Source of the DNA: Schizochytrium sp. TIO01
Taxonomy: Eukaryota; Sar; Bigyra; Thraustochytrida; Thraustochytriidae
Assembly (NCBI GenBank): GCA_004764695.1
Contig: SMSO01000036.1
Coordinates: 2,268,001 to 2,332,000 of the forward strand
DNA length: 64,000 nt
Direction: 5' to 3'
Below the pieces are notes generated by a model that did no database searches, was not told the origin of the DNA, and worked only from the letters and a program-made list of their open reading frames with translations. Each line of letters begins with the position of its first letter. Position 1 is the stretch's first letter. Below, piece by piece: positions 1 to 64,000 of this stretch. The translations under genes were made by a program, and so were the position numbers.

Positions 1-519
1 AGGTAATGCTAGAGTTGATGAATTATAGTGCCAAAGACGAGCCGCAAGGAGGCCCGTTACACATGAACCACCATAGAGCATGCCAGAGAAACGACCCTGC
101 ACGAAATTGCCCCAAGTCGAGCCTTCCCACGTATAGTACAGCATAAATGCATAGAGTGTTGTTGCTATCGCAATACAGACACCTATGCAATATGGTGCCG
201 TAATAACCACTCTGTGAAAAATCTTCAGCGTCCATCGCTGCTCGGCGCCAAGGTGCTGGCAGCACCACGCGCCCAAATTACCTGGCAGAAGCCACCATCT
301 ATATCGAATGCGCTCTAACACAATCACCATTACCAGGATGACTAGGAGGAAAGCGATCGAAATTGATGTGAGCCTGAAGTCAGTATGGCCTGGTGAAAAA
401 GTTGAATCTATTGAGTTGCCCTCACTTATGTAATCTGATTCGTAAAGCCTCCTTCGCGAGAAGGCATTTACCCAGTCTGCTGTACCAAGCATATTTCTTA
501 TTGATTCCAACACTGACAT
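1..519 (-). CDS. Multi-pass membrane protein, 3' end cut by window edge
   Basis: An open frame of 173 codons runs from an ATG at 519-517 to position 1 with no stop, so the gene continues to the left. The context before the ATG is A-rich (aggaaaATG) and the frame is closed upstream by a TGA. The first 50 residues are polar. Hydrophobic segments follow at about residues 51-69, 104-129 and 144-163, separated by basic, Trp-rich stretches (RYRWWLLPG; a short Cys-Cys pair near 86-87). I do not recognise the family; it could be a transporter, receptor or enzyme of the membrane. The long hydrophobic segments without simple-sequence bias, unlike the DNA to the right, argue that this is a real gene. 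Confidence 0.6.
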   Translation of the reverse strand, partial: MSVLESIRNMLGTADWVNAFSRRRLYESDYISEGNSIDSTFSPGHTDFRLTSISIAFLLVILVMVIVLERIRYRWWLLPGNLGAWCCQHLGAEQRWTLKIFHRVVITAPYCIGVCIAIATTLYAFMLYYTWEGSTWGNFVQGRFSGMLYGGSCVTGLLAARLWHYNSSTLALP

Positions 520-1734
520 TTTCCTCGCCGAGTTCCAAAATTCGCAACTCCAATACAAAATTTTATATTTCGCTCAGCCGGCTCAGCTCCCGCCGCGACC
601 CCGACAGCAAAACTGCTAAATTATCCAATGAGGAGCACGCGATAGCGCGAATTTGTATTAATGAGTAAATAATATATATTTGTGAAAAACAGGAAATGCC
701 GAAAAGTATACCAATCAAAGAATCCACCGAGTCAGGAAGCGCGCGAGAGAGAATGGATGAGCAAGGCAACCACCCGAGAAGGAGATCAGCAACCGCAGAT
801 TAACGGAGCCCGCGCGAGCTAGGGCTTCGCACTCGGCGAGAAAGGCCTAACACGAAGAGAGAAAGCTAGAAGAAAGAAGGTATTGAAAAGAAGTGGATCG
901 ACAGGATCCCGGGGCTGCGGAATCCACCCAGCCGCAGCGGAGGGAGCCAAGACGCAAGGAGGGGCCTCCCTGCCTCTTCCTCGCCGCCCCCCGAGCGAAA
1001 GCGGCGCGCAAGAGAAGCGCCGCGAGTGACCCGAGGACGCGTCGTGAGACCGCGCCGTGGGGGAAAAGAGAATGGTTCAAATAATAGTGATGTGTATTAT
1101 TATGTATTTCCATCACATCAATTTCTTTCAATCGTAAGAAAAACCCTTTCTTCCCTCCAGCTCTAATTTTCTTTCCCTTTCTACGCCCCTTCTCCCCTCC
1201 CATCCCCACTGCCACCTAAAGATCCCAGTGTTTCTCCCCTCACTCTTTCCAGACTCCACTACAAATTCTTTCATTTAAAAGAATCTCTAAGCTCCTCCTA
1301 CACGTGCCTAAGTAACCCTTAAAGCTGGCTAGAGCCGCTCTATGGTGGTCGGAAAAGAACGCCAGTCGTTAGACTAAACCCATAGTACCCCTTTCGGGGT
1401 AGGTGGCGTGCGAATAATACAAGCACCGGTCCACTGCTTGAGAGCCCCTTTGCGTTCTTTTTGCGTTCTTTCTCGCTCTCCTCCTCTCGATGGGTCGCAA
1501 TTCAGCGTCGCACAATGAATAATCAATTAAACGCCGCTCCGTCTTCCGTTTGTTTGGAGAGAGCCCCGCCGAGGAGGGATAGCGAGCCCGAGGAGACCCT
1601 CTCGCAGCCATTGACGCCCCAGGACGCACGGCCTTCCTGGCCCCAAGCCGGCACAGCCAAGTGCTTCACAGGTCTTGTGCATCACAATTGCGCCCTTTCG
1701 TCAGAAACAAACCTATGCATAATACGCTCAATTG

Positions 1735-1830
1735 CATTTCTTTCTTTCATTCATTCTTTCAATTGCTTTTCTTTCAATTGCTTTTCTTTCAATTGCTTTT
1801 CTTTCTTTCTTTCTTTCTTCTTTCTTCGTC
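1735..1830. repeat. CTTT / TTTCAATTGC simple repeat
   Basis: Three copies of a 14-base unit containing CAATTG are followed by a run of CTTT tetranucleotides, seen directly. Confidence 0.85.
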
Positions 1831-1937
1831 TCTCACAGTGGTCCCCGGGGACACCAATTAGGGTGTGCGACAGCTTCTGTGTGATGGGTTGCGCAGTCTG
1901 CGGCTGGAGTCCGGGGAACCCGCATACTAACCAACTC

Positions 1938-1983
1938 GAGTCTCTCACTCACTCACTCACTCACCTACTCACTCACTCACTCT
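1938..1983. repeat. ACTC tetranucleotide microsatellite
   Basis: About ten ACTC units with one CCTA interruption, seen directly. The reverse unit GAGT forms another long tract at 11719. Confidence 0.9.
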
Positions 1984-2300
1984 AGGTTTGGGAGATTACA
2001 CAGAGATTCATTCCCGCAGAATCTGGAGACTTTGGAGCTGCGACAATACATATCGCCTCTGGAGCCTGGTCCTGACAGGCCGGGTTGTCTGCAGAAGCTA
2101 GCTCGTTGTCTGACAGTTTGTTACTTAGAAACCGCGAGAAAGCGGCCGCATCGGCCTTAGTGTGCGGTATGAAACCCTTACCAAGAGGGTTTTTGATTGA
2201 TTGATGGTTTTATTTTATTTTATAGTTTGAGACTTCAGTAAATTAAAGTAAAATAACATAAGTTTAATGAAGATGAAGATGATGGTTATCATCCTGAGAT

Positions 2301-5300
2301 CTCTCGTTTCCATGGATCTTCATGGACGACGGCAGTGTCGAAATACGTGTGCGACTCTGCGAAGAGGGCGCCCGCACCTCCATGTGGTTTCCTTCCGTGG
2401 CTGAGTTGGCTCACTTTCCTGGGATGGCGATGATTGCGCTAAATAGCTCTTGAACTTGTTGGCGCATTTGGTCTCCGTGCGCTGGCTCGCGACTAGCAAC
2501 TCTTAGGCCATGGCTAGGCGGTATTATTGGGAGCTCGAGGGCGGAGTCGAAGTTTCAAGATGATCTGGGAATGGTTGGAGCTACCTACTGTAGCGTTGGC
2601 TCGTGAATGTGTACGAGGATGACGCAGTAGTCACTCATCATCGCGATCCCTGGGACAGAAATGTGAAGCATGAACTTGGCTTTTGGAGAAAAGTTTTGAG
2701 GCCTCTTGGAACACTTGCGACGATTTACTACCACCTTATGGGAGGGAAATGGCCACAGAAAAGAAGTTTAGTTGGAAAGCCTCCTAACCCAAGCTTAGGC
2801 ATTCACCATTTCTGTAGGTGACTGCATGCATAGACTGCTTCACGTTGGTACCTGAAGGCTCATGCGATTGCTGGGCTAACTCGAGGTCTTTCTGGCGGCT
2901 GCACGTAGTAGGAAGCCAGGCATTGCAGGACATCAGGATCGTGACGTTTCGATAATTAAGGGGTGTGCAGAAAGACGATGGGAAGATAGTGTTCTTTTTT
3001 GTTTTGTTTTGACAAGTAAAAGTACAGGTAGGATAGGTACCTCTAGAGGTTCAATTTGGATGTCCGAGTTCATGCAAGCTCGAAACGTGAAAACTCAGAC
3101 TCCGAATGGCAGAGGCAAGTACCTTGTTATTATACATTCTTCAGAATGCCATAGTGGAGACGGATGGCACAATTGTAGTGTATGATATCAGTTGTGCTCA
3201 GGGCGTCTAATCGATAATTTGTACAGTTTGCAGATGGAAACTTTCAGCAACCAACAGAGCCCTGAAACTCTTTCTAGTATTGACTTGTACTAGCATGAAA
3301 TGCGGCCGTCAAACTGTTTACCAAACTTGATACCTCCTCCTTTGCAGAACAACTTGAAACGGAGTACAGGAACGCAGGCCATGCTTACAGCCATGGGAAA
3401 TGACATTAAAGGTCAGTTCGTTGACCAGGACTTCACAAGGTAATGGCGTCTACCACGACAGTTGCTCAATATTCTGTGAATGGCATTAATCCAAATCTTG
3501 GTTGTTTTTGTCCAAGTTGTTTTGGAAATAGGTTGGAGAACCAAGATTACGAAGAGGTCTAAAACTTTAGATTGAACACAGCTTTTTATATAGTACACCT
3601 CCTAAAATGCCTCTGAATTGGCTTATGCTTTCTGCCTACATGTAGTGCCAACCTTGCAAAGGAGCGCTCTACTTGAGCACATCCTGGCACCTACGAAAAT
3701 AAATCTGGCTGTGCAGATATGCATGAGATGAGATGGCATTGCACAACACACGATGACATTCTCCATGACAATTCGAATGTTTCATGGCGTGATTTCGCGA
3801 GCAAGTAAGTATGTATGCATTGCAGCTGAGTGGCCCACTCCAATCCTGAAAGCCTTGAAAAGCAGCCAGAATTCCACCAACGAACTTGAATCCGCTTATG
3901 AGAAGTATCAGAAGTGGTGCAAATATAGCAGACCTGGTTTATTAAAATGAACCCACTTGAATGGTGAGGAAGTTATTAGGCGAAGGCTATGAGTTCGGGC
4001 GTATCTTTTCTGGTAGGTGTGCCAACTAGGAAGATTTAATCTACACAAATGATTCTCTCCGACATGGGCGAATGAATGCAAGGGCGATCTAGCTCGGGAA
4101 TAACAATCCAATCATGAAAGCAAGTAGAAACATGGTCATGTCACCAAGCTTTGATCATTCGTATGTGACCAGTAAGATTTTTGCGGGTCATCAAAGTGGG
4201 GAAACGAACTTTCAAGACGGCAGGTGCACCAAAAGATTCGGCTAATGCTTTCAGTCCTGATGATGGAGGAGCTCTGAAATGGCCATAGCATTGCCGAATT
4301 TTACGCAAAAACATTAGTTCTTGACGAGGCCAAAACATAACGTCCGTATCTGAAATTATATATAGGTAGTGGCTGTATAATGCTTTTTCAGACAGTTCAG
4401 ACAGGTTTAGCTCGAAACGTTCGACGGGCCAGGACTCATTGCTGAGAGGTCGTTGATTTCGCAGATTGGACGCATTAGCCAGAAGTCACTTGCTTCATGC
4501 TAAGATAGCCGTTAGAAGGCAATGGTGAGTGACAGCAACTATTATTTATTCAATAGTTAATAAGTATATGGAAAGTATCAAAATATGCGGCTTCTTCTTT
4601 AACAACAGTGATCCGACAGGGAAAAAACGATCATACAAGAATTGCTTGTTCTTTCTGACATACGTATGCTATCAGATTCGTGATTTAGTACCACCACAAT
4701 GTAGACCGCAAGAGGGAAGCAAACTTCGTCCCTTGACCTGCACGAAACTTGATTTTGCCAGTTACAGACTTTTATTACACTCTGCTTCTCGTTTGACGAC
4801 ACATAAATGGTGCCAAAATTTGCAGGCACATATTTTCCACCTTGCTACCAAAACAATACAAGTTAGCCATTCCAACTAACTCACTGTGTGTGGTAACAGT
4901 TTAGAAGTGTTTTTAAGTTGAGAATTAATTGTAGGATGCTTGATTTCTATTCATTTTTGTATTCTTCATCAACAAGCTCTAAGTTGCTTAAATGTAAAGT
5001 ACCACTTTGGAAGAGGCCAGGTAGGTAAACAAACGTGGTATATATTGTTCCGCCTACCGCGAAAACGAACCTTATTTCATGTTGTTCAATTCTCACCTAA
5101 TTCTCAGCAGTATCCTGCCTCTGGAACAACTTTTTTACATCAAGTACTGTTACTGTTCTAGGTGTGGTAATTCTGATTTTCAAAGCACCTTCGTGTTCGA
5201 GAAATAAAAGTAGTAGTGCGAAATGAACTCTATCAATGACTTACCGTGAGGATGCAACATCAAAACCTCGATTCCAAGTATGTAATTCAAGTTCTCAGGC

Positions 5301-7756
5301 CAAAATGGTCAGCATGTATCTGCCAGAAGGAATCAATGCAATTCAAAGATCCGTCCTTGCTATGGAGCACTGTTTATAATATTGACAAGCTCAAATTCGT
5401 AGAAGAATGAGGCTGCTAGAACACAATGTTCATAGTGCGTCAAACAAATGTTTGTTGTTTTGGATTGGTGTTTCTTCGAGGGACGGAATTTCTCAGGAGC
5501 TGTCACAATGAGCAGCTATCGCATTGAAAAAGGTTTTGTACTCCGTGAACCATGATATAGCTCTGCATGGTACCAGGGAGACATATATTTGTTGAGTGGT
5601 TGATGGCATGCACGGATTGTAGAGATATATTATTCGTGGAAGCTTTACGCTCTCTGTACTTATTTATTTTTAACACCCTCAAGATTTTGTGTTTCGACTA
5701 CTCCAAATGTTCTCAATAAAGAACAACAACAGATGTCGTACATTTATTTTTTAACATAATAGTTGGTTATATGAAGAAAACAGGAGATTAGACAACCAAT
5801 CAGATTATACAACCAATCACGTGTCTGCCTAGATTCTATGCAGAGTCCGCCATATTCCAGCGACGTCTCTACAAGTCGTTTGCTAATGGATAATGATTTG
5901 AAATATAAAGGTTGCCAGGCGATCAGCCAGCTTAATTTCCTCGCTCGCTTGATGCATTTCTTAATCATCCATAAAGTCAATTTAGCATGGCGCTTATGAG
6001 TCAATCCATCAAAATTTGATCGTGGTACCACAAGGGAGACAATTATAGAAACCCAAAACAAAAACGCATCTCTGAACTTACCCATGCAAAGGTACCAAAC
6101 AACAGCATGCGCAGGTAAAACGCTTACCTGTTACGGTACTAGGGAGCAGGCCGATGGCACGGAAAGCATCAAGTCAGAAGTGCAAATTCATCCACAAGAT
6201 CCCCCTTGGATTACAGATCAGCAAGCAACACCAAACCTATGGCTGGTAATATTTAGGAAATCTAACCTCAAATAATGTATGCGAGTCGTGAATAAACCTT
6301 TCGTATGTTTACACATTAACTGTATTGGTTAGAAGACCTGGTACACTGTGCCAAGTCAGTATAACGCTAATTCATAAGCATAACTCCTTTGCCCTCGGTT
6401 GCAACTACATAATCTAACTATCTACTAGATCGTCCTAAGTCATCCTTCTAGTTGATCAGTCTGAGCTTTTAGTATGGGTTGAACATCTTCTAATTGGAAC
6501 GATTGCTGTTATGTTCTAACGTTCAAGCTTCAGTTCGTAACACAAATAAAGTCTCATGCTTTGCAGTCATGAATTTAGCATAGTAGCATAGCTAAAATGT
6601 TCCACACTAATCTTACGCGTCAAAATCTGTCAGGCTACCGGTACTATTTCAAACCACAAGGATGCCTCTAGTTGCTGACAATGCTATAGAGGCCCGTGGC
6701 TGCGAGTCAATAGTGACTATGTCTGGTAAATTATTTTATCCGTGTCCTCAGACGAAGACAATTATTTAATATGAGTGAGCGAGCAACAAATCCAGAAACC
6801 CTTCTCTGCCCCCAACTCCAGGATGATTTTTTGTATGATCGATATATTCATTATCTGTAGAAAATAGGCCACTCCACGACGATTTACTCCACCGCGCTTC
6901 CGTGGGTCGAGCTGATGACAAAATCATGGGACTTCCAGACACAGATGTGCTGCTCAAATGCAGCGCAGAGCAGCACCTTTCGGGGGGCATCCTTTGCTCC
7001 TGAAACTGTAGGTATCATAAGTAGGTGGAAGCTCTAGCAGTTTTAGTCTTTTATGCAGTTTTGGTACACCAAGTAAAAAGCAATGAAGCATATTGCGTAC
7101 CTACTACCTACTTCAATATAAACAAGATGGATAGTAGTTGTACCTAGCTTTAATGTCGAGGTTGACAGGTAGGTAGGTGGGTGGGTGCCTACCAAGAGTA
7201 GCCAAAAGCTCTTTTTGGGCTTCTTCATAGTCGATGACTTTCCCACTACTATACCCCAGGAATCAGCCTCTTGAAACATGACTCGAAAACGGATAAAGCC
7301 TCAAGATACCGATTCAACTCTTTAAGCAAGCACCCACGCTCAAGTTCCGACGAGGCTCGTGTCGATAAGTTTCTCACTGTGCAATACTACCACCTAGGTG
7401 AACGATGAGTCTCTGTGAGAGCCCGTCCACATTACGAAGAGAGCACCAAGTGCAAATCATCACAGCCCTGCGCTTTTGCTGTCGATGATTTCATTGGAGT
7501 ACCAACGATATGACGAAACATGTGTATTTTCTGAGCTTCCAACGGCACCTGGCATCGTGCTGGATATCGCTGCACTCGGCAACTGCAAAAGACCTCCTCG
7601 GCAACAGCCAACGACTTCAAGCTTGCAAGAGTTGCACCACGCAGTACCTTTTATCTCTGCTGATGAAATTACATCAATTTCCAGCCCAGCTCAAGGAACC
7701 CTAGCTTGCTAGCTAGCTCTAGGTACCTCCTTACTTGAAAAAGCAAGGAAACCACG
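2301..7756. other. Intergenic, no gene recognised
   Basis: AT-moderate unique sequence. Short frames such as 3753-3950 (plus) and 4141-4338 (minus) have fairly ordinary amino-acid composition but match no family I know and are not extended on either side. A GTAGG-rich patch lies near 7165-7195. The stretch may contain an eroded gene or element, but I cannot name one. Confidence 0.45.
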
Positions 7757-7828
7757 TTCAAGTTCAAGTTTAGGTTCAAGTTCAAGTTCAAGTTTAGGTT
7801 CAAGTTCAAGTTCAAGTTCAAGTTCAAA
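7757..7828. repeat. TTCAAG hexamer minisatellite with TTTAGG variants
   Basis: About twelve hexamers of TTCAAG are interrupted by two TTTAGG units. It resembles the TTCAATC tract at 12190-12262 in style. It is followed at 7950-7980 by short AC and GA dinucleotide runs. Confidence 0.9.
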
Positions 7829-9523
7829 AGAAAGCAAAGAAAACCAAAGCAGAGAAAACAGCTCAAGTCGGTCCGTCCAATCGAGCTGCCTTCATCTTTA
7901 ACTCGGGTCATTCTGAGCCCGGTGGAGCTTTGGATGATGGCCACCTGCGCACACACACAATAGAGAGAGAGAGAGAGAGACCCACGCCTGCGCTCGCGCT
8001 CGCCCAGCAACGATGATGGACTTTCCGTCGCTCGATCGCTCGGAGTTGACTTCTTCGAACATTGGCCCTTCGCTGCTGTATCCCAGCCTCAGACCAATGG
8101 GCGGATAAGGGCCTCGAAGGCCAAGCTTTCCAGGACTCTCGCTAAAGTTCATGGTCTCCACGGCGGTCAGGACGATGACGGCGATGCAGAAGATCCCGAC
8201 GACGGATGGTACGTATGTATGAACCTCACCATCGTGGCGGCGACCGGCGCCGAGGCCTTCTCGGCAAGCAGCAGCTGCAAACAGTCGAGGGCGTGGTCTC
8301 CGCGGGGTCATGTGTCCTCGAGCGAGCGGCGACCCTGCATCGTGGATCTCGAGCGCACAGCCGTGAGTGAAAGACAGACAAACAAACACAGAGACAGACA
8401 GTTCGTGGATCTTGCGAGACGAGACGCCTCCGCGTGAGAAGCCGAGGACAGGAGGTGGGCCTGGGAGCCGCCGCCACTCCCTTCGAGGCCTCTTTCGCGG
8501 CAGCTGTGCTCCTCGAACGCCTGGGTGGCCTCGTGGGCAGCCAGAAGGCAGAAAGAATCAGGTAAGAAAGCGAGAAGAAACGAGCAGGAAAGTCCTTCCT
8601 GAGTTCTCTCTGTTCAACCCACTTTCGAATGCATTCGTTCACTACTCTCACTATAACATATTGCGATATTACACAATGCATCGAATCATTATTTTATTTT
8701 ATAACGATGATTAAATAAAAACGTTTAAAAAGAAAAAGAGGGAAAAAACATTTATTTTGCTGCACTTTTGATCGAAAGTGCGACGTGCTCTGGAGAATCA
8801 CCATGAGCAGCCACGCAGGTTTAGGCTGGAGACTATATACTTCTTGATCTTTATATCCTCGCGATGACGACGATGACCCTGGTCCAATCAGGGTCGCCAT
8901 TGTTCAGTTGGGTCCTCAGAAAAAAATGATCTTCTTGATCCTCTGTGAAACAAGTGAGATAGGCCTCACTCTAAACTTCTATTACAATAGCAAACGCGCA
9001 CTCATTGTTTCTGGCCTTCACTTTTATCAATTAAAAATAATATATATATACTTTTGTGAAAAAGAGTAGATGGAACTCCTCGGCTGTTCAACAAAGTTAT
9101 TTGCAACAATTTATGTAGATCGTGCCACGCTCTAGAAACGAGGCTCGGCGCATCGTCCGTGAGCGAATGCCTATAAATTCTCGAAGACAATTCGAAGACG
9201 TTCCTACGAGTTTGGAAAAAGAAGCCCAAGTTCGAAGGCCTTTTATGTTAAAATGGATGTAGTTGGAAAAATAAAACATACTTTTACAAAAAGAACTAAC
9301 TTTTAAGCCTCCTTTGCTGGAAGAAAGATTCGCCAAGATGAAGAAAGGCGCCAAACAAAGAAAGTATTTGAAGGAATTTCTTTTCTTTTCTTTTTCAACA
9401 AAATAAAATTAAATTTATTTTATTTATGTATGATATATAGATGATATATATATTAAAAATTAAAATTAAAAGAAAAAGAAAAAGAAAACGAGGACACGAA
9501 GGAGGGAGGGGCAGACAGCGAGT

Positions 9524-9875
9524 TAGTTCGTTAGTTAGTTCGTTAGTTCTTCAAATACACGAATGAATCCTTTGACCACTCCAAAGGCAGCCTCAGCCGA
9601 TCAAGCAAAAGCCTCTCGTCATTTCAGCTCCTCGACGCTTTCGCTCGCGACCTGTGCCTTCTCTAAGCTCCACGCGCCTTCATTTCCGCCCATCTACAGC
9701 CTTTCTCCATTTCACAATCGATCTCGAGGATCTGTGTTTATTCTTCGCAGCTACGCCTCCTAAGCAGAACAAATATGTACATATACCCTCAGAAGGCTCA
9801 TTCTTTGTTTCTTTCTTTTTTGTCTTTCTGCACATGCATATAAGTATGTAAGTATGTAAGTATGTAAGTATGCAA
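9524..9875. repeat. Short tandem repeats: GTTAGTTC and GTAAGTAT
   Basis: GTTAGTTC-type octamers at 9524-9550 and four GTAAGTAT units at about 9844-9874, separated by unique sequence. Confidence 0.75.
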
Positions 9876-10915
9876 ATATGATGTCTGTACGTCTGCAATT
9901 CTCTCTATCAGCGATGACGGGAATCTTCTCCTCCAAAGAAGCGCGCCTCATCTGAGGCTGAGAAGGCGGCGTTCCGGAGAGAGGGGCGGCGGGAAATAAG
10001 CGGCGTTGAGGCCTTCAGTCTTCGCGATCGCACGGCTTCTCGAGCTCTTCTTCTGCGGACCGCTGGTTCTGATGACGCGGAGCTCTCTCGCTTCGATGTG
10101 AGCGAAACGGCGATTAAGAGGAGGAGGCGCTATAAATAGCGCTCATCTTTTGGATTCCTCTTTTCAATTAATCAATCAATCAATAATTCATTCATTTGCT
10201 TCAGGTTATTGGTTTGTTGATGTTGGTCCTAAGCTTAAAGACCAAATCAATTGCGTCTTTTATAATTATAAAGTGTACATATTGAGAGGAGAAAAACCAG
10301 TTGGTGCTCGATATGGTGACGGCGCCTTTTTTTGGAAGCGCAGGATTTAATGATGGATTGCTTTTTGGCTCTTCTGCTCAGGCCCCGAATACAATACACA
10401 ATTCATGGACGCATGGATGCATAAACCTTCTTGATAACTTGGCGGTGGTTGGGATAAGGCACATCCATCCACGGCGTCCCTCGCGGCGGCAATATTCTCC
10501 GTCTGGGGGAGCCAATTGCAGATTCTGCGTGAGTTTCTTTCATTTACTTGCTACTTTCATGATACCTGCACTTACTTTGGTCGATTGAAGCGTGTGCATG
10601 AATTGGGGGTATCCAACGCTTAGGTGAAAAAATGGCATGAGCACGATTTGTTCCCTCACCCATTCATTCACTCACTCATTCATTCATCCGTTCACGCCAC
10701 GGTCCCCCGCGTTCTCCAAGATCTCCTCTCCAGGAAAGGGTGCATAACCGTTCTCTGCAGAGCCAAAGCCGTCTCTCGAGCTCTCGCGAAGGCCTGAAGC
10801 TCGGCTGATGACGCTTCTTTGCGATATCGAACGGCTGCGAAAAGGCTCTCCGTGTCCAACTCCCTGCCATGTTAAAGTTGTAACTATTACTATAATTCTT
10901 AACTTTTTAAAGGCG

Positions 10916-10944
<29 letters not shown>
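10916..10944. repeat. Poly-T tract, 29 bases
   Basis: An uninterrupted T run, followed by AAATTAAATTAAATAAATT. Confidence 0.9.
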
Positions 10945-10951
<7 letters not shown>

Positions 10952-11261
10952 ATTAAATAAATTAAAAATATATAATCAATTCAGTAAATAAATAAAAAGT
11001 ACAAATCAAATAGAAAACGTTGCGACAACAACGAGAACGACAGCAAAATACACGCCCTCCTTGAACGTATTCTTTCGCCATGCGGCGTAATCGAAGAGGC
11101 CCCCAAATAGCTCGCAGCGCACCACCCCGTTCGGCACTACCTCAGACTCTAGTCTAGATTCCTCATGACACATTAAACTTATTTATATTTTGATGAAAAC
11201 AGCCTCTCATCCTCAATTATACACGTACGCGTGTGTATGTATAAATAAGAGAGTTCTGCGA

Positions 11262-11320
11262 TTTGCTTATTTGCTTATTTGTTTATTTGTTTATTTGTTT
11301 ATTTGTTTATTTGTTTGCTT
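11262..11320. repeat. TTTATTTG octamer repeat
   Basis: About seven units of TTTATTTG, the first two as TTGCTTAT variants. Confidence 0.9.
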
Positions 11321-11718
11321 GAAATAGATTTAAAATAGATTTACAATAGAAATTAGATAAAGGAAACCATATGAGAAGAAGGACGGAGCATCTTGAGAAG
11401 CGCTTGGACTTGGAGAAGAACCCTGAAGATCCGAATCCGACGCCGTCATCATCCCCAGTCTTCACTGCACTCGATCGAAATCACTGCCGTCGCGACTGCA
11501 CAAAAGCTTCCCTCGGAACCTCTGCTTTGGACCGGAGGGCCAAGGCCAAGGAAGGGATACAGGCGTCGGCAAGACGCGAAGAGCCCTGAGCAAACTGCGC
11601 GATGGAAACCCCAAAGAATGAGAGCAGTTATGCTTTGCCAGTGGGTTGGCAGAGAGCCCATTAGCTAAGAAGAAAACTACGAGAGTCTTTAAGGGTTTAT
11701 GCATAGGTAGGATGAACA

Positions 11719-11771
11719 GTGAGTGAGTGAGTGAGTGAGTGAGTGAGTGAGTGAGTGAGTGAGTGAGTGAG
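11719..11771. repeat. GAGT tetranucleotide microsatellite
   Basis: Thirteen consecutive GAGT units. It creates the Leu-Thr-His-Ser repeat in antisense frames, which should not be read as protein. Confidence 0.95.
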
Positions 11772-12189
11772 TTATAAAGGAAGGGGCGGGGAAGTACAGG
11801 GTACCCCCCTCTAAAGGGAGGACACTTGGAAGAAAAGGTACCAGGAAGGGCCAAAGGGAGGCATAGAGGAAGCACGCAGGAACGGGCACCGCAGCGCGCA
11901 CTGCGGGAAGCGGTGCGAGGATTTTTCTCGGACAGGAGCCTGAGGAGGCACTCCCACAGTAGAGCCCTGGGTTCCTGAAGGCTGTGGGGGAAAGGAGAGT
12001 CTGAGTGGATCGGGCTAGGTAGTCGTAGAGGTTTGCGATAGGTAAGTCCTATCAGAAACTCGCAAGACAGGGAGACCTCTGTTCCCCCTACCACACCCGC
12101 ATTCACTTCGAGTTGTTCGAGTCCCTCTATCTTCCTAGCTATTCGGGTATTACTAAATTTATTGTTTCGTTAAAAATGAAAATACATGA

Positions 12190-12262
12190 ATCAATTTATT
12201 TCAATCTCTATTTCAATCTCAATCTCAATTTCAATCTCAATCTCAATCTCAATTTCAATTTC
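12190..12262. repeat. TTTCAATCTCAA minisatellite
   Basis: Tandem hexamers TTCAAT/CTCAAT, about eleven units, seen directly. Confidence 0.85.
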
Positions 12263-12763
12263 AAAGAGATGTATTTATTTAGTCATTCATTCAACTATTG
12301 ATGCATAAGAAAAGGGCGAAAGAGTGAAGCGATGAGTGAATATACAATGAGCGGAGAAAGCAGTGGCGACTTTCCTTTACCTTTCTTTGTTCTCTGCGTT
12401 CTCTTCCTTTTGAAGAGCGGCGGAGACCACACTATGCCTATGGATGGATTACGACGAAGAGCCCAATGCGAAACGAAAAGAGCGACGACCGCGCGAATCT
12501 CGGCCACCTGAGATGGGCGTCATCTCACGCATTTCGCCTGTTTGCTCAACATTCCTACGCACCCGGAAGAAGGAATGCATCTGCTGCTGCTTCGCTTCTG
12601 ACTTTGTAACCAACCAAGTGACGAACTGCAAACGTGGACGACCAGTCTCTCTCATTGCTCGATGGCAGTGGTCAGTATTTCCATTCATCCGTCGCGCTAT
12701 ATATATTTTTATAGAAATATATGCATCTATAAATATACAGATATATGCATGTATGTATGTATC

Positions 12764-12802
12764 TATAAATAGAAATAGAAATAGAAATAGAAATAGAAAT
12801 AT
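12764..12802. repeat. AGAAAT hexamer repeat
   Basis: Five to six AGAAAT units inside a TATA-rich stretch. Confidence 0.85.
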
Positions 12803-13249
12803 ATATATTTATATATGTATAAGTTTATCTGTGTAATTACGCTTAGAAGGACCCGGCTTGCGGCAGATGAGTGGACAGGCATTGCGAGGAATGTGTGGAC
12901 TCGACTGAAGCCAAAACGGCGTTGAGCGGCTCAGTCTTCGGAGCAAACGAAGGGTCGGGGACGCGGAGAGTGCGGACTGTCTGTCAGAGCCACGCACACA
13001 GTCACACTCACATCCACTCACGCGAAGCCACTGCAAAGCTGCAGTGCAAAGCTGCAGAGAGTTGATCCAAGCTTTGATCCAATCATTGACCGATCTTTCA
13101 GGCGCTCGCTGCTGCCTTCTCTTCTTCTTCTTCTTCTTCTTCTTTCTCTTCAGTCCTCAATCTTCGTGGAATTGTTTTTGATTAAAAGCAGATAAATAAA
13201 GGGCAGCAACCACAAAAAGGAAAAGAAAAAGAAAAAGAAAAGAGAATCT

Positions 13250-13443
13250 CATTCATTCATTCATTCATTCATTCATCAATTCATTCTTTCATTCATTCTT
13301 TCATTCATTCTTTCATTCATTCTTTCATTCATTCTTTCATTCATTCTTTCATTCATTCTTTCATTCATTCTTTCATTCATTCTTTCATTCATTCTTTCAT
13401 TCATTCTTTCATTCATTCTTTCATTCATTCTTTCATTCATTCT
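13250..13443. repeat. ATTC microsatellite grading into a 12-base satellite
   Basis: ATTC tetranucleotides occupy 13250-13276. Roughly fourteen near-perfect copies of the 12-mer TTCATTCATTCT then run to 13443. The units are remarkably uniform, which suggests recent expansion. Confidence 0.95.
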
Positions 13444-13696
13444 TGCACTACCAATCGTGGCAAGAAGAGGAAGGATTAAGAGTTCTAGCGCATGCTACCG
13501 CAGTCTAAGTGAGTCCTAGCCCACCTTCTGTTAGTCCTTCTCTATGTTTCTTCCTGGAGCGACGCCGTACGAGCAGAACAAAAGTGGACGTCCGTTAAGA
13601 CTGCGGGTGACCGCGGAACAAGGGCTGCGGGGATGAAATGTCTCGAGCGATGCCCGCAGACGTACCCCCACAGCCCCCGCACGCGTTGCAGGCGGC

Positions 13697-13736
13697 GGAA
13701 AGAAGAAGAAGAAGAAGAAGAAGAAGAAGAAGAAGA
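13697..13736. repeat. GAA trinucleotide repeat
   Basis: About thirteen GAA/AGA units inside a GC-rich block. A TTC run on the same strand lies at about 13117-13145. Confidence 0.9.
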
Positions 13737-14881
13737 CGCTTTCCCTTCCCGCCGCTTTGGACGCCGGCGCCTCCCCCGGCGTGAGGGGGCCCAAATCGGA
13801 GGCTGCGGGGGGCGCTTCGCGCGAATTCTCAGGAAAAGCAGCTTCAAGCTGCCCCGCACCCAAAGGTTATCGCGAGCGCCCGACCGAAGCGCCCTTCCAC
13901 ACCCACCCGCTGCGGGGACATCTTCTCCTCCACTCCCCACTGCGGGACTTTAAGCCGGCATGCACTGGACCCCCTCCTCCCGTCCCTTCGCACGGATCAT
14001 CGTCTGTCTTCATGGACAAGTCTTCGCACGGGAGACCTCCGTGCCGCTGCCTCGCCTTCTGCAGCGGCGCTGGCCGCCCGGGCGGGCCCTGGCGGCGGGC
14101 CTGGGGCCTCCCGGCTGCCCAGGGCTTCGTCTGTGGCCCTCCCTGGCGGCCCGCCGGCGGCCCTGTGGCCCTCGAGAGGCCCTTCTTGGCGGAGCCAGCA
14201 GCGGCCCATCGAAGGGCCTCGCCGGGAGTCCTACTGATTAAGTAGGTGACTATTAGGCGAGGAAGAACTTCAAATCGAGCGCTGCGAAAGCAAAACCCGA
14301 ATATCGTCGAAGCGCTGTGCTGCCGAAGACGACGCGCGCGTGGAGGAGAGCAGCGGAGCGGCGAAGGACTGACTGGCTGACCGGCTGACGCTGGAGCTTC
14401 GAGGAGGACGCTGCGCAGAGGCACGGCGAGGCGCCCCTGGCCGCTGGCTGGCTGAGCGGAAGCTGCGGCAGAAAGGGCACGGGATCCGAGGCTGCGCGAG
14501 GAATTTTGAAATCCAAGGACACTGCTAGCTAGGTTAATTAGCGTTATTGGTGAGAGAGGTAAGTGTTATGGTATATGGTAGGAGGGCAGTAGGGGGTGTT
14601 CCGTTTGGTGGGCGTTCCTTTCTTATTTTTGTTTTGTATTGTATTGTTTGGTTTGTATGTTAATATGAGGGAGGTGTTCTTTCTTTTTCGTTTGAGTTGG
14701 TGAGGTTGGTTTGATTGCATTGCATTGATTGCTTTGGCTGCGTTGGATTGGATTTGATTGGGTTTGTCGTGAGGTGCTGTTATCATCTTCCTTTGGGGCA
14801 CTTTGTGACATCTTCTTTGGATATTCTTTCTATGTTCTTTGTGCCTGGCTGTTGGTCTGTTTAGTTGGCTTGTTTTTATAC

Positions 14882-15118
14882 TCCGTTCGTTCGTTCGTTC
14901 GTTCGTTCGTTTGTTCGTCCTCTTTTTTCCTGGAAATTCTGGGAAGAGCAGAGGAGTCTTTCTCTTTCTTCTTCTTCTTTTTCTTCTTCTTTCTCTTTCT
15001 CTTTCTTCTTCTTTTGTCTTTTCTTTTTTCTCTCTTCTCTTTCTTCTCTCTTTCTTCTTCTATTTTGTCTTTTCTCTCTTCTCTCATCTCCCTTTCTTCT
15101 TCTTTCTCTTTTCCTTTT
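14882..15118. repeat. GTTC tract followed by a long polypyrimidine run
   Basis: Six GTTC units at 14884-14910, then from about 14955 to 15118 an almost pure C/T strand of TTC, TTTC and CTTTT units. It yields long Phe/Ser frames on one strand and Arg/Lys/Glu frames on the other; neither is credible protein. Confidence 0.9.
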
Positions 15119-17139
15119 CACTTAGTTTTTGGAAAAGGAGAGACTGCTGACGAGACGAGCGTGAAGAAGCAAAAGCAAATTCGATTCGCAAGCAGACCTT
15201 CTGCGCGAGCGAGTTGAGGCTGCTGCTGCAAGCTCCGAGGAGAGCTGTGCAAAGGAGCGCTACGCCGATAAGAACCAGACAATCTGACCTGAAGCAATTG
15301 GGCCTCGGAGAGCGGTGCTGGCAGAGAGCTTTTTGGCGAAGCTGGAGAGCTCATTGGCGAGAAGGTACGTTGATTGACGGAGAAAGGAGCCCGGTTCCAC
15401 TCCTCCTCGAGTTAGGATGGTACTCGAACAAGCTGGCGCTCTAAGAAAGGGCTTTGAAGAACAGGAACAAGGAGAAGAGATCACGAGGCGCCTCCGCGGC
15501 GAGACGTTCGTCCATCATTACGTTTGCTAAAGCGTCACGCTTATTTTCTAGCCTGGTACATGGATAGATAAATCATCGAGCAAACGAGGAGAAGGTTTGA
15601 AAGAAATAAGAGGGGGATAGAATAAACGAATTCATGAATACTTTATTTTGTGAAAAAGGAAGAAGGAAAGAAGGAAGGAATGCGAAGGAAAAGAGGCGCA
15701 ACGCTCGATTCTAAAGGCCTGTGCGAAGAAGGAGAAAGTCAATCAGATTAAGAGGCTGTGCCGAAAACCTGACGAAGACCTACTATGTACCCCCCTTAGG
15801 AACTTCAAAGCTTCTGTTTTCTGTATTCCCCTTCTAATGCTGGTAGAACAAATAGATCAATGAAATATATGATGAGGAAAGAATATGGCGCATCATTTAT
15901 CCTGTGTTTATAGGGAAAACTCGGCGAGCGAGCCAGAACGAGTAAAAGGAGAAAAAAATTATGAGAAAATCGGCGGGTGAAGGTTCAATTGGACTTACAT
16001 TGAGGTTCTAGGTGTTCCTCTGAAGAAGTCGTGTCCCCCCATTCACGTTATTATAGAGGCTTTGACTCGCTCGCTCTGGGCCGAGCGCTTTTCAATCGAT
16101 TGAAACGCGCTCCTTCGACGTGGTGTAGAGATAAGTTTCTTCCTCCTTATCTCCCTCCGTTCATTCGCTCTCTTTGTTTTCTTTTATGATATTGGTCGAT
16201 TCCTTCTTTTATGTTTCTGTAACTATCAGGAAAAAAACAACAACAACTTCTATGCATGAACCAACAACGCGAAGCTCGACATCAATCTGGTCGAGTCGCG
16301 ACCGGATTACCTCGATTAGCCGACTCTATAACTATCACAAGGAGTTGATCGGACCTGAAAAGGCGAAAGTCGTATTGGCCACAAAAATGAAGAACAGAAC
16401 TAGCCCACTCATGCACTTAAAGTACCCGTTAGAGTACTGATAGCCGAGGGCGTAATGTAATTCGGGCACAGGAAGGACTTTTGTTGATTTACTCCTCCTC
16501 CTTCTTGGTGTACCGAAAGGCGAGGATTGCGCTGGTCGAAACGGCACGGGTCACTGGCTTGAGCGGTAGGTAGCACGCGCTCTCTGAGAGTCCCTCTTAA
16601 CGGCTGGTAGAGTATCATCAGCTCACTTACGATGCAAGGTCATCAGATGCTATATATGTGTCATGGGCCTTTTTCGTTTGCCACTCATCCGCTGGATAGG
16701 TTTATCTGCTTGATAAGCTGATTGTATTCGTGTTACCCGAACTCGGCATATACTCTTGTGATATATAGCGACGCCTGCCAAGGCTACATATAAGCCAGCC
16801 ATCGCCCGTGGAAGATTACATGAATTGCGTTTGTTCTTCTTTTTCCTCGTGGAGCAGTCACTGTATCTTTCTTCCGGATATTCTGAAGCCGGACTCGTGT
16901 TGAGTGATGAAGAGCTTTCAATTAAGTTTTCTTTTGCTAAAAGACCTAAAAAGAAGAAGAAATTGAGAGTGGAGGTTCTGTTTTAGACGAAACGACAGGC
17001 TAGCACAAGCAAAAACGAAGTTGACGCAGTAGCCTGGTTAGAGCGTCTGTTCGCTTTGCATCAGCCTGCATCCATCTGATCTAGCATGCCCGGTTGTGTT
17101 GGCAAACAAAGAGAAAGGCTGGCTGGCTGACTAGCTGGA

Positions 17140-17187
17140 TAGATGGATGGATGGATGGATGGAAGGCTGGCTGGCTGGCTGGCTGGT
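17140..17187. repeat. GGAT then GGCT tetranucleotide repeats
   Basis: About five GGAT units followed by six GGCT units, just before the promoter region of the SWEET gene. Confidence 0.85.
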
Positions 17188-17551
17188 CAAAATGCGAACC
17201 TTCTAATTGAATAGGTTGGGGTGTATGATACCAGATTTAGGAAATAGGAGCAGGAGGAGATGAAGGGAAAGGGGGAGTGGGCTAAAAGATGTGCTGCGGG
17301 AAAGGAACTTCGGAACTGGAAGAATCAAGACGTAGAATGATTTGAAAGACTAACTTTGACGAAAATCATTATGACAAAAAGTGAAAGATCAGAACTGTTC
17401 TTTAGAGACCCTTGCAGTAGTTTCATCAAACCAGTGTTGAGCAATACAAAGGAAATCATAAAACACTGAAGGGACGCAAGCAGAACTATATCTCTCTAAT
17501 ATTCGACCGTGACCGAAATTCCGCTGGGAAATCGAAACACACGGCAGTACA

Positions 17552-19723
17552 ATGAGCACCGACTCGGAATACTCAAGCGAGGCGCTTGCGATCGTCGTGG
17601 AGATCGTTGCCCCTGCGCTTGGTGTGTTGCTTGCGATTGTACTATTTGTCGGCCCTCTGCCAGCTGTACTGGCTGTGCGAAAGGCCAATGACCTCGGTCG
17701 CATGAATGCGCTACTTTTTCCATGTACACTGGCGAATTGCCTTGGCAACACTCTCTACGGTGTTGCCAAAGAGGACCCTTACCTGATTACCGCAAATGGC
17801 TTTGGTATCATCATTAGTGTCTTTTACTTACTCACATCCATCCGTCTTGCACATCAAGCATCCACCTTTCACATTCTTGAGCTCATGACATACATCTTCG
17901 TGATCCTCTGGATTGGTCTTGGTATCGTGGCTCGCTATGTGCCAGAGGTTGCTGAGCAGGTACTCGGTGTTGGCGCTATGTGCATGAGTCTCATCATGTT
18001 CACAGCTCCTCTCAGTACTGTTCGAGAGGTAATTCGGGAGCACAACAGTGTTTCCATCAACATGGGCTTTTTGATTGGACAAATTGCATCCTCATTTATG
18101 TGGATCATCTATGCTGGGTTCACTAAGGACATGTTTGTGCTGATTCCCAACCTTTTTGGCCTGGTGCTCGGTCTTATTCAGGCTGCACTAGTGGTGATTC
18201 TGCCTCGCAAGGCAACTCCGGAACTTGACATGAAGACAGAATTTGAACTTGGAGGTACAACTCTGGGTGGAGCATCACACCCACCCTCTGTTGGCGAGAC
18301 TGTCATGTCTCAATATCCGGAGTACCAGAACTACGAGGTTGATAGTATGGCGCCTGATGACCGCACCCCACCTGCTATTACTGCCATTACCGATGAACAA
18401 GCTGCTCATATGCCACTCATGAACCGTGGTTCCATTTCTCACCCAGACCAGTACCGCCCTTACGCTCTATCACAAGAGCAACAAGGTGCATACATTGGCA
18501 GCCCGCAGACAATTGGCTCAGCTCGTCACTTGGTACCTATGGGAGGTCCTATGCCTCCCCATCACCTTTCCCATACTCAGTCTCAGCCTCCGGGGGGATC
18601 TTCACGCTATCTGCGTACTCACGAAAGTGGATATTCCTCCGGCACTGCAGACCGTGGTCGTGTCTACTCGGAAGTTGATCATCGACCTGTAGATTACAGA
18701 GATCGTGGCATGTCAGCAGACCGCACTCGCAGCTATTCTGCTCGTGACCTTGGGTACAGTCCTCGTGAGCGTGGATATTCGTCAAACTCTGCCCACTCTG
18801 GTCCTAATGATCGCCTTGCGCCTGGGGTTCACAAGGCACCTCTGGATCGCGACTCTCACCTCCCAGAGCCACAATCTGATCACTCTACAGATGACTCCAA
18901 CTCTGTTCCGCCCCTTGACTCCCCACCTATCAGGCCTACTAGGACCCCGCAACAAGGATCTCCGGGTATTCCGAGCGATGTACACATTATGCCACCGCTT
19001 CCCGAGAACACGCAACAGCTTCCTCCTTCGAGCATGTATGGCCAGCCGGCCCCAATGCAAGCTGTCCAGACGATGCAATACCAAGTTCAGCCTGGCGTAT
19101 CCATGCATGAGCAGCAGGTGCAAGACCGTGCGAATATGTTGAAACAACAAGAAATGGAGCGTCAGCAACAGTTGATTTTGGCTGCGCAGCAGCAACAACA
19201 GCCGCCCATGTTCTCTTCCTCAATCCCGCAGATCCAGAGTCAGATGAGCAATATGCCCCCGCCTCCACCTGGAATGCAAGACCCGAATATGATGGGAGGT
19301 ATGCTGCCTCACCAGCAAATGCAACAGGGTCGCCGTCCCGATCTTAACATTAGCACAACCTATCAGCCTCCGTCGATGCCGACGATGTCTCGAGAAGGTA
19401 GTTTCCGGGGAACACCGCCTAGCCCTCCGTCCCAACCTAGCCAAATGGGGGGTGTTATGCAACAGTCATCTTCATCAGTGCGCCCAACGCCAAACCCATC
19501 ACCAATGCAACAACCGGTACCCGTTCCACCTGCTTTGGGGGGGGACAATAACTTTTCCTTGACGACATCTGCTTACAACCCTCAGCTCGCAGGTCTTGGG
19601 CCTTCCGCTAGCCAACGTAGATTCCCAACTCGCGCTAGTTCGCAAGATATGATTGGATCAGCACGTGAAGAACAGCGCCAACGGGCAGCGTCTATGGCCG
19701 TGACAGACAACTCCCAACAATAG
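17552..19723 (+). CDS. SWEET (MtN3/saliva) sugar transporter with long disordered tail
   Basis: 723 residues from an ATG in good context (gtacaATGAGC). Residues 10-216 form seven hydrophobic helices in the 3-1-3 SWEET arrangement: about 10-33, 47-68, 73-93, 104-125, 130-155, 167-188 and 191-215. Family marks are the PLPAVLAVRK segment after helix 1, the NCLGNTLYG segment in helix 2, Asn in helix 3 (ITANGFG) and Asn in helix 7 (IPNLFGLVLGLIQ). SWEETs are bidirectional sugar facilitators of the plasma or internal membranes; the substrate cannot be read here. Typical family length is 200-300 residues, so the tail from about 220 is extra: Pro/Gln/Ser-rich, with Arg-Gly-Tyr-Ser repeats at about 355-430 and Gln runs at 520-560, presumably cytosolic and intrinsically disordered. 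No intron is needed. Confidence 0.9.
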   Translation: MSTDSEYSSEALAIVVEIVAPALGVLLAIVLFVGPLPAVLAVRKANDLGRMNALLFPCTLANCLGNTLYGVAKEDPYLITANGFGIIISVFYLLTSIRLAHQASTFHILELMTYIFVILWIGLGIVARYVPEVAEQVLGVGAMCMSLIMFTAPLSTVREVIREHNSVSINMGFLIGQIASSFMWIIYAGFTKDMFVLIPNLFGLVLGLIQAALVVILPRKATPELDMKTEFELGGTTLGGASHPPSVGETVMSQYPEYQNYEVDSMAPDDRTPPAITAITDEQAAHMPLMNRGSISHPDQYRPYALSQEQQGAYIGSPQTIGSARHLVPMGGPMPPHHLSHTQSQPPGGSSRYLRTHESGYSSGTADRGRVYSEVDHRPVDYRDRGMSADRTRSYSARDLGYSPRERGYSSNSAHSGPNDRLAPGVHKAPLDRDSHLPEPQSDHSTDDSNSVPPLDSPPIRPTRTPQQGSPGIPSDVHIMPPLPENTQQLPPSSMYGQPAPMQAVQTMQYQVQPGVSMHEQQVQDRANMLKQQEMERQQQLILAAQQQQQPPMFSSSIPQIQSQMSNMPPPPPGMQDPNMMGGMLPHQQMQQGRRPDLNISTTYQPPSMPTMSREGSFRGTPPSPPSQPSQMGGVMQQSSSSVRPTPNPSPMQQPVPVPPALGGDNNFSLTTSAYNPQLAGLGPSASQRRFPTRASSQDMIGSAREEQRQRAASMAVTDNSQQ

Positions 19724-20258
19724 GTCTACAGTACTTCACCTTTGCGAAACTTTTGACACACCTCAAAGCCAAAGTCGTTTATGAACCTTGTTTTTAGCTT
19801 TAAACCACAAATCCGCTCCATGGCGCGTAACATGATATCTTGGGATGTTTCAAGGGCCCAAGTACGAACAAGCTAGAAGAGGAGGTCTCTTACATAAACG
19901 AGTAAAGTGTAGTTGTACATACTACAATATCTACTACAATTCGATGACTTAAATAATAAAGAAGCATCTTTGCGTGTATGTGTGTGTTTGATTGTAAAAA
20001 TCAAATAGCGGCAAAAGAAGAACCAAAAATATATTTCGAATAAATGTCCTACTTTCCGCTTATAGTTGATCAAATGATTTCTCTAACTGTCAGGGTTAGA
20101 TTCTTCAAATCAAACAAACTACGTGGACAGAATGAACCAATGAGAAACACCACAACTACTCATATCGCTGTGAATAACACGATGCAAAATATTAGTCTGA
20201 AAAACTGAGTATGTCCCTTGTTATCTTCTTAAGACTTGTGCGAATCCACAAAACCAAA
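19724..20258. other. Convergent 3' flanks of the SWEET gene and paralog A
   Basis: AT-rich spacer between two convergent genes, with AATAAA-like signals near 19955. From about 20137 rightward the sequence is repeated at 23165 downstream of paralog B. Confidence 0.6.
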
Positions 20259-22388
20259 CTAGTAGTAAGTTACAGCAAACTCGTACCCTTGAAGATTCTT
20301 GCTTTTGTCTGAGTGGAAATACACTATCATCTCTTGAACAAGCGGATCTAGTACAGATACCTTTTTGATCTTGCCCGCGTACGTGGCCCGAAGTACTGTC
20401 CCTATCTCGTCACTACGGAGAGAATCGAAAAAACTACTCGTTGCTGCACCGGTATCTTCTGCATCAACATCCCAAACCTCCAAAATGTCATGCTTCGCCT
20501 GAGTTGCGCCTCCAAGCATCTTGAACATTACTTTCTTGTCGCTTGGCGCACGGATCAGCCAACAGAGATCTGCATTGTTATCATACTTCTTTGCAGAATT
20601 TGTAGCTAGCGTAACCCACTCACCTGTTGAGTCCAGCTTCACCACCACATTTTCATCATCATGCGTACACTTAGTGGCCCACGATACCGAAGAAATTTCA
20701 GGACATTGACTAGGCTTTGTCAGACATTGACGACCTGCTTTGTCGAGAATTGTACCAGTTGGACAGCGGCAGTATGCTTGGCGAAAGTCGTCCTTTTCTT
20801 GCTCAGTATATTTTGACTGCGGATTCGGTAAATCGATGCAGACCCGGTTTGCTGATTTAGCACACTTGGTGGAGATCTTGTCAGGCTGGGTACAGTATGG
20901 CTCACAAGCAGGATACCAGCATTGTGCTAGAATCATGTTGTTCTCACAAGATGGGTACTGATCGACGTTAGACGGGATCGCAGGGGTTGTTGGAGCAGGC
21001 GTTGGCTTGGAGGGCTTAGATGTAGGGTGAGGAGTAGGCACTTTCGTGGGGAATCGAGTGGGACTTGGCGTTGGCTTTGGTGTTGGGTATTTTGTTGGCA
21101 CATTTGTCGGCCTGCTCGTTGGTTTGGATGTAGGCTTTGATGTAGGATACTTCGTAGGGGAGCTTGTTGGCTGGACAGGTTTGTAATTGTTGCACGCATC
21201 TTGTTTCTCCCTTAAGTCAACACAGCGGCGGGTTGGGTTCTTCTCAGATGCTACCTTGACCTCAGTAGGATGTCCTACATGAAGTTCACAAGTTCCAAGG
21301 CAAGTATCACTCGCGATCGAACAGTAGAACTCGTAGCTTGAGCAATAGGAGTCAGCGAGACAGGCCTGCAAACAATCATATTCTGTAATTGACTCTTTTT
21401 GCGAATACTGGCCATCGTAGAGAAGGTCGTCATCAGTATAATAAGCAGAAGTAGAAGCCTTGGGGTTATTAAAGAGGCAATAGCCCTTGGGAGCCATGAG
21501 GTGAAGGCAGGTTTGAGAGGCAGTACGCTGAGGCACCTCGTACATACAAAATGGGAATTGTTGGAATCCAATTTTTTTGTCGTCATGAAGTGAATTCTTT
21601 GCAACGACCGTGATTTTCCCAGAGTCGGTCAGAAGTAGAGGATAGTTCACAAAGCAATGGCGTTTTTGAAAGCGTCGTTTTCTCCAACCATTCTGATACT
21701 TATATGCGGTAATAAACGAGTATGAGTATTCTCCATCGTCATATGTGTATCCATTGTAGTACGTACGAAGTTCTCCTTCATAGTCGTCGTCATAAGACGT
21801 ATACTTAGGCTGAGCGAATTGTTTAGAGTAGAACTCGAGGTCATAGTGGGAGTCATATGTGGTATAAGATGAAGAATAATCCTCATTAACTTTGCACTTG
21901 GGGCCAAGATAAACATCATCAAAAATTTGAGTAAATGCTTTGGCAGTGAGTGTTCGATGGGACGTTGGCGCAATAAGCTTTTTAACAGGCCCCAAAGAAT
22001 ACTTGTGAGGTGCCCACCCAATGTAGGCATAACTGAGCTTCTCGCCTTTTAAAGCTCTTTGCAGTGCTCCAAGCTGGTCGGTGTTTTCGATGAGAGCAGC
22101 TTTCATCATAGAGTGACGATAGCGGCGCTCACAGAATGTGGTTGGGGTGTATAGGTCGGTGTACGTACTCTCATAGCAATCGTTATACGTGCATCCCTTG
22201 CCGAATTCCTTGCTCAGATAAAACTGGCGTTTGAAGCTGATTTTGTTTTTTCTTGTAGCCCTTCCAACACAGTAACCATTGTTGAAATAGTAGCCTGAAA
22301 TACATCGCGTGATGTCATCTCCCAGAACTAAAGTGAATATACACAGAAGGCACAAGAGAGCCGTAGACATGGTCATAGTAGGCGTCAT
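20259..22388 (-). CDS. Paralog A: secreted CTLD-like / PAN / TIL / CUB protein
   Basis: 709 residues from the ATG at 22388; ATGs at codons 5 and 7 would also keep the signal peptide (about 1-23, ending LVLG). In order: a Cys-framed N-terminal domain at about 29-281 (C29...C40, C86, YIGW at 122-125, C165, C245, PFC281) with long-form C-type-lectin-like spacing; a Tyr/Asp-rich variable loop of 79 residues between C165 and C245; a PAN/Apple-like domain at about 294-399 (CLQACLADSYCSSYEF); a Pro-Thr linker at about 406-470; a 10-Cys TIL-like domain at 481-562; and a CUB-like domain at 573-709. There is no transmembrane segment or GPI signal, so it is likely secreted. An extra Cys pair (66 and 71) is shared only with B. 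The role is unknown; adhesion, matrix or recognition are possible. Confidence 0.85.
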   Translation of the reverse strand: MTPTMTMSTALLCLLCIFTLVLGDDITRCISGYYFNNGYCVGRATRKNKISFKRQFYLSKEFGKGCTYNDCYESTYTDLYTPTTFCERRYRHSMMKAALIENTDQLGALQRALKGEKLSYAYIGWAPHKYSLGPVKKLIAPTSHRTLTAKAFTQIFDDVYLGPKCKVNEDYSSSYTTYDSHYDLEFYSKQFAQPKYTSYDDDYEGELRTYYNGYTYDDGEYSYSFITAYKYQNGWRKRRFQKRHCFVNYPLLLTDSGKITVVAKNSLHDDKKIGFQQFPFCMYEVPQRTASQTCLHLMAPKGYCLFNNPKASTSAYYTDDDLLYDGQYSQKESITEYDCLQACLADSYCSSYEFYCSIASDTCLGTCELHVGHPTEVKVASEKNPTRRCVDLREKQDACNNYKPVQPTSSPTKYPTSKPTSKPTSRPTNVPTKYPTPKPTPSPTRFPTKVPTPHPTSKPSKPTPAPTTPAIPSNVDQYPSCENNMILAQCWYPACEPYCTQPDKISTKCAKSANRVCIDLPNPQSKYTEQEKDDFRQAYCRCPTGTILDKAGRQCLTKPSQCPEISSVSWATKCTHDDENVVVKLDSTGEWVTLATNSAKKYDNNADLCWLIRAPSDKKVMFKMLGGATQAKHDILEVWDVDAEDTGAATSSFFDSLRSDEIGTVLRATYAGKIKKVSVLDPLVQEMIVYFHSDKSKNLQGYEFAVTYY

Positions 22389-22399
22389 CCTACTTGCAT
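22385..22399 (-). promoter_or_regulatory. Four-codon uORF overlapping the start codon of A
   Basis: An ATG at 22399-22397 opens a four-codon frame whose TGA overlaps the main ATG (ATGA). The same arrangement precedes paralog B at 25423-25409. It could lower initiation or allow reinitiation; it could also be chance kept by the recent duplication. Confidence 0.35.
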
Positions 22400-23285
22400 C
22401 AGAATATCCAACAACCAGAAGATTGGGGTTTGCTTTGCTAGAGGTTCCCTCTTTACGACTTTACCCTTGCTACTTATGTTCTATGGCTAAATCTATAGTC
22501 AATTAGCCATCAACGAGCTTACATGCACGACACACATTGGCAGGCCATGCACTCGAGTGATCTCACATGTAGAAACTCACTACAAATATCTCTAGTAGAT
22601 TTCAGTCTTGGCTGGCTGAGAAATGTTACGTTTCTTCCTGTTCATTTTTCATATGATCATATTCGTGCGTAGGCCTACTATGCATGTTCTAATCAATTTA
22701 AAAGATCGATAGGAATATTTTGTAAATGCTCGGGCTGCATCGGCCCTGAGAAGTGCATTATTTATTAGATACTGGTACTACGGATACTGCCAACGATGTT
22801 TGACTTTTAAATCCTATGGACACTATGGAAAACACTTGTATTTTTGAAAGCAGTCAGTCTGGGTTGCAGTTTAAAATTCTAGATGAAAACATGTGTCAAG
22901 ATCAGGCATGCTGGACTAGCTCACCAGCAACCGCAATGAGCTCATTAAGAACGAAGAATCATTTAGGGCAGGGTGAAGGAACTAATCAATTTCCAAATAT
23001 GTACGTCATTAATCGGTACTTCCAATTATATTTCCGAGAACCATTAAGATTTGGGAGCGTAACATCAAGTGCGTACCTTGCAGTACTAGGACTGTATTGT
23101 TAATAAACAATTTAATATTTCTTCAATGAAAGTTTGTTTTCTTTTTCCTCATAACGTAATGAACAAATGAGAAACACCACAACTACTCATATCGCTGTGA
23201 ATAACACGAGGCAAAATATTAGTCTAAAAAATTGAGTATGTCCCTTATTATCTCCTTAAGACTTGTGCGAATCCACAAAACCAAA
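22400..23285. other. 5' flank of A and 3' flank of B
   Basis: AT-rich spacer of the A/B tandem unit. The part to about 23085 is repeated upstream of B (25424-26130) and presumably carries the promoter. No gene or obvious TATA box is recognised. Confidence 0.5.
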
Positions 23286-25412
23286 CTAGTAGTAAGTTAC
23301 AGCAAACTCGTACCCTTGAAGATTCTTGCTTTTGTCCGAGTGGAAATACACTATCATCTCTTGAACAAGCGGATCTAGTACAGATACCTTTTTGATCTTG
23401 CCCGCATACGTGGCCCGAAGTACTGTCCCTATCTCGTCACTACGGAGAGAATCGAAAAAACTACTCGTTGCCGCACCGGTATCTTCTGCATCAACATCCC
23501 AAACCTCCAAAATGTCATGCTTCGCCTGAGTTGCGCCTCCAAGCATCTTGAACATTACTTTCTTGTTGCTTGGCGCACGGATCAGCCAACAGAGATCTGC
23601 ATTGTTATCATATTTCTTTGCAGAATTTGTAGCTAGCGTAACCCACTCACCTGTTGAGTCCAGCTTCACCACCACATTTTCATCATCATGCGTACACTTA
23701 GTGGCCCACGATACCGAAGAAATTTCAGGACATTGACTAGGCTTTGTCAGACATTGACGACCTGCTTTGTCGAGAATTGTACCAGTTGGACAGCGGCAGT
23801 ATGCTTGGCGAAAGTCGTCCTTTTCTTGCTCAGTATATTTTAACTGCGGATTCGGTAAATCGATGCAGACCCGGTTTGCTGATTTAGCACACTTGGTGGA
23901 GATCTTGTCAGGCTGGGTACAGTATGGCTCACAAGCAGGATACCAGCATTGTGCTAGAATCATGTTGTTCTCACAAGATGGGTACTGATCGACGTTAGAC
24001 GGGATCGCAGGCGTTGTTGGAGCAGGCGTTGGCTTGGAGGGCTTAGATGTAGGGTGAGGGGTAGGCACTTTCGTGGGGAATCGAGTGGGACTTGGCGTTG
24101 GCTTTGGTGTTGGGTATTTTGTTGGCACATTTGTCGGCCAGCTCGTTGGTTTGGATGTAGGCTTTGATGTAGGATACTTCGTAGGGGAGCTTGTTGGCTG
24201 GACAGGTTTGTAATTGTTGCACGCATCTTGTTTCTCCCTTAAGTCAACACAGCGGCGGGTTGGGTTCTTCTCAGATGCTACCTTGACCTCAGTAGGATGT
24301 CCTACATGAAGTTCACAAGTTCCAAGGCAAGTATCACTCGCGATCGAACAGTAGAACTCGTAGCTTGAGCAATAGGAGTCAGCGAGACAGGCCTGCAAAC
24401 AATCATATTCTGTAATTGACTCTTTTTGCGAATACTGGCCATCGTAGAGAAGGTCGTCATCACTATCATAAGCAGAAGTAGAAGCCATGGGGTTATTAAA
24501 GAGGCAATAGCCCTTGGGAGCCATGAGGTGAAGGCAGGTTTGAGAGGCAGTACGCTGAGGCACCTCGTACATACAAAATGGGAATTGTTGGAATCCAATT
24601 TTTTTGTCGTCATGAAGTGAATTCTTTGCAACGACCGTGATTTTCCCAGAGTCAGTCAGAAGTAGAGGATAGTTCACAAAGCAATGGCGTTTTTGAAAGC
24701 GTCGTTTTCTCCAACCATTCTGATACTTATATGCGGTAAACGAGTATGAGTATTCTCCATCGTCATATGTGTATCCATTGTAGTACGTACGAAGTTCTCC
24801 TTCATAGTCGTCGTCATAAGACGTATACTTAGGCTGAGCGAATTGTTTAGAGTAGAACTCGAGGTCATAGTGGGAGTCATATGTGGTATAAGCTGAAGAA
24901 TAATCCTCATTAACTTTGCACTTGGGGCCAAGATAAACATCATCAAAAATTTGAGTAAATGCTTTGGCAGTGAGTGTTCGATGGGACGTTGGCGCAATAA
25001 GCTTTTTAACAGGCCCCAAGGAATACTTGTGAGGTGCCCACCCAATGTAGGCATAACTGAGCTTCTCGCCTTTTAAAGCTCTTTGCAGTGCTCCAAGCTG
25101 GTCAGTGTTTTCGATGAGAGCAGCTTTCATCATAGAGTGACGATAGCGGCGCTCACAGAATGTGGTTGGGGTGTATAGGTCGGTGTACATACTCTCATAG
25201 CAATCGTTATACGTGCATCCCTTGCCGAATTCCTTGCTCAGATAAAACTGGCGTTTGAAGCTGATTTTGGTTCTTTCGGTGGCGCGTCCAACACAGTAAC
25301 CATTGTTGAAATAGTAGCCTGAAACGCATCGCGTGATGTCATCTCCCAGAACTAAAGTGAATATACACAGAAGGCACAAGAGAGTCGTAGACGTGGTCAT
25401 AGTAGGCGTCAT
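23286..25412 (-). CDS. Paralog B: secreted CTLD-like / PAN / TIL / CUB protein
   Basis: 708 residues from the ATG at 25412. The frame extends eight codons further only to a GTG (25436), which I reject because the sister copy A starts at the matching ATG. The domain order is as in A, with the loop between the two flanking cysteines 78 residues long, one fewer than A. Differences from A are few: a changed block after the GYCVG motif (ERTKIS instead of RKNKIS), AYDSDDD instead of AYYTDDD in the PAN-like domain, one Arg-to-Trp change in the Pro-Thr linker, and single changes in the TIL and CUB-like domains. A head-to-tail neighbour of A in a recent 3 kb tandem duplication, with the same overlapping uORF just before its start. 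Confidence 0.85.
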   Translation of the reverse strand: MTPTMTTSTTLLCLLCIFTLVLGDDITRCVSGYYFNNGYCVGRATERTKISFKRQFYLSKEFGKGCTYNDCYESMYTDLYTPTTFCERRYRHSMMKAALIENTDQLGALQRALKGEKLSYAYIGWAPHKYSLGPVKKLIAPTSHRTLTAKAFTQIFDDVYLGPKCKVNEDYSSAYTTYDSHYDLEFYSKQFAQPKYTSYDDDYEGELRTYYNGYTYDDGEYSYSFTAYKYQNGWRKRRFQKRHCFVNYPLLLTDSGKITVVAKNSLHDDKKIGFQQFPFCMYEVPQRTASQTCLHLMAPKGYCLFNNPMASTSAYDSDDDLLYDGQYSQKESITEYDCLQACLADSYCSSYEFYCSIASDTCLGTCELHVGHPTEVKVASEKNPTRRCVDLREKQDACNNYKPVQPTSSPTKYPTSKPTSKPTSWPTNVPTKYPTPKPTPSPTRFPTKVPTPHPTSKPSKPTPAPTTPAIPSNVDQYPSCENNMILAQCWYPACEPYCTQPDKISTKCAKSANRVCIDLPNPQLKYTEQEKDDFRQAYCRCPTGTILDKAGRQCLTKPSQCPEISSVSWATKCTHDDENVVVKLDSTGEWVTLATNSAKKYDNNADLCWLIRAPSNKKVMFKMLGGATQAKHDILEVWDVDAEDTGAATSSFFDSLRSDEIGTVLRATYAGKIKKVSVLDPLVQEMIVYFHSDKSKNLQGYEFAVTYY

Positions 25413-25423
25413 CCTACTTGCAT

Positions 25424-27298
25424 CAGAATATCCCACAACCAGAAGATTGGGGTTTGCTTTGCTAGGGGCTCCCTCTTTAAGACTTTACCCATGTTACTTA
25501 TGTTCTATGGCTAAATCTATATAGTCGATTAGGCATCAACGAGCTTACATGCACGACACACATTGGCAGGCCATGCATTCGAGTGCTCTCACATGTAGAA
25601 ACTCACTACAATTATCTCTAGTAGATTTCAGTCTTGGCTGGCTGAGAAATGTTACGTTTCTTCCTGTTCATTTTTCATATGATCATATTCGTGCGTAGGC
25701 CTACTATGCATGTTCTAATCAAAGTAAAAGATCGATAGGAATATTTTCTGAATGCTCGGGCTGGATCCGCCGTGGGAAGTGCATTATTTGTCAAATTCTG
25801 GTACTACGGATACTGCCAACGATGTTTGACTTTTATATCCTAAGGACCATATGTTATCTTCATATGGAAAACACTTGTATTTCTGAAAGCAGTCAGTCTG
25901 GGTTGCAGTTTAAAATTCGAACGAGGTAGATGAAAACATGTGTCAAGATTAGACATGCTGAACGAACTCACCAGCAACCGCAATGAGCTCATTAAGAACG
26001 AAGAATCATTTAGGGCAGGATACAGGAACTAATCAATTTCCAAACATGAACGTCATTAATCGGTACTTCCAATTATATTTCCGAGAACCATTAAGATTTG
26101 GGAGCGTAACATCAAGTGCATACCGTGAGCATTAGAATGTTCATTGGCCTATGTATCTTTCTATCTTTCTTCATTGAAGCTCGGATTGATTATCCGCAAA
26201 CATAGGTATGAAAGCAGCCATAGGATTCAATAGCTTCGCCATTTGCCCTGCAGTAGACAGAAAGCTAGAAATCTGGGTGTTTTTAGAAACAATTGTAGAA
26301 AAAAAAGGAAACTGCTCAAAACAAAGTTCTTAAGCATACATCAGAGTTGCATTTTAGCAATGCTCAGCTGCGGCTATATTTCACTTTAAATTCTCACCCT
26401 TTTTTCTTTAATTTGATGGCCATTACGCACAACAAAAGAGTATATATACTGCCTGCTTTCAAACTTTTTTTTCATAGATGTGTCGTACTTCAACTACCGT
26501 GGAAGAAAATTACTGTTCATTTTAAAATTTTAAAAAAGAAAATGAAAAGAAAAGAAAAGAAGATAATATTAAATTGAAAGTCTTGAGAATCCTTATTTTT
26601 GTTTCTTTGTTGATCATCCCCGTACTACTTAAAACTCGGGAAAGGTTCTAAACAGGGGAAACCTCAAAAGCCTTGGTAGGACTTAATTGACCATTGAGAA
26701 CCAGGGAAGAGCGATCTTGACTAAAAGAATATAAAAACTATAGTCATCAAAAGATAATTTTCCTTTATGAACACATTTTTCATCACACCGAACTTTTGTA
26801 AATGGCAAATTGTTTGTTGAATTCCCGTACATGTAAAGAATACCAAGCATGTTTTAGGAATAAATTACGAATCAGAGCGTGTTCAGATTTTGGTGTTAAA
26901 GCGCCATGCATGCAGAGAGTCGCTCATTCACAATGCTTGAATTAGCATAACCCGCAAAGTGATTCTATATAATACTAGTGTTGAGCTTGGTAGTTTGATG
27001 GATTGATGGATTGATAGATTGAGGAAAATATTTGGTTTTAGGGCAGTTGTATCTACCCACTCGCTGAGAACTACCTATAGTTCAGGAATGGCTTCACTTA
27101 TTAAGAAACTGAAAATGCTTGAATTTAACTAAAATGGATATAGCGCAGCAGAGAGGAGGAGAACAGGACAAGCGTCCTTCACTGCTTACCTCAAGTGGAT
27201 ATCTGAAGAGTATGCTATATTTGGAAAATAAAATAAATGTTACAATAAAACAAAAACATCATGTTTTTTATTATTTTAAAAAATCGCATAAACTTTTC
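25424..27298. other. 5' flank of B and spacer to C
   Basis: To about 26130 this copies the 5' flank of A. The rest is AT-rich and unique, with short A- and T-rich runs and a GGATTGAT repeat near 26998-27022. No gene supported. Confidence 0.5.
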
Positions 27299-29359
27299 TT
27301 AGGTGTACATGACCTTCAAATCAAATCCTGACTTGGCCTTTTTGGAGTCTGTGCGGAAGTAAAGAATCACCTGCTGGGAATATGCAGTGAGCGTGCTCTT
27401 CTTAACTTTGCCTGAGTACTCCTCAACCAGCATAGTGTCAACCTCACCTGCCTGAAGTGAGGCGATATCAGCTAGAGAAGGTGACAGCACCTCATACACT
27501 TCTAGAATATCGACGTTCTTCTGAGTCTCGCCATTTACATACAGGGTAACAACACCATCCTCCGGGGCTTGGATGATCCAGCACTGGTCCATATTCGCGG
27601 CATATGTTTTGCTGTCTGGGTTTGTACCAAGCTCTACCCATTCTCCCTGAGTGTTGAGCTCCACAATCTGGTTTGCATCCGTATCATTGCATTTGTTGGA
27701 CCAAGAGTAAGATGCCAACTTTGGACAGCTGCTTGCTTTGGATACACATGTCCAACTTGCTTCATCAAGGATGTAGTTCTTGTCGCAGCGACAGTATGTC
27801 TTCAAGAACTCGGACTCCTCTTCGTACGTGTAGGTATCTTGAGGATCTGGGAGCGTGATGCACACTCGATTTGCTTTCTTAAAGCAAGAAGTGGAGACTA
27901 CCGAGTCGCTACACTTGGGCTCGCAATCCTCATAGTAGCACTGTGCTAAAATCATCGCATTTGGACACGCAGGATATTCGTCAACGTTGGATGGGATGGT
28001 ACTCAGCGTTGGTGCTGGGGTCGGCTTTGTCGGCCTTGATGTAGGCAAGGGAGTTGGGTTCTTAGTAGGCCTTTCTGTAGGGAAATTCGTTGGTCTTTGG
28101 GTGGGCTCTGGCGTAGGATAATTTGTTGGTTTAAGGGTCGGTGCCATGGTTGGGGATTTGGTAGGCTTGGTGGGTTCCATTGTCGGTGCTAGAGTCGGCT
28201 TAGAAGTTGACGGTGTTGTTGAATCCTCGATCGGACTAGGCGTGGGACTTTCCGTTGGGCTCTCTGAAGTTTCAGCAAGAACGTGATTGTTGCAGTTAGA
28301 GGAGACACGCAAATCAATACAGTACCTTACTGCATAAGTTTTATTAGTCTTTGTTTTCACAGGGTGGTCAGCGAACAGGCGACATAGTCCTGAAGACGTA
28401 GAATCTCCGAAGAAGTTATATGAGAAACAGTAACTACTAGCTTTACATTTGCTCAGACAGGAATCTTCACTAATTCCAGTATAATCCAAATAATCACCTT
28501 CGTAGGTTGTATCGGTAGCGTCTGCTGGATTTTCAAACAAGCATGAACCATAGCCAAGAAGATGGGAGCAAGTTTCTGTAGAAGTACTACGAGGGCTGAC
28601 GGGATACATGCATACAGGAGTTCTCTCTGCAGCATATTCTGACTCGGAGTATGCATTGTCAAGCGCGACGACAGAAATGGCACCACTTGACTTCATCATA
28701 ATTGGATAGTTGTAGAAGCAAGCGCGTAGCTCAGAACCATAAGGCTCATCATCATATGAGGAGGACTTATAGCTGCTGTAGGAGTCTGAGGTTGAAGAGG
28801 TGTACGTGAGAAAGTCGCTAGAGTATCCGTCAGAGACGTAAGAGCCTGACCATGGAGCATAGCCCGTACCATAATCACTCTTTTTACAGCTGCTTCCCCA
28901 ATAGATAGTTACACCAAGGTTATTAGCCAGCTTGGAGGAGAGAAGGACTTTGTCGCTTGTAGGGTCGACGACCTGCTTCACGGGACCAATTTGGTATTTT
29001 CTAGAAGGTTGCCAACCCGTATAAACATCAACACCAGCGGCCACAACGGCCTTCTTCATAGCCTTTACTTGCGCATTGTTACGAAGCACAGCTGGGATGA
29101 TGGCGCGACTGTCGGGGTACTTTCTGGAGCAATATGTTGTGCTCTTATTCTTGGAATCGTAGAATTGGCTTTTGTAGCTAATTTTCTTGTCCAAATCAGC
29201 GAATCCTACACAATATCCTCCATTACTGCTGGTCGACGCAAAGTAGTAGTTCTCCATACAATATGAAGAAGTAGAGCTTCCATGGCTTAGGGTCACCATT
29301 TGGCAGGTTGCCACAATCGCGAGCAGGGCTGCCGCAGAGGCAGGCATTTCCACCTTCAT
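27299..29359 (-). CDS. Paralog C: secreted CTLD-like / PAN / TIL / CUB protein
   Basis: 686 residues from the ATG at 29359, signal peptide about 1-28 (ending LSHG). N-terminal domain about 34-250: C34, C50, YC77, YTGW113-116, C158, C214, PVC250. Its variable loop is the shortest in the family, 55 residues, rich in Ser/Tyr/Asp. PAN-like domain about 264-356 (CLSKCKASSYCFSYNF), Pro-Thr linker about 367-452 with Met/Glu-containing units, TIL-like domain 465-546, CUB-like domain about 555-686. The N-terminal half is clearly divergent from D, but the TIL-like domain and the first part of the CUB-like domain are nearly identical to D, which indicates recent exchange between the two genes. It is more distant from A/B and E-H. 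Confidence 0.85.
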   Translation of the reverse strand: MKVEMPASAAALLAIVATCQMVTLSHGSSTSSYCMENYYFASTSSNGGYCVGFADLDKKISYKSQFYDSKNKSTTYCSRKYPDSRAIIPAVLRNNAQVKAMKKAVVAAGVDVYTGWQPSRKYQIGPVKQVVDPTSDKVLLSSKLANNLGVTIYWGSSCKKSDYGTGYAPWSGSYVSDGYSSDFLTYTSSTSDSYSSYKSSSYDDEPYGSELRACFYNYPIMMKSSGAISVVALDNAYSESEYAAERTPVCMYPVSPRSTSTETCSHLLGYGSCLFENPADATDTTYEGDYLDYTGISEDSCLSKCKASSYCFSYNFFGDSTSSGLCRLFADHPVKTKTNKTYAVRYCIDLRVSSNCNNHVLAETSESPTESPTPSPIEDSTTPSTSKPTLAPTMEPTKPTKSPTMAPTLKPTNYPTPEPTQRPTNFPTERPTKNPTPLPTSRPTKPTPAPTLSTIPSNVDEYPACPNAMILAQCYYEDCEPKCSDSVVSTSCFKKANRVCITLPDPQDTYTYEEESEFLKTYCRCDKNYILDEASWTCVSKASSCPKLASYSWSNKCNDTDANQIVELNTQGEWVELGTNPDSKTYAANMDQCWIIQAPEDGVVTLYVNGETQKNVDILEVYEVLSPSLADIASLQAGEVDTMLVEEYSGKVKKSTLTAYSQQVILYFRTDSKKAKSGFDLKVMYT

Positions 29360-32300
29360 TTCTGCAGCAAGCCTATGATTAAGCTATCCGCGCAACACTG
29401 CTTTGGAGTTTCAGGTTTGCAATCTACTTCTGCTGCCTCTACTGATAGTTCAACAAGGCATGTGCTTGTGCTGTTCTCGCTAATTTAATGCAAAATTACA
29501 GGAGTGTATTAACCTTCGATAGATGGTACTATAACCAATAACAACTACATATTGGTAGGATTGGCGAGAAGGTGTGAGCACCTGTGGCAGCATTTTCTCT
29601 TCTTTCACAAGATCTTATCATTCTCATTATCGCCTACTTTGCCGACTCTTTTACATCCACGTACTACTGATCTTTTCAGTTCCTGGTAAGCTAATTTTCC
29701 TCTTGAACTTTTTCCCGTGCTCCTCAGTGAGTTGAAACTATCCATTGTAAGCGGCCTATCACCTACCGCACGACTATCAGGGCTTGGGCATAAGGTACCT
29801 AACTTAGTGTAGGGTACAAATTATAGGCCGCGAGTATAGGTGCGTAAACTCGATCGTAGTCAATCAACTTGAACAAGCCTTCGCTGCCAAGGTGTGTTTT
29901 GCTGTTCTTTTTGTATAGCTTTATTTCTAGTAGTGGTTCCCGTCACTGCTTAAAAAAGAAGAAAATAGAAATTAGTTTTTAAGAAAGCAAAAGGAAATAA
30001 TAAGCAAATTTATAAAACTGAGACACTGAACAATATCAATCTTGTACACCGCCCAAACGGAAACCCGCAAACTCCAGCCAACTAAACTTTTCAAAGCCGC
30101 AAGTACCGCGCCCGTGGTCCCAAAGTAAAATCTTACCCTGGTGACTCGGCCAGATAGTCAAGCTATATCGCACGTGCCCGCCGAACGAGTTACTCACAAC
30201 CCCCAGATCCCCTGCACGTGATGACGAAAAGCGGAAACCAATGACTTAACCCTCAACCTCAGAAGAAGCCACAGCAGAAAAGAGCGAGAGAGGGTTTATA
30301 ATCAGCGTTACCCTAATTGATCATAGAGGACCTCCAGGATCCTTCATGAATAACTGACTCTGCTAAAAATTGTAATGTTTGCGAAGGCCTGGCTTTATAG
30401 GCAGTCTTACGGTCCCCATATGTGACTCTTATGGTCTTCGGGCCGCGCCGACACCAGTATTTCAGGATTAACGCATTCGCGTGGCGGAGATGCCCGGTGG
30501 GCCGGCTGCCATGACTGGAGTATCAGAGCGGAGCCCACGCACCGCGGACCTTATAACTCTTCGGAACACATCAGCTCGGAGCACAGGCTCGTGTTGCCAA
30601 TAGCATGATGCAGAGGAAGAGGAGACGGGTTGCGTGGGTGTAAATTCTTTTCAATTTTTGCAAAGAAAAAATACACAACCTGGCTCTAGCGTTACTAGAT
30701 ATGGTTAGGGGCATAATTCTAATATCAATTCAATGGAGGGTGCTGACCGACCTACCCTCCTATAGGCTACCCACCGCCAACACCATAAGCAACACCAGTA
30801 AGAAGAAACTATAACAACGTTGTTTCATGGAGAGCGCGAATAGAAAAGAAAAAACGCGCTCTCGTGGAATATAAAAAACGCGCTAGTTTACATTAGACCT
30901 TGCTCGTTGCTTTTGCAAAAGCTGTAAATCATAATAATTATCATCTGTAATAGAATGGGTAAACGAATGGTTTCGGCATTTGATGGCTGAATGTTTTGCT
31001 TTGACTTTAGTTTTATTCACGAGAATGGATATTGCTACCTTGGAATACAGCTTCTCACCAGTGAGTGGCTCACTAAGTTGTTGGAACTATCTTACCTGGT
31101 ACGCGGACACGAGAGCAGGAAATGGTCAAAGAAAAGTTTGTCCCTGTCTCGAATCTTTTGCGTACACTGCTGCACAAGATTTTCACCCTGAGGTCGAATG
31201 AGTTGGAAAGAGGGATTGGAACTCTGTGCACCAGACGACAGAATTTTCCGCGTACCCGGTTTAGCTGCGTACACACTGCAGCCTATCAATTAGCTGCTCA
31301 ATACCAATATGATATTGTTCGAAACCTCTTGCGTCTGTGTCAAGGGTTTCCCTATATTTTATTGCTACACTTTTGTTGATCAATTTTTTCATGAAGTTCC
31401 TTGCAACTGCCTTTGATTTAACTTTGTTGAATTGGTAGTCCTCAAGAACGTCAAATAAGATAGCTACAAGTATTGTGCCAGTTCAGAATTTTGAACTCGA
31501 CAAAAACTTCAAAAAGCTGACAAAAACGATTGAAGCCACAGTATGCATGCTGATCCAAATTCACAACATTGTACCTTCTATAAGAATTTCCTTTTGTAAA
31601 CTATGATGATCACTTTCCTCGGAGTCCAATAATCTTTCGCTTCGTGAGCTGCGATGTCCTCAAGTTTTCGGTCAGGAAATCGCGACGTAAAAATGGTTTC
31701 ATTCAAGCTTTATCCGGGTCATGGTACCTATGGTGTTCGACCTGGCAGATTGATTATATTCTATAAACGATTTAGCTTTGCACAAGCAACATAGTAGTAT
31801 ATATGCTGACAACGTCAAGCATGACGAGTCTTTCTGAGGTACGAGCTCATGCCTCAGCTGTTAAACAGGAGCTCTAAATAATAAGCTCACATCAAAATGA
31901 AGTTCGCGAGGACCTCTCGCACTCCATTTCCCCGACACTCATCCTGTATTCTCAAGAAGGTCAAGTTGTTCAAGGGAGCAAACATTTAGTTATACAGAAG
32001 AAGCCAAAACGTGAGGAGCCGAAAGCGAGAGACGCGGAGGCGAAATTGAAAATAGTGTGTACCTCTACGCTAGTAGTTAAATACTACTAGATAATACCAG
32101 GTCAAAGGAAGAAAGTGGGGAAAACACTCGAAGGATAACAGAGGGTTACCGGCTCGCAGTCATGAGTAACTATGAACGCAGAATTGCGGTTGAATGGATG
32201 AGTCTTTCAGAAGCGAGTCAATTCGAAAGACCGCCTCCAGTACATGTGTTGTAGCGGTCATTGATAATGCTCATGTATTGATATGGGGGGTGGATCCAGT

Positions 32301-32809
32301 ATGATTCTCATAGAAGTACAAGAAGACAGCGTCTGTACGCGGGAACATGTTGGATTTTTTGTCTCCAATTGTCGCCCAAGGAGGCTTTTTGAGTCAAGTT
32401 TTCCAAAAAGAAAGCCTGGCTGAGGAGTATTAAAAGAAATTTTTTGTTTTTTTGTTTTCAAGTTATACTTTACGGGGGAGAGGGGAACAGGTAGCTTTCA
32501 CATGTACCGGGACGTTAGATAGCATTTCTGTATAATCAATATTGACTTAGTTAGCCTAATAGCTCGGTACGCTGGCAAACTCTGCGTTGTAGCATGATAT
32601 TACCTTGATATGCTCAGGTGATTTGAATGTTTATCTGGACTCTTCTCTCTTTCTTTCTTAAAATTTGAAATAATACTAATTTTTAATTTAATTATTTTAA
32701 AAATAACAAAACAAAAAACTGAAAACAAAACTGGACAAGAGTCATGAAGAATGCATCAAACCAAACTTAATAGTTTGATTATTTGATGGATCTCGTACCG
32801 TCGTTTCTC
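29360..32809. other. 3.4 kb spacer between C and D, no gene recognised
   Basis: Contains the likely promoter of C, a moderately GC-rich patch at 30040-30620 and AT-rich flanks. Frames at 30980-31380 are short, overlap one another on both strands and match nothing known. An AT-rich tail at 32640-32790 lies just beyond the 3' end of D. Confidence 0.5.
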
Positions 32810-34888
32810 TTACGTGTACATGACCTTCAAATCGAATCCCGACTTGGCCATTTTGGGGTTTGTGCGGAAGTAAAGAATCATCTGCTCGGTCCCTCCATGG
32901 ACAGTCACACTTTTAACTTTGCCTGAGTAGACTTGTTTAAGCATAGTCCCAACATCACCTGCCTGAAGTGAGGAGATATCTGCAGGTTCAGGTGAAAGTA
33001 TATCATACACTTCTAGAACGTCAGCGTTCTTCTGAGTCTCGCCATTTACATACAGGGTAACAACACCATCCTCCGGGGCTTGGATGATCCAGCACTGGTC
33101 CATATTCGCGGCATATGTTTTGCTACCTGGGTTTGTACCAAGCTCTACCCATTCTCCCTGAGTGTTGAGCTCCACAATCTGGTTTGCATCCGTATCAGTG
33201 CATTTGTTGGACCAAGAGTAAGATGCCAACTTTGGACAGCTGCTTGATTTGGATACACATGTCCAACTTGCTTCATCAAGGATGTAGTTCTTGTCGCAGC
33301 GACAGTATGTCTTCAAGAACTCGGACTCCTCTTCGTACGTGTAGGTATCTTGAGGATCTGGGAGCGTGATGCACACTTGATTTGCTTTCTTAAAGCAAGA
33401 AGTGGAGACTACTGAGTCGCTACACTTGGGCTCGCAATCCTCATAGTAGCACTGTGCTAAAATCATCGCATTTGGACACGCAGGATATTCGTCAACGTTG
33501 GATGGGATGGTACTCAGCGTTGGTGCTGGGGTCGGCTTTGTCGGCCTTAATGTAGGCAAGGGAGTTGGGTTCTTAGTAGGCCATGGTGTAGGGTTACGTG
33601 TTGGAAATTTGGTAGGTTCGGTGGGCTTCATCGTCGGTGCAATTGTCGGGCGGGGCGTTGGAGCATTTGTAGGATTTGTCGGGCTGGCGGTGGGACTTTT
33701 TGTTGGTGTTTCTGTCGGGTTCGTTGGCTTAGCGGTAGGACTTATTGTTGGACTATTTGTGGGCGGGGCGACAAAGTGGTTGTTGCAGTTAGAGGACACA
33801 CGCAAATCAACACAGTATGCCACTGTGTAAGCGTCGGTGGCCTCAACCACAGAAGGGTGGTCAGGGAACAGACGGCATATTCCAGAAGACGTAGAATCTC
33901 CAAGGAAATTATACGAGAGACAATAGCTTGTAGCTCTGCATTTGCTTAGACAGCTCGTTTCACTAATTCCTGTGTATTCTTGGTAGTCGCCTTCATAGTA
34001 ATTGTAATCATATTCTTTTGGATCTTGATACAAACACACACCATTTGTAATAAGATGTGGGCAATTTTCTAAAGTGCTACGAGGAGTGATAGAATACATG
34101 CACAGAGGCGGTCTCTTTTTAGCATATAACTCCTCAGATTCGTGGTCATCAAGCTCAACAACAGAGATGGTACCATCAGACTTCATGATGATCGGGTAGT
34201 TGTAGTAGCAATCGCGCCATGAAGAATCATACGGGTCAACGTATTCCGGCAATGAACTATAAGTCGGGTGAGCTTTGTAACCACCATAGTAAGAGTACAC
34301 GCGAAAATCAGAAGAGTATTGCTGGTGTGTCTTATAATAATCATCCTTCCAAGGAGCATAGTTACCGCCATAGTAGTGATCTTTAGAACATTCCGTTCCC
34401 CAATAGATGTTGACGCCAAGAAGGTCATTCAGCTCTGAGGAAGTAAGAACAGTTGACTTTACTGGGTCCACAACCTGTGTTATAGGACCAATATTGTAAC
34501 GTCTAGAAGGCTGCCATCCGATAAAGACATCCTTACCGATTGCCGCAACAATCTTTCTCATAAGTTTTACTTGGGCTTTATTGCGAAGTACAGCTGGGAC
34601 AATGCGGCGACTAATGCCTTCATATAAGCCGTCACAATGAACCTTATTGTTCAAAGATGGTCTCCAACTTTTCCTATTATAGAATTGAAGTTTAAAGGTG
34701 ATTTCTTCCTTAAAAGAGTCGGTTAAACCTCCCATGCAATAGCCTCCATCCTCGGTAGTCGACGCAAAATAGTAGCCATCTAAGCAAAAGTCGTCAAGAG
34801 AAGGTTCTGCATGGCTCAGGGTTAACATCTGACACATTAACACAATCGCGGGCACAAAAGCTGCAGACATGGACTTATTCACCTTCAT
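32810..34888 (-). CDS. Paralog D: secreted CTLD-like / PAN / TIL / CUB protein
   Basis: 692 residues from the ATG at 34888, signal peptide about 1-27 (ending LSHA). N-terminal domain about 35-263: C35, C51, HC85, FIGW122-125, C167, C227, PLC263. The loop between C167 and C227 has 59 residues, with repeated Tyr-Tyr-Gly and Tyr-Ser-Ser. PAN-like domain about 275-368 ([16 protein letters not shown]), Pro-Thr linker about 373-457, TIL-like domain about 471-552, CUB-like domain about 561-692. The linker differs from that of C, with more Asn/Ala units, whereas the downstream TIL-like domain is almost the same DNA as in C. No membrane anchor; presumed secreted. Confidence 0.85.
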
Positions 34889-37243
34889 TTTCGCCTGTTT
34901 ATATTAAAGGTTAGCCCACCACCCGATGTATATCTATTTCAGGTTTGCAAGTTGTCGTTCCCCTCCTTTCCCGAACTTTCATATTTTCAGTATGGTCTTC
35001 GTTGCAACTCTTCAAGTTATCTTACCAAATTGATACTTAAAACGTCCAAAAGCTACTTTTTCAGGTCAGAGAAGCAAAGAAATTAAAAACTAAGCAACCA
35101 GGTTCTTTTGTTTAATTTAAAAAAAAAAAAAACATAAAAAAACTTATTTTTTGAATATTAAAACTGCAAAGAGATCCTCACATATCAGATAATTTTCTGG
35201 ACAAAGTAGAAGCCAACATAGCGTGGTTTATAAATCAAGAGTTCAATAAGAAAGTGGAACTTGATCATCCATCAGATGTCCTTGATAAGTAAAGTATTTC
35301 CTCCCTGTTCTTTGTGCATTGCTCTTCCCTCACCTCTCTCTCACTAAGTAAGATATGCGTTTTTTAAAATTAAAACTTAAAATTAAATTAATGTTATAAA
35401 AAAACATAAAATAAAGGTGGAGATTTAAAAAAAAAAGCGGAGACGCTCACCAACTAAAGCAGACCCATCTGAGCATCTTGGTGTCTTACTTAAGCCTTAA
35501 ACCAAGCATAGAGGCCCTGAACATCATGACCTTTACAAGGCTTTAAATGGAAGCTGTACGTACTGATCGAAGATAATGAAGAGATTTTTAAACAACGGCA
35601 TTCTTCCCCTCAAAGACCACAGCAACAGAGCAACAAAGCAAGAAAGCAACAGTCAAAGCCCTTCTGCATGCAGATTCAGCCTATCTTCAACTCCTCTGGA
35701 GCATATATAGAAAACCCATCCGCTTTGATATTTTCAGAACAGCAGGTCGTTGAAAACAGCTGCCTTAGTGCGCTCAGCGATATTGACCGGTCTTAGTCGC
35801 AGCTATCTATTTGTAAAGTCCCAACGTACACGACCTGTATCATGACTCCGGTGGATCCTTCGTCACGGCTGACATGACAAAGAAAAGCAGCTTTTGGTAG
35901 TCATCTGAAACCAGGTCATGGCACAGGCTCATATCGTCACATCTTGGGCAGAGACGATGGCACCAGCGCATTTGCGGAGACGATGAATATCAAAACCGTT
36001 AACGTTTACACTGTGATAGGTAAAAAAGAAGAAGAAGAAAAGTAGAATAGCAGAAACGGCAAAAACAAAGCGCTTTGAAGAAAGAATATCACTGCCGGAA
36101 TAGCCAAAGACAAGTCTATGGTTTTGCAGATACCATCATGCAAGACTGACCTTGGATTCGATGTAGCCGGTGAGAAGACTTGTTCGTTTGTCCAGCGGGA
36201 TATAACATATAGAAAGCATTCGCGTGTGCTAGCCGGTGGTCATTTACGCTGAAATAAATCTATGATATGTGATTCGAACGTAATCTTCAGAGCTTCTATC
36301 TTCATAGAGGATTCACCTATCTAAGAAAGACTGTGGATTTGATAGAACTTGACGCATGGGACGTATGGTCGCGCAAGACTGAAACTGGACTCGAATTGGT
36401 CAGCCAGAAGAGTTGTTCACGTATCCAACAGAATACAGCATATAGATGGAATTCAAGCGCGCAAAACTGGCTAGCCGGTGGTCATTTACGCTGAAATAAA
36501 TCTATGATCTGTAACTCTAGTGTATTTTTAACAGCTTCTATCTGTCTGAAGGGTTCGCCTTTGTAGTGACTTATAAATATTGAATGTCTAGCAAGAACCA
36601 AAGGGACGACATAGTAAAATCAGCTACTACTATTAGCAAAAGAAACCTCCTTGCAGAACGATTGGTATTTTTGAAGTGAACTTTTGAAGGAAAGCTAGCG
36701 TTGGAGTGGGCTAAGTTTGATGCTTTGATATACAAATCAAACCGTTACAGTCGAAGCACGCCACTTCTATATCTGGTCTCAGTTTTAATAATTGACAAGA
36801 CCTTTCCAGAGGTTGGAGGATTCCATTGTAAAACCTCAAGAATGTATAACGAACATATGAATGAGAACAAGATACCACCATAGTGTGCATAAATCGCAAG
36901 AAACAAGTACGGATACACCTGAATTGATGGCTGTAGAGACAAGATAGCCTCACCTCGTCAATTATGCATAGCACGTACCAGCTATTTCTTGGACTCAGAT
37001 TCATAACATGACTCAGTCTGCCTTGAAATCCAACTTCAATTGAGCCTTCCTAAAGTCTTCATAAACATAGTTAAACTCAGGCTCATCAGATCTAGAGTTC
37101 ACTAGATATATACCATTTACCTTCCATCTTAAAATTCAATAGCACACTAAATTGTTTTGCACGATATAGATGGCATTTTCAGAATGATGATCCAGTTTCC
37201 TTTGAAAAGGTGCAAAGAAAAAGAAAAAAAGATTCATAAGTGT
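34889..37243. other. 2.4 kb spacer between D and E
   Basis: Includes the 5' flank of D, A-rich tracts near 35120 and 35430, and a diverged direct repeat of about 190 bases with a 242-base period (36140-36560, separate entry). No gene recognised; short frames at 36701-37004 overlap on both strands. Confidence 0.5.
36140..36560. repeat. Direct repeat, two copies, 242-base period
   Basis: The block beginning CTAGCCGGTGGTCATTTACG is at 36229 and again at 36471, followed in both by the same CTGAAATAAATCTATGAT. Homology extends left to the CAAGACTGA at about 36142 and 36374 with more divergence, and right through an AGCTTCTATC motif. No protein is evident. Confidence 0.85.
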
Positions 37244-39301
37244 TTAGAAGTACGAAACTTCAAACCCAAGCCCAGACCTAACTTTGCGATCATCAGAATG
37301 AAAGTAAATCACCATGTCGCGTGACAACGGATCAAGTGTACTTGGCCGCTTTACCTTACCATCATATGTCGCGCGAAGTACAGTCTCGTATTCACCACCA
37401 CGCAAATTAGAAAAAAAGTTTTTCGTGTTCGACACAGTGCTCAGAACATCCCACGCCTCCAGGATATCCTTGTTTGCTTGTGTCGCGCCACCCACCATCT
37501 TAAACATTACAGTCTTGCCTTCCGGAGCACGCACCAGCCAGCATGCATCTTCGTTATTCTCGTACTGCTTGTCTGTCCCATTGTTCGTATCAAGAGTGAC
37601 CCACTCTCCAATCTGACTCAGCTCAACGATATTGTTGGCTTCAGGGTCCAAACATTTGGAAGCCCAATCAAGAGTGGCAGGAGGACATTCCTTCGCTTTC
37701 TTGACGCACTTTTGGGATGCACGGTCGTGAATCCAACCCTGAGGACAGCGACAATACGTGCCAAGAAATGCAGCTTCTTCTTCTTCAGAGTACGACGACT
37801 TGGGATCAGGAAGGTCAATGCAAATGCGGTTGGCATTCTTGGGACACCGCGTAGTGATCTTGTTCTGTCCGCACTGCGGTGAGCAGCTCGGATACCAGCA
37901 TTGCGCAAGTATCAAGTTGTTTGGACATTCTGGGTACGCATCGACATTAAGTGGGATAACAGGCTGTGTTGGTTGTGGAGTAGGTTTTGTAGGCCTTGGT
38001 GTGGGCTCGTTGGTTGGCGTTTTGGTTGGCTTGGGAGTTGGCTCACGTGTTGGTTTGTTCGTAGGTTGTGATGTTGGGCGTTTGGTGGGACGTCCTGTCG
38101 TGGGCTGAGGAGTAGGTTTTTTGGTGGGTACTTTGGTGGGACGCGGGGTTGGCTTTGGCGTGGGCTGGGGAGTAGCTGAAGCCACGACATGTTGATTGCA
38201 TGTAGAGGTAGTTCGCAAATCAACACAAAGTCTCACAGGGTATTTATTGTTGGAAGGCACATCAACTTTGACGGGGTTATTGGCATGGAGCTCACAGACA
38301 CCTTTGGCACCATCTGGCACGGCGTTGGTAGAGTAAAACTCATACGAGCGGCAGTATGCATCTTGAAGACAATTGTTGAAGCACTCAAGCTCAGATACAT
38401 CGTCGTATTTGACAAAGTCGCCATGGTAGTCAGTATTTGTTGCGTCGGTGGGCTTGACGAATCTACAATAGCCATGTGGAGCCATGAGGTTCGGGCATAG
38501 GGCGGTCGTTTCACGTTCAGGTACTGGGTATTTGCAGAATGGGATTCGTCGATGCAGAATGCGTCGCTGGTGTTTGTATCCGTTAAAGTCAGGATGAGCA
38601 TTTATGGTTCCATCTGCCATAATGAGAAGTTGATTGTTTGATTGACATCTTCGATTTATCGAGTAGTCAGAACCGTATGAACTAGTATATGGATTAGTGG
38701 ATTGGGCATTAGATGCATATGGTTTGATCCGAGAGTAATCCTCGTTTGTGTACTGCAGGTAAAAGTCAGTCTCATAATGGCCTGCGTTTGGTTCAGTTGT
38801 GTAGTCATCCCAAGGCTTTCTCCATTCATAGTAGTTGGATTGGTCGCACTCGGGGCCAAAATTTACAGTACCAAGCATACTCGTGAGTTGCTTCGACGTT
38901 TTCCTTAGTTGAGTAGTTGGATTGATGACATTTTTCACTGGACCAATAGTGTAATCAATGGGTTGCCATCCCGTAAATGCAGATGCTGCATTGGATGCTT
39001 TTAGAGCAAGTGTCATAGCTTTGACTTCTGCCTTATTTGTGAGTATAGCAGGTTGCACTGATGTATTGGGAAATTTTCGTTCGCAGTAAGTAGTATGCGT
39101 TTTATCAGAAGGATAGAACTGCCATGTGTAGCGACTCTTTGTAGTGGAGACTGCACCAATGCATACGCCTCCATTGAAGTAAAACCCCTCAACACATCGT
39201 GTGCTGGTGCTGCTGGCTGTTATAAGTGAGAAGCATTGCAAAAGCAACAAGAATAGAGCGAACATGGTGCCAAAACTAAGCAAAGGCGACCTCCAACTCA
39301 T
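37244..39301 (-). CDS. Paralog E: secreted CTLD-like / PAN / TIL / CUB protein
   Basis: 685 residues from the ATG at 39301 (MSWR), the start also present in F and G; an ATG five codons earlier (39316) is possible, and a GTG at 39352 is rejected. Signal peptide about 1-29 (ending LITA). N-terminal domain 36-256: C36, C47, YC73, FTGW109-112, C152, C219, PFC256; variable loop of 66 residues. PAN-like domain 269-368 ([16 protein letters not shown]), Pro-Thr linker 378-447, TIL-like domain 459-539 with ten cysteines, CUB-like domain 549-685. The last 35 residues differ from F-H (ending FEVSYF), while most of 250-620 is almost identical to them. First minus-strand neighbour of the divergence point. 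Confidence 0.85.
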   Translation of the reverse strand: MSWRSPLLSFGTMFALFLLLLQCFSLITASSTSTRCVEGFYFNGGVCIGAVSTTKSRYTWQFYPSDKTHTTYCERKFPNTSVQPAILTNKAEVKAMTLALKASNAASAFTGWQPIDYTIGPVKNVINPTTQLRKTSKQLTSMLGTVNFGPECDQSNYYEWRKPWDDYTTEPNAGHYETDFYLQYTNEDYSRIKPYASNAQSTNPYTSSYGSDYSINRRCQSNNQLLIMADGTINAHPDFNGYKHQRRILHRRIPFCKYPVPERETTALCPNLMAPHGYCRFVKPTDATNTDYHGDFVKYDDVSELECFNNCLQDAYCRSYEFYSTNAVPDGAKGVCELHANNPVKVDVPSNNKYPVRLCVDLRTTSTCNQHVVASATPQPTPKPTPRPTKVPTKKPTPQPTTGRPTKRPTSQPTNKPTREPTPKPTKTPTNEPTPRPTKPTPQPTQPVIPLNVDAYPECPNNLILAQCWYPSCSPQCGQNKITTRCPKNANRICIDLPDPKSSYSEEEEAAFLGTYCRCPQGWIHDRASQKCVKKAKECPPATLDWASKCLDPEANNIVELSQIGEWVTLDTNNGTDKQYENNEDACWLVRAPEGKTVMFKMVGGATQANKDILEAWDVLSTVSNTKNFFSNLRGGEYETVLRATYDGKVKRPSTLDPLSRDMVIYFHSDDRKVRSGLGFEVSYF

Positions 39302-41930
39302 TGGAGTACCAAACATGAATCTAGTCGTCCTTGTTTTGATTTTGCTGATCACAGCTGATGCTTATACATCGGAAAAGAATATGATATTAGTGAGGTTAAT
39401 ATGGAGACTGAGGATTTAGCGATCAGCTCCAGAATTTGATGGTCAGGATATGTTGGATGATTCGGCCCTATTTTTGAAAATTATAATGATGGCATACAGA
39501 CATAATAATATATTACTAAGTCTAATAAATAGAATCGTAGTCTGGTTTGATGAGTAAGATAAAGTTAGTTAGACCTCTCGGCACATGAACAACACTCTAG
39601 CATGATATTACCTAATACATTAGCAGGTGCTATTCATTTGAGGGTTTGTCAGCCGTGATTAGGAAGAAGATGTCCCCGTGTCGTTCAGGTTACCAAGTTC
39701 ACGCTATTTATCTATAATGGAAATACAATAGGTATTATATACACATATACTAATAGTGCTGGAATTCAGGAGAAACAATATTAGTGGTATGGAAGGATCG
39801 GAATCCTTTAGTTATTCTGACACAGCAGCAGTAGTAGTGTACACGACTTTGTGATCTCGTGTTAATCCAAATGGTCCTATTATATATTGTGTGTTCTAGT
39901 ATGGACGGTGGCCATTCTGAGGCACAACTAGTATAGGCCTGGTTGTCTGTCACTCTCACTTGCCAGGAGGTGACGCTCGTCGATCCTTTCGCATTGATGA
40001 AAGTTAGAATATCCCTGTGGTGCTAATACAGCTGCTCTTTTACCATTTGTTGTGTCATCCATGGATTTATTACACTCAAACTATGAGGTTGATAGGTGTT
40101 GCAGTAGTGAAGGGATTGCTTCACCTGAACTCAAGTCTTCGTAGTAGGAATATATAGCAAGACCCGGCAAGGACCTACATGATGAGTGTCCTATATATTT
40201 TTAATTATTTTTTTAATACGCTTTTATTAAAGGAAAATATTGATAATAATATCAATGTTCATCTTTCAAGATTGCACAATTCATGGGTTTGGCTGAGCTT
40301 GCGTCTCTGCATATGTGATCACCTTAGGTTAGCCAACATATTACCTTCAATCCCTCCGTAGACAGTGAATAATTTGATAATTGAAGTTATTATTTTTTTA
40401 AATATTATTTTTTACTAAAACATATTGGCTTCTCCTCACTTTGTTTTTCTATATTGATTACAACATACCGAGCTTCTTACGCAGCTCTGGGCTCTCAAGA
40501 ACTAATTTTCCATATTTCTCTTGCAGTCTTGACCTTGGACTAGTCTGAAGGCTCCTGCGACTTGGGTTGTAAAGATACATACATTTATGAGACATCCTTT
40601 TTTAGCCCTGAACTGAAACTGGCGACGCAGACCATAAACAAAGCATAAATAGTAATAAAGCAAAATTATACATTTTCCTTGTAGGTAGTTGATTTTTATT
40701 TTATTCAAATTTCCATTAAAAATTAATCGAATCCTGTTAGGTAGGTATCTGTACACCTACCACTAGTGGTTCCCGGATTTAGACTTTCAAAAACAAATTA
40801 TTATTTAAAAAATTAGAATTAAAATTAAAATATTTGAATAGACTTGTCCGTACCAGCAGAACTATTCGATATGCACGAGACTAGCGTTCAAACTATGGAA
40901 GCCTGGGTACTGCCCTGCCGATAAGGGCTGGTTCGTGCAGGTGCACCAGGCTTAGGTTTATGCCAATTTCAATGCTCCACGGCCCAGTTAAAATTCCGAA
41001 CGTTTCGGTGCTGACCAACTTCAGAACTTTAAGTTGTCCTCTCAGAATGAGATCAAGAGGACTTTGTCCGCAGTTAAAAGCCCAAATTGGCCCTGTAAGG
41101 ATAGCCGGAAGCAAACGTGCCGTGGAACAGCCGGGGGACTGAGGCCTCCGGGTACTGTATATTTTGGGACTCAGATGATAACCTGGTGCAGCAGCCACTA
41201 CTGCACTAGTCTATTTTCAGTTTGGCCTCTCAGTTAAGATCCCCCGTACGCAATGTATTTAGCAGCATACTTGGCTGGTCTAGGGCAGGTGTAGGTACCT
41301 GCTTTAGCTAACGTGTTTGCATAATTAGATCATGCGTTTTGCAAATGATCTTGTTTCGTGATACACTTTTTTTCCTTACTCTTTTTTGGAGAGCCATAAC
41401 TTAACATATGAATATGCACAAGTTGGGGTAGTACATCAACGCTGCACACTTCTTTCTCTTTTTAATTTAAAAACAAAATGGATATACATAAAGTGATATG
41501 CATAGTAAGCACCTAGGTGTTAACGTAATACTCGTGAACAGGCACTGTTTCTATTAACGTTTGCACATATATATTAAGAGCTACTAATGTAAGTAATACG
41601 AAATCGAGCCCCTAAGCAAAGAACGCTGTTCCAAATATAGCCTGCAGTACCTTTTTCAAAAATGGGGAGCTTCACCTTCTTGAAAATTGTGAAGGCGAAT
41701 ATAACTCGAACTTAGAACATCAACTAATAGAGCGTTTGGCTGCAGACAATCACGATATCAAATATATTCCAAAGTAGGCCCGGATAGACTCCATTTTTGG
41801 CAGTAATCAAGTCATCAGAATTTCAATTTAAAAGGTGTATCAGATATAAAAAATGAGACAACTTGAGTGGTCCCTCAATATGTGCAAAATAGTGGCTTGT
41901 ATCTTCCTAATCACGGCTGACTAGTGGCAC

Positions 41931-41990
41931 TTTTTTTTTTTTTTTTTTTTTTTTTTTCCGAACGAGCGAGTGACCTTTATTTTGTATTGT
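41931..41990 (-). mobile_element. Possible retroposed 3' end (AATAAA plus poly-A, minus strand)
   Basis: Read on the minus strand, AATAAA is followed 18 bases later by 27 uninterrupted A. The corresponding place upstream of G and H lacks this sequence: homology breaks exactly at the left edge of the T run, after CTGACTAGT. This fits insertion of a reverse-transcribed polyadenylated RNA. The 5' end and target duplication are not resolved. Confidence 0.4.
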
Positions 41991-42169
41991 ATTCAGTTAG
42001 TGACAATATAAGTAAGAACTGTAAAACCATGCAATCGTCTGCTAGTAAGTAGAAATGCAATTCGATACAACTCTTCCATTCAAAACTACACGTGACAGGT
42101 TGAAGTTATCTATTTACTACTTATACCTAGAGGTTTTTTTTAAGAAAAGAAAAGAGTATTAGCATAATC

Positions 42170-42222
42170 TGAATTATCTGGAAAGTGAAGCAATAATTCA
42201 GACAGCAAAACCGAAACAAGGA
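42170..42222 (+). promoter_or_regulatory. Conserved upstream block of F
   Basis: A roughly 50-base block beginning GAATTATCTG and ending with CAAAACCGAAACAAGGAC lies 26 bases before the ATG. It recurs upstream of G (47020-47072) and H (51851-51900), and its last part occurs before E. It may be core promoter or 5' leader; the function is inferred only from conservation. Confidence 0.4.
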
Positions 42223-42248
42223 CAATTGGATTCATGATTTGTACTTCA

Positions 42249-44318
42249 ATGAGTTGGAGGTCACCTTCCCTTAGCTTTGGCACCATGCTCGCTCTACTCC
42301 TGTTCCTGTTGCAATGCTTCTCACTTGCAACAGCCAGCAGCACCAGCACACGATGTGTTGAGGGGTTCTACTTCAATGGAGGCGTATGTATTGGTGCAGT
42401 CTCCACTACGAAGAGTCGCTACATATGGCAGTTTTACCACTCTTTTAAAAAACAAACTACTTACTGCGAACGCAAATTCCCCAATACATCAGTTCAACCT
42501 GCTATACTCACAAATAAGGCAGAGGTCAAAGCCATGACACTTGCCCTAAAGGCCACGAAAGCAGGATCTGCATTTATAGGCTGGGAGCCCTTTGACTATA
42601 CTATCGGTCCAGTGAAAAATGTCATTAGTCCAACAACCAGAGAGAAAAAGACATCGAAGCAACTCAAAAATATGCTTGGCCCTATTGATTTTGGTCCAGA
42701 ATGCGAAAGATCTTATTACAATTATGAATGGAGACAGCCTTGGTATGGCCGTTATTATGAATCAAATACTGATTCTGAATATTCATCCAGCTTTGAGACC
42801 TATACAACAGAAGAATATTCTCGAATTCGGCCGTACGAATCATCGGATAAACCAGATTATGATTCTCGGTGGTATGATACTTATCCCTCTGTTGATTATT
42901 CGGAATCACGAAGATGTCAATCAAACAATCAACTTCTCATTATGGCAGATGGAACCATCACTGCCAATCCTGACTTTAAAGGATTAGGCTTCAGGCGGCG
43001 AATTTTGAATCGGCGAATCCCATTCTGCAAATACCCAGTACCTGAACGTGAAACGACCGCCCTATGCCCGAACCTCATGGCTCCACATGGCTATTGTAGA
43101 TTCGTCAAGCCCACCGACGCAACAAATACTGACTACCATGGCGACTTTGTCAAATACGACGATGTATCTGAGCTTGAGTGCTTCAACAATTGTCTTCAAG
43201 ATGCATACTGCCGCTCGTATGAGTTTTACTCTACCAACGCCGTGCCAGATGGTGCCAAAGGTGTCTGTGAGCTCCATGCCAATAACCCCGTCAAAGTTGA
43301 TGTGCCTTCCAACAATAAATACCCTGTGAGACTTTGTGTTGATTTGCGAACTACCTCTACATGCAATCAGCATATCGTGGCTTCAGCTACTCCCCAGCCC
43401 ACGCCAAAGCCAACCCCGCGTCCCACCAAAGTACCGACCAAAAAACCTACTCCTCAGCCCACGACAGGACGTCCCACCAAACGCCCGACACCACAACCTA
43501 CGAACAAACCAACACGTGAGCCAACTCCCAAGCCAACCAAAACGCCAACCAACGAGCCCACACCAAGGCCTACAAAACCTACTCCACAACCAACAGAGCC
43601 TGTTATCCCTCTTAATGTCGATGCGTACCCAGAATGTCCAAACAACTTGATACTTGCGCAATGCTGGTATCCGAGCTGCTCACCGCAGTGCGGACAGAAC
43701 AAGATCACTACGCGGTGTCCCAAGAATGCCAATCGCATTTGCATTGACCTTCCTGATCCCAAGTCGTCGTACTCTGAAGAAGAAGAAGCTGCATTTCTTG
43801 GCACGTATTGTCGCTGTCCTCAGGGTTGGATTCACGACCGTGCATCCCAAAAGTGCGTCAAGAAAGCGAAGGAATGTCCTCCTGCCACTCTTGATTGGGC
43901 TTCCAAATGTTTGGACCCTGAAGCCAACAATATCGTTGAGCTGAGTCAGATTGGAGAGTGGGTCACTCTTGATACGAACAATGGGACAGACAAGCAGTAC
44001 GAGAATAACGAAGATGCATGCTGGCTGGTGCGTGCTCCGAAAGGCAAGACTGTAATGTTTAAGGTGATGGGTGGCGCGACACAAGCAAACAAGGATATCC
44101 TGGAGGTGTGGGATGTTCTAAGCACAGTGTCAAGCACGAAAAACTTTTTTTCTAATTTGCGTGGTGGTGAATACGAGACTGTACTCCGCGCGACATATGA
44201 TGGTAAGGTGAAGAGTCCGAATACACTTGACCCGTTGTCACGCGACATGGTGATTCATTTTCATTCTGATGATCGCAAAGTTAGCTCTGGGCTCGATTTT
44301 AGAGTTACATACTACTAA
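42249..44318 (+). CDS. Paralog F: secreted CTLD-like / PAN / TIL / CUB protein
   Basis: 689 residues from the ATG at 42249 (MSWR). An in-frame ATG five codons earlier (42234) exists but is absent in G, so the later start is preferred. Signal peptide about 1-29 (ending LATA). N-terminal domain 36-260: C36, C47, YC73, FIGW, C152, C223, PFC260; the loop is 70 residues with the marks [13 protein letters not shown] and [10 protein letters not shown], more like H than like its neighbour G. PAN-like, Pro-Thr, TIL-like and CUB-like domains follow as in E, shifted by four residues. The C-terminus ([12 protein letters not shown]) is shared with G and H but not E. No membrane anchor. Confidence 0.85.
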
Positions 44319-44761
44319 GAAGAGAATATATTATTTGTTTTAATTTTTAGTTGTTTTTAACTTTCAATTGTTTTAACACGGACTTGGCGAATGAAGAATA
44401 CCCTGAAATCAGCAGATTTGGGCATGGCTGAAACCCCTATATGACATGGAGCAGGTTAATCAATTGGCCTCACCGAGTTTGCCCCGAGAAAAGACGTTTG
44501 TCGGTGTCTTCGTGGTTGAAAAGTCAAACAGAGACCTCGGGTGCGCTGCTTAAGATGGACAGGTAGCTGGCACATAGGATATACTACAGCATGGTTCTTA
44601 CATGCGCCTGTAAAGCCTTTATATGCCGATGGAATCGTTGTGGTTTGTGCTCACGTTGTGAATGCGAAAGAAGGGACAGATGAACAGCGCAAGGTCCACA
44701 AGGTCGGTAAACCTAAGAGAGTGAGGAAGATGAATGTTCAACGTCAAGCCTTCGGGAAGGC

Positions 44762-45046
44762 ATGCAAGTCGATTCGATGGCAATAGAAATTTCTGACGCT
44801 CCACTGCTGCGAAAAGCTCGCAGACTTATTCGTGCTAAGCCTGCTGTTGTTGGCACGCCTGGCAAAGATGCAAATAGTCCTTTGGATGGAGATGCTGGGT
44901 TAGAACCAAACCTTTCAGAAAACACTAATGAAAGCGCCGAAAATATTGATGACCGAAGATCTAATGCAAAGGAACCAGGTTCTGAGGACATGCACCTTCG
45001 ACAAACCCAAACTAAAACTAAGGATGCGTCACCCGCCAGCCCATAG
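44762..45046 (+). CDS. Small hypothetical ORF in the duplicated spacer (copy 1)
   Basis: 94 residues from an ATG, hydrophilic, with a basic start (LLRKARRLIRAKP) and an acidic, Asn/Glu/Asp-rich middle. The copy at 49607-49891 differs by two residues, but the surrounding DNA is equally conserved, so selection is not shown. After its stop the same frame stays open to about 45290 and contains SYGLESFSTVQQSAIKSVF, which resembles the Q motif of DEAD-box helicases. It may be a relic of a larger gene. Low confidence as a functional gene. Confidence 0.22.
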   Translation: MQVDSMAIEISDAPLLRKARRLIRAKPAVVGTPGKDANSPLDGDAGLEPNLSENTNESAENIDDRRSNAKEPGSEDMHLRQTQTKTKDASPASP

Positions 45047-46399
45047 GAAATTGAGTTTGCCAACATTTGTCAATTCAACCCCCAAATTACAATAGTCGAT
45101 GATCTATTTACTGCTTTCCAGCTAACTCTGTACATTGGTACACTGATCTCACGATTTGCAGAACGAAGCTCATATGGACTTGAATCGTTCTCAACTGTGC
45201 AGCAATCTGCAATAAAGAGTGTCTTCACAACAATAGTCACCAATGTCCCGCGCATCATTCACCCGTGCAATCTCTTTTGTCGATGTTATTGTTATCTCTA
45301 ATATCGCTATTATAGTAATAGATTCTTGTTTTTTGTTTGTTTGATGTTGTATTTTGTTATCGTTGGTTGACTAAAATTGCCTCTAGACTATCTTCGCACC
45401 ATTACAACTTTGAATTAATTGTGATGAATGTTAGTGTCATGAAATAATAAGAGAGTTCTAGACTCAGTTGAGCAAGTCCAACTATCTAAAGAAGGCTTAC
45501 GTGATGAATACCTTCATCTCTATTATCTTCTGACATGAGGCTTGCCGCTCTTTGAAACTGGAAACTGCATTGTAGCCCCGTAGCCTGGAGTTTTTTATTC
45601 AGAGTATATCTTCTTTAAAAAAATCAAAAATAGCACTACTGGTATGCATACTTTATTAGCACTGAAAACTGGTTTTGCCTTAGCTAGTCAGATTATTCAC
45701 TTCATTCGTAATCTGTATATTTTTATTACTTGGATTTAAATATTAATTAAAATCAATATTGTTATTTATGAACGATTTAATTCAGAAAAGCCTTTTGCAA
45801 CTCGGATTGAAAGTACCTTATCGGCTTGGCAGTAGACTGAACATTATATTACCTTCAAGTGCTCAACCACCTGAAAGAATTCAGATGTCTTCCGGCAACC
45901 ACGATTTACAATATTCTCCCTGATATTTCTTGAATGGAGACAATAATTATTTGATGAACATTAAAAGGACTATTACCACCACCACCAACCCATTTATTCT
46001 TACTGATAATCAAAATAAATCACACAATGGAACCGCCCGGACACCTGAGGGAATGTAAGTTTTGGGCTTCGCTTGATAAGTTTAGTTGTAGGCAGCGGTA
46101 TTCACTATTTATGTACGATTAAACTGATTTTTTATTCAGAGTCTGAAATCAAGCCAGCTTGTATTGGCACTAACAACTGATTAATCATTGCAAATCTCAT
46201 TGCCAGTCATAGGCGTCTGCAAAATTTGAGCACAACATGAGGATAAGACCACTCCAAATGCCTCTATTATCTAGTTAAAGAGCTATATTGCTCTTTTCTG
46301 AGAGCCATGTTATCGCACATGAAAATGCACAAAGTCCATCAACGCGTGCACACTTTAAAATATTTAAAAACTCAAAACTTATTCTTAATAAAATGTTTG

Positions 46400-46440
<41 letters not shown>

Positions 46441-47019
46441 GAGGCAGACACAAGTTTGCGCGTTTCTTCTTCTTTATTTAATATATATATTTTACACAAC
46501 TCCGCATCTATCCCAATACAAATAAATCACTGGCCAACCATAGATGAAGACTGTAGTGTCATTGTCACGGTACTCTAAACGACCAAACGTAAGTCGGAAA
46601 AAAGTTGAGTGTTAAATACGACGAGGCTATGCATCGGCTACCATAGCAGCAGGATATGGATTCCTATTCAAAATAGCCTAGGTGACGATGAAACTCTAAT
46701 CAGTAGTCATATAAGTATTCAGAAATAAGTGTCCCTACAAAATGAGCACAACAATAGCCCGATTCTTCCTGATCATGACTGACCAGTCCTAAAATATTAA
46801 AATAAGGCAACTTTTCTATTTTTTTTAATTGAATGTTTTTAATTAATTAGCACCATTAATATATCTACAGATCGGCAATATAGAGAACGTAGTATTGCCT
46901 TATTAAGTTTTAATTCTTAGATAACGCTTTATTCAAGATATTTTTATTTATTTATTTATTGAATATCTATTTGCAGTTCCTTAATAGACTACAACTTAGA
47001 AGTTTGGTATTACAAACCT

Positions 47020-47072
47020 GAATTATCTGGAAAGAGAAGCTATAATTCAGACAGCAAAACCGAAACAAGGAC
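47020..47072 (+). promoter_or_regulatory. Conserved upstream block of G
   Basis: Same GAATTATCTGG...CCGAAACAAGGAC block as before F, ending 24 bases before the ATG of G. Confidence 0.4.
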
Positions 47073-47096
47073 AGTACCATTTAGATTTGTACTTCA

Positions 47097-49163
47097 ATGA
47101 GTTGGAGGGTACCTTCTCATAATTTCGTCTCCATGTTTGCTCTATTGCTATTACTTTTGCAATGCTTCTCACTTACAATAGCCAGCAGCACCAGTACACG
47201 ATGTGTTGAGGGGTTTTACTTCAATGGAGGCGTCTGCATTGGTGCAGTCTCAACTACAAAGAGTCGCTACAAATGGCAATTCTATCCTTCTGATAAAACA
47301 CATACTACTTACTGCGAACGAAAATTTCCCAATACCTTAGTTCAACCTGCTGTACTCACGAATAAGGCAGAGGTCAAAGCCATGACACTTGCCCTAAAAG
47401 CCTCAAAAGCAGCGTCGGCATTTACTGGATGGCAACCCATTGATTACACTATTGGTCCAGTAAAAAATATCATCAATCCAACTACTCAACAAAGAAAAAC
47501 GTCGAAGCAACTCACGAGTATGCTTGGTACTGTAAATTTTGGCCCCGAGTGCGACCAATCCAACTACTATGAATGGAGAAAGCCTTGGGATGACTACACA
47601 ACTGAACCAAACGAAGGCCATTATGAGACTGACTTTTACCTGCAGTACACAAACGAGGATTACTCTACGATCAAACCATATGCATCTGTATATTCTAAAG
47701 ATCAATCTGCTGATCATTATAGTAGTCCATACGGCTCCGGTTATTACTCCTTATTTCGAGGATGCCAATCAAACAATCAACTTCTCATTATGGCAGATGG
47801 AACCATCACTGCCCACGTTGCTGGTGCCCCAAACCTCAGGCGGCGTATTTTGAAACGACGAATCCCATTCTGCAAATACCCAGTACCTGAACGTGAAACG
47901 ACCGCCCTATGCCCTAACCTCATGGCTCCGCATGGCTATTGTAGATTCGTCAAGCCCACCGACGCAACAAATACTGACTACCATGGCGACTTTGTCAAAT
48001 ACGACGATGTATCTGAGCTTGAGTGCTTCAACAATTGTCTTCAAGATGCATACTGCCGCTCGTATGAGTTTTACTCTACCAACGCCGTGCCAGATGGTGC
48101 CAAAGGTGTCTGTGAGCTCCATGCCAATAACCCCGTCAAAGTTGATGTGCCTTCCAACAATAAATATCCTGTGAGACTTTGTGTTGACTTGCGAACTACC
48201 TCTACATGCAATCAACATATCGTGGCTTCAGCTACTCCCCAGCCCACGCCAAAGCCAACCCCGCGTCCCACCAAAGTGCCCACCAAAAAACCTACTCCTC
48301 AGCCCACGACAGGACGTCCCACCAAACGCCCGACACCACAACCTACGAACAAACCAACACGTGAGCCAACTTCCAAGCCAACCAAAACGCCAACCAACGA
48401 GCCCACACCAAGGCCTACAAAACCTACTCCACAACCAACACAGCCTGTTATCCCACTTAATGTCGATGCGTACCCAGAATGTCCAAACAACTTGATACTT
48501 GCGCAATGCTGGTATCCGAGCTGCTCACCGCAGTGCGGACAGAACAAGATCACTACGCGGTGTCCCAAGAATGCCAACCGCATTTGCATTGACCTTCCTG
48601 ATCCCAAGTCGTCGTACTCTGAAGAAGAAGAAGCTGCATTTCTTGGCACGTATTGTCGCTGTCCTCAGGGTTGGATTCACGACCGTGCATCCCAAAAGTG
48701 CGTCAAGAAAGCGAAGGAATGTCCTCCTGCCACTCTTGATTGGGCTTCCAAATGTTTGGACCCTGAAGCCAACAATATCGTTGAGCTGAGTCAGATTGGA
48801 GAGTGGGTCACTCTTGATACGAACAATGGGACAGACAAGCAGTACGAGAATAACGAAGATGCATGCTGGCTGGTGCGTGCTCCGAAAGGCAAGACTGTAA
48901 TGTTTAAGGTGATGGGTGGCGCGACACAAGCAAACAAGGATATCCTGGAGGTGTGGGATGTTCTAAGCACAGTGTCAAGCACGAAAAACTTTTTCTCTAA
49001 TTTGCGTGGTGGTGAATACGAGACTGTACTCCGCGCGACATATGATGGTAAGGTGAAGACTCCGAATACACTTGACCCGTTGTCACGCGACATGGTGATT
49101 CATTTTCATTCTGATGATCGCAAAGTTAGCTCTGGGCTCGATTTTAGAGTTACATACTACTAA
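47097..49163 (+). CDS. Paralog G: secreted CTLD-like / PAN / TIL / CUB protein
   Basis: 688 residues from the only nearby in-frame ATG (47097), which fixes the MSWR start for E-G. Signal peptide about 1-29 (ending LTIA). N-terminal domain 36-259 with the same cysteine framework; the loop is 70 residues. Its first 45 loop residues are almost the same as in E ([15 protein letters not shown] onwards), although E lies 8 kb away on the other strand, whereas neighbouring F differs. The rest of the loop ([17 protein letters not shown]) is private. From PFC259 to the stop the protein is nearly the same as F, with a Ser instead of Pro in the Pro-Thr linker and KTPNTL in the CUB-like domain. Presumed secreted; role unknown. 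Confidence 0.85.
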
Positions 49164-49606
49164 GAAGAGAATATATTATTTGTTTTAATTTTTAGTTGTT
49201 TTTAACTTTCAATTGTTTTAAGACGGACTTGGCGAATGAAGAATACCCTGAAATCAGCAGATTTGGGCATGGCTGAAACCCCTATATGACATGGAGCAGG
49301 TTAATCGATTGGCCTCACCGAGTTTGCCCCGAGAAAAGACGTTTGTCGGTGTCTTCGTGGTTGAAAAGTCAAACAGAGACCTCGGGCGCGCTGCTTAAGA
49401 TGGACAGGTAGCTGGCACATAGGATATACTACAGCATGGTTCTTACAAGCGCCTGTAAAGCCTTTATATGCCGATGGAATCGTTGTGGTTTGTGCTCACG
49501 TTGTGAGTGTGAAAGAAGGGACAGATGAACAGCGCAAGGTCCACAAGGTCGGTAAACCTAAGAGAGTGAGGAAGATGAATGTTCAACGTCAAGCCTTCGG
49601 GAAGGC

Positions 49607-49891
49607 ATGCAAGTCGATTCGATGGCAATAGAAATTTCTGACGCTCCACTGCTGCGAAAAGCTCGCAGACTTATTCGTGCTAAGCCTGCTGTTGTTGGCA
49701 CGCCTGGCAAAGATGCAAATAGTCCCTTGGATGGAGATGCTGGGTTAGAACCAAACCTTTCAGAAAATACTAATGAAAACGCCGAAAATATTGATGACCG
49801 AAGATCTAATGCAAAGGAACCAGGTTCTGAGGACATGCACCTTCGACAAACCCAAACTAAAACTAAGGATGCGTCACCCGCCATCCCATAG
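49607..49891 (+). CDS. Small hypothetical ORF in the duplicated spacer (copy 2)
   Basis: 94 residues, the duplicate of 44762-45046 with Ser-to-Asn and Ser-to-Ile changes. The Q-motif-like phrase is also present after the stop (49892-50130). Same caution: conservation is explained by the recent duplication. Confidence 0.22.
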   Translation: MQVDSMAIEISDAPLLRKARRLIRAKPAVVGTPGKDANSPLDGDAGLEPNLSENTNENAENIDDRRSNAKEPGSEDMHLRQTQTKTKDASPAIP

Positions 49892-51850
49892 GAAATTGAG
49901 TTTGCCAACATTTGTCAATTCAACCCCCCAATTACAATAGTCGATGATCTATTTACTGCTTTCCAGCTAACTCTGTACATTGGTACACTGATCTCACGAT
50001 TTGCAGAACGGAGCTCATATGGACTTGAATCGTTCTCAACTGTGCAGCAATCTGCAATAAAGAGTGTCTTCACAACAATAGTCACCAATGCCGCGCGCAT
50101 CATTCACCCATCCAATCTCTTTTGTCGATGTTATTGTTATCTCTAATATCGCTATTATAGTAACAGATTCTTGTTTTTTGTTTGTTTGTTGTTGTATTTT
50201 CTCATCGTTGGTTGACTAAAATTGCCTCTAGACTATCTTCGCACCATTACAACTTTGAATTCATTGTGATGAATGTTAGTGTCATGAAATAAGAAGAGAG
50301 TTCTAGACTCAGTTGAGCAAGTCCAACTATCTAAAGAAGGCTTACGTGATGAATACCTTCATCTCTATTATCTTCTGACATGAGGCTTGCCGCTCTTTGA
50401 AACTGGAAACTGCATTGTAGCCCCGTAGCCTGGAGTTTTTATTCAGACTATATCTTCTTTAAAAAAATAAAAAATAGCACTACTGGTATGCATACTTTAT
50501 TAGCACTGAAAACTTGCTTTTGCTTAAGCTAGTCAGATTATTCACTTCATTCGTAATCTGTATATTTTTATTACTTGGATTTAAATTTTAATTAAAATCA
50601 ATATTGTTATTTATGAACGAGTTAATTCAGAAAAGCCTTTTACAACTCGGATTGAAAGTACCTTATCGGCTTGGCAGTAGACTGAACATTATATTGCCTT
50701 CAAGTGCTCAACCACCTGAAAGAATTCAGATGTCTTCCGGCAACCACGATTTACAATATTCTCCCTGATATTTCTTGAATGGAGACAATAATTATTTGAT
50801 GAACATTAAAAGGACTATTACCACCACCAACACATTTATTCTTACTGATAATCAAAATCGAAATCACACAATGGAACTGCCCGGACACCTGAGGGAATGT
50901 AAGTTTTGGGCTTCGCTTTATAAATTTAGTTGTAGGCAGCGGTATTCACTATTTATGGACGATTAAACTGATTTTTTATTCAGAGTCTGAAATCAAGCCA
51001 GCTTGTATTGGCACTAACAACTGATTAATCATTGCAAATCTCATTGCCAGTCATAGGCGTCTGCAAAATTTGAGCACAACATGAGGATAGGATCACTCCA
51101 AATGCCTCTATTATCTAGTTAAAGAGCTATATTGCTCTTTTCTGAGAGCCATTTTATCGCACATGAAAATGCACAAAGTCCATCAACGCATGCACACTTT
51201 AAAATATTTAAAAACTCAAAACTTATTCTTAATAAAATGTTTTGAAAAAAGATGAAAAAAAAAAAGAAAGAGAAAGAGGCAGACACAAGTTTGCGCGTTT
51301 CTTCTTCTTTATTTAATTACATATATATATATTTACACAACTCCGCATCTTTCCCAATACAAATAAATCACTGGCCAACAATAGATGAAGACTGTAGTAT
51401 CATTGTCACGGGATTCTAAACGACCACACCTAAGTTGGAGTGTTCAATACGACGAGGCTAGGCATCTGCTATCCTAGCAACAGAATATGGATTCCTATTC
51501 AAAATAGCCTAGGTGAGAATGGAACTCCAGTCAGTAGTTGTATAAGTATTCAGAAGTGAAGATTGGTGTCCCTACAAAATGTGCAAAAAAAAGCCCGATT
51601 CTTCCTGATCATGACTGACCAGTCCTAAAATATTTATTATTATTTTTTTAATTAAAAAAAAAGGCAACCATTTATTTTTAATTAAACACGCCATAAGAAA
51701 CATTCTCCAAATCCGCAACATAGTGAACTTAGTATTACTTTTTAAGTTGAATTTTTTAATAAACGCTATATTCATATTTATTTTTTTAATTAAATATCTA
51801 TTTCCAGTGTTTCGATAAACTGCAACATAGAAGTTTGGTATTACAAACCT

Positions 51851-51900
51851 GAATTATCTGAAAAGAGAAGCAATAATCAGACAGTAAAACCGAAATAAGG
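51851..51900 (+). promoter_or_regulatory. Conserved upstream block of H
   Basis: Slightly changed copy (CCGAAATAAGG) of the block before F and G. It lies 64 bases before the ATG used here because H has lost the upstream start. Confidence 0.35.
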
Positions 51901-51964
51901 AGAATTGGGATTCATGACTTGTACTTCAATAGGTTAGAGATCATCTTTCTTAAGCCTTGGAACC

Positions 51965-53989
51965 ATGTTTTCTCTCTTCCTGTTGCTTTTACAATGGTTC
52001 TCACTTGCAACAGCCAGCAGCACCAGCACACGATGTGTTGAGGGGTTTTACTTTAATGAAGGCGTCTGCATTGGTGCAGTCTCAACTACAAAGAGTCGCT
52101 ACAAATGGCAATTCTATCCTTCTGATAAAATGCATACTACTTACTGCGAACGCAAATTCCCCAACACATCAGTTCAACCTGCTATACTCACAAATAAGGC
52201 AGAGGTCAAAGCCATGACACTTGCCCTAAAAGCCTCAAAAGCAGCGTCGGCATTTACTGGATGGCAACCCATTGATTACACTATTGGTCCAGTAAAAAAT
52301 GTCATCAATCCAACCACCAAAGAGACAAAAACAGCAAATCAACTCAAGGGTATGCTTGGTCCTGTTGATTTTGGCCCCAAGTGCGAAAGATCTCATTACT
52401 ATGATTGGGCGAAGCCATGGGGTGGTGGTGCACCATATGGAGATCATTACAACGGTGATTACACGACAGACTTCAGTATCTACACGGAGGAGGGTTATTC
52501 CACAGTTCGCCCTTACGAGTCATCTGAACGACCTGAAGGCTATTCAGGCTATTCTCGTGACTACGACTACTCCGTGTATCGAAATTGTCAATCAAACAAC
52601 AATTTACTAATCATGGCAGATGGAACCATCACTGCAAAAGCTGACATTAAAGGCCCAAGCCTCAGGCGGCGTATTTTGAAACGACGAATCCCATTCTGCA
52701 AATACCCAGTACCTGAACGTGAAACGACCGCCCTATGCCCTAACCTCATGGCTCCACATGGCTATTGTAGATTCGTCAAGCCCACCGACGCAACAAATAC
52801 TGACTACCATGGCGACTTTGTCAAATACGACGATGTATCTGAGCTTGAGTGCTTCAACAATTGTCTTCAAGATGCATACTGCCGCTCGTATGAGTTTTAC
52901 TCTACCAACGCCGTGCCAGATGGTGCCAAAGGTGTCTGTGAGCTCCATGCCAATAACCCCGTCAAAGTTGATGTGCCTTCCAACAATAAATACCCTGTGA
53001 GACTTTGTGTTGATTTGCGAACTACCTCTACATGCAATCAACATATCGTGGCTTCAGCTACTCCCCAGCCCACGCCAAAGCCAACCCCGCGTCCCACCAA
53101 AGTACCGACCAAAAAACCTACTCCTCAGCCCACGACAGGACGTCCCACCAAACGCCCAACACCACAACCTACGAACAAACCAACACGTGAGCCAACTCCC
53201 AAGCCAACCAAAACGCCAACCAACGAGCCCACACCAAGGCCTACAAAACCTACTCCACAACCAACACAGCCTGTTATCCCACTTAATGTCGATGCATACC
53301 CAGAATGTCCAAACAACTTGATACTTGCGCAATGCTGGTATCCGAGCTGCTCACCGCAGTGCGGACAGAACAAGATCACTACGCGGTGTCCCAAGAATGC
53401 CAACCGCATTTGCATTGACCTTCCTGATCCCAAGTCGTCGTACTCTGAAGAAGAAGAAGCTGCATTTCTTGGCACGTATTGTCGCTGTCCTCAGGGTTGG
53501 ATTCACGACCGTGCATCCCAGAAATGCGTCAAGAAAGCGAAGGAATGTCCTCCTGCCACTCTTGATTGGGCTTCCAAATGTTTGGACCCTGAAGCCAACA
53601 ATATCGTTGAGCTGAGTCAGATTGGAGAGTGGGTCACTCTTGATACGAACAATGGGACAGACAAGCAGTACGAGAATAACGAAGATGCATGCTGGCTGGT
53701 GCGTGCTCCGGAAGGCAAGACTGTAATGTTTAAGATGGTGGGTGGCGCGACACAAGCAAACAAGGATATCCTGGAGGCGTGGGATGTTCTAAGCACAGTG
53801 TCAAGCACGAAAAACTTTTTCTCTAATTTGCGTGGTGGTGAATACGAGACTGTACTTCGCGCGACATATGATGGTAAGGTGAAGAGTCCGAATACACTTG
53901 ACCCGTTGTCACGCGACATGGTGATTCATTTTCATTCTGATGATCTCAAAGTTAGCTCCGGGCTCGATTTTAGAGTTACATACTACTAA
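51965..53989 (+). CDS. Paralog H: secreted CTLD-like / PAN / TIL / CUB protein with retracted start
   Basis: 674 residues from the ATG at 51965 ([10 protein letters not shown]). The MSWR start of E-G is lost: the aligned ATG is ATA at 51929, and two codons later Trp is replaced by TAG (51935-51937), so an in-frame ATG at 51914 makes only a seven-codon uORF. The shortened signal peptide (about 1-17, ending LATA) still looks functional. N-terminal domain 24-245: C24, C140, C208, PFC245; loop 67 residues, Gly/Tyr-rich ([16 protein letters not shown]). PAN-like, Pro-Thr, TIL-like and CUB-like domains match E-G. The CUB-like domain is a mosaic of E-type and F/G-type variants. Homology to F and G stops immediately after TAA. 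Confidence 0.82.
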
Positions 53990-55611
53990 CAATGTTCTAT
54001 CTTTCTTCTTTTCTTTTTTTTTTCTTGGGTTTCTGTCTATGCTTCTGGTTTTTCGTTTTTCAAAGGTTTCTAAACTCACGGTTTCCCTAATTGCCAGGAA
54101 AAGTAAGGTTTGAGTATAATTTTCGGAAATTCAAGATTGTTATTTTAGGCACGTTAATTGTCCACTGGATAACCCAGGAAGCCTTCAAGCTCTTCTAATA
54201 GCATTCATAAAGGTTTACCACAAAGATGCAAAATACACGCGGGATCTCCTAAGCTAGAGGTATAGGCATTTTCTTGAAAGAACCCATGAAGATAGTATTT
54301 ACAATAGAATAGAACTAGACAACCAGAAATACCTGGTTTAAAGACAAGATCCAAAAGTGTGCATAGCCCTTTCCTAGAATCAATTGTGGAGTCTGAACTG
54401 ATGATTAAAGAGACTGACCCCTTCAATTGTGTCTTAAACATTTCAAGTATGTCTTAGTCTTCTAATTACAACATAAAGCAGTATGCTTTGGAATTAGATT
54501 CCAAGGTTAGCGGATCTCTAACTCATAATCCACAGACTATCATGCCTTCTAAAATCCCCTCAGAGCTTCTATCTAGCCTCTTGCCTTCACCTTCATAATC
54601 ACCCTCAATTCATCTTTCAGCTTGCAATGAGCATTCTCATGACTCTGAACTACCAAGTTTGTTGAGCTGTAGAAGCACCGCTAAGCTCCTCATATATGCG
54701 ACTCTTCTCATCAGGGTTAATTTCCCATTGTCTCTCCAGTGGGCACTGTTAGTACTTTTGGTTGGTACATGATGCTGTATAGAGTCTCAAAGGAAAGCCC
54801 CAAAATTCTTTCTTCCTGTTAGATTTTGCAATTAGCAGGTTTGAATTATAATTCCCGCTGGCGCTTCAAAATGGCAGAAATCATCAAGAGCGACCTGTCT
54901 TCCCTTGAACCCGAACAAATTGTGCTATATCTAAGAAAAGTCTCGCCACGAAGTCTGTCCTGAGAAAGGGCAAATCTGCATTATCTATTAGTAAACAGAA
55001 GAACCCGTACGGATAAAGTAGTGCATTCCATTCTGCAATAATAAAAGGCCTTCTCTATAAACTTGCATAAAAATAAATGCATCGCGAAGGACCCTAAGAC
55101 GAATCAAATCCTGAAATTCGAGAATGGTAATCTTAAAATGTTCCGCGATAAGTATGATGAGACGAAAGCACGTACGCATCTGCCTGGGTCTCTGAAGTAC
55201 CACGATCTGTGCGCTATTCATGAATAGATGATTTTCCAAAGCTCTCTATTCTGATCGGACCACAAGTGAGGAGCAAGCCGCCGAAAGGAACTCGGCATCC
55301 GCTCTTCTCGTGCAGAACGTGATAACCTAGATTTTCGAGGTTGGGTCACGCAATTGAAACAGAAGGAATGGGAAAGCTGCATTCCTTCTCCTGATGGTTT
55401 GGCCTCATCAGGAGAAGTTTATCGACCAAGTAACCGATGCTGTGTGAGTGTGTGCAAATGAATCGCCGGGGTCATGTTTAGTTCTGCTATAAGGTCCACT
55501 GAGAAGATAAGCATCCGACGCGCACCATTGCACCCTTGCCTTGGTCCGACAGTACGGCCATTTCAGACCGTGTAGAACTCTGATGGCCGAGCCGTTAAGT
55601 GGGACACAGGG
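53990..55611. other. Spacer after H, no intact gene
   Basis: Unique sequence from the stop codon of H onward, beginning with a TTCTTTT-rich run. Short frames only. The right half (from about 54870) may be the eroded N-terminal part of the Fanzor/TnpB-like relic that follows, but I see no clear motif there. Confidence 0.45.
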
Positions 55612-56095
55612 ATGACACAAAAACCATACTATACTTTCTCTGTCGTCGCGCCGACTAAATCCAAAAAATCTGTCTCAAAAAACAGGCGAAACTGCCTTAA
55701 GACGTACATTCCTCCGCACGGCCTCAAAATCAAGAACAAGACTACCGAGATTCTCGCAAGCTTGCACTTTGGCTCTGTGAAAATACCATGTTATCCTTTT
55801 GCCTAAATTTGCAGCGTCCCAGATGGTCACCAAATTAACAAGACGGTTCAAAAGCAAGGCAGTTCGGATGGTGTGTCATTGAAGCCATTTTAAGAGCTCA
55901 GCCACAAGACTGAGCTTCGCCTCCTGGTGTAAACTTGTTATTCGTCAACATGATTACACTTCAAAAACATGCAATGAACGTGGTACCATCCACGATAAGT
56001 TCAAGGTTTTACAATGCTTCAAATCCGAACATGTAGCCGATGGTGATATCCACGCCACCAGAGGCATTCTTTTGCGCTGCCCATTGAGGTCATGA
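55612..56095 (+). pseudogene. Decayed Fanzor/TnpB-family nuclease, C-terminal part
   Basis: Two overlapping-in-order frames carry the C-terminal signature of the TnpB/Fanzor family. Frame one (55612-55806) ends with HFGSVKIPCYPF. After a frameshift, frame two (from 55808) continues with SQMVTKLTRRFKSKAVRM, then a TGA at 55880-55882 just before SHF, then WCKLVI, DYTSKTCNERGTIHDKF, LQCFKSEHVADGDIHATR and GILLR. This is the order seen in the family: basic helix, WSH-like motif, zinc finger, final RuvC Asp region. Two of the four zinc-finger cysteines are replaced (Arg and Ser). With a frameshift, a nonsense codon and lost ligands it must be dead. Intact members are transposon-borne, RNA-guided DNA nucleases. 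No terminal repeats or guide RNA could be identified. Confidence 0.6.
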
Positions 56096-56471
56096 TTTAT
56101 AAATTGTCTTTGAGTCGCGCGTTAGTTTTTTGACCCGCGATTGGGCCTCGGCCCCACGTTGCCACCGTAGGAAATGCAAAGTTTTGCGTGTATGTTAGTA
56201 TGAAAAATAAACCATTTAGTGCTTTCTTTTTTCTCAGTGAGAGAGGGACTCAGGTCTATGTATTACCATAGGACAGATGAGTAAAGAGGCCTAAAAAGGT
56301 AGATTGATATTGTGAACACTATTGTATACTCTTGGAGGACCACAACTCTTCACTCGCTCTGGGGCCAAGCAAAAGTTAGGCGAAAAAAGCCACGCCAAAG
56401 TAAACGCGGCAAAAGCTTCGAGGCCAGACCCCGAGCGGTAGAAAGCACGCGAGTACATATCAAAGATCAGA

Positions 56472-57434
56472 ATGGCCCGCGGGACGCCTGTATCCGCTGC
56501 GAAGTCTTCGAAGAAGCGTAAGACGCCCGCCAAGAGCTCTGGTGCGGCTGATGATGAAGAACTGGTGGATGTGAAGAAGGCCAAAACCCCCGTGAGCAAG
56601 AAATCCGCCACGGCCAAGAAAACCCCTGTTAAGAAAAAGGTTGTGGATCCGCTCGACGCCCTTCTTGCGAAACATGATTTTCTGGAACGCGTCTCCACAG
56701 AGTTTGGTGACAAAATTAAGTGCAATGTGACTGACCACGAAATGCCGCTCAAGGCGGAGGTGGTGGAGAAGCACCTCGAATCCAAGAGGTTCAAGCAGGC
56801 CCGCGAGAACTGGTGGTCCGAAGATCTCGCAGAGAAGTACGCCCCAGAAATTGTCCAGCACAAGCACAACGAGAAGAAGCTCTACTGTACCATTACAGAA
56901 CAGTCCCTCAACAAGATCCCTGCTGAGGTCGAGGCGCACGTGAACGGCAAGCGCTTCAAAAACCTGAAGAAGGTCAAGGAGGCCAAGGAGGCCAAGGCAG
57001 CAGCAGTGGAGGCAAAACGCAAGGAGAAGATCGCCAAGCGTATTGCTGCTCGCAAGGCAGCAGCAGCAGCCAAGGCTGGGACTACAGAGGAGAGTGCAGA
57101 GGAAGAGCAGAAGCCTAAAGCCCACGCCGTCGATGACTTCTTGGACCAATTGGAAGACTCCGATGAGGAGATGGACCTCGATGAGTCCGAGGAAGAAGAT
57201 GCTGAGGAAGACGAGGAGGATGATGAGGAGGAAGAGGAACCCACTCCACCTCCAAAGAAGAAGCGTCAAGCTACTTCAAAGAACGCTAGCGACAACAAGA
57301 CTAAGAAGAGCAACGCCAAACCTGCAGCCACCCCCAGCAAGAAGAAGCAGGCTACCAAGGAGACCAAACCCCAGTCCGCGAAGAAGACAACACCCAAAGG
57401 TAGCGCTAAGAAGAAGATTAATAAGAAGAAGTAA
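56472..57434 (+). CDS. SURF2-like (Surfeit locus protein 2 family) nuclear protein
   Basis: 320 residues from an ATG in good context (tcagaATGGCC). Residues 1-57 are Lys/Ala/Pro-rich. About 62-175 match the SURF2 fold pattern: IKCNVTDHEMP (82-92), KRFKQARENWW (105-115), PEIVQHKHNEKKLYCTIT (125-142) and the second His/Lys element LNKIPAEVEAHVNGKRF (146-162), i.e. the paired Cys-x2-Thr-x-His and Leu-x-Cys-x2-Thr elements. A Lys/Ala-rich helix (163-205), an acidic Asp/Glu run (about 213-240) and a basic Lys/Pro/Ser tail ending KKKINKKK follow. The charged tails suggest nucleolar or chromatin localisation. In animals SURF2 is a poorly understood, nucleolus- and ribosome-biogenesis-linked protein. 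It seems unrelated to its secreted neighbours. Confidence 0.75.
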   Translation: MARGTPVSAAKSSKKRKTPAKSSGAADDEELVDVKKAKTPVSKKSATAKKTPVKKKVVDPLDALLAKHDFLERVSTEFGDKIKCNVTDHEMPLKAEVVEKHLESKRFKQARENWWSEDLAEKYAPEIVQHKHNEKKLYCTITEQSLNKIPAEVEAHVNGKRFKNLKKVKEAKEAKAAAVEAKRKEKIAKRIAARKAAAAAKAGTTEESAEEEQKPKAHAVDDFLDQLEDSDEEMDLDESEEEDAEEDEEDDEEEEEPTPPPKKKRQATSKNASDNKTKKSNAKPAATPSKKKQATKETKPQSAKKTTPKGSAKKKINKKK

Positions 57435-59054
57435 AGACCAAACGTATATTTCCCTTTGCCTTGTGTAATTGCTGGTTCAAAGCTGTATTTGTATATATCT
57501 TGTCCAATTCACTATACACGCTACAGCTGCATGGATTTTTCGATATGACATGGTGCAAATTTCGTGCTGACAGGCTGAGAAATTAGATGATTAATTCAAT
57601 CAGCTCAGTTGCCTCTTCTAATTTATGCAGGAACACTGCTCAATACGTCATTCTTTTCTTTCGAATGACTTGATTGATTCTACTTGGCCAATCATTAATT
57701 TTTAGCAACTCAATATGTAAGACTGCTTTGAAGCAAGGACGTTTCAATAAATGGCCAACACGTGTAAAAACTATAATACTCAGCGCTGCATCAATTTGTC
57801 ATTGCCATAACTCCTGTGTGCCCTCTTTCTCTTTTAATAACTTAGTACGAAGGTGGGTAGTGCTTATAATGTTAAGTAGTTGTTATAAAATGCTCTCGTG
57901 TGTTAATTAACACGCCAACAATTCTCGCATTAACTTACTTTTTTCCTTCAACTGTCTAAGTATGCCCGCGCTTAACATTCAGTGAACAGGACTGATGTGT
58001 ATGGTTTTCGTTTCTTGCACTTCATGTCTATCTATCTATCTATCTATCTGTATATATATAGAAAGAGAAAGAGAAAGAGAGAAAGAAAGGTTTTCGCGAG
58101 TCGATATCTCGCTATTGAGAGTCACAGTTTGCTTGGCTAACCAGTTTTGTCTTCTGAAAACTAGCATTGGAGGGTACAAGTTCGATTAAGCCTTGCCATC
58201 TATGATGCTATCATTGTCACAGTAAAAGAATAGAAAATCACAACGCTGTAGCAAACACAATTGGGGTTTCATAGGCTCAAAGTATTTCACCTCTCCGCAG
58301 CTTTTGATATTTTTGTTTTCATTAATAAAAACTCACATGCTGTTTTTCTACTAAATAGCTCTTAATGTTTGGATGTTCCCTTCTGGACCCCCCAGAGGGA
58401 GGGGCGATTGCATAGTATAAAAGTCAGGATGCTGAGAGGTATCTATTGATCTGACGGGATGCAGAAAATACAGTTCCTTAAGAGAACTTTTAATAAAAAC
58501 CACTACGGAGGGACTATTCCTTGGTCGGAAAAGCGCGTCTCTGGTATGAGGTAGTCCTGTTTGCTTTCAATCTACACTATTAATCCGATATGCTGAACGT
58601 GGCAAACTCTATTCTTCTCGTCTTTCTCAACGGGGGCTTTCAGTCCCAATTGGAGCTGAAAGCCCCCAAAATCTCTCACTACTACGTCCCAGCTCAGCAT
58701 TCATATCAACCAGCAACTGTTAACATGGTCCTTTCCTCAAGTTTGGCCATCGATGAATCCGTTAAGATAGAGGTTTTTTAATTAAAATTTCCTCTTATTT
58801 TCTTCACTTCATATACAACTTGAAGGCGATTCTTGAAAGACAAAATATTCTAACCCTCATATGATAAAATCAATGAGATCAAGCAATTTAAAAAAGTAGA
58901 AGGAGAAATGATAAACCAGAATAAAGTCAATTAAGGAACCAGTCCTAAGTCAGTCAAGAGGAGACCCAAAAGTAAATCCAGCGAATACCAAAACCAATCC
59001 CCGAAGCAATTCCAAAACGCAGCTTTCGGTGATAACGCTGTGTTTAAGTCTATA
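57435..59054. other. Spacer between the SURF2-like gene and paralog I
   Basis: 3' flank of the SURF2-like gene, then an AT-rich region with a CTAT tract and GAAA run (58025-58088). A TATA-box-like TATAAAAG sits at 58416-58423 below a GGAGGGGCG patch, without an evident gene at the expected distance. A strong hairpin at 58632-58667 is listed separately; it lies inside a 63-codon frame (58590-58781) that I do not accept as a gene. The promoter of I is expected near the right end. Confidence 0.45.
58632..58667. other. 36-base near-perfect palindrome / RNA hairpin
   Basis: GGGGGCTTTCAG (58632-58643) pairs perfectly with CTGAAAGCCCCC (58656-58667), and the 12-base centre is itself mostly self-complementary (CCAATTGG). 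It could be a structured RNA element, a terminator-like hairpin or a cruciform. Seen directly; role unknown. Confidence 0.7.
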
Positions 59055-60506
59055 ATGTCGGCTATCAAGACAACAATGCGCTTGTTATGGCTGCAGGTTC
59101 TTCTCTGTATGTCTCATCTTCATGGCGCAAAAGCAAGCCCGCAAAATTACTGTGTTGATAATTATTACTTCAACGATGGCTATTGTGTTGGACCTGCAAG
59201 CATGGAACTTATCTCTTTCAAGAGTCAGTTCTACCCATTGAGGCGAAAAGGAGCTCTGCATAATTCTACATTTTGCACACGCGCATACCCTCGTTCATCT
59301 GTAATTGAACCTGCTGTTGTTAGAAACAAAGCACAAGTGGAGGCTTTGAGACTTGCTTTGCGTGGTGAAAAGATTCGCATGGCCTATGTTGGATGGAAAC
59401 CATTTAACTACACTCTCGGACCTGTCACCAATGTAATTGATCTCACAACCAAGACAGAAGTAAGTATTCCAGAGCTGCGGAAAATGATTGGTAGTGTGTT
59501 TGCAGGACGCAAATGTGAATCTGGAGACAAAGAATATACCTCAACAAGCTACGACACTGAATCCTACTCCTCCAGCTCAAATGGATATACCTCTAGCTAT
59601 ACCAGCTCAAATGAATATACCTCTAGCTATACCAGCTCTAAAGACGACGATGAATACACCAGCTCTAAAGACGACGACGAATACACTAGCTCTAAAGATG
59701 GTGATTATACATCTAGTTCCATTGATGATGATAGTATTACCGACATGAATACACCTGCTGATCTCGGATATTCGTCTGAGACAATCGACTATTCTACGGA
59801 GTATTCCTCGTACACCACGACAGGCATGAATGTGTCACACCCAGACTATGATCCAAGTGACGACTATAACACTGAGTATTCATCCGGTACTTTTCTTTAC
59901 TCGCTTTATGCTTCAGAGGACAATGCATGTTTTTACAATTGGCCGCTCATTATGAAACGCTCTGGAATGGTCTCTGTGCTAGACCTTGCCCGAGTCAAGC
60001 GCGAATTTACGAAGTCGCAGGAGCTCGTTCCATTTTGCATGTACGAAATTGAAGAGCGCCCAGAGTCTACCGAGTGCGCCAACCTTGTCACTATGGACGG
60101 TGTATGCCAATATGCCAACCCCACAGACGACGCGATAATTGGCGATGGTCAGTTCCAAGTGATGGATAGTGTGGTTGAGTTTAGCTGCTTCCAGGCTTGC
60201 CGTGATGATAGCTTTTGTCTATCGTACCAATTTACTACAGAAATTGGGCAAGTTCTTGGTACGTGTAGGATGTATGCTGCTCATCCAGTGCGCACTGTGG
60301 AAAGCGAAAGTTCTAATGAAACAAACGTGTGCGTTGATTTACGTAATTCTTCCACAGAATCCTGCAATGATTACATGCCTAGTCTCCCAGAACTACCCGC
60401 CGAAACGCACAATACTGCTCCCTCAGATAATATTGTCCTGAAAACAAGTATGACTCCAACTGCTGCTCCAACTTCCCTCCCCACTCCGTTGCTTCGCAGG
60501 GTTTGA
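59055..60506 (+). CDS. Paralog I: truncated member with expanded Tyr/Ser loop, lacks TIL and CUB
   Basis: 483 residues from the ATG at 59055; the GTG at 59040 is rejected, and an ATG at 59076 is an alternative start. Signal peptide to about residue 28 (LHGAKA). N-terminal domain about 33-328: C33, C44, FC74, YVGW, C154, C292, PFC328. Its loop is the longest in the family, 137 residues, and contains in-frame tandem repeats: two of a 10-residue YTSSYTSSNE type and about three of a 9-residue TSSKDDDEY type. PAN-like domain about 339-443 (CFQACRDDSFCLSYQF). The protein stops after only three Pro-Thr units (PTAAPTSLPTPLLRRV), and no TIL- or CUB-coding sequence follows in the next kilobase. It is either a shorter functional form or an old 3' truncation. 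The long open frame favours function. Confidence 0.75.
   Translation: MSAIKTTMRLLWLQVLLCMSHLHGAKASPQNYCVDNYYFNDGYCVGPASMELISFKSQFYPLRRKGALHNSTFCTRAYPRSSVIEPAVVRNKAQVEALRLALRGEKIRMAYVGWKPFNYTLGPVTNVIDLTTKTEVSIPELRKMIGSVFAGRKCESGDKEYTSTSYDTESYSSSSNGYTSSYTSSNEYTSSYTSSKDDDEYTSSKDDDEYTSSKDGDYTSSSIDDDSITDMNTPADLGYSSETIDYSTEYSSYTTTGMNVSHPDYDPSDDYNTEYSSGTFLYSLYASEDNACFYNWPLIMKRSGMVSVLDLARVKREFTKSQELVPFCMYEIEERPESTECANLVTMDGVCQYANPTDDAIIGDGQFQVMDSVVEFSCFQACRDDSFCLSYQFTTEIGQVLGTCRMYAAHPVRTVESESSNETNVCVDLRNSSTESCNDYMPSLPELPAETHNTAPSDNIVLKTSMTPTAAPTSLPTPLLRRV
59582..59720 (+). repeat. In-frame minisatellites in the loop of paralog I
   Basis: Two 30-base units (59582-59641) are followed by about two and a half 27-base units (from about 59631 to 59705). 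Both periods are multiples of three, so length changes keep the frame. Confidence 0.85.
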
Positions 60507-61523
60507 AAATAGAAAATAGGAAATATAATGTATTGCATGCGAATTGAAAAGAATCTTTCACTTTGTGCATTTTGGCCGAAAAGTTGCAATTAAAATATTA
60601 CATAAACTCGTCATCAGCTCTCCCAAGAGCCAAGGCTATTTTGATATCATCTTTTACACGTGTTCTATAGCCTCGACTCAATTTTAGAAAATGGAACAGA
60701 GCATCGCCGAAGCACATAGCATGCATTAACCTTTGTTAATAACATTAAAGTTGATTGGGGCTTTCCGCATGCTATCAACATGAGTGTAAGGATGAAAATG
60801 TTGACGCTTCATTTCACAAATTGAATGCGCTTATAGCATTTTGGAGTAGACACTCTCAAGGTCTTGAATTCATGACTGATGGTAGTGAAACATCCGAGAA
60901 GATGCTTTCTATTCCTGTTCTCGGGCGCACAAACTTTAATTTTACGTTTGCCTTGCAGCTGTCTGAAGCTTTATCTGCATGGCACAGACTAGGCATCGAG
61001 CTAATGACTTGGCTTTGTTCAAACCAGTACACAATGCTCTGGCATTTCTCGAGCGTATGCTAGATTGTGCCTTTTTACCCATAGTTTTTGTTATTATTAA
61101 CAATTAAAATTTTTCACAGATCAAACGCGTAAAGCACTTTTTACTCACATATGATCAATGTTTGGCGTTCTGTAGCGTTTGCTCCTCATCGCTGTTCTAA
61201 AGATAGAATTCAATATCCAATTTTGGCAGCACGTAGGTTCTCTCATAAAGTACGAACGAACAATCATTTGATAGACAGAATAGGATGTTTTTTGTTGATC
61301 CTTTTAATTTAATTAAAGATTGAACCAATTAAAGATTACAAAATGGTACTCCTAGCAGTATTATCAATGCTACTACTACTACTACCACTACGAGTTGTTT
61401 ATAAAATGAAGTTGTGAAACGGTCAAGAGCGATAACCACTTTTCATCATCGCGTGAACGGCGATGCTCCAGACTGCGATAGTAGGTACGCTAGCTCTGAA
61501 GAGCAGTGAGTACTATTGCTGCG
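60507..61523. other. Spacer between I and the coiled-coil gene
   Basis: AT-rich. A frame at 60755-61063 can be read only from a TTG and matches nothing known. No remnant of a TIL- or CUB-like domain is seen here. An ACT trinucleotide run lies near 61366-61390. The promoter of the next gene should be at the right end. Confidence 0.5.
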
Positions 61524-63764
61524 ATGGTGGAGGGCGGCGAGGAGGAGTTCGCCGCAAGGGTCCGTGCTGTGGGTTTGCGTGGACTCGAGCAGGCACTCAA
61601 GATGGCCTCAGATGCGGCAGCGTCTGTGGCAGAGCACCAGAACTCTAACTCAAAGAATGAAAGCGATCGAAGGGATTCTACAGATGCAACGCAAGGCTAT
61701 GCGAGGCAGATGGGTTCAAAGTCGCAGCTTGTGAAAGCGCAACTAGAAACTTCTGAAAAAATGGCATCTTCAGAAAAACTTGCGGATCGAGCTCGAAAAT
61801 ACCTTGAACGGAGGCAAGCTCGCGAGTCACAGCGGAAGTTAGAAATGGAGATCAAAGAAACTGAGGGATTGCAGCAAAAACCCACAATTAATCAGCGTAG
61901 TCAGAAACTGGCACAACAAAGAGGGCGCGAAAGTAATGTGGGACTTGCGCTGTACGCTGATGCAGAAGTACAACGCGTAAGTCGCGAAATTTTGACGGAA
62001 GAACACTACGAAGGTACCATGCATGCCAGACCTGCTATCACAAGGCAAGCGGCGGAGCTTGTTCGAGAGGGAAATGTTGCAGACAGGCTATACCAGCAAG
62101 CGAGGGTAAAGCAGGCACATCAAGCTGCATCAAATCAGACACATCCTGCAAATTCAGCATCAGCACCTTCACTGCATGCTAGCTCTGGCTCAGGTGCCTC
62201 CGGTGCTTCAACCACTGCTTCAGTTTCTGCTCAAAAGCAAAATATATCATCTCAACGACGACTTAGCACACCAGCTGGATTGCCTGTTTCGCAAAGCAAA
62301 TCTTCCCAAGATAATGCCGTAGATCTTGCTGGAGTTAACGAAAGATCTCGCGCGCGACGCGCCAGCGAAATGTCGCATGGGACGCAGGCTCTTAAGCATG
62401 CAGAAGGCCTGTACATGCGTGCACTCGAGGCTAAGCAAGCGCGCGAACGTGCAGTGCAGATGGAGAATGAAAAGTTTAGGAAACGAGCTAATCCAAAGCT
62501 TGGGTCTAAGACGAAGAAGATTGCGGCAGAACTCGGGCAATCATCTAAAGAACGTCTTCTTAATCCTAGTAAGGAAGTGCAAGTCAGGCGCCAGACACGA
62601 CGGGGCTCTGTACAAGAAGAAGACCTCACTTTTAAGCCACGGATTAATCCAACCTCGAAAAAGATTTTACGCAAGCAGCCAGGAGATACTAGTCTAGACG
62701 AAGATCCCAATGCCGTGAAGGCGTCTCCTTATGACCGTTTATACGCAGAATCTAATTCACGAAAAGCACGGCAAGCTTCACTTGAAGTAAAGGCTCAAAT
62801 CGAGCGTGAACAAAGTGAAGTACAAGAATGCACCTTCAAACCCCACATTACTCCATTCGAGCCTTTGGGTGACGAGCACAAATCAAAGCAGCAAGACGTT
62901 GTGGACCGTCTCAAAGATTGGGATACACGTCGGGCATGTCGACTCGAACAGGAGCGCCGAGCAAAGGAGGCTGCTAATGAGCTTGGTGAAGAATACACAT
63001 TTGCACCTAAAATCAATCGGGCACGTCGGCAATCTAATGTAAGCGTGGTCTCTCCCAAAGACACCGAGAAGAAGAAAGCACCAGGCGTCGATGCTTACAT
63101 TGAGCGCCAACGTCGTGCTCGGGAAGAGCGTGAGCGTAAGGAAAAAGCTCATGAAAATACCACAGTCAAATGGACAAATCGTGTAACTATACCCGTGGCC
63201 CCTAAACTCGGTGTCGCAAGTCATCGCGCTGCAAATCTTGATCCGAGCCTTATACATAGTAGCAATCTACCATCAGAATCGTCGAACTCACAGGACCAGC
63301 AGGACCTCTCCGTACCATTAAATCAAACCTCTGTTGAGCGGCAACGCAGGGTGAGCAGCATCGCATCACGTAAATCTATTAGCGGGGCCTCACGTCGTAA
63401 CTCCGAGGTTGACGCAGAAGGTATGCCCCGACGTGCTCCCCCCCCTCGTCCACCGTCCTTGTCACCTGGCCTATCTGATGTTGGAGATATGTCCACATCC
63501 TCGTTTTCAATGCCTTCGCCAGAATCTCTCAGCGGGATTCGTAACCCAGAGGAGGTCCTAGAGCAGGCTAAGCAACAGGTCGCTATAGCAACGAAAATGC
63601 TCAAGACAAGGAAGGCCGCCCAGCGGAAGCAGGATTCGTTACCGCCTTCAGCGAAAATGTCTGTAGAACAGACTAACGAAGGGTCAGTTCGACGTGGAAA
63701 GTTTGATGCATCTGCATCACTTGATCAGTTCCATGTATTAAAGTCTCTTCTTCAGCAGCAATAG
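61524..63764 (+). CDS. Coiled-coil protein with repeated FxPxIN motifs
   Basis: 746 residues from the ATG at 61524; the frame opens six codons earlier at a GTG which I do not use. The protein is Arg/Lys/Glu/Ala-rich with predicted helical stretches (about 85-120, 285-345, 410-490, 520-560). Motifs of the form [F/Q/A]-x-P-x-I-[N/T] occur at about 119, 169, 370, 438 and 493 (FKPRINPTSKKI, FKPHITPF and FAPKINRARR are the clearest), several followed by DRLY or DRLK and a basic helix. Such repeats occur in many protist cytoskeletal and flagellar coiled-coil proteins, so a microtubule or axoneme-associated role is possible but inferred. Residues 200-265 and 600-700 are Ser/Pro-rich and likely disordered. 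Intronless. Confidence 0.7.
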   Translation: MVEGGEEEFAARVRAVGLRGLEQALKMASDAAASVAEHQNSNSKNESDRRDSTDATQGYARQMGSKSQLVKAQLETSEKMASSEKLADRARKYLERRQARESQRKLEMEIKETEGLQQKPTINQRSQKLAQQRGRESNVGLALYADAEVQRVSREILTEEHYEGTMHARPAITRQAAELVREGNVADRLYQQARVKQAHQAASNQTHPANSASAPSLHASSGSGASGASTTASVSAQKQNISSQRRLSTPAGLPVSQSKSSQDNAVDLAGVNERSRARRASEMSHGTQALKHAEGLYMRALEAKQARERAVQMENEKFRKRANPKLGSKTKKIAAELGQSSKERLLNPSKEVQVRRQTRRGSVQEEDLTFKPRINPTSKKILRKQPGDTSLDEDPNAVKASPYDRLYAESNSRKARQASLEVKAQIEREQSEVQECTFKPHITPFEPLGDEHKSKQQDVVDRLKDWDTRRACRLEQERRAKEAANELGEEYTFAPKINRARRQSNVSVVSPKDTEKKKAPGVDAYIERQRRAREERERKEKAHENTTVKWTNRVTIPVAPKLGVASHRAANLDPSLIHSSNLPSESSNSQDQQDLSVPLNQTSVERQRRVSSIASRKSISGASRRNSEVDAEGMPRRAPPPRPPSLSPGLSDVGDMSTSSFSMPSPESLSGIRNPEEVLEQAKQQVAIATKMLKTRKAAQRKQDSLPPSAKMSVEQTNEGSVRRGKFDASASLDQFHVLKSLLQQQ

Positions 63765-64000
63765 TCGCTAGCCTGCGAGGCCTATTATTTTGAATTTTGC
63801 AAGGCACCCAATATCACAGGCATCCCCGTTACTGCCACCCTTGCACATATTGTTCCTGTCACCTTAATCATTTTGTTCCCTCTTCCAAAACTAATACTAT
63901 TACTACTTCACTTTCATTCTCTCTTTTATATCAGAACCCTTTGTGCTGAAAGATTTCTCCCGTTTCTTTTATTCTTCAGGCCACTTCATACAATTATGCT
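63765..64000. other. 3' flank of the coiled-coil gene
   Basis: Pyrimidine-rich spacer to the window end. No further gene seen. Confidence 0.5.

Follow-up and report, generated by a model that had tools for sequence, protein, structure and literature searches.

What does a protein segment do that differs from one gene copy to the next, and how did it come to vary? Both questions are raised by positions 20259 to 60506 of the window, by which we mean the whole 64,000-nucleotide stretch of the Schizochytrium sp. TIO01 genome analyzed here. A preliminary description had seen in this interval nine secreted paralogs (A to I) that carry a Tyr/Ser-rich hypervariable loop on a conserved scaffold, and had suggested a system for recognition, adhesion or antigenic variation.

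A gene array that keeps the character of its loop

All nine open reading frames (ORFs) were present in 20259..60506 and free of internal stops, and three further family members lie outside the window in the same genome, for 12 in total (Table 1). The F-G-H tandem duplication was delimited by blastn, which equated 42156-47000 with 47007-51831 and 44405-49166 with 49250-53992. A SURF2 gene, unrelated to the loop family, sits within the array interval at 56472-57434.

Table 1. Coordinates of the loop-gene family; positions are those of the window unless a contig is named.
Feature	Position	Strand	Loop or unit	Basis or location
Gene A, 709 aa	20259..22388	-	loop 21657-21893	ORF and loop cysteines
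Gene B, 708 aa	23286..25412	-	loop 24684-24917	ORF and cysteines
Gene C, 686 aa	27299..29359	-	loop 28721-28885	ORF and cysteines
Gene C N-domain	28589-29275			AlphaFold model (pTM 0.74) and fold comparison
Gene D, 692 aa	32810..34888	-	loop 34211-34387	ORF and cysteines
Gene E, 690 aa	37244..39316	-	loop 38648-38845	ORF and cysteines
Gene F, 694 aa	42234..44318	+	loop 42705-42914	ORF and cysteines
F-G-H tandem duplication	42156..53992	+	unit ~4.85 kb including intergenic DNA	blastn of units
Gene G, 688 aa	47097..49163	+	loop 47553-47762	ORF and cysteines
Gene H, 674 aa	51965..53989	+	loop 52385-52585	ORF and cysteines
Gene H N-domain	52019-52720			AlphaFold model (pTM 0.69) and fold comparisons
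Gene I, 483 aa	59055..60506	+	loop 59517-59927, 137 residues	ORF and cysteines
Gene J	C35:2609270-2611384			outside window
Gene K	C6:1460047-1461840			outside window, tandem with L
Gene L	C6:1465558-1467279			outside window, tandem with K

Counting residues between the two loop cysteines returned exactly the lengths given earlier for A to I (79, 78, 55, 59, 66, 70, 70, 67 and 137). The reported dominance of Tyr, Ser, Asp, Gly and Thr also held across the 12 genes of this genome: together these residues make up 50-75% of the loop versus 28-37% of the remaining protein. Tyr accounts for 11-23% of the loop, against the 3.5-5.2% expected given each loop's own base composition, and the loop bias therefore goes beyond chance.

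The main rival to a functional reading is neutral divergence of a conversion-resistant loop. Here a weakly constrained, low-complexity, disordered segment, prone to indels and slippage, would have run away, together with its surroundings, with no selection for variety, while gene conversion, blocked once copies differed in the loop, homogenized the flanks. We regard this account as rather doubtful. It gains from short tandem repeats within the loops of I (minisatellite-like, at 59572-59638 and 59631-59698) and L, and loses from the retention of Tyr richness, the cysteine pair and a minimum length in 12 of 12 paralogs despite sequence turnover.

The loop lies in a predicted lectin-like domain

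The proteins run from a hydrophobic N-terminus (signal peptides were called from hydropathy alone) through an N-domain that holds the loop, a PAN-like domain and a PT linker to a CUB-like end, with domain borders placed by eye. Gene I stops shortly past the PAN region and lacks both the long linker and the C-terminal CUB-like domain. With an E-value limit of 0.1, Pfam PAN_1 matched 11 of 15 alignment members, the best of them at 1.4e-5; among seven members scanned singly, six matched at E up to 1 and F alone passed the curated cut-off. As a profile against the PDB, the PAN part gave no match at E up to 1. Pfam CUB matched nine of the 15 within the 0.1 limit, the best at 7.5e-6, and its single-scan matches (C, E, F and H) all fell below the cut-off. 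The family thus apparently has an extracellular multi-domain architecture, read partly from sub-threshold Pfam scores, of a lectin-like fold, a PAN/apple-like domain, a PT-repeat linker and a CUB-like domain. Among the 51 protein-search matches listed, query coverage reached 63-100% only for five (P0001 to P0005); the others covered 19% or less and were mostly matches to the PT linker. A protein search with part of C returned zero matches and was insensitive, because even the relatives retrieved from H escaped it.

AlphaFold models of the N-domains of H and C, together with fold comparisons, had the overall fold and element order of C-type-lectin-like domains. The Tyr/Ser/Asp-rich segment is predicted from these models to be the long-loop region of the fold, its base closed by the conserved cysteine pair, and the cysteine placement resembles that of long-form domains, which have an N-terminal hairpin. 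The family thereby resembles animal C-type lectin-like domains (collectins, NK-cell receptors, snake-venom C-type lectins) in predicted fold, in element order and in having its variable part in the long-loop region between beta-2 and beta-3. In the models the loop takes the place of the ligand-binding long loop of C-type lectin folds, a coincidence that argues against neutral drift. The prospect that structure prediction might bury the loop found no support: in both models it came out without buried, confident structure, and this want of confident structure is equally what a disordered, drifting segment would give.

The family also departs from animal C-type lectins. With an E-value limit of 10, Pfam Lectin_C (PF00059) matched none of the 12 members, the N-domain profile matched this genome's four Lectin_C stretches with 0.7% probability, and no sequence method tried tied the N-domain to C-type lectins or other known families. 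Unlike its animal counterparts, it carries 52-137 inserted residues, which a separate cysteine pair closes off, and its partner domains are PAN, the PT linker and CUB. Canonical calcium-dependent C-type lectins bear EPN or QPD plus WND as calcium/sugar motifs. Across the 12 members we found QPD in none, WND in none and EPN in two (E and G, within the loop); the missing motif set speaks against a canonical calcium-dependent lectin.

Copies are mosaics, and loop divergence does not point to simple positive selection

Similarity among the copies is mosaic. The earlier view that each loop is copy-specific stood for most copies and failed for two pairs: A and B are near-identical (one of 78 aligned loop codons differs, plus one indel; 96.6% identity across 2973 columns, 691 bp upstream included), and E and G share most of the loop, with the first 47 codons nearly identical. 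Conservation of the remaining protein applied within E-H and within A/B, and did not extend to C/D or across subfamilies. C and D are close in the C-terminal domain only (dS 0.13, versus about 0.9-1.1 in other non-loop parts), and whole-protein identity to H across subfamilies is 33-45%. Between G and H, 43% of loop sites differ versus 1% in PAN and 2% in distant intergenic DNA; the promoter-proximal 400 bp (16-19%) and signal peptide (31%) have diverged too, so the island of divergence extends beyond the loop. In a Hondaea pair the contrast is small (25 of 93 PAN sites, 17 of 51 loop sites).

The expectation of a loop dN/dS above 1 was not borne out. E/G, the sole array pair with a well-aligned loop, gave a ratio of 0.60 for the loop against 0.09 for the preceding domain, and the loop value is close to relaxed constraint, as neutral divergence would have it. 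Loop synonymous divergence was 1.70-2.12 in three array pairs, saturated in two and 0.23 in E/G, rough figures given uncertain loop alignments of F, H and E/G. Because synonymous sites are saturated or almost so in the five other array pairs, loop dN/dS is uninformative there. Synonymous divergence climbs together with the loop, and positive selection on amino acids is therefore undemonstrated; we rejected simple positive selection acting on point mutations of recently duplicated genes, since loop synonymous sites have diverged equally. That the elevated synonymous divergence reaches loop-adjacent parts, and the G/H promoter and signal peptide, again suits the neutral account. Segment exchange, repeat slippage and homogenized flanks explain the loop pattern better than a simple dN/dS above 1.

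Strains differ in the loop at some loci

In four orthologue pairs, the anticipated loop variation between strains was present at L and F and scarcely so at J and K. L differs at 24 of 69 loop residues, with eight gaps, versus 10 of 483 residues elsewhere (p=2e-16). In the neighboring K the counts were 1 of 77 and 0 of 476, and the J and K loops overall were the same or one residue apart. A general slippage rate would not lead one to expect L and its neighbor to differ so, which counts against drift alone. F and its closest other-strain relative, P0001, show a weaker loop focus of the same kind, in a comparison with a transcript assembly that has an H-like signal peptide and may be another copy than the F orthologue or partly chimeric. 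By eye, the loop differences of P0001 from F are absent at those places in E, G and H. The other strain's L loop, searched as protein, matches locus L only in this genome.

Strain differences mostly confined to the loop, at L and the F-like gene, are also what one would see if polymorphic loops marked strain identity in self/non-self recognition between cells or gametes. We consider this very improbable: the single strain comparison shows no polymorphism at J and K, and the loop-family genes have no linked phenotype in fusion or mating.

No diversity-generating machinery found at the array

Searches for reverse transcriptase (PF00078, RVT_1) gave at least two matches in the genome, neither of the two listed being in the window. 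Searched as DNA, the loops of F, G, H and L, four of the 12, matched nothing but themselves, with E as the one further match to G. With no reverse transcriptase in the window and no template repeat for the four loops tried, we rejected a diversity-generating retroelement target. Programmed antigenic variation from silent donors was likewise set aside, no donor cassettes being found for these four loops (E via G) in an assembly that is possibly incomplete. Viral origin or carriage was dismissed after an N-domain alignment scan of viral contigs gave 33 pattern matches, none confirmed.

The loop might instead be a varying surface decoy or antigen that escapes a virus, parasite or predator, with the protein's own task in the conserved domains. 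Differences focus on the loop both between copies and between strains, as escape would predict, and viruses of thraustochytrids have been described (PMC4512727). Yet the fold ordinarily binds through this same loop, and no silent loop copies were found for F, G/E, H and L; we judge escape unlikely.

Discussion

On balance we lean, without great assurance, towards a lectin-fold extracellular family whose loops are diversified by exchange, indels and slippage and kept diverse by selection for binding a changing partner. Segments would be swapped between copies by recombination or gene conversion; such exchange could keep the 3' half and much of the intergenic DNA alike, and together with indels and short-repeat slippage could alter the loops. 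Selection would then favor differing loops of constant chemical character because, we propose, the loop binds a changing partner, which may be a prey or substrate surface, a microbe, a virus or other cells, met at the cell surface or the ectoplasmic net. We infer that the loop mediates recognition or adhesion.

Extreme variation on the C-type lectin fold is found in animal immune and venom families, and retroelement variable proteins other than archaeal AvpA share this scaffold. Phages, bacteria and archaea are described as using the fold to carry extreme variation, AvpA itself using it for a hypervariable ligand site (PMC5006420). As far as that source describes it, a lectin-fold scaffold for a hypervariable site is common to these proteins and the thraustochytrid family. 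Retroelement variable proteins vary by substitution at fixed length, the thraustochytrid loops by indels and repeat changes. Retroelement variable proteins were absent among the best 50 fold matches listed for the H and C models, an absence that excludes nothing. Clusters, segmental duplications, short repeats and repertoires that differ among individuals are described for the sea urchin Sp185/333 immune genes (PMC5103432). On that description, clustering, segmental duplication and short repeats are shared with our family; the proteins are unrelated, and what varies in the thraustochytrid genes is a single loop of a lectin-like fold. In Aurantiochytrium limacinum, A0A6S8AHQ2 is presented as a candidate ectoplasmic-network protein, thraustochytrid-restricted, predicted to be secreted, up after settlement and matching an apple-domain micronemal adhesin (PMC12221091). 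Its description resembles that of the family, and with at least 83 PAN_1 matches in the genome it may well be a different gene.

A bolder possibility, which we advance only tentatively, is that a single-celled stramenopile maintains in its germline a repertoire of recognition proteins with the lectin fold. Recombination would replace or rebuild their binding loop from one strain to another, for prey, virus or strain recognition, and the family would be a eukaryotic, retroelement-free counterpart to the hypervariable proteins that phages, bacteria and archaea build on this fold. If true, the strain-variable loops of this protist would be an independent case on the lectin fold, with variety made another way. 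Thraustochytrids serve industry as oil producers and act as decomposers in the ocean, and the family would then offer a concrete gene set for how they recognize surfaces, prey, viruses and one another.

Members of the family and their architecture

The window occupies G000:C35:2268001-2332000 of a eukaryotic genome (64.06 Mb, 37 contigs). Searches of that genome with H and I as queries added three members, J, K and L, to the nine paralogs A to I. Each of A to I is a single open frame of 483 to 709 aa, on the minus strand for A to E and on the plus strand for F to I. Hondaea fermentalgiana has relatives (P0002 and P0003), as do assemblies of transcripts or reads, those of MMETSP among them. The loop lengths of the preliminary description, 79, 78, 55, 59, 66, 70, 70, 67 and 137 residues inside the cysteine pair of A to I, are exact. 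Its account of composition also held: Tyr, Ser, Asp, Gly and Thr make up 50-75% of the loop in 12 of 12 genes, versus 28-37% of the remaining protein, and Tyr, for which base composition predicts 3.5-5.2%, accounts for 11-23%. Copy-specificity of the loops applies generally, but not to A/B or to most of E/G. The original observation is real, and is now joined by fold and strain evidence.

A hydrophobic stretch begins within the first 19 residues in all 12 members (mean hydropathy 1.19-2.32), and past residue 60 none of them has a 19-residue stretch above 1.07; hydropathy alone thus suggests secretion without a membrane anchor. The N-domain, which carries the loop on a predicted C-type-lectin-like fold, gave no Pfam Lectin_C match in any of 12 members and no match to PDB sequences at E up to 10. 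Among 15 aligned members, Pfam matches at E up to 0.1 comprised PAN_1 in 11, PT in 11 and CUB in 9, with scores of single members mostly below curated cut-offs. PAN domains are in wide use in the TIO01 genome: a scan at E up to 0.01 gave at least 83 PAN_1 matches, against none for 14 prokaryotes used as controls. In the repeat pair listed below, the first stretch spans -691 to -384 upstream of A and the other lies downstream of C.

Neighbouring and related features in the TIO01 genome
Feature	Position	Strand	Description
SWEET/MtN3 sugar transporter	window 17552-19723	+	adjoins gene A; very long Gln/Pro/Ser-rich tail
Repeat pair	window 22772-23079 and 25738-26066	minus	88% identity over 329 columns
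SURF2 gene	window 56472-57434	+	Pfam E 7.5e-30; between H and I, within cluster
1681-aa open frame	G000:C32:201244-204390		matches PAN_1; its PT repeats match the loop family's linker many times

Divergence along the array genes

Across the six pairs among E, F, G and H, dS is 0-0.064 in PAN, 0.016-0.050 in the linker and 0.019-0.106 in the C-domain, 0.18-0.70 in the part preceding the loop and 0.18-0.41 in the part following it. In the loop, dS is 0.23 for E/G and 1.70-2.12 for three pairs, and two pairs are saturated. A 4.85 kb unit, which takes in intergenic DNA, is repeated in tandem to give F, G and H. Upstream, G and H differ by 2.0% beyond 800 bp, 6.8% at 400-800, 18.6% at 150-400 and 16.1% at 0-150; the difference is 31.1% in the signal peptide, falls to 7.9% in the part preceding the loop, and is 43.2% plus 27 gap columns in the loop itself, 12.2% in the part following it, and 1.0%, 1.8% and 1.5% in PAN, linker and C-domain. 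F and G differ by 46.9% in the loop, 1.3% in PAN, 0.7% in the C-domain, 1.2% in the first 500 bp downstream and 5.2% further on. Flanks that are almost the same therefore enclose an island of divergence, which peaks at the loop and extends into promoter DNA. Across the promoter-proximal DNA and the signal peptide (window 46500-47190 and 51300-52020), G and H are 16-31% diverged, versus 2% further upstream, and given this promoter-proximal divergence the array copies may differ in regulation.

Fast amino-acid change alone was rejected, as synonymous sites of the loop should then resemble those of the flanks, and they do not. Their raised divergence implies one of two histories: homogenisation of the flanks around loops that are old, or import of loop segments. 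Homogenisation would also fit a neutral account, in which a conversion-resistant loop diverges without selection.

Loops in other strains and species

Four counterparts from other data were tested, with signal peptides left out. L and P0052 differ at 24 of 69 loop residues plus 8 gaps, versus 10 of 483 elsewhere (p=2e-16), and F and P0001 at 8 of 70 plus 1 gap, versus 7 of 589 (p=4e-5). The corresponding counts are 1 of 77 versus 0 of 476 for K/P0005, and 0 of 124 versus 1 of 559 for J/P0004. The signal peptide of P0001 is like that of H; compared with F's it has 6/18 differences and 17 gap positions. P0005 and P0052 are probably together in one strain; relative to TIO01, the counterpart of K is unchanged and the loop of the L counterpart is rebuilt. 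Of the 31 N-domain differences in L/P0052 at positions that map to H, 30 lie in the segment from GW to the second loop cysteine. Between P0002 and P0003 of Hondaea there are differences at 17 of 51 loop residues plus 6 gaps and at 20 of 237 in the C-domain, and also at 25 of 93 in PAN. C/D have a C-domain dS of 0.13, versus about 0.9-1.1 in their remaining non-loop regions; divergence of K/L is uniformly old (identity 56% in the loop, 74% in the C-domain).

Sources of loop change

Two-against-two sites among E to H place E with G in 36 of 39 cases at positions 354-599; before 354 (n=11) the groupings are E+F 7, E+G 3 and E+H 1, and after 599 (n=17) they are 7, 3 and 7. This pattern supports segment exchange among these copies. 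E and G have 1.5/26 synonymous differences in the first 47 loop codons, versus 18/85 before the loop and 5.5/13 in the last 19 loop codons, small numbers that suggest a recent exchange tract between these inverted copies. Repeats of 27-30 bp within the loops of I and L point to slippage as a putative second source.

Second copies of the F, H and L loops are absent from the assembly, the G loop matches E only, and the P0052 loop matches only locus L in the TIO01 genome. The genome has at least two reverse transcriptase matches; the two listed lie outside the window. Searches with loops F, G, H, L and the other strain's L, and for reverse transcriptase, thus found neither loop donors nor a diversity-generating retroelement.

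Possible function

A lead from the literature is A0A6S8AHQ2 of A. limacinum, which PMC12221091 lists as a candidate ectoplasmic-network protein; it is settlement-induced, predicted to be secreted and micronemal-adhesin-like. It could belong to the loop family or may well be another gene, since PAN_1 matches are so numerous in the TIO01 genome. Literature surveyed by title and abstract, with subscription journals mostly outside its coverage, yielded no thraustochytrid hypervariable or C-type-lectin proteins. The recognition role first proposed is the best-supported reading, although unproven and in competition with neutral divergence behind a conversion block. From the loop chemistry, the lectin-like fold, apparent secretion and adhesive partner domains, we infer that the most likely role of this long, cysteine-closed, Tyr/Ser/Asp-rich loop is to bind a partner that varies or changes.
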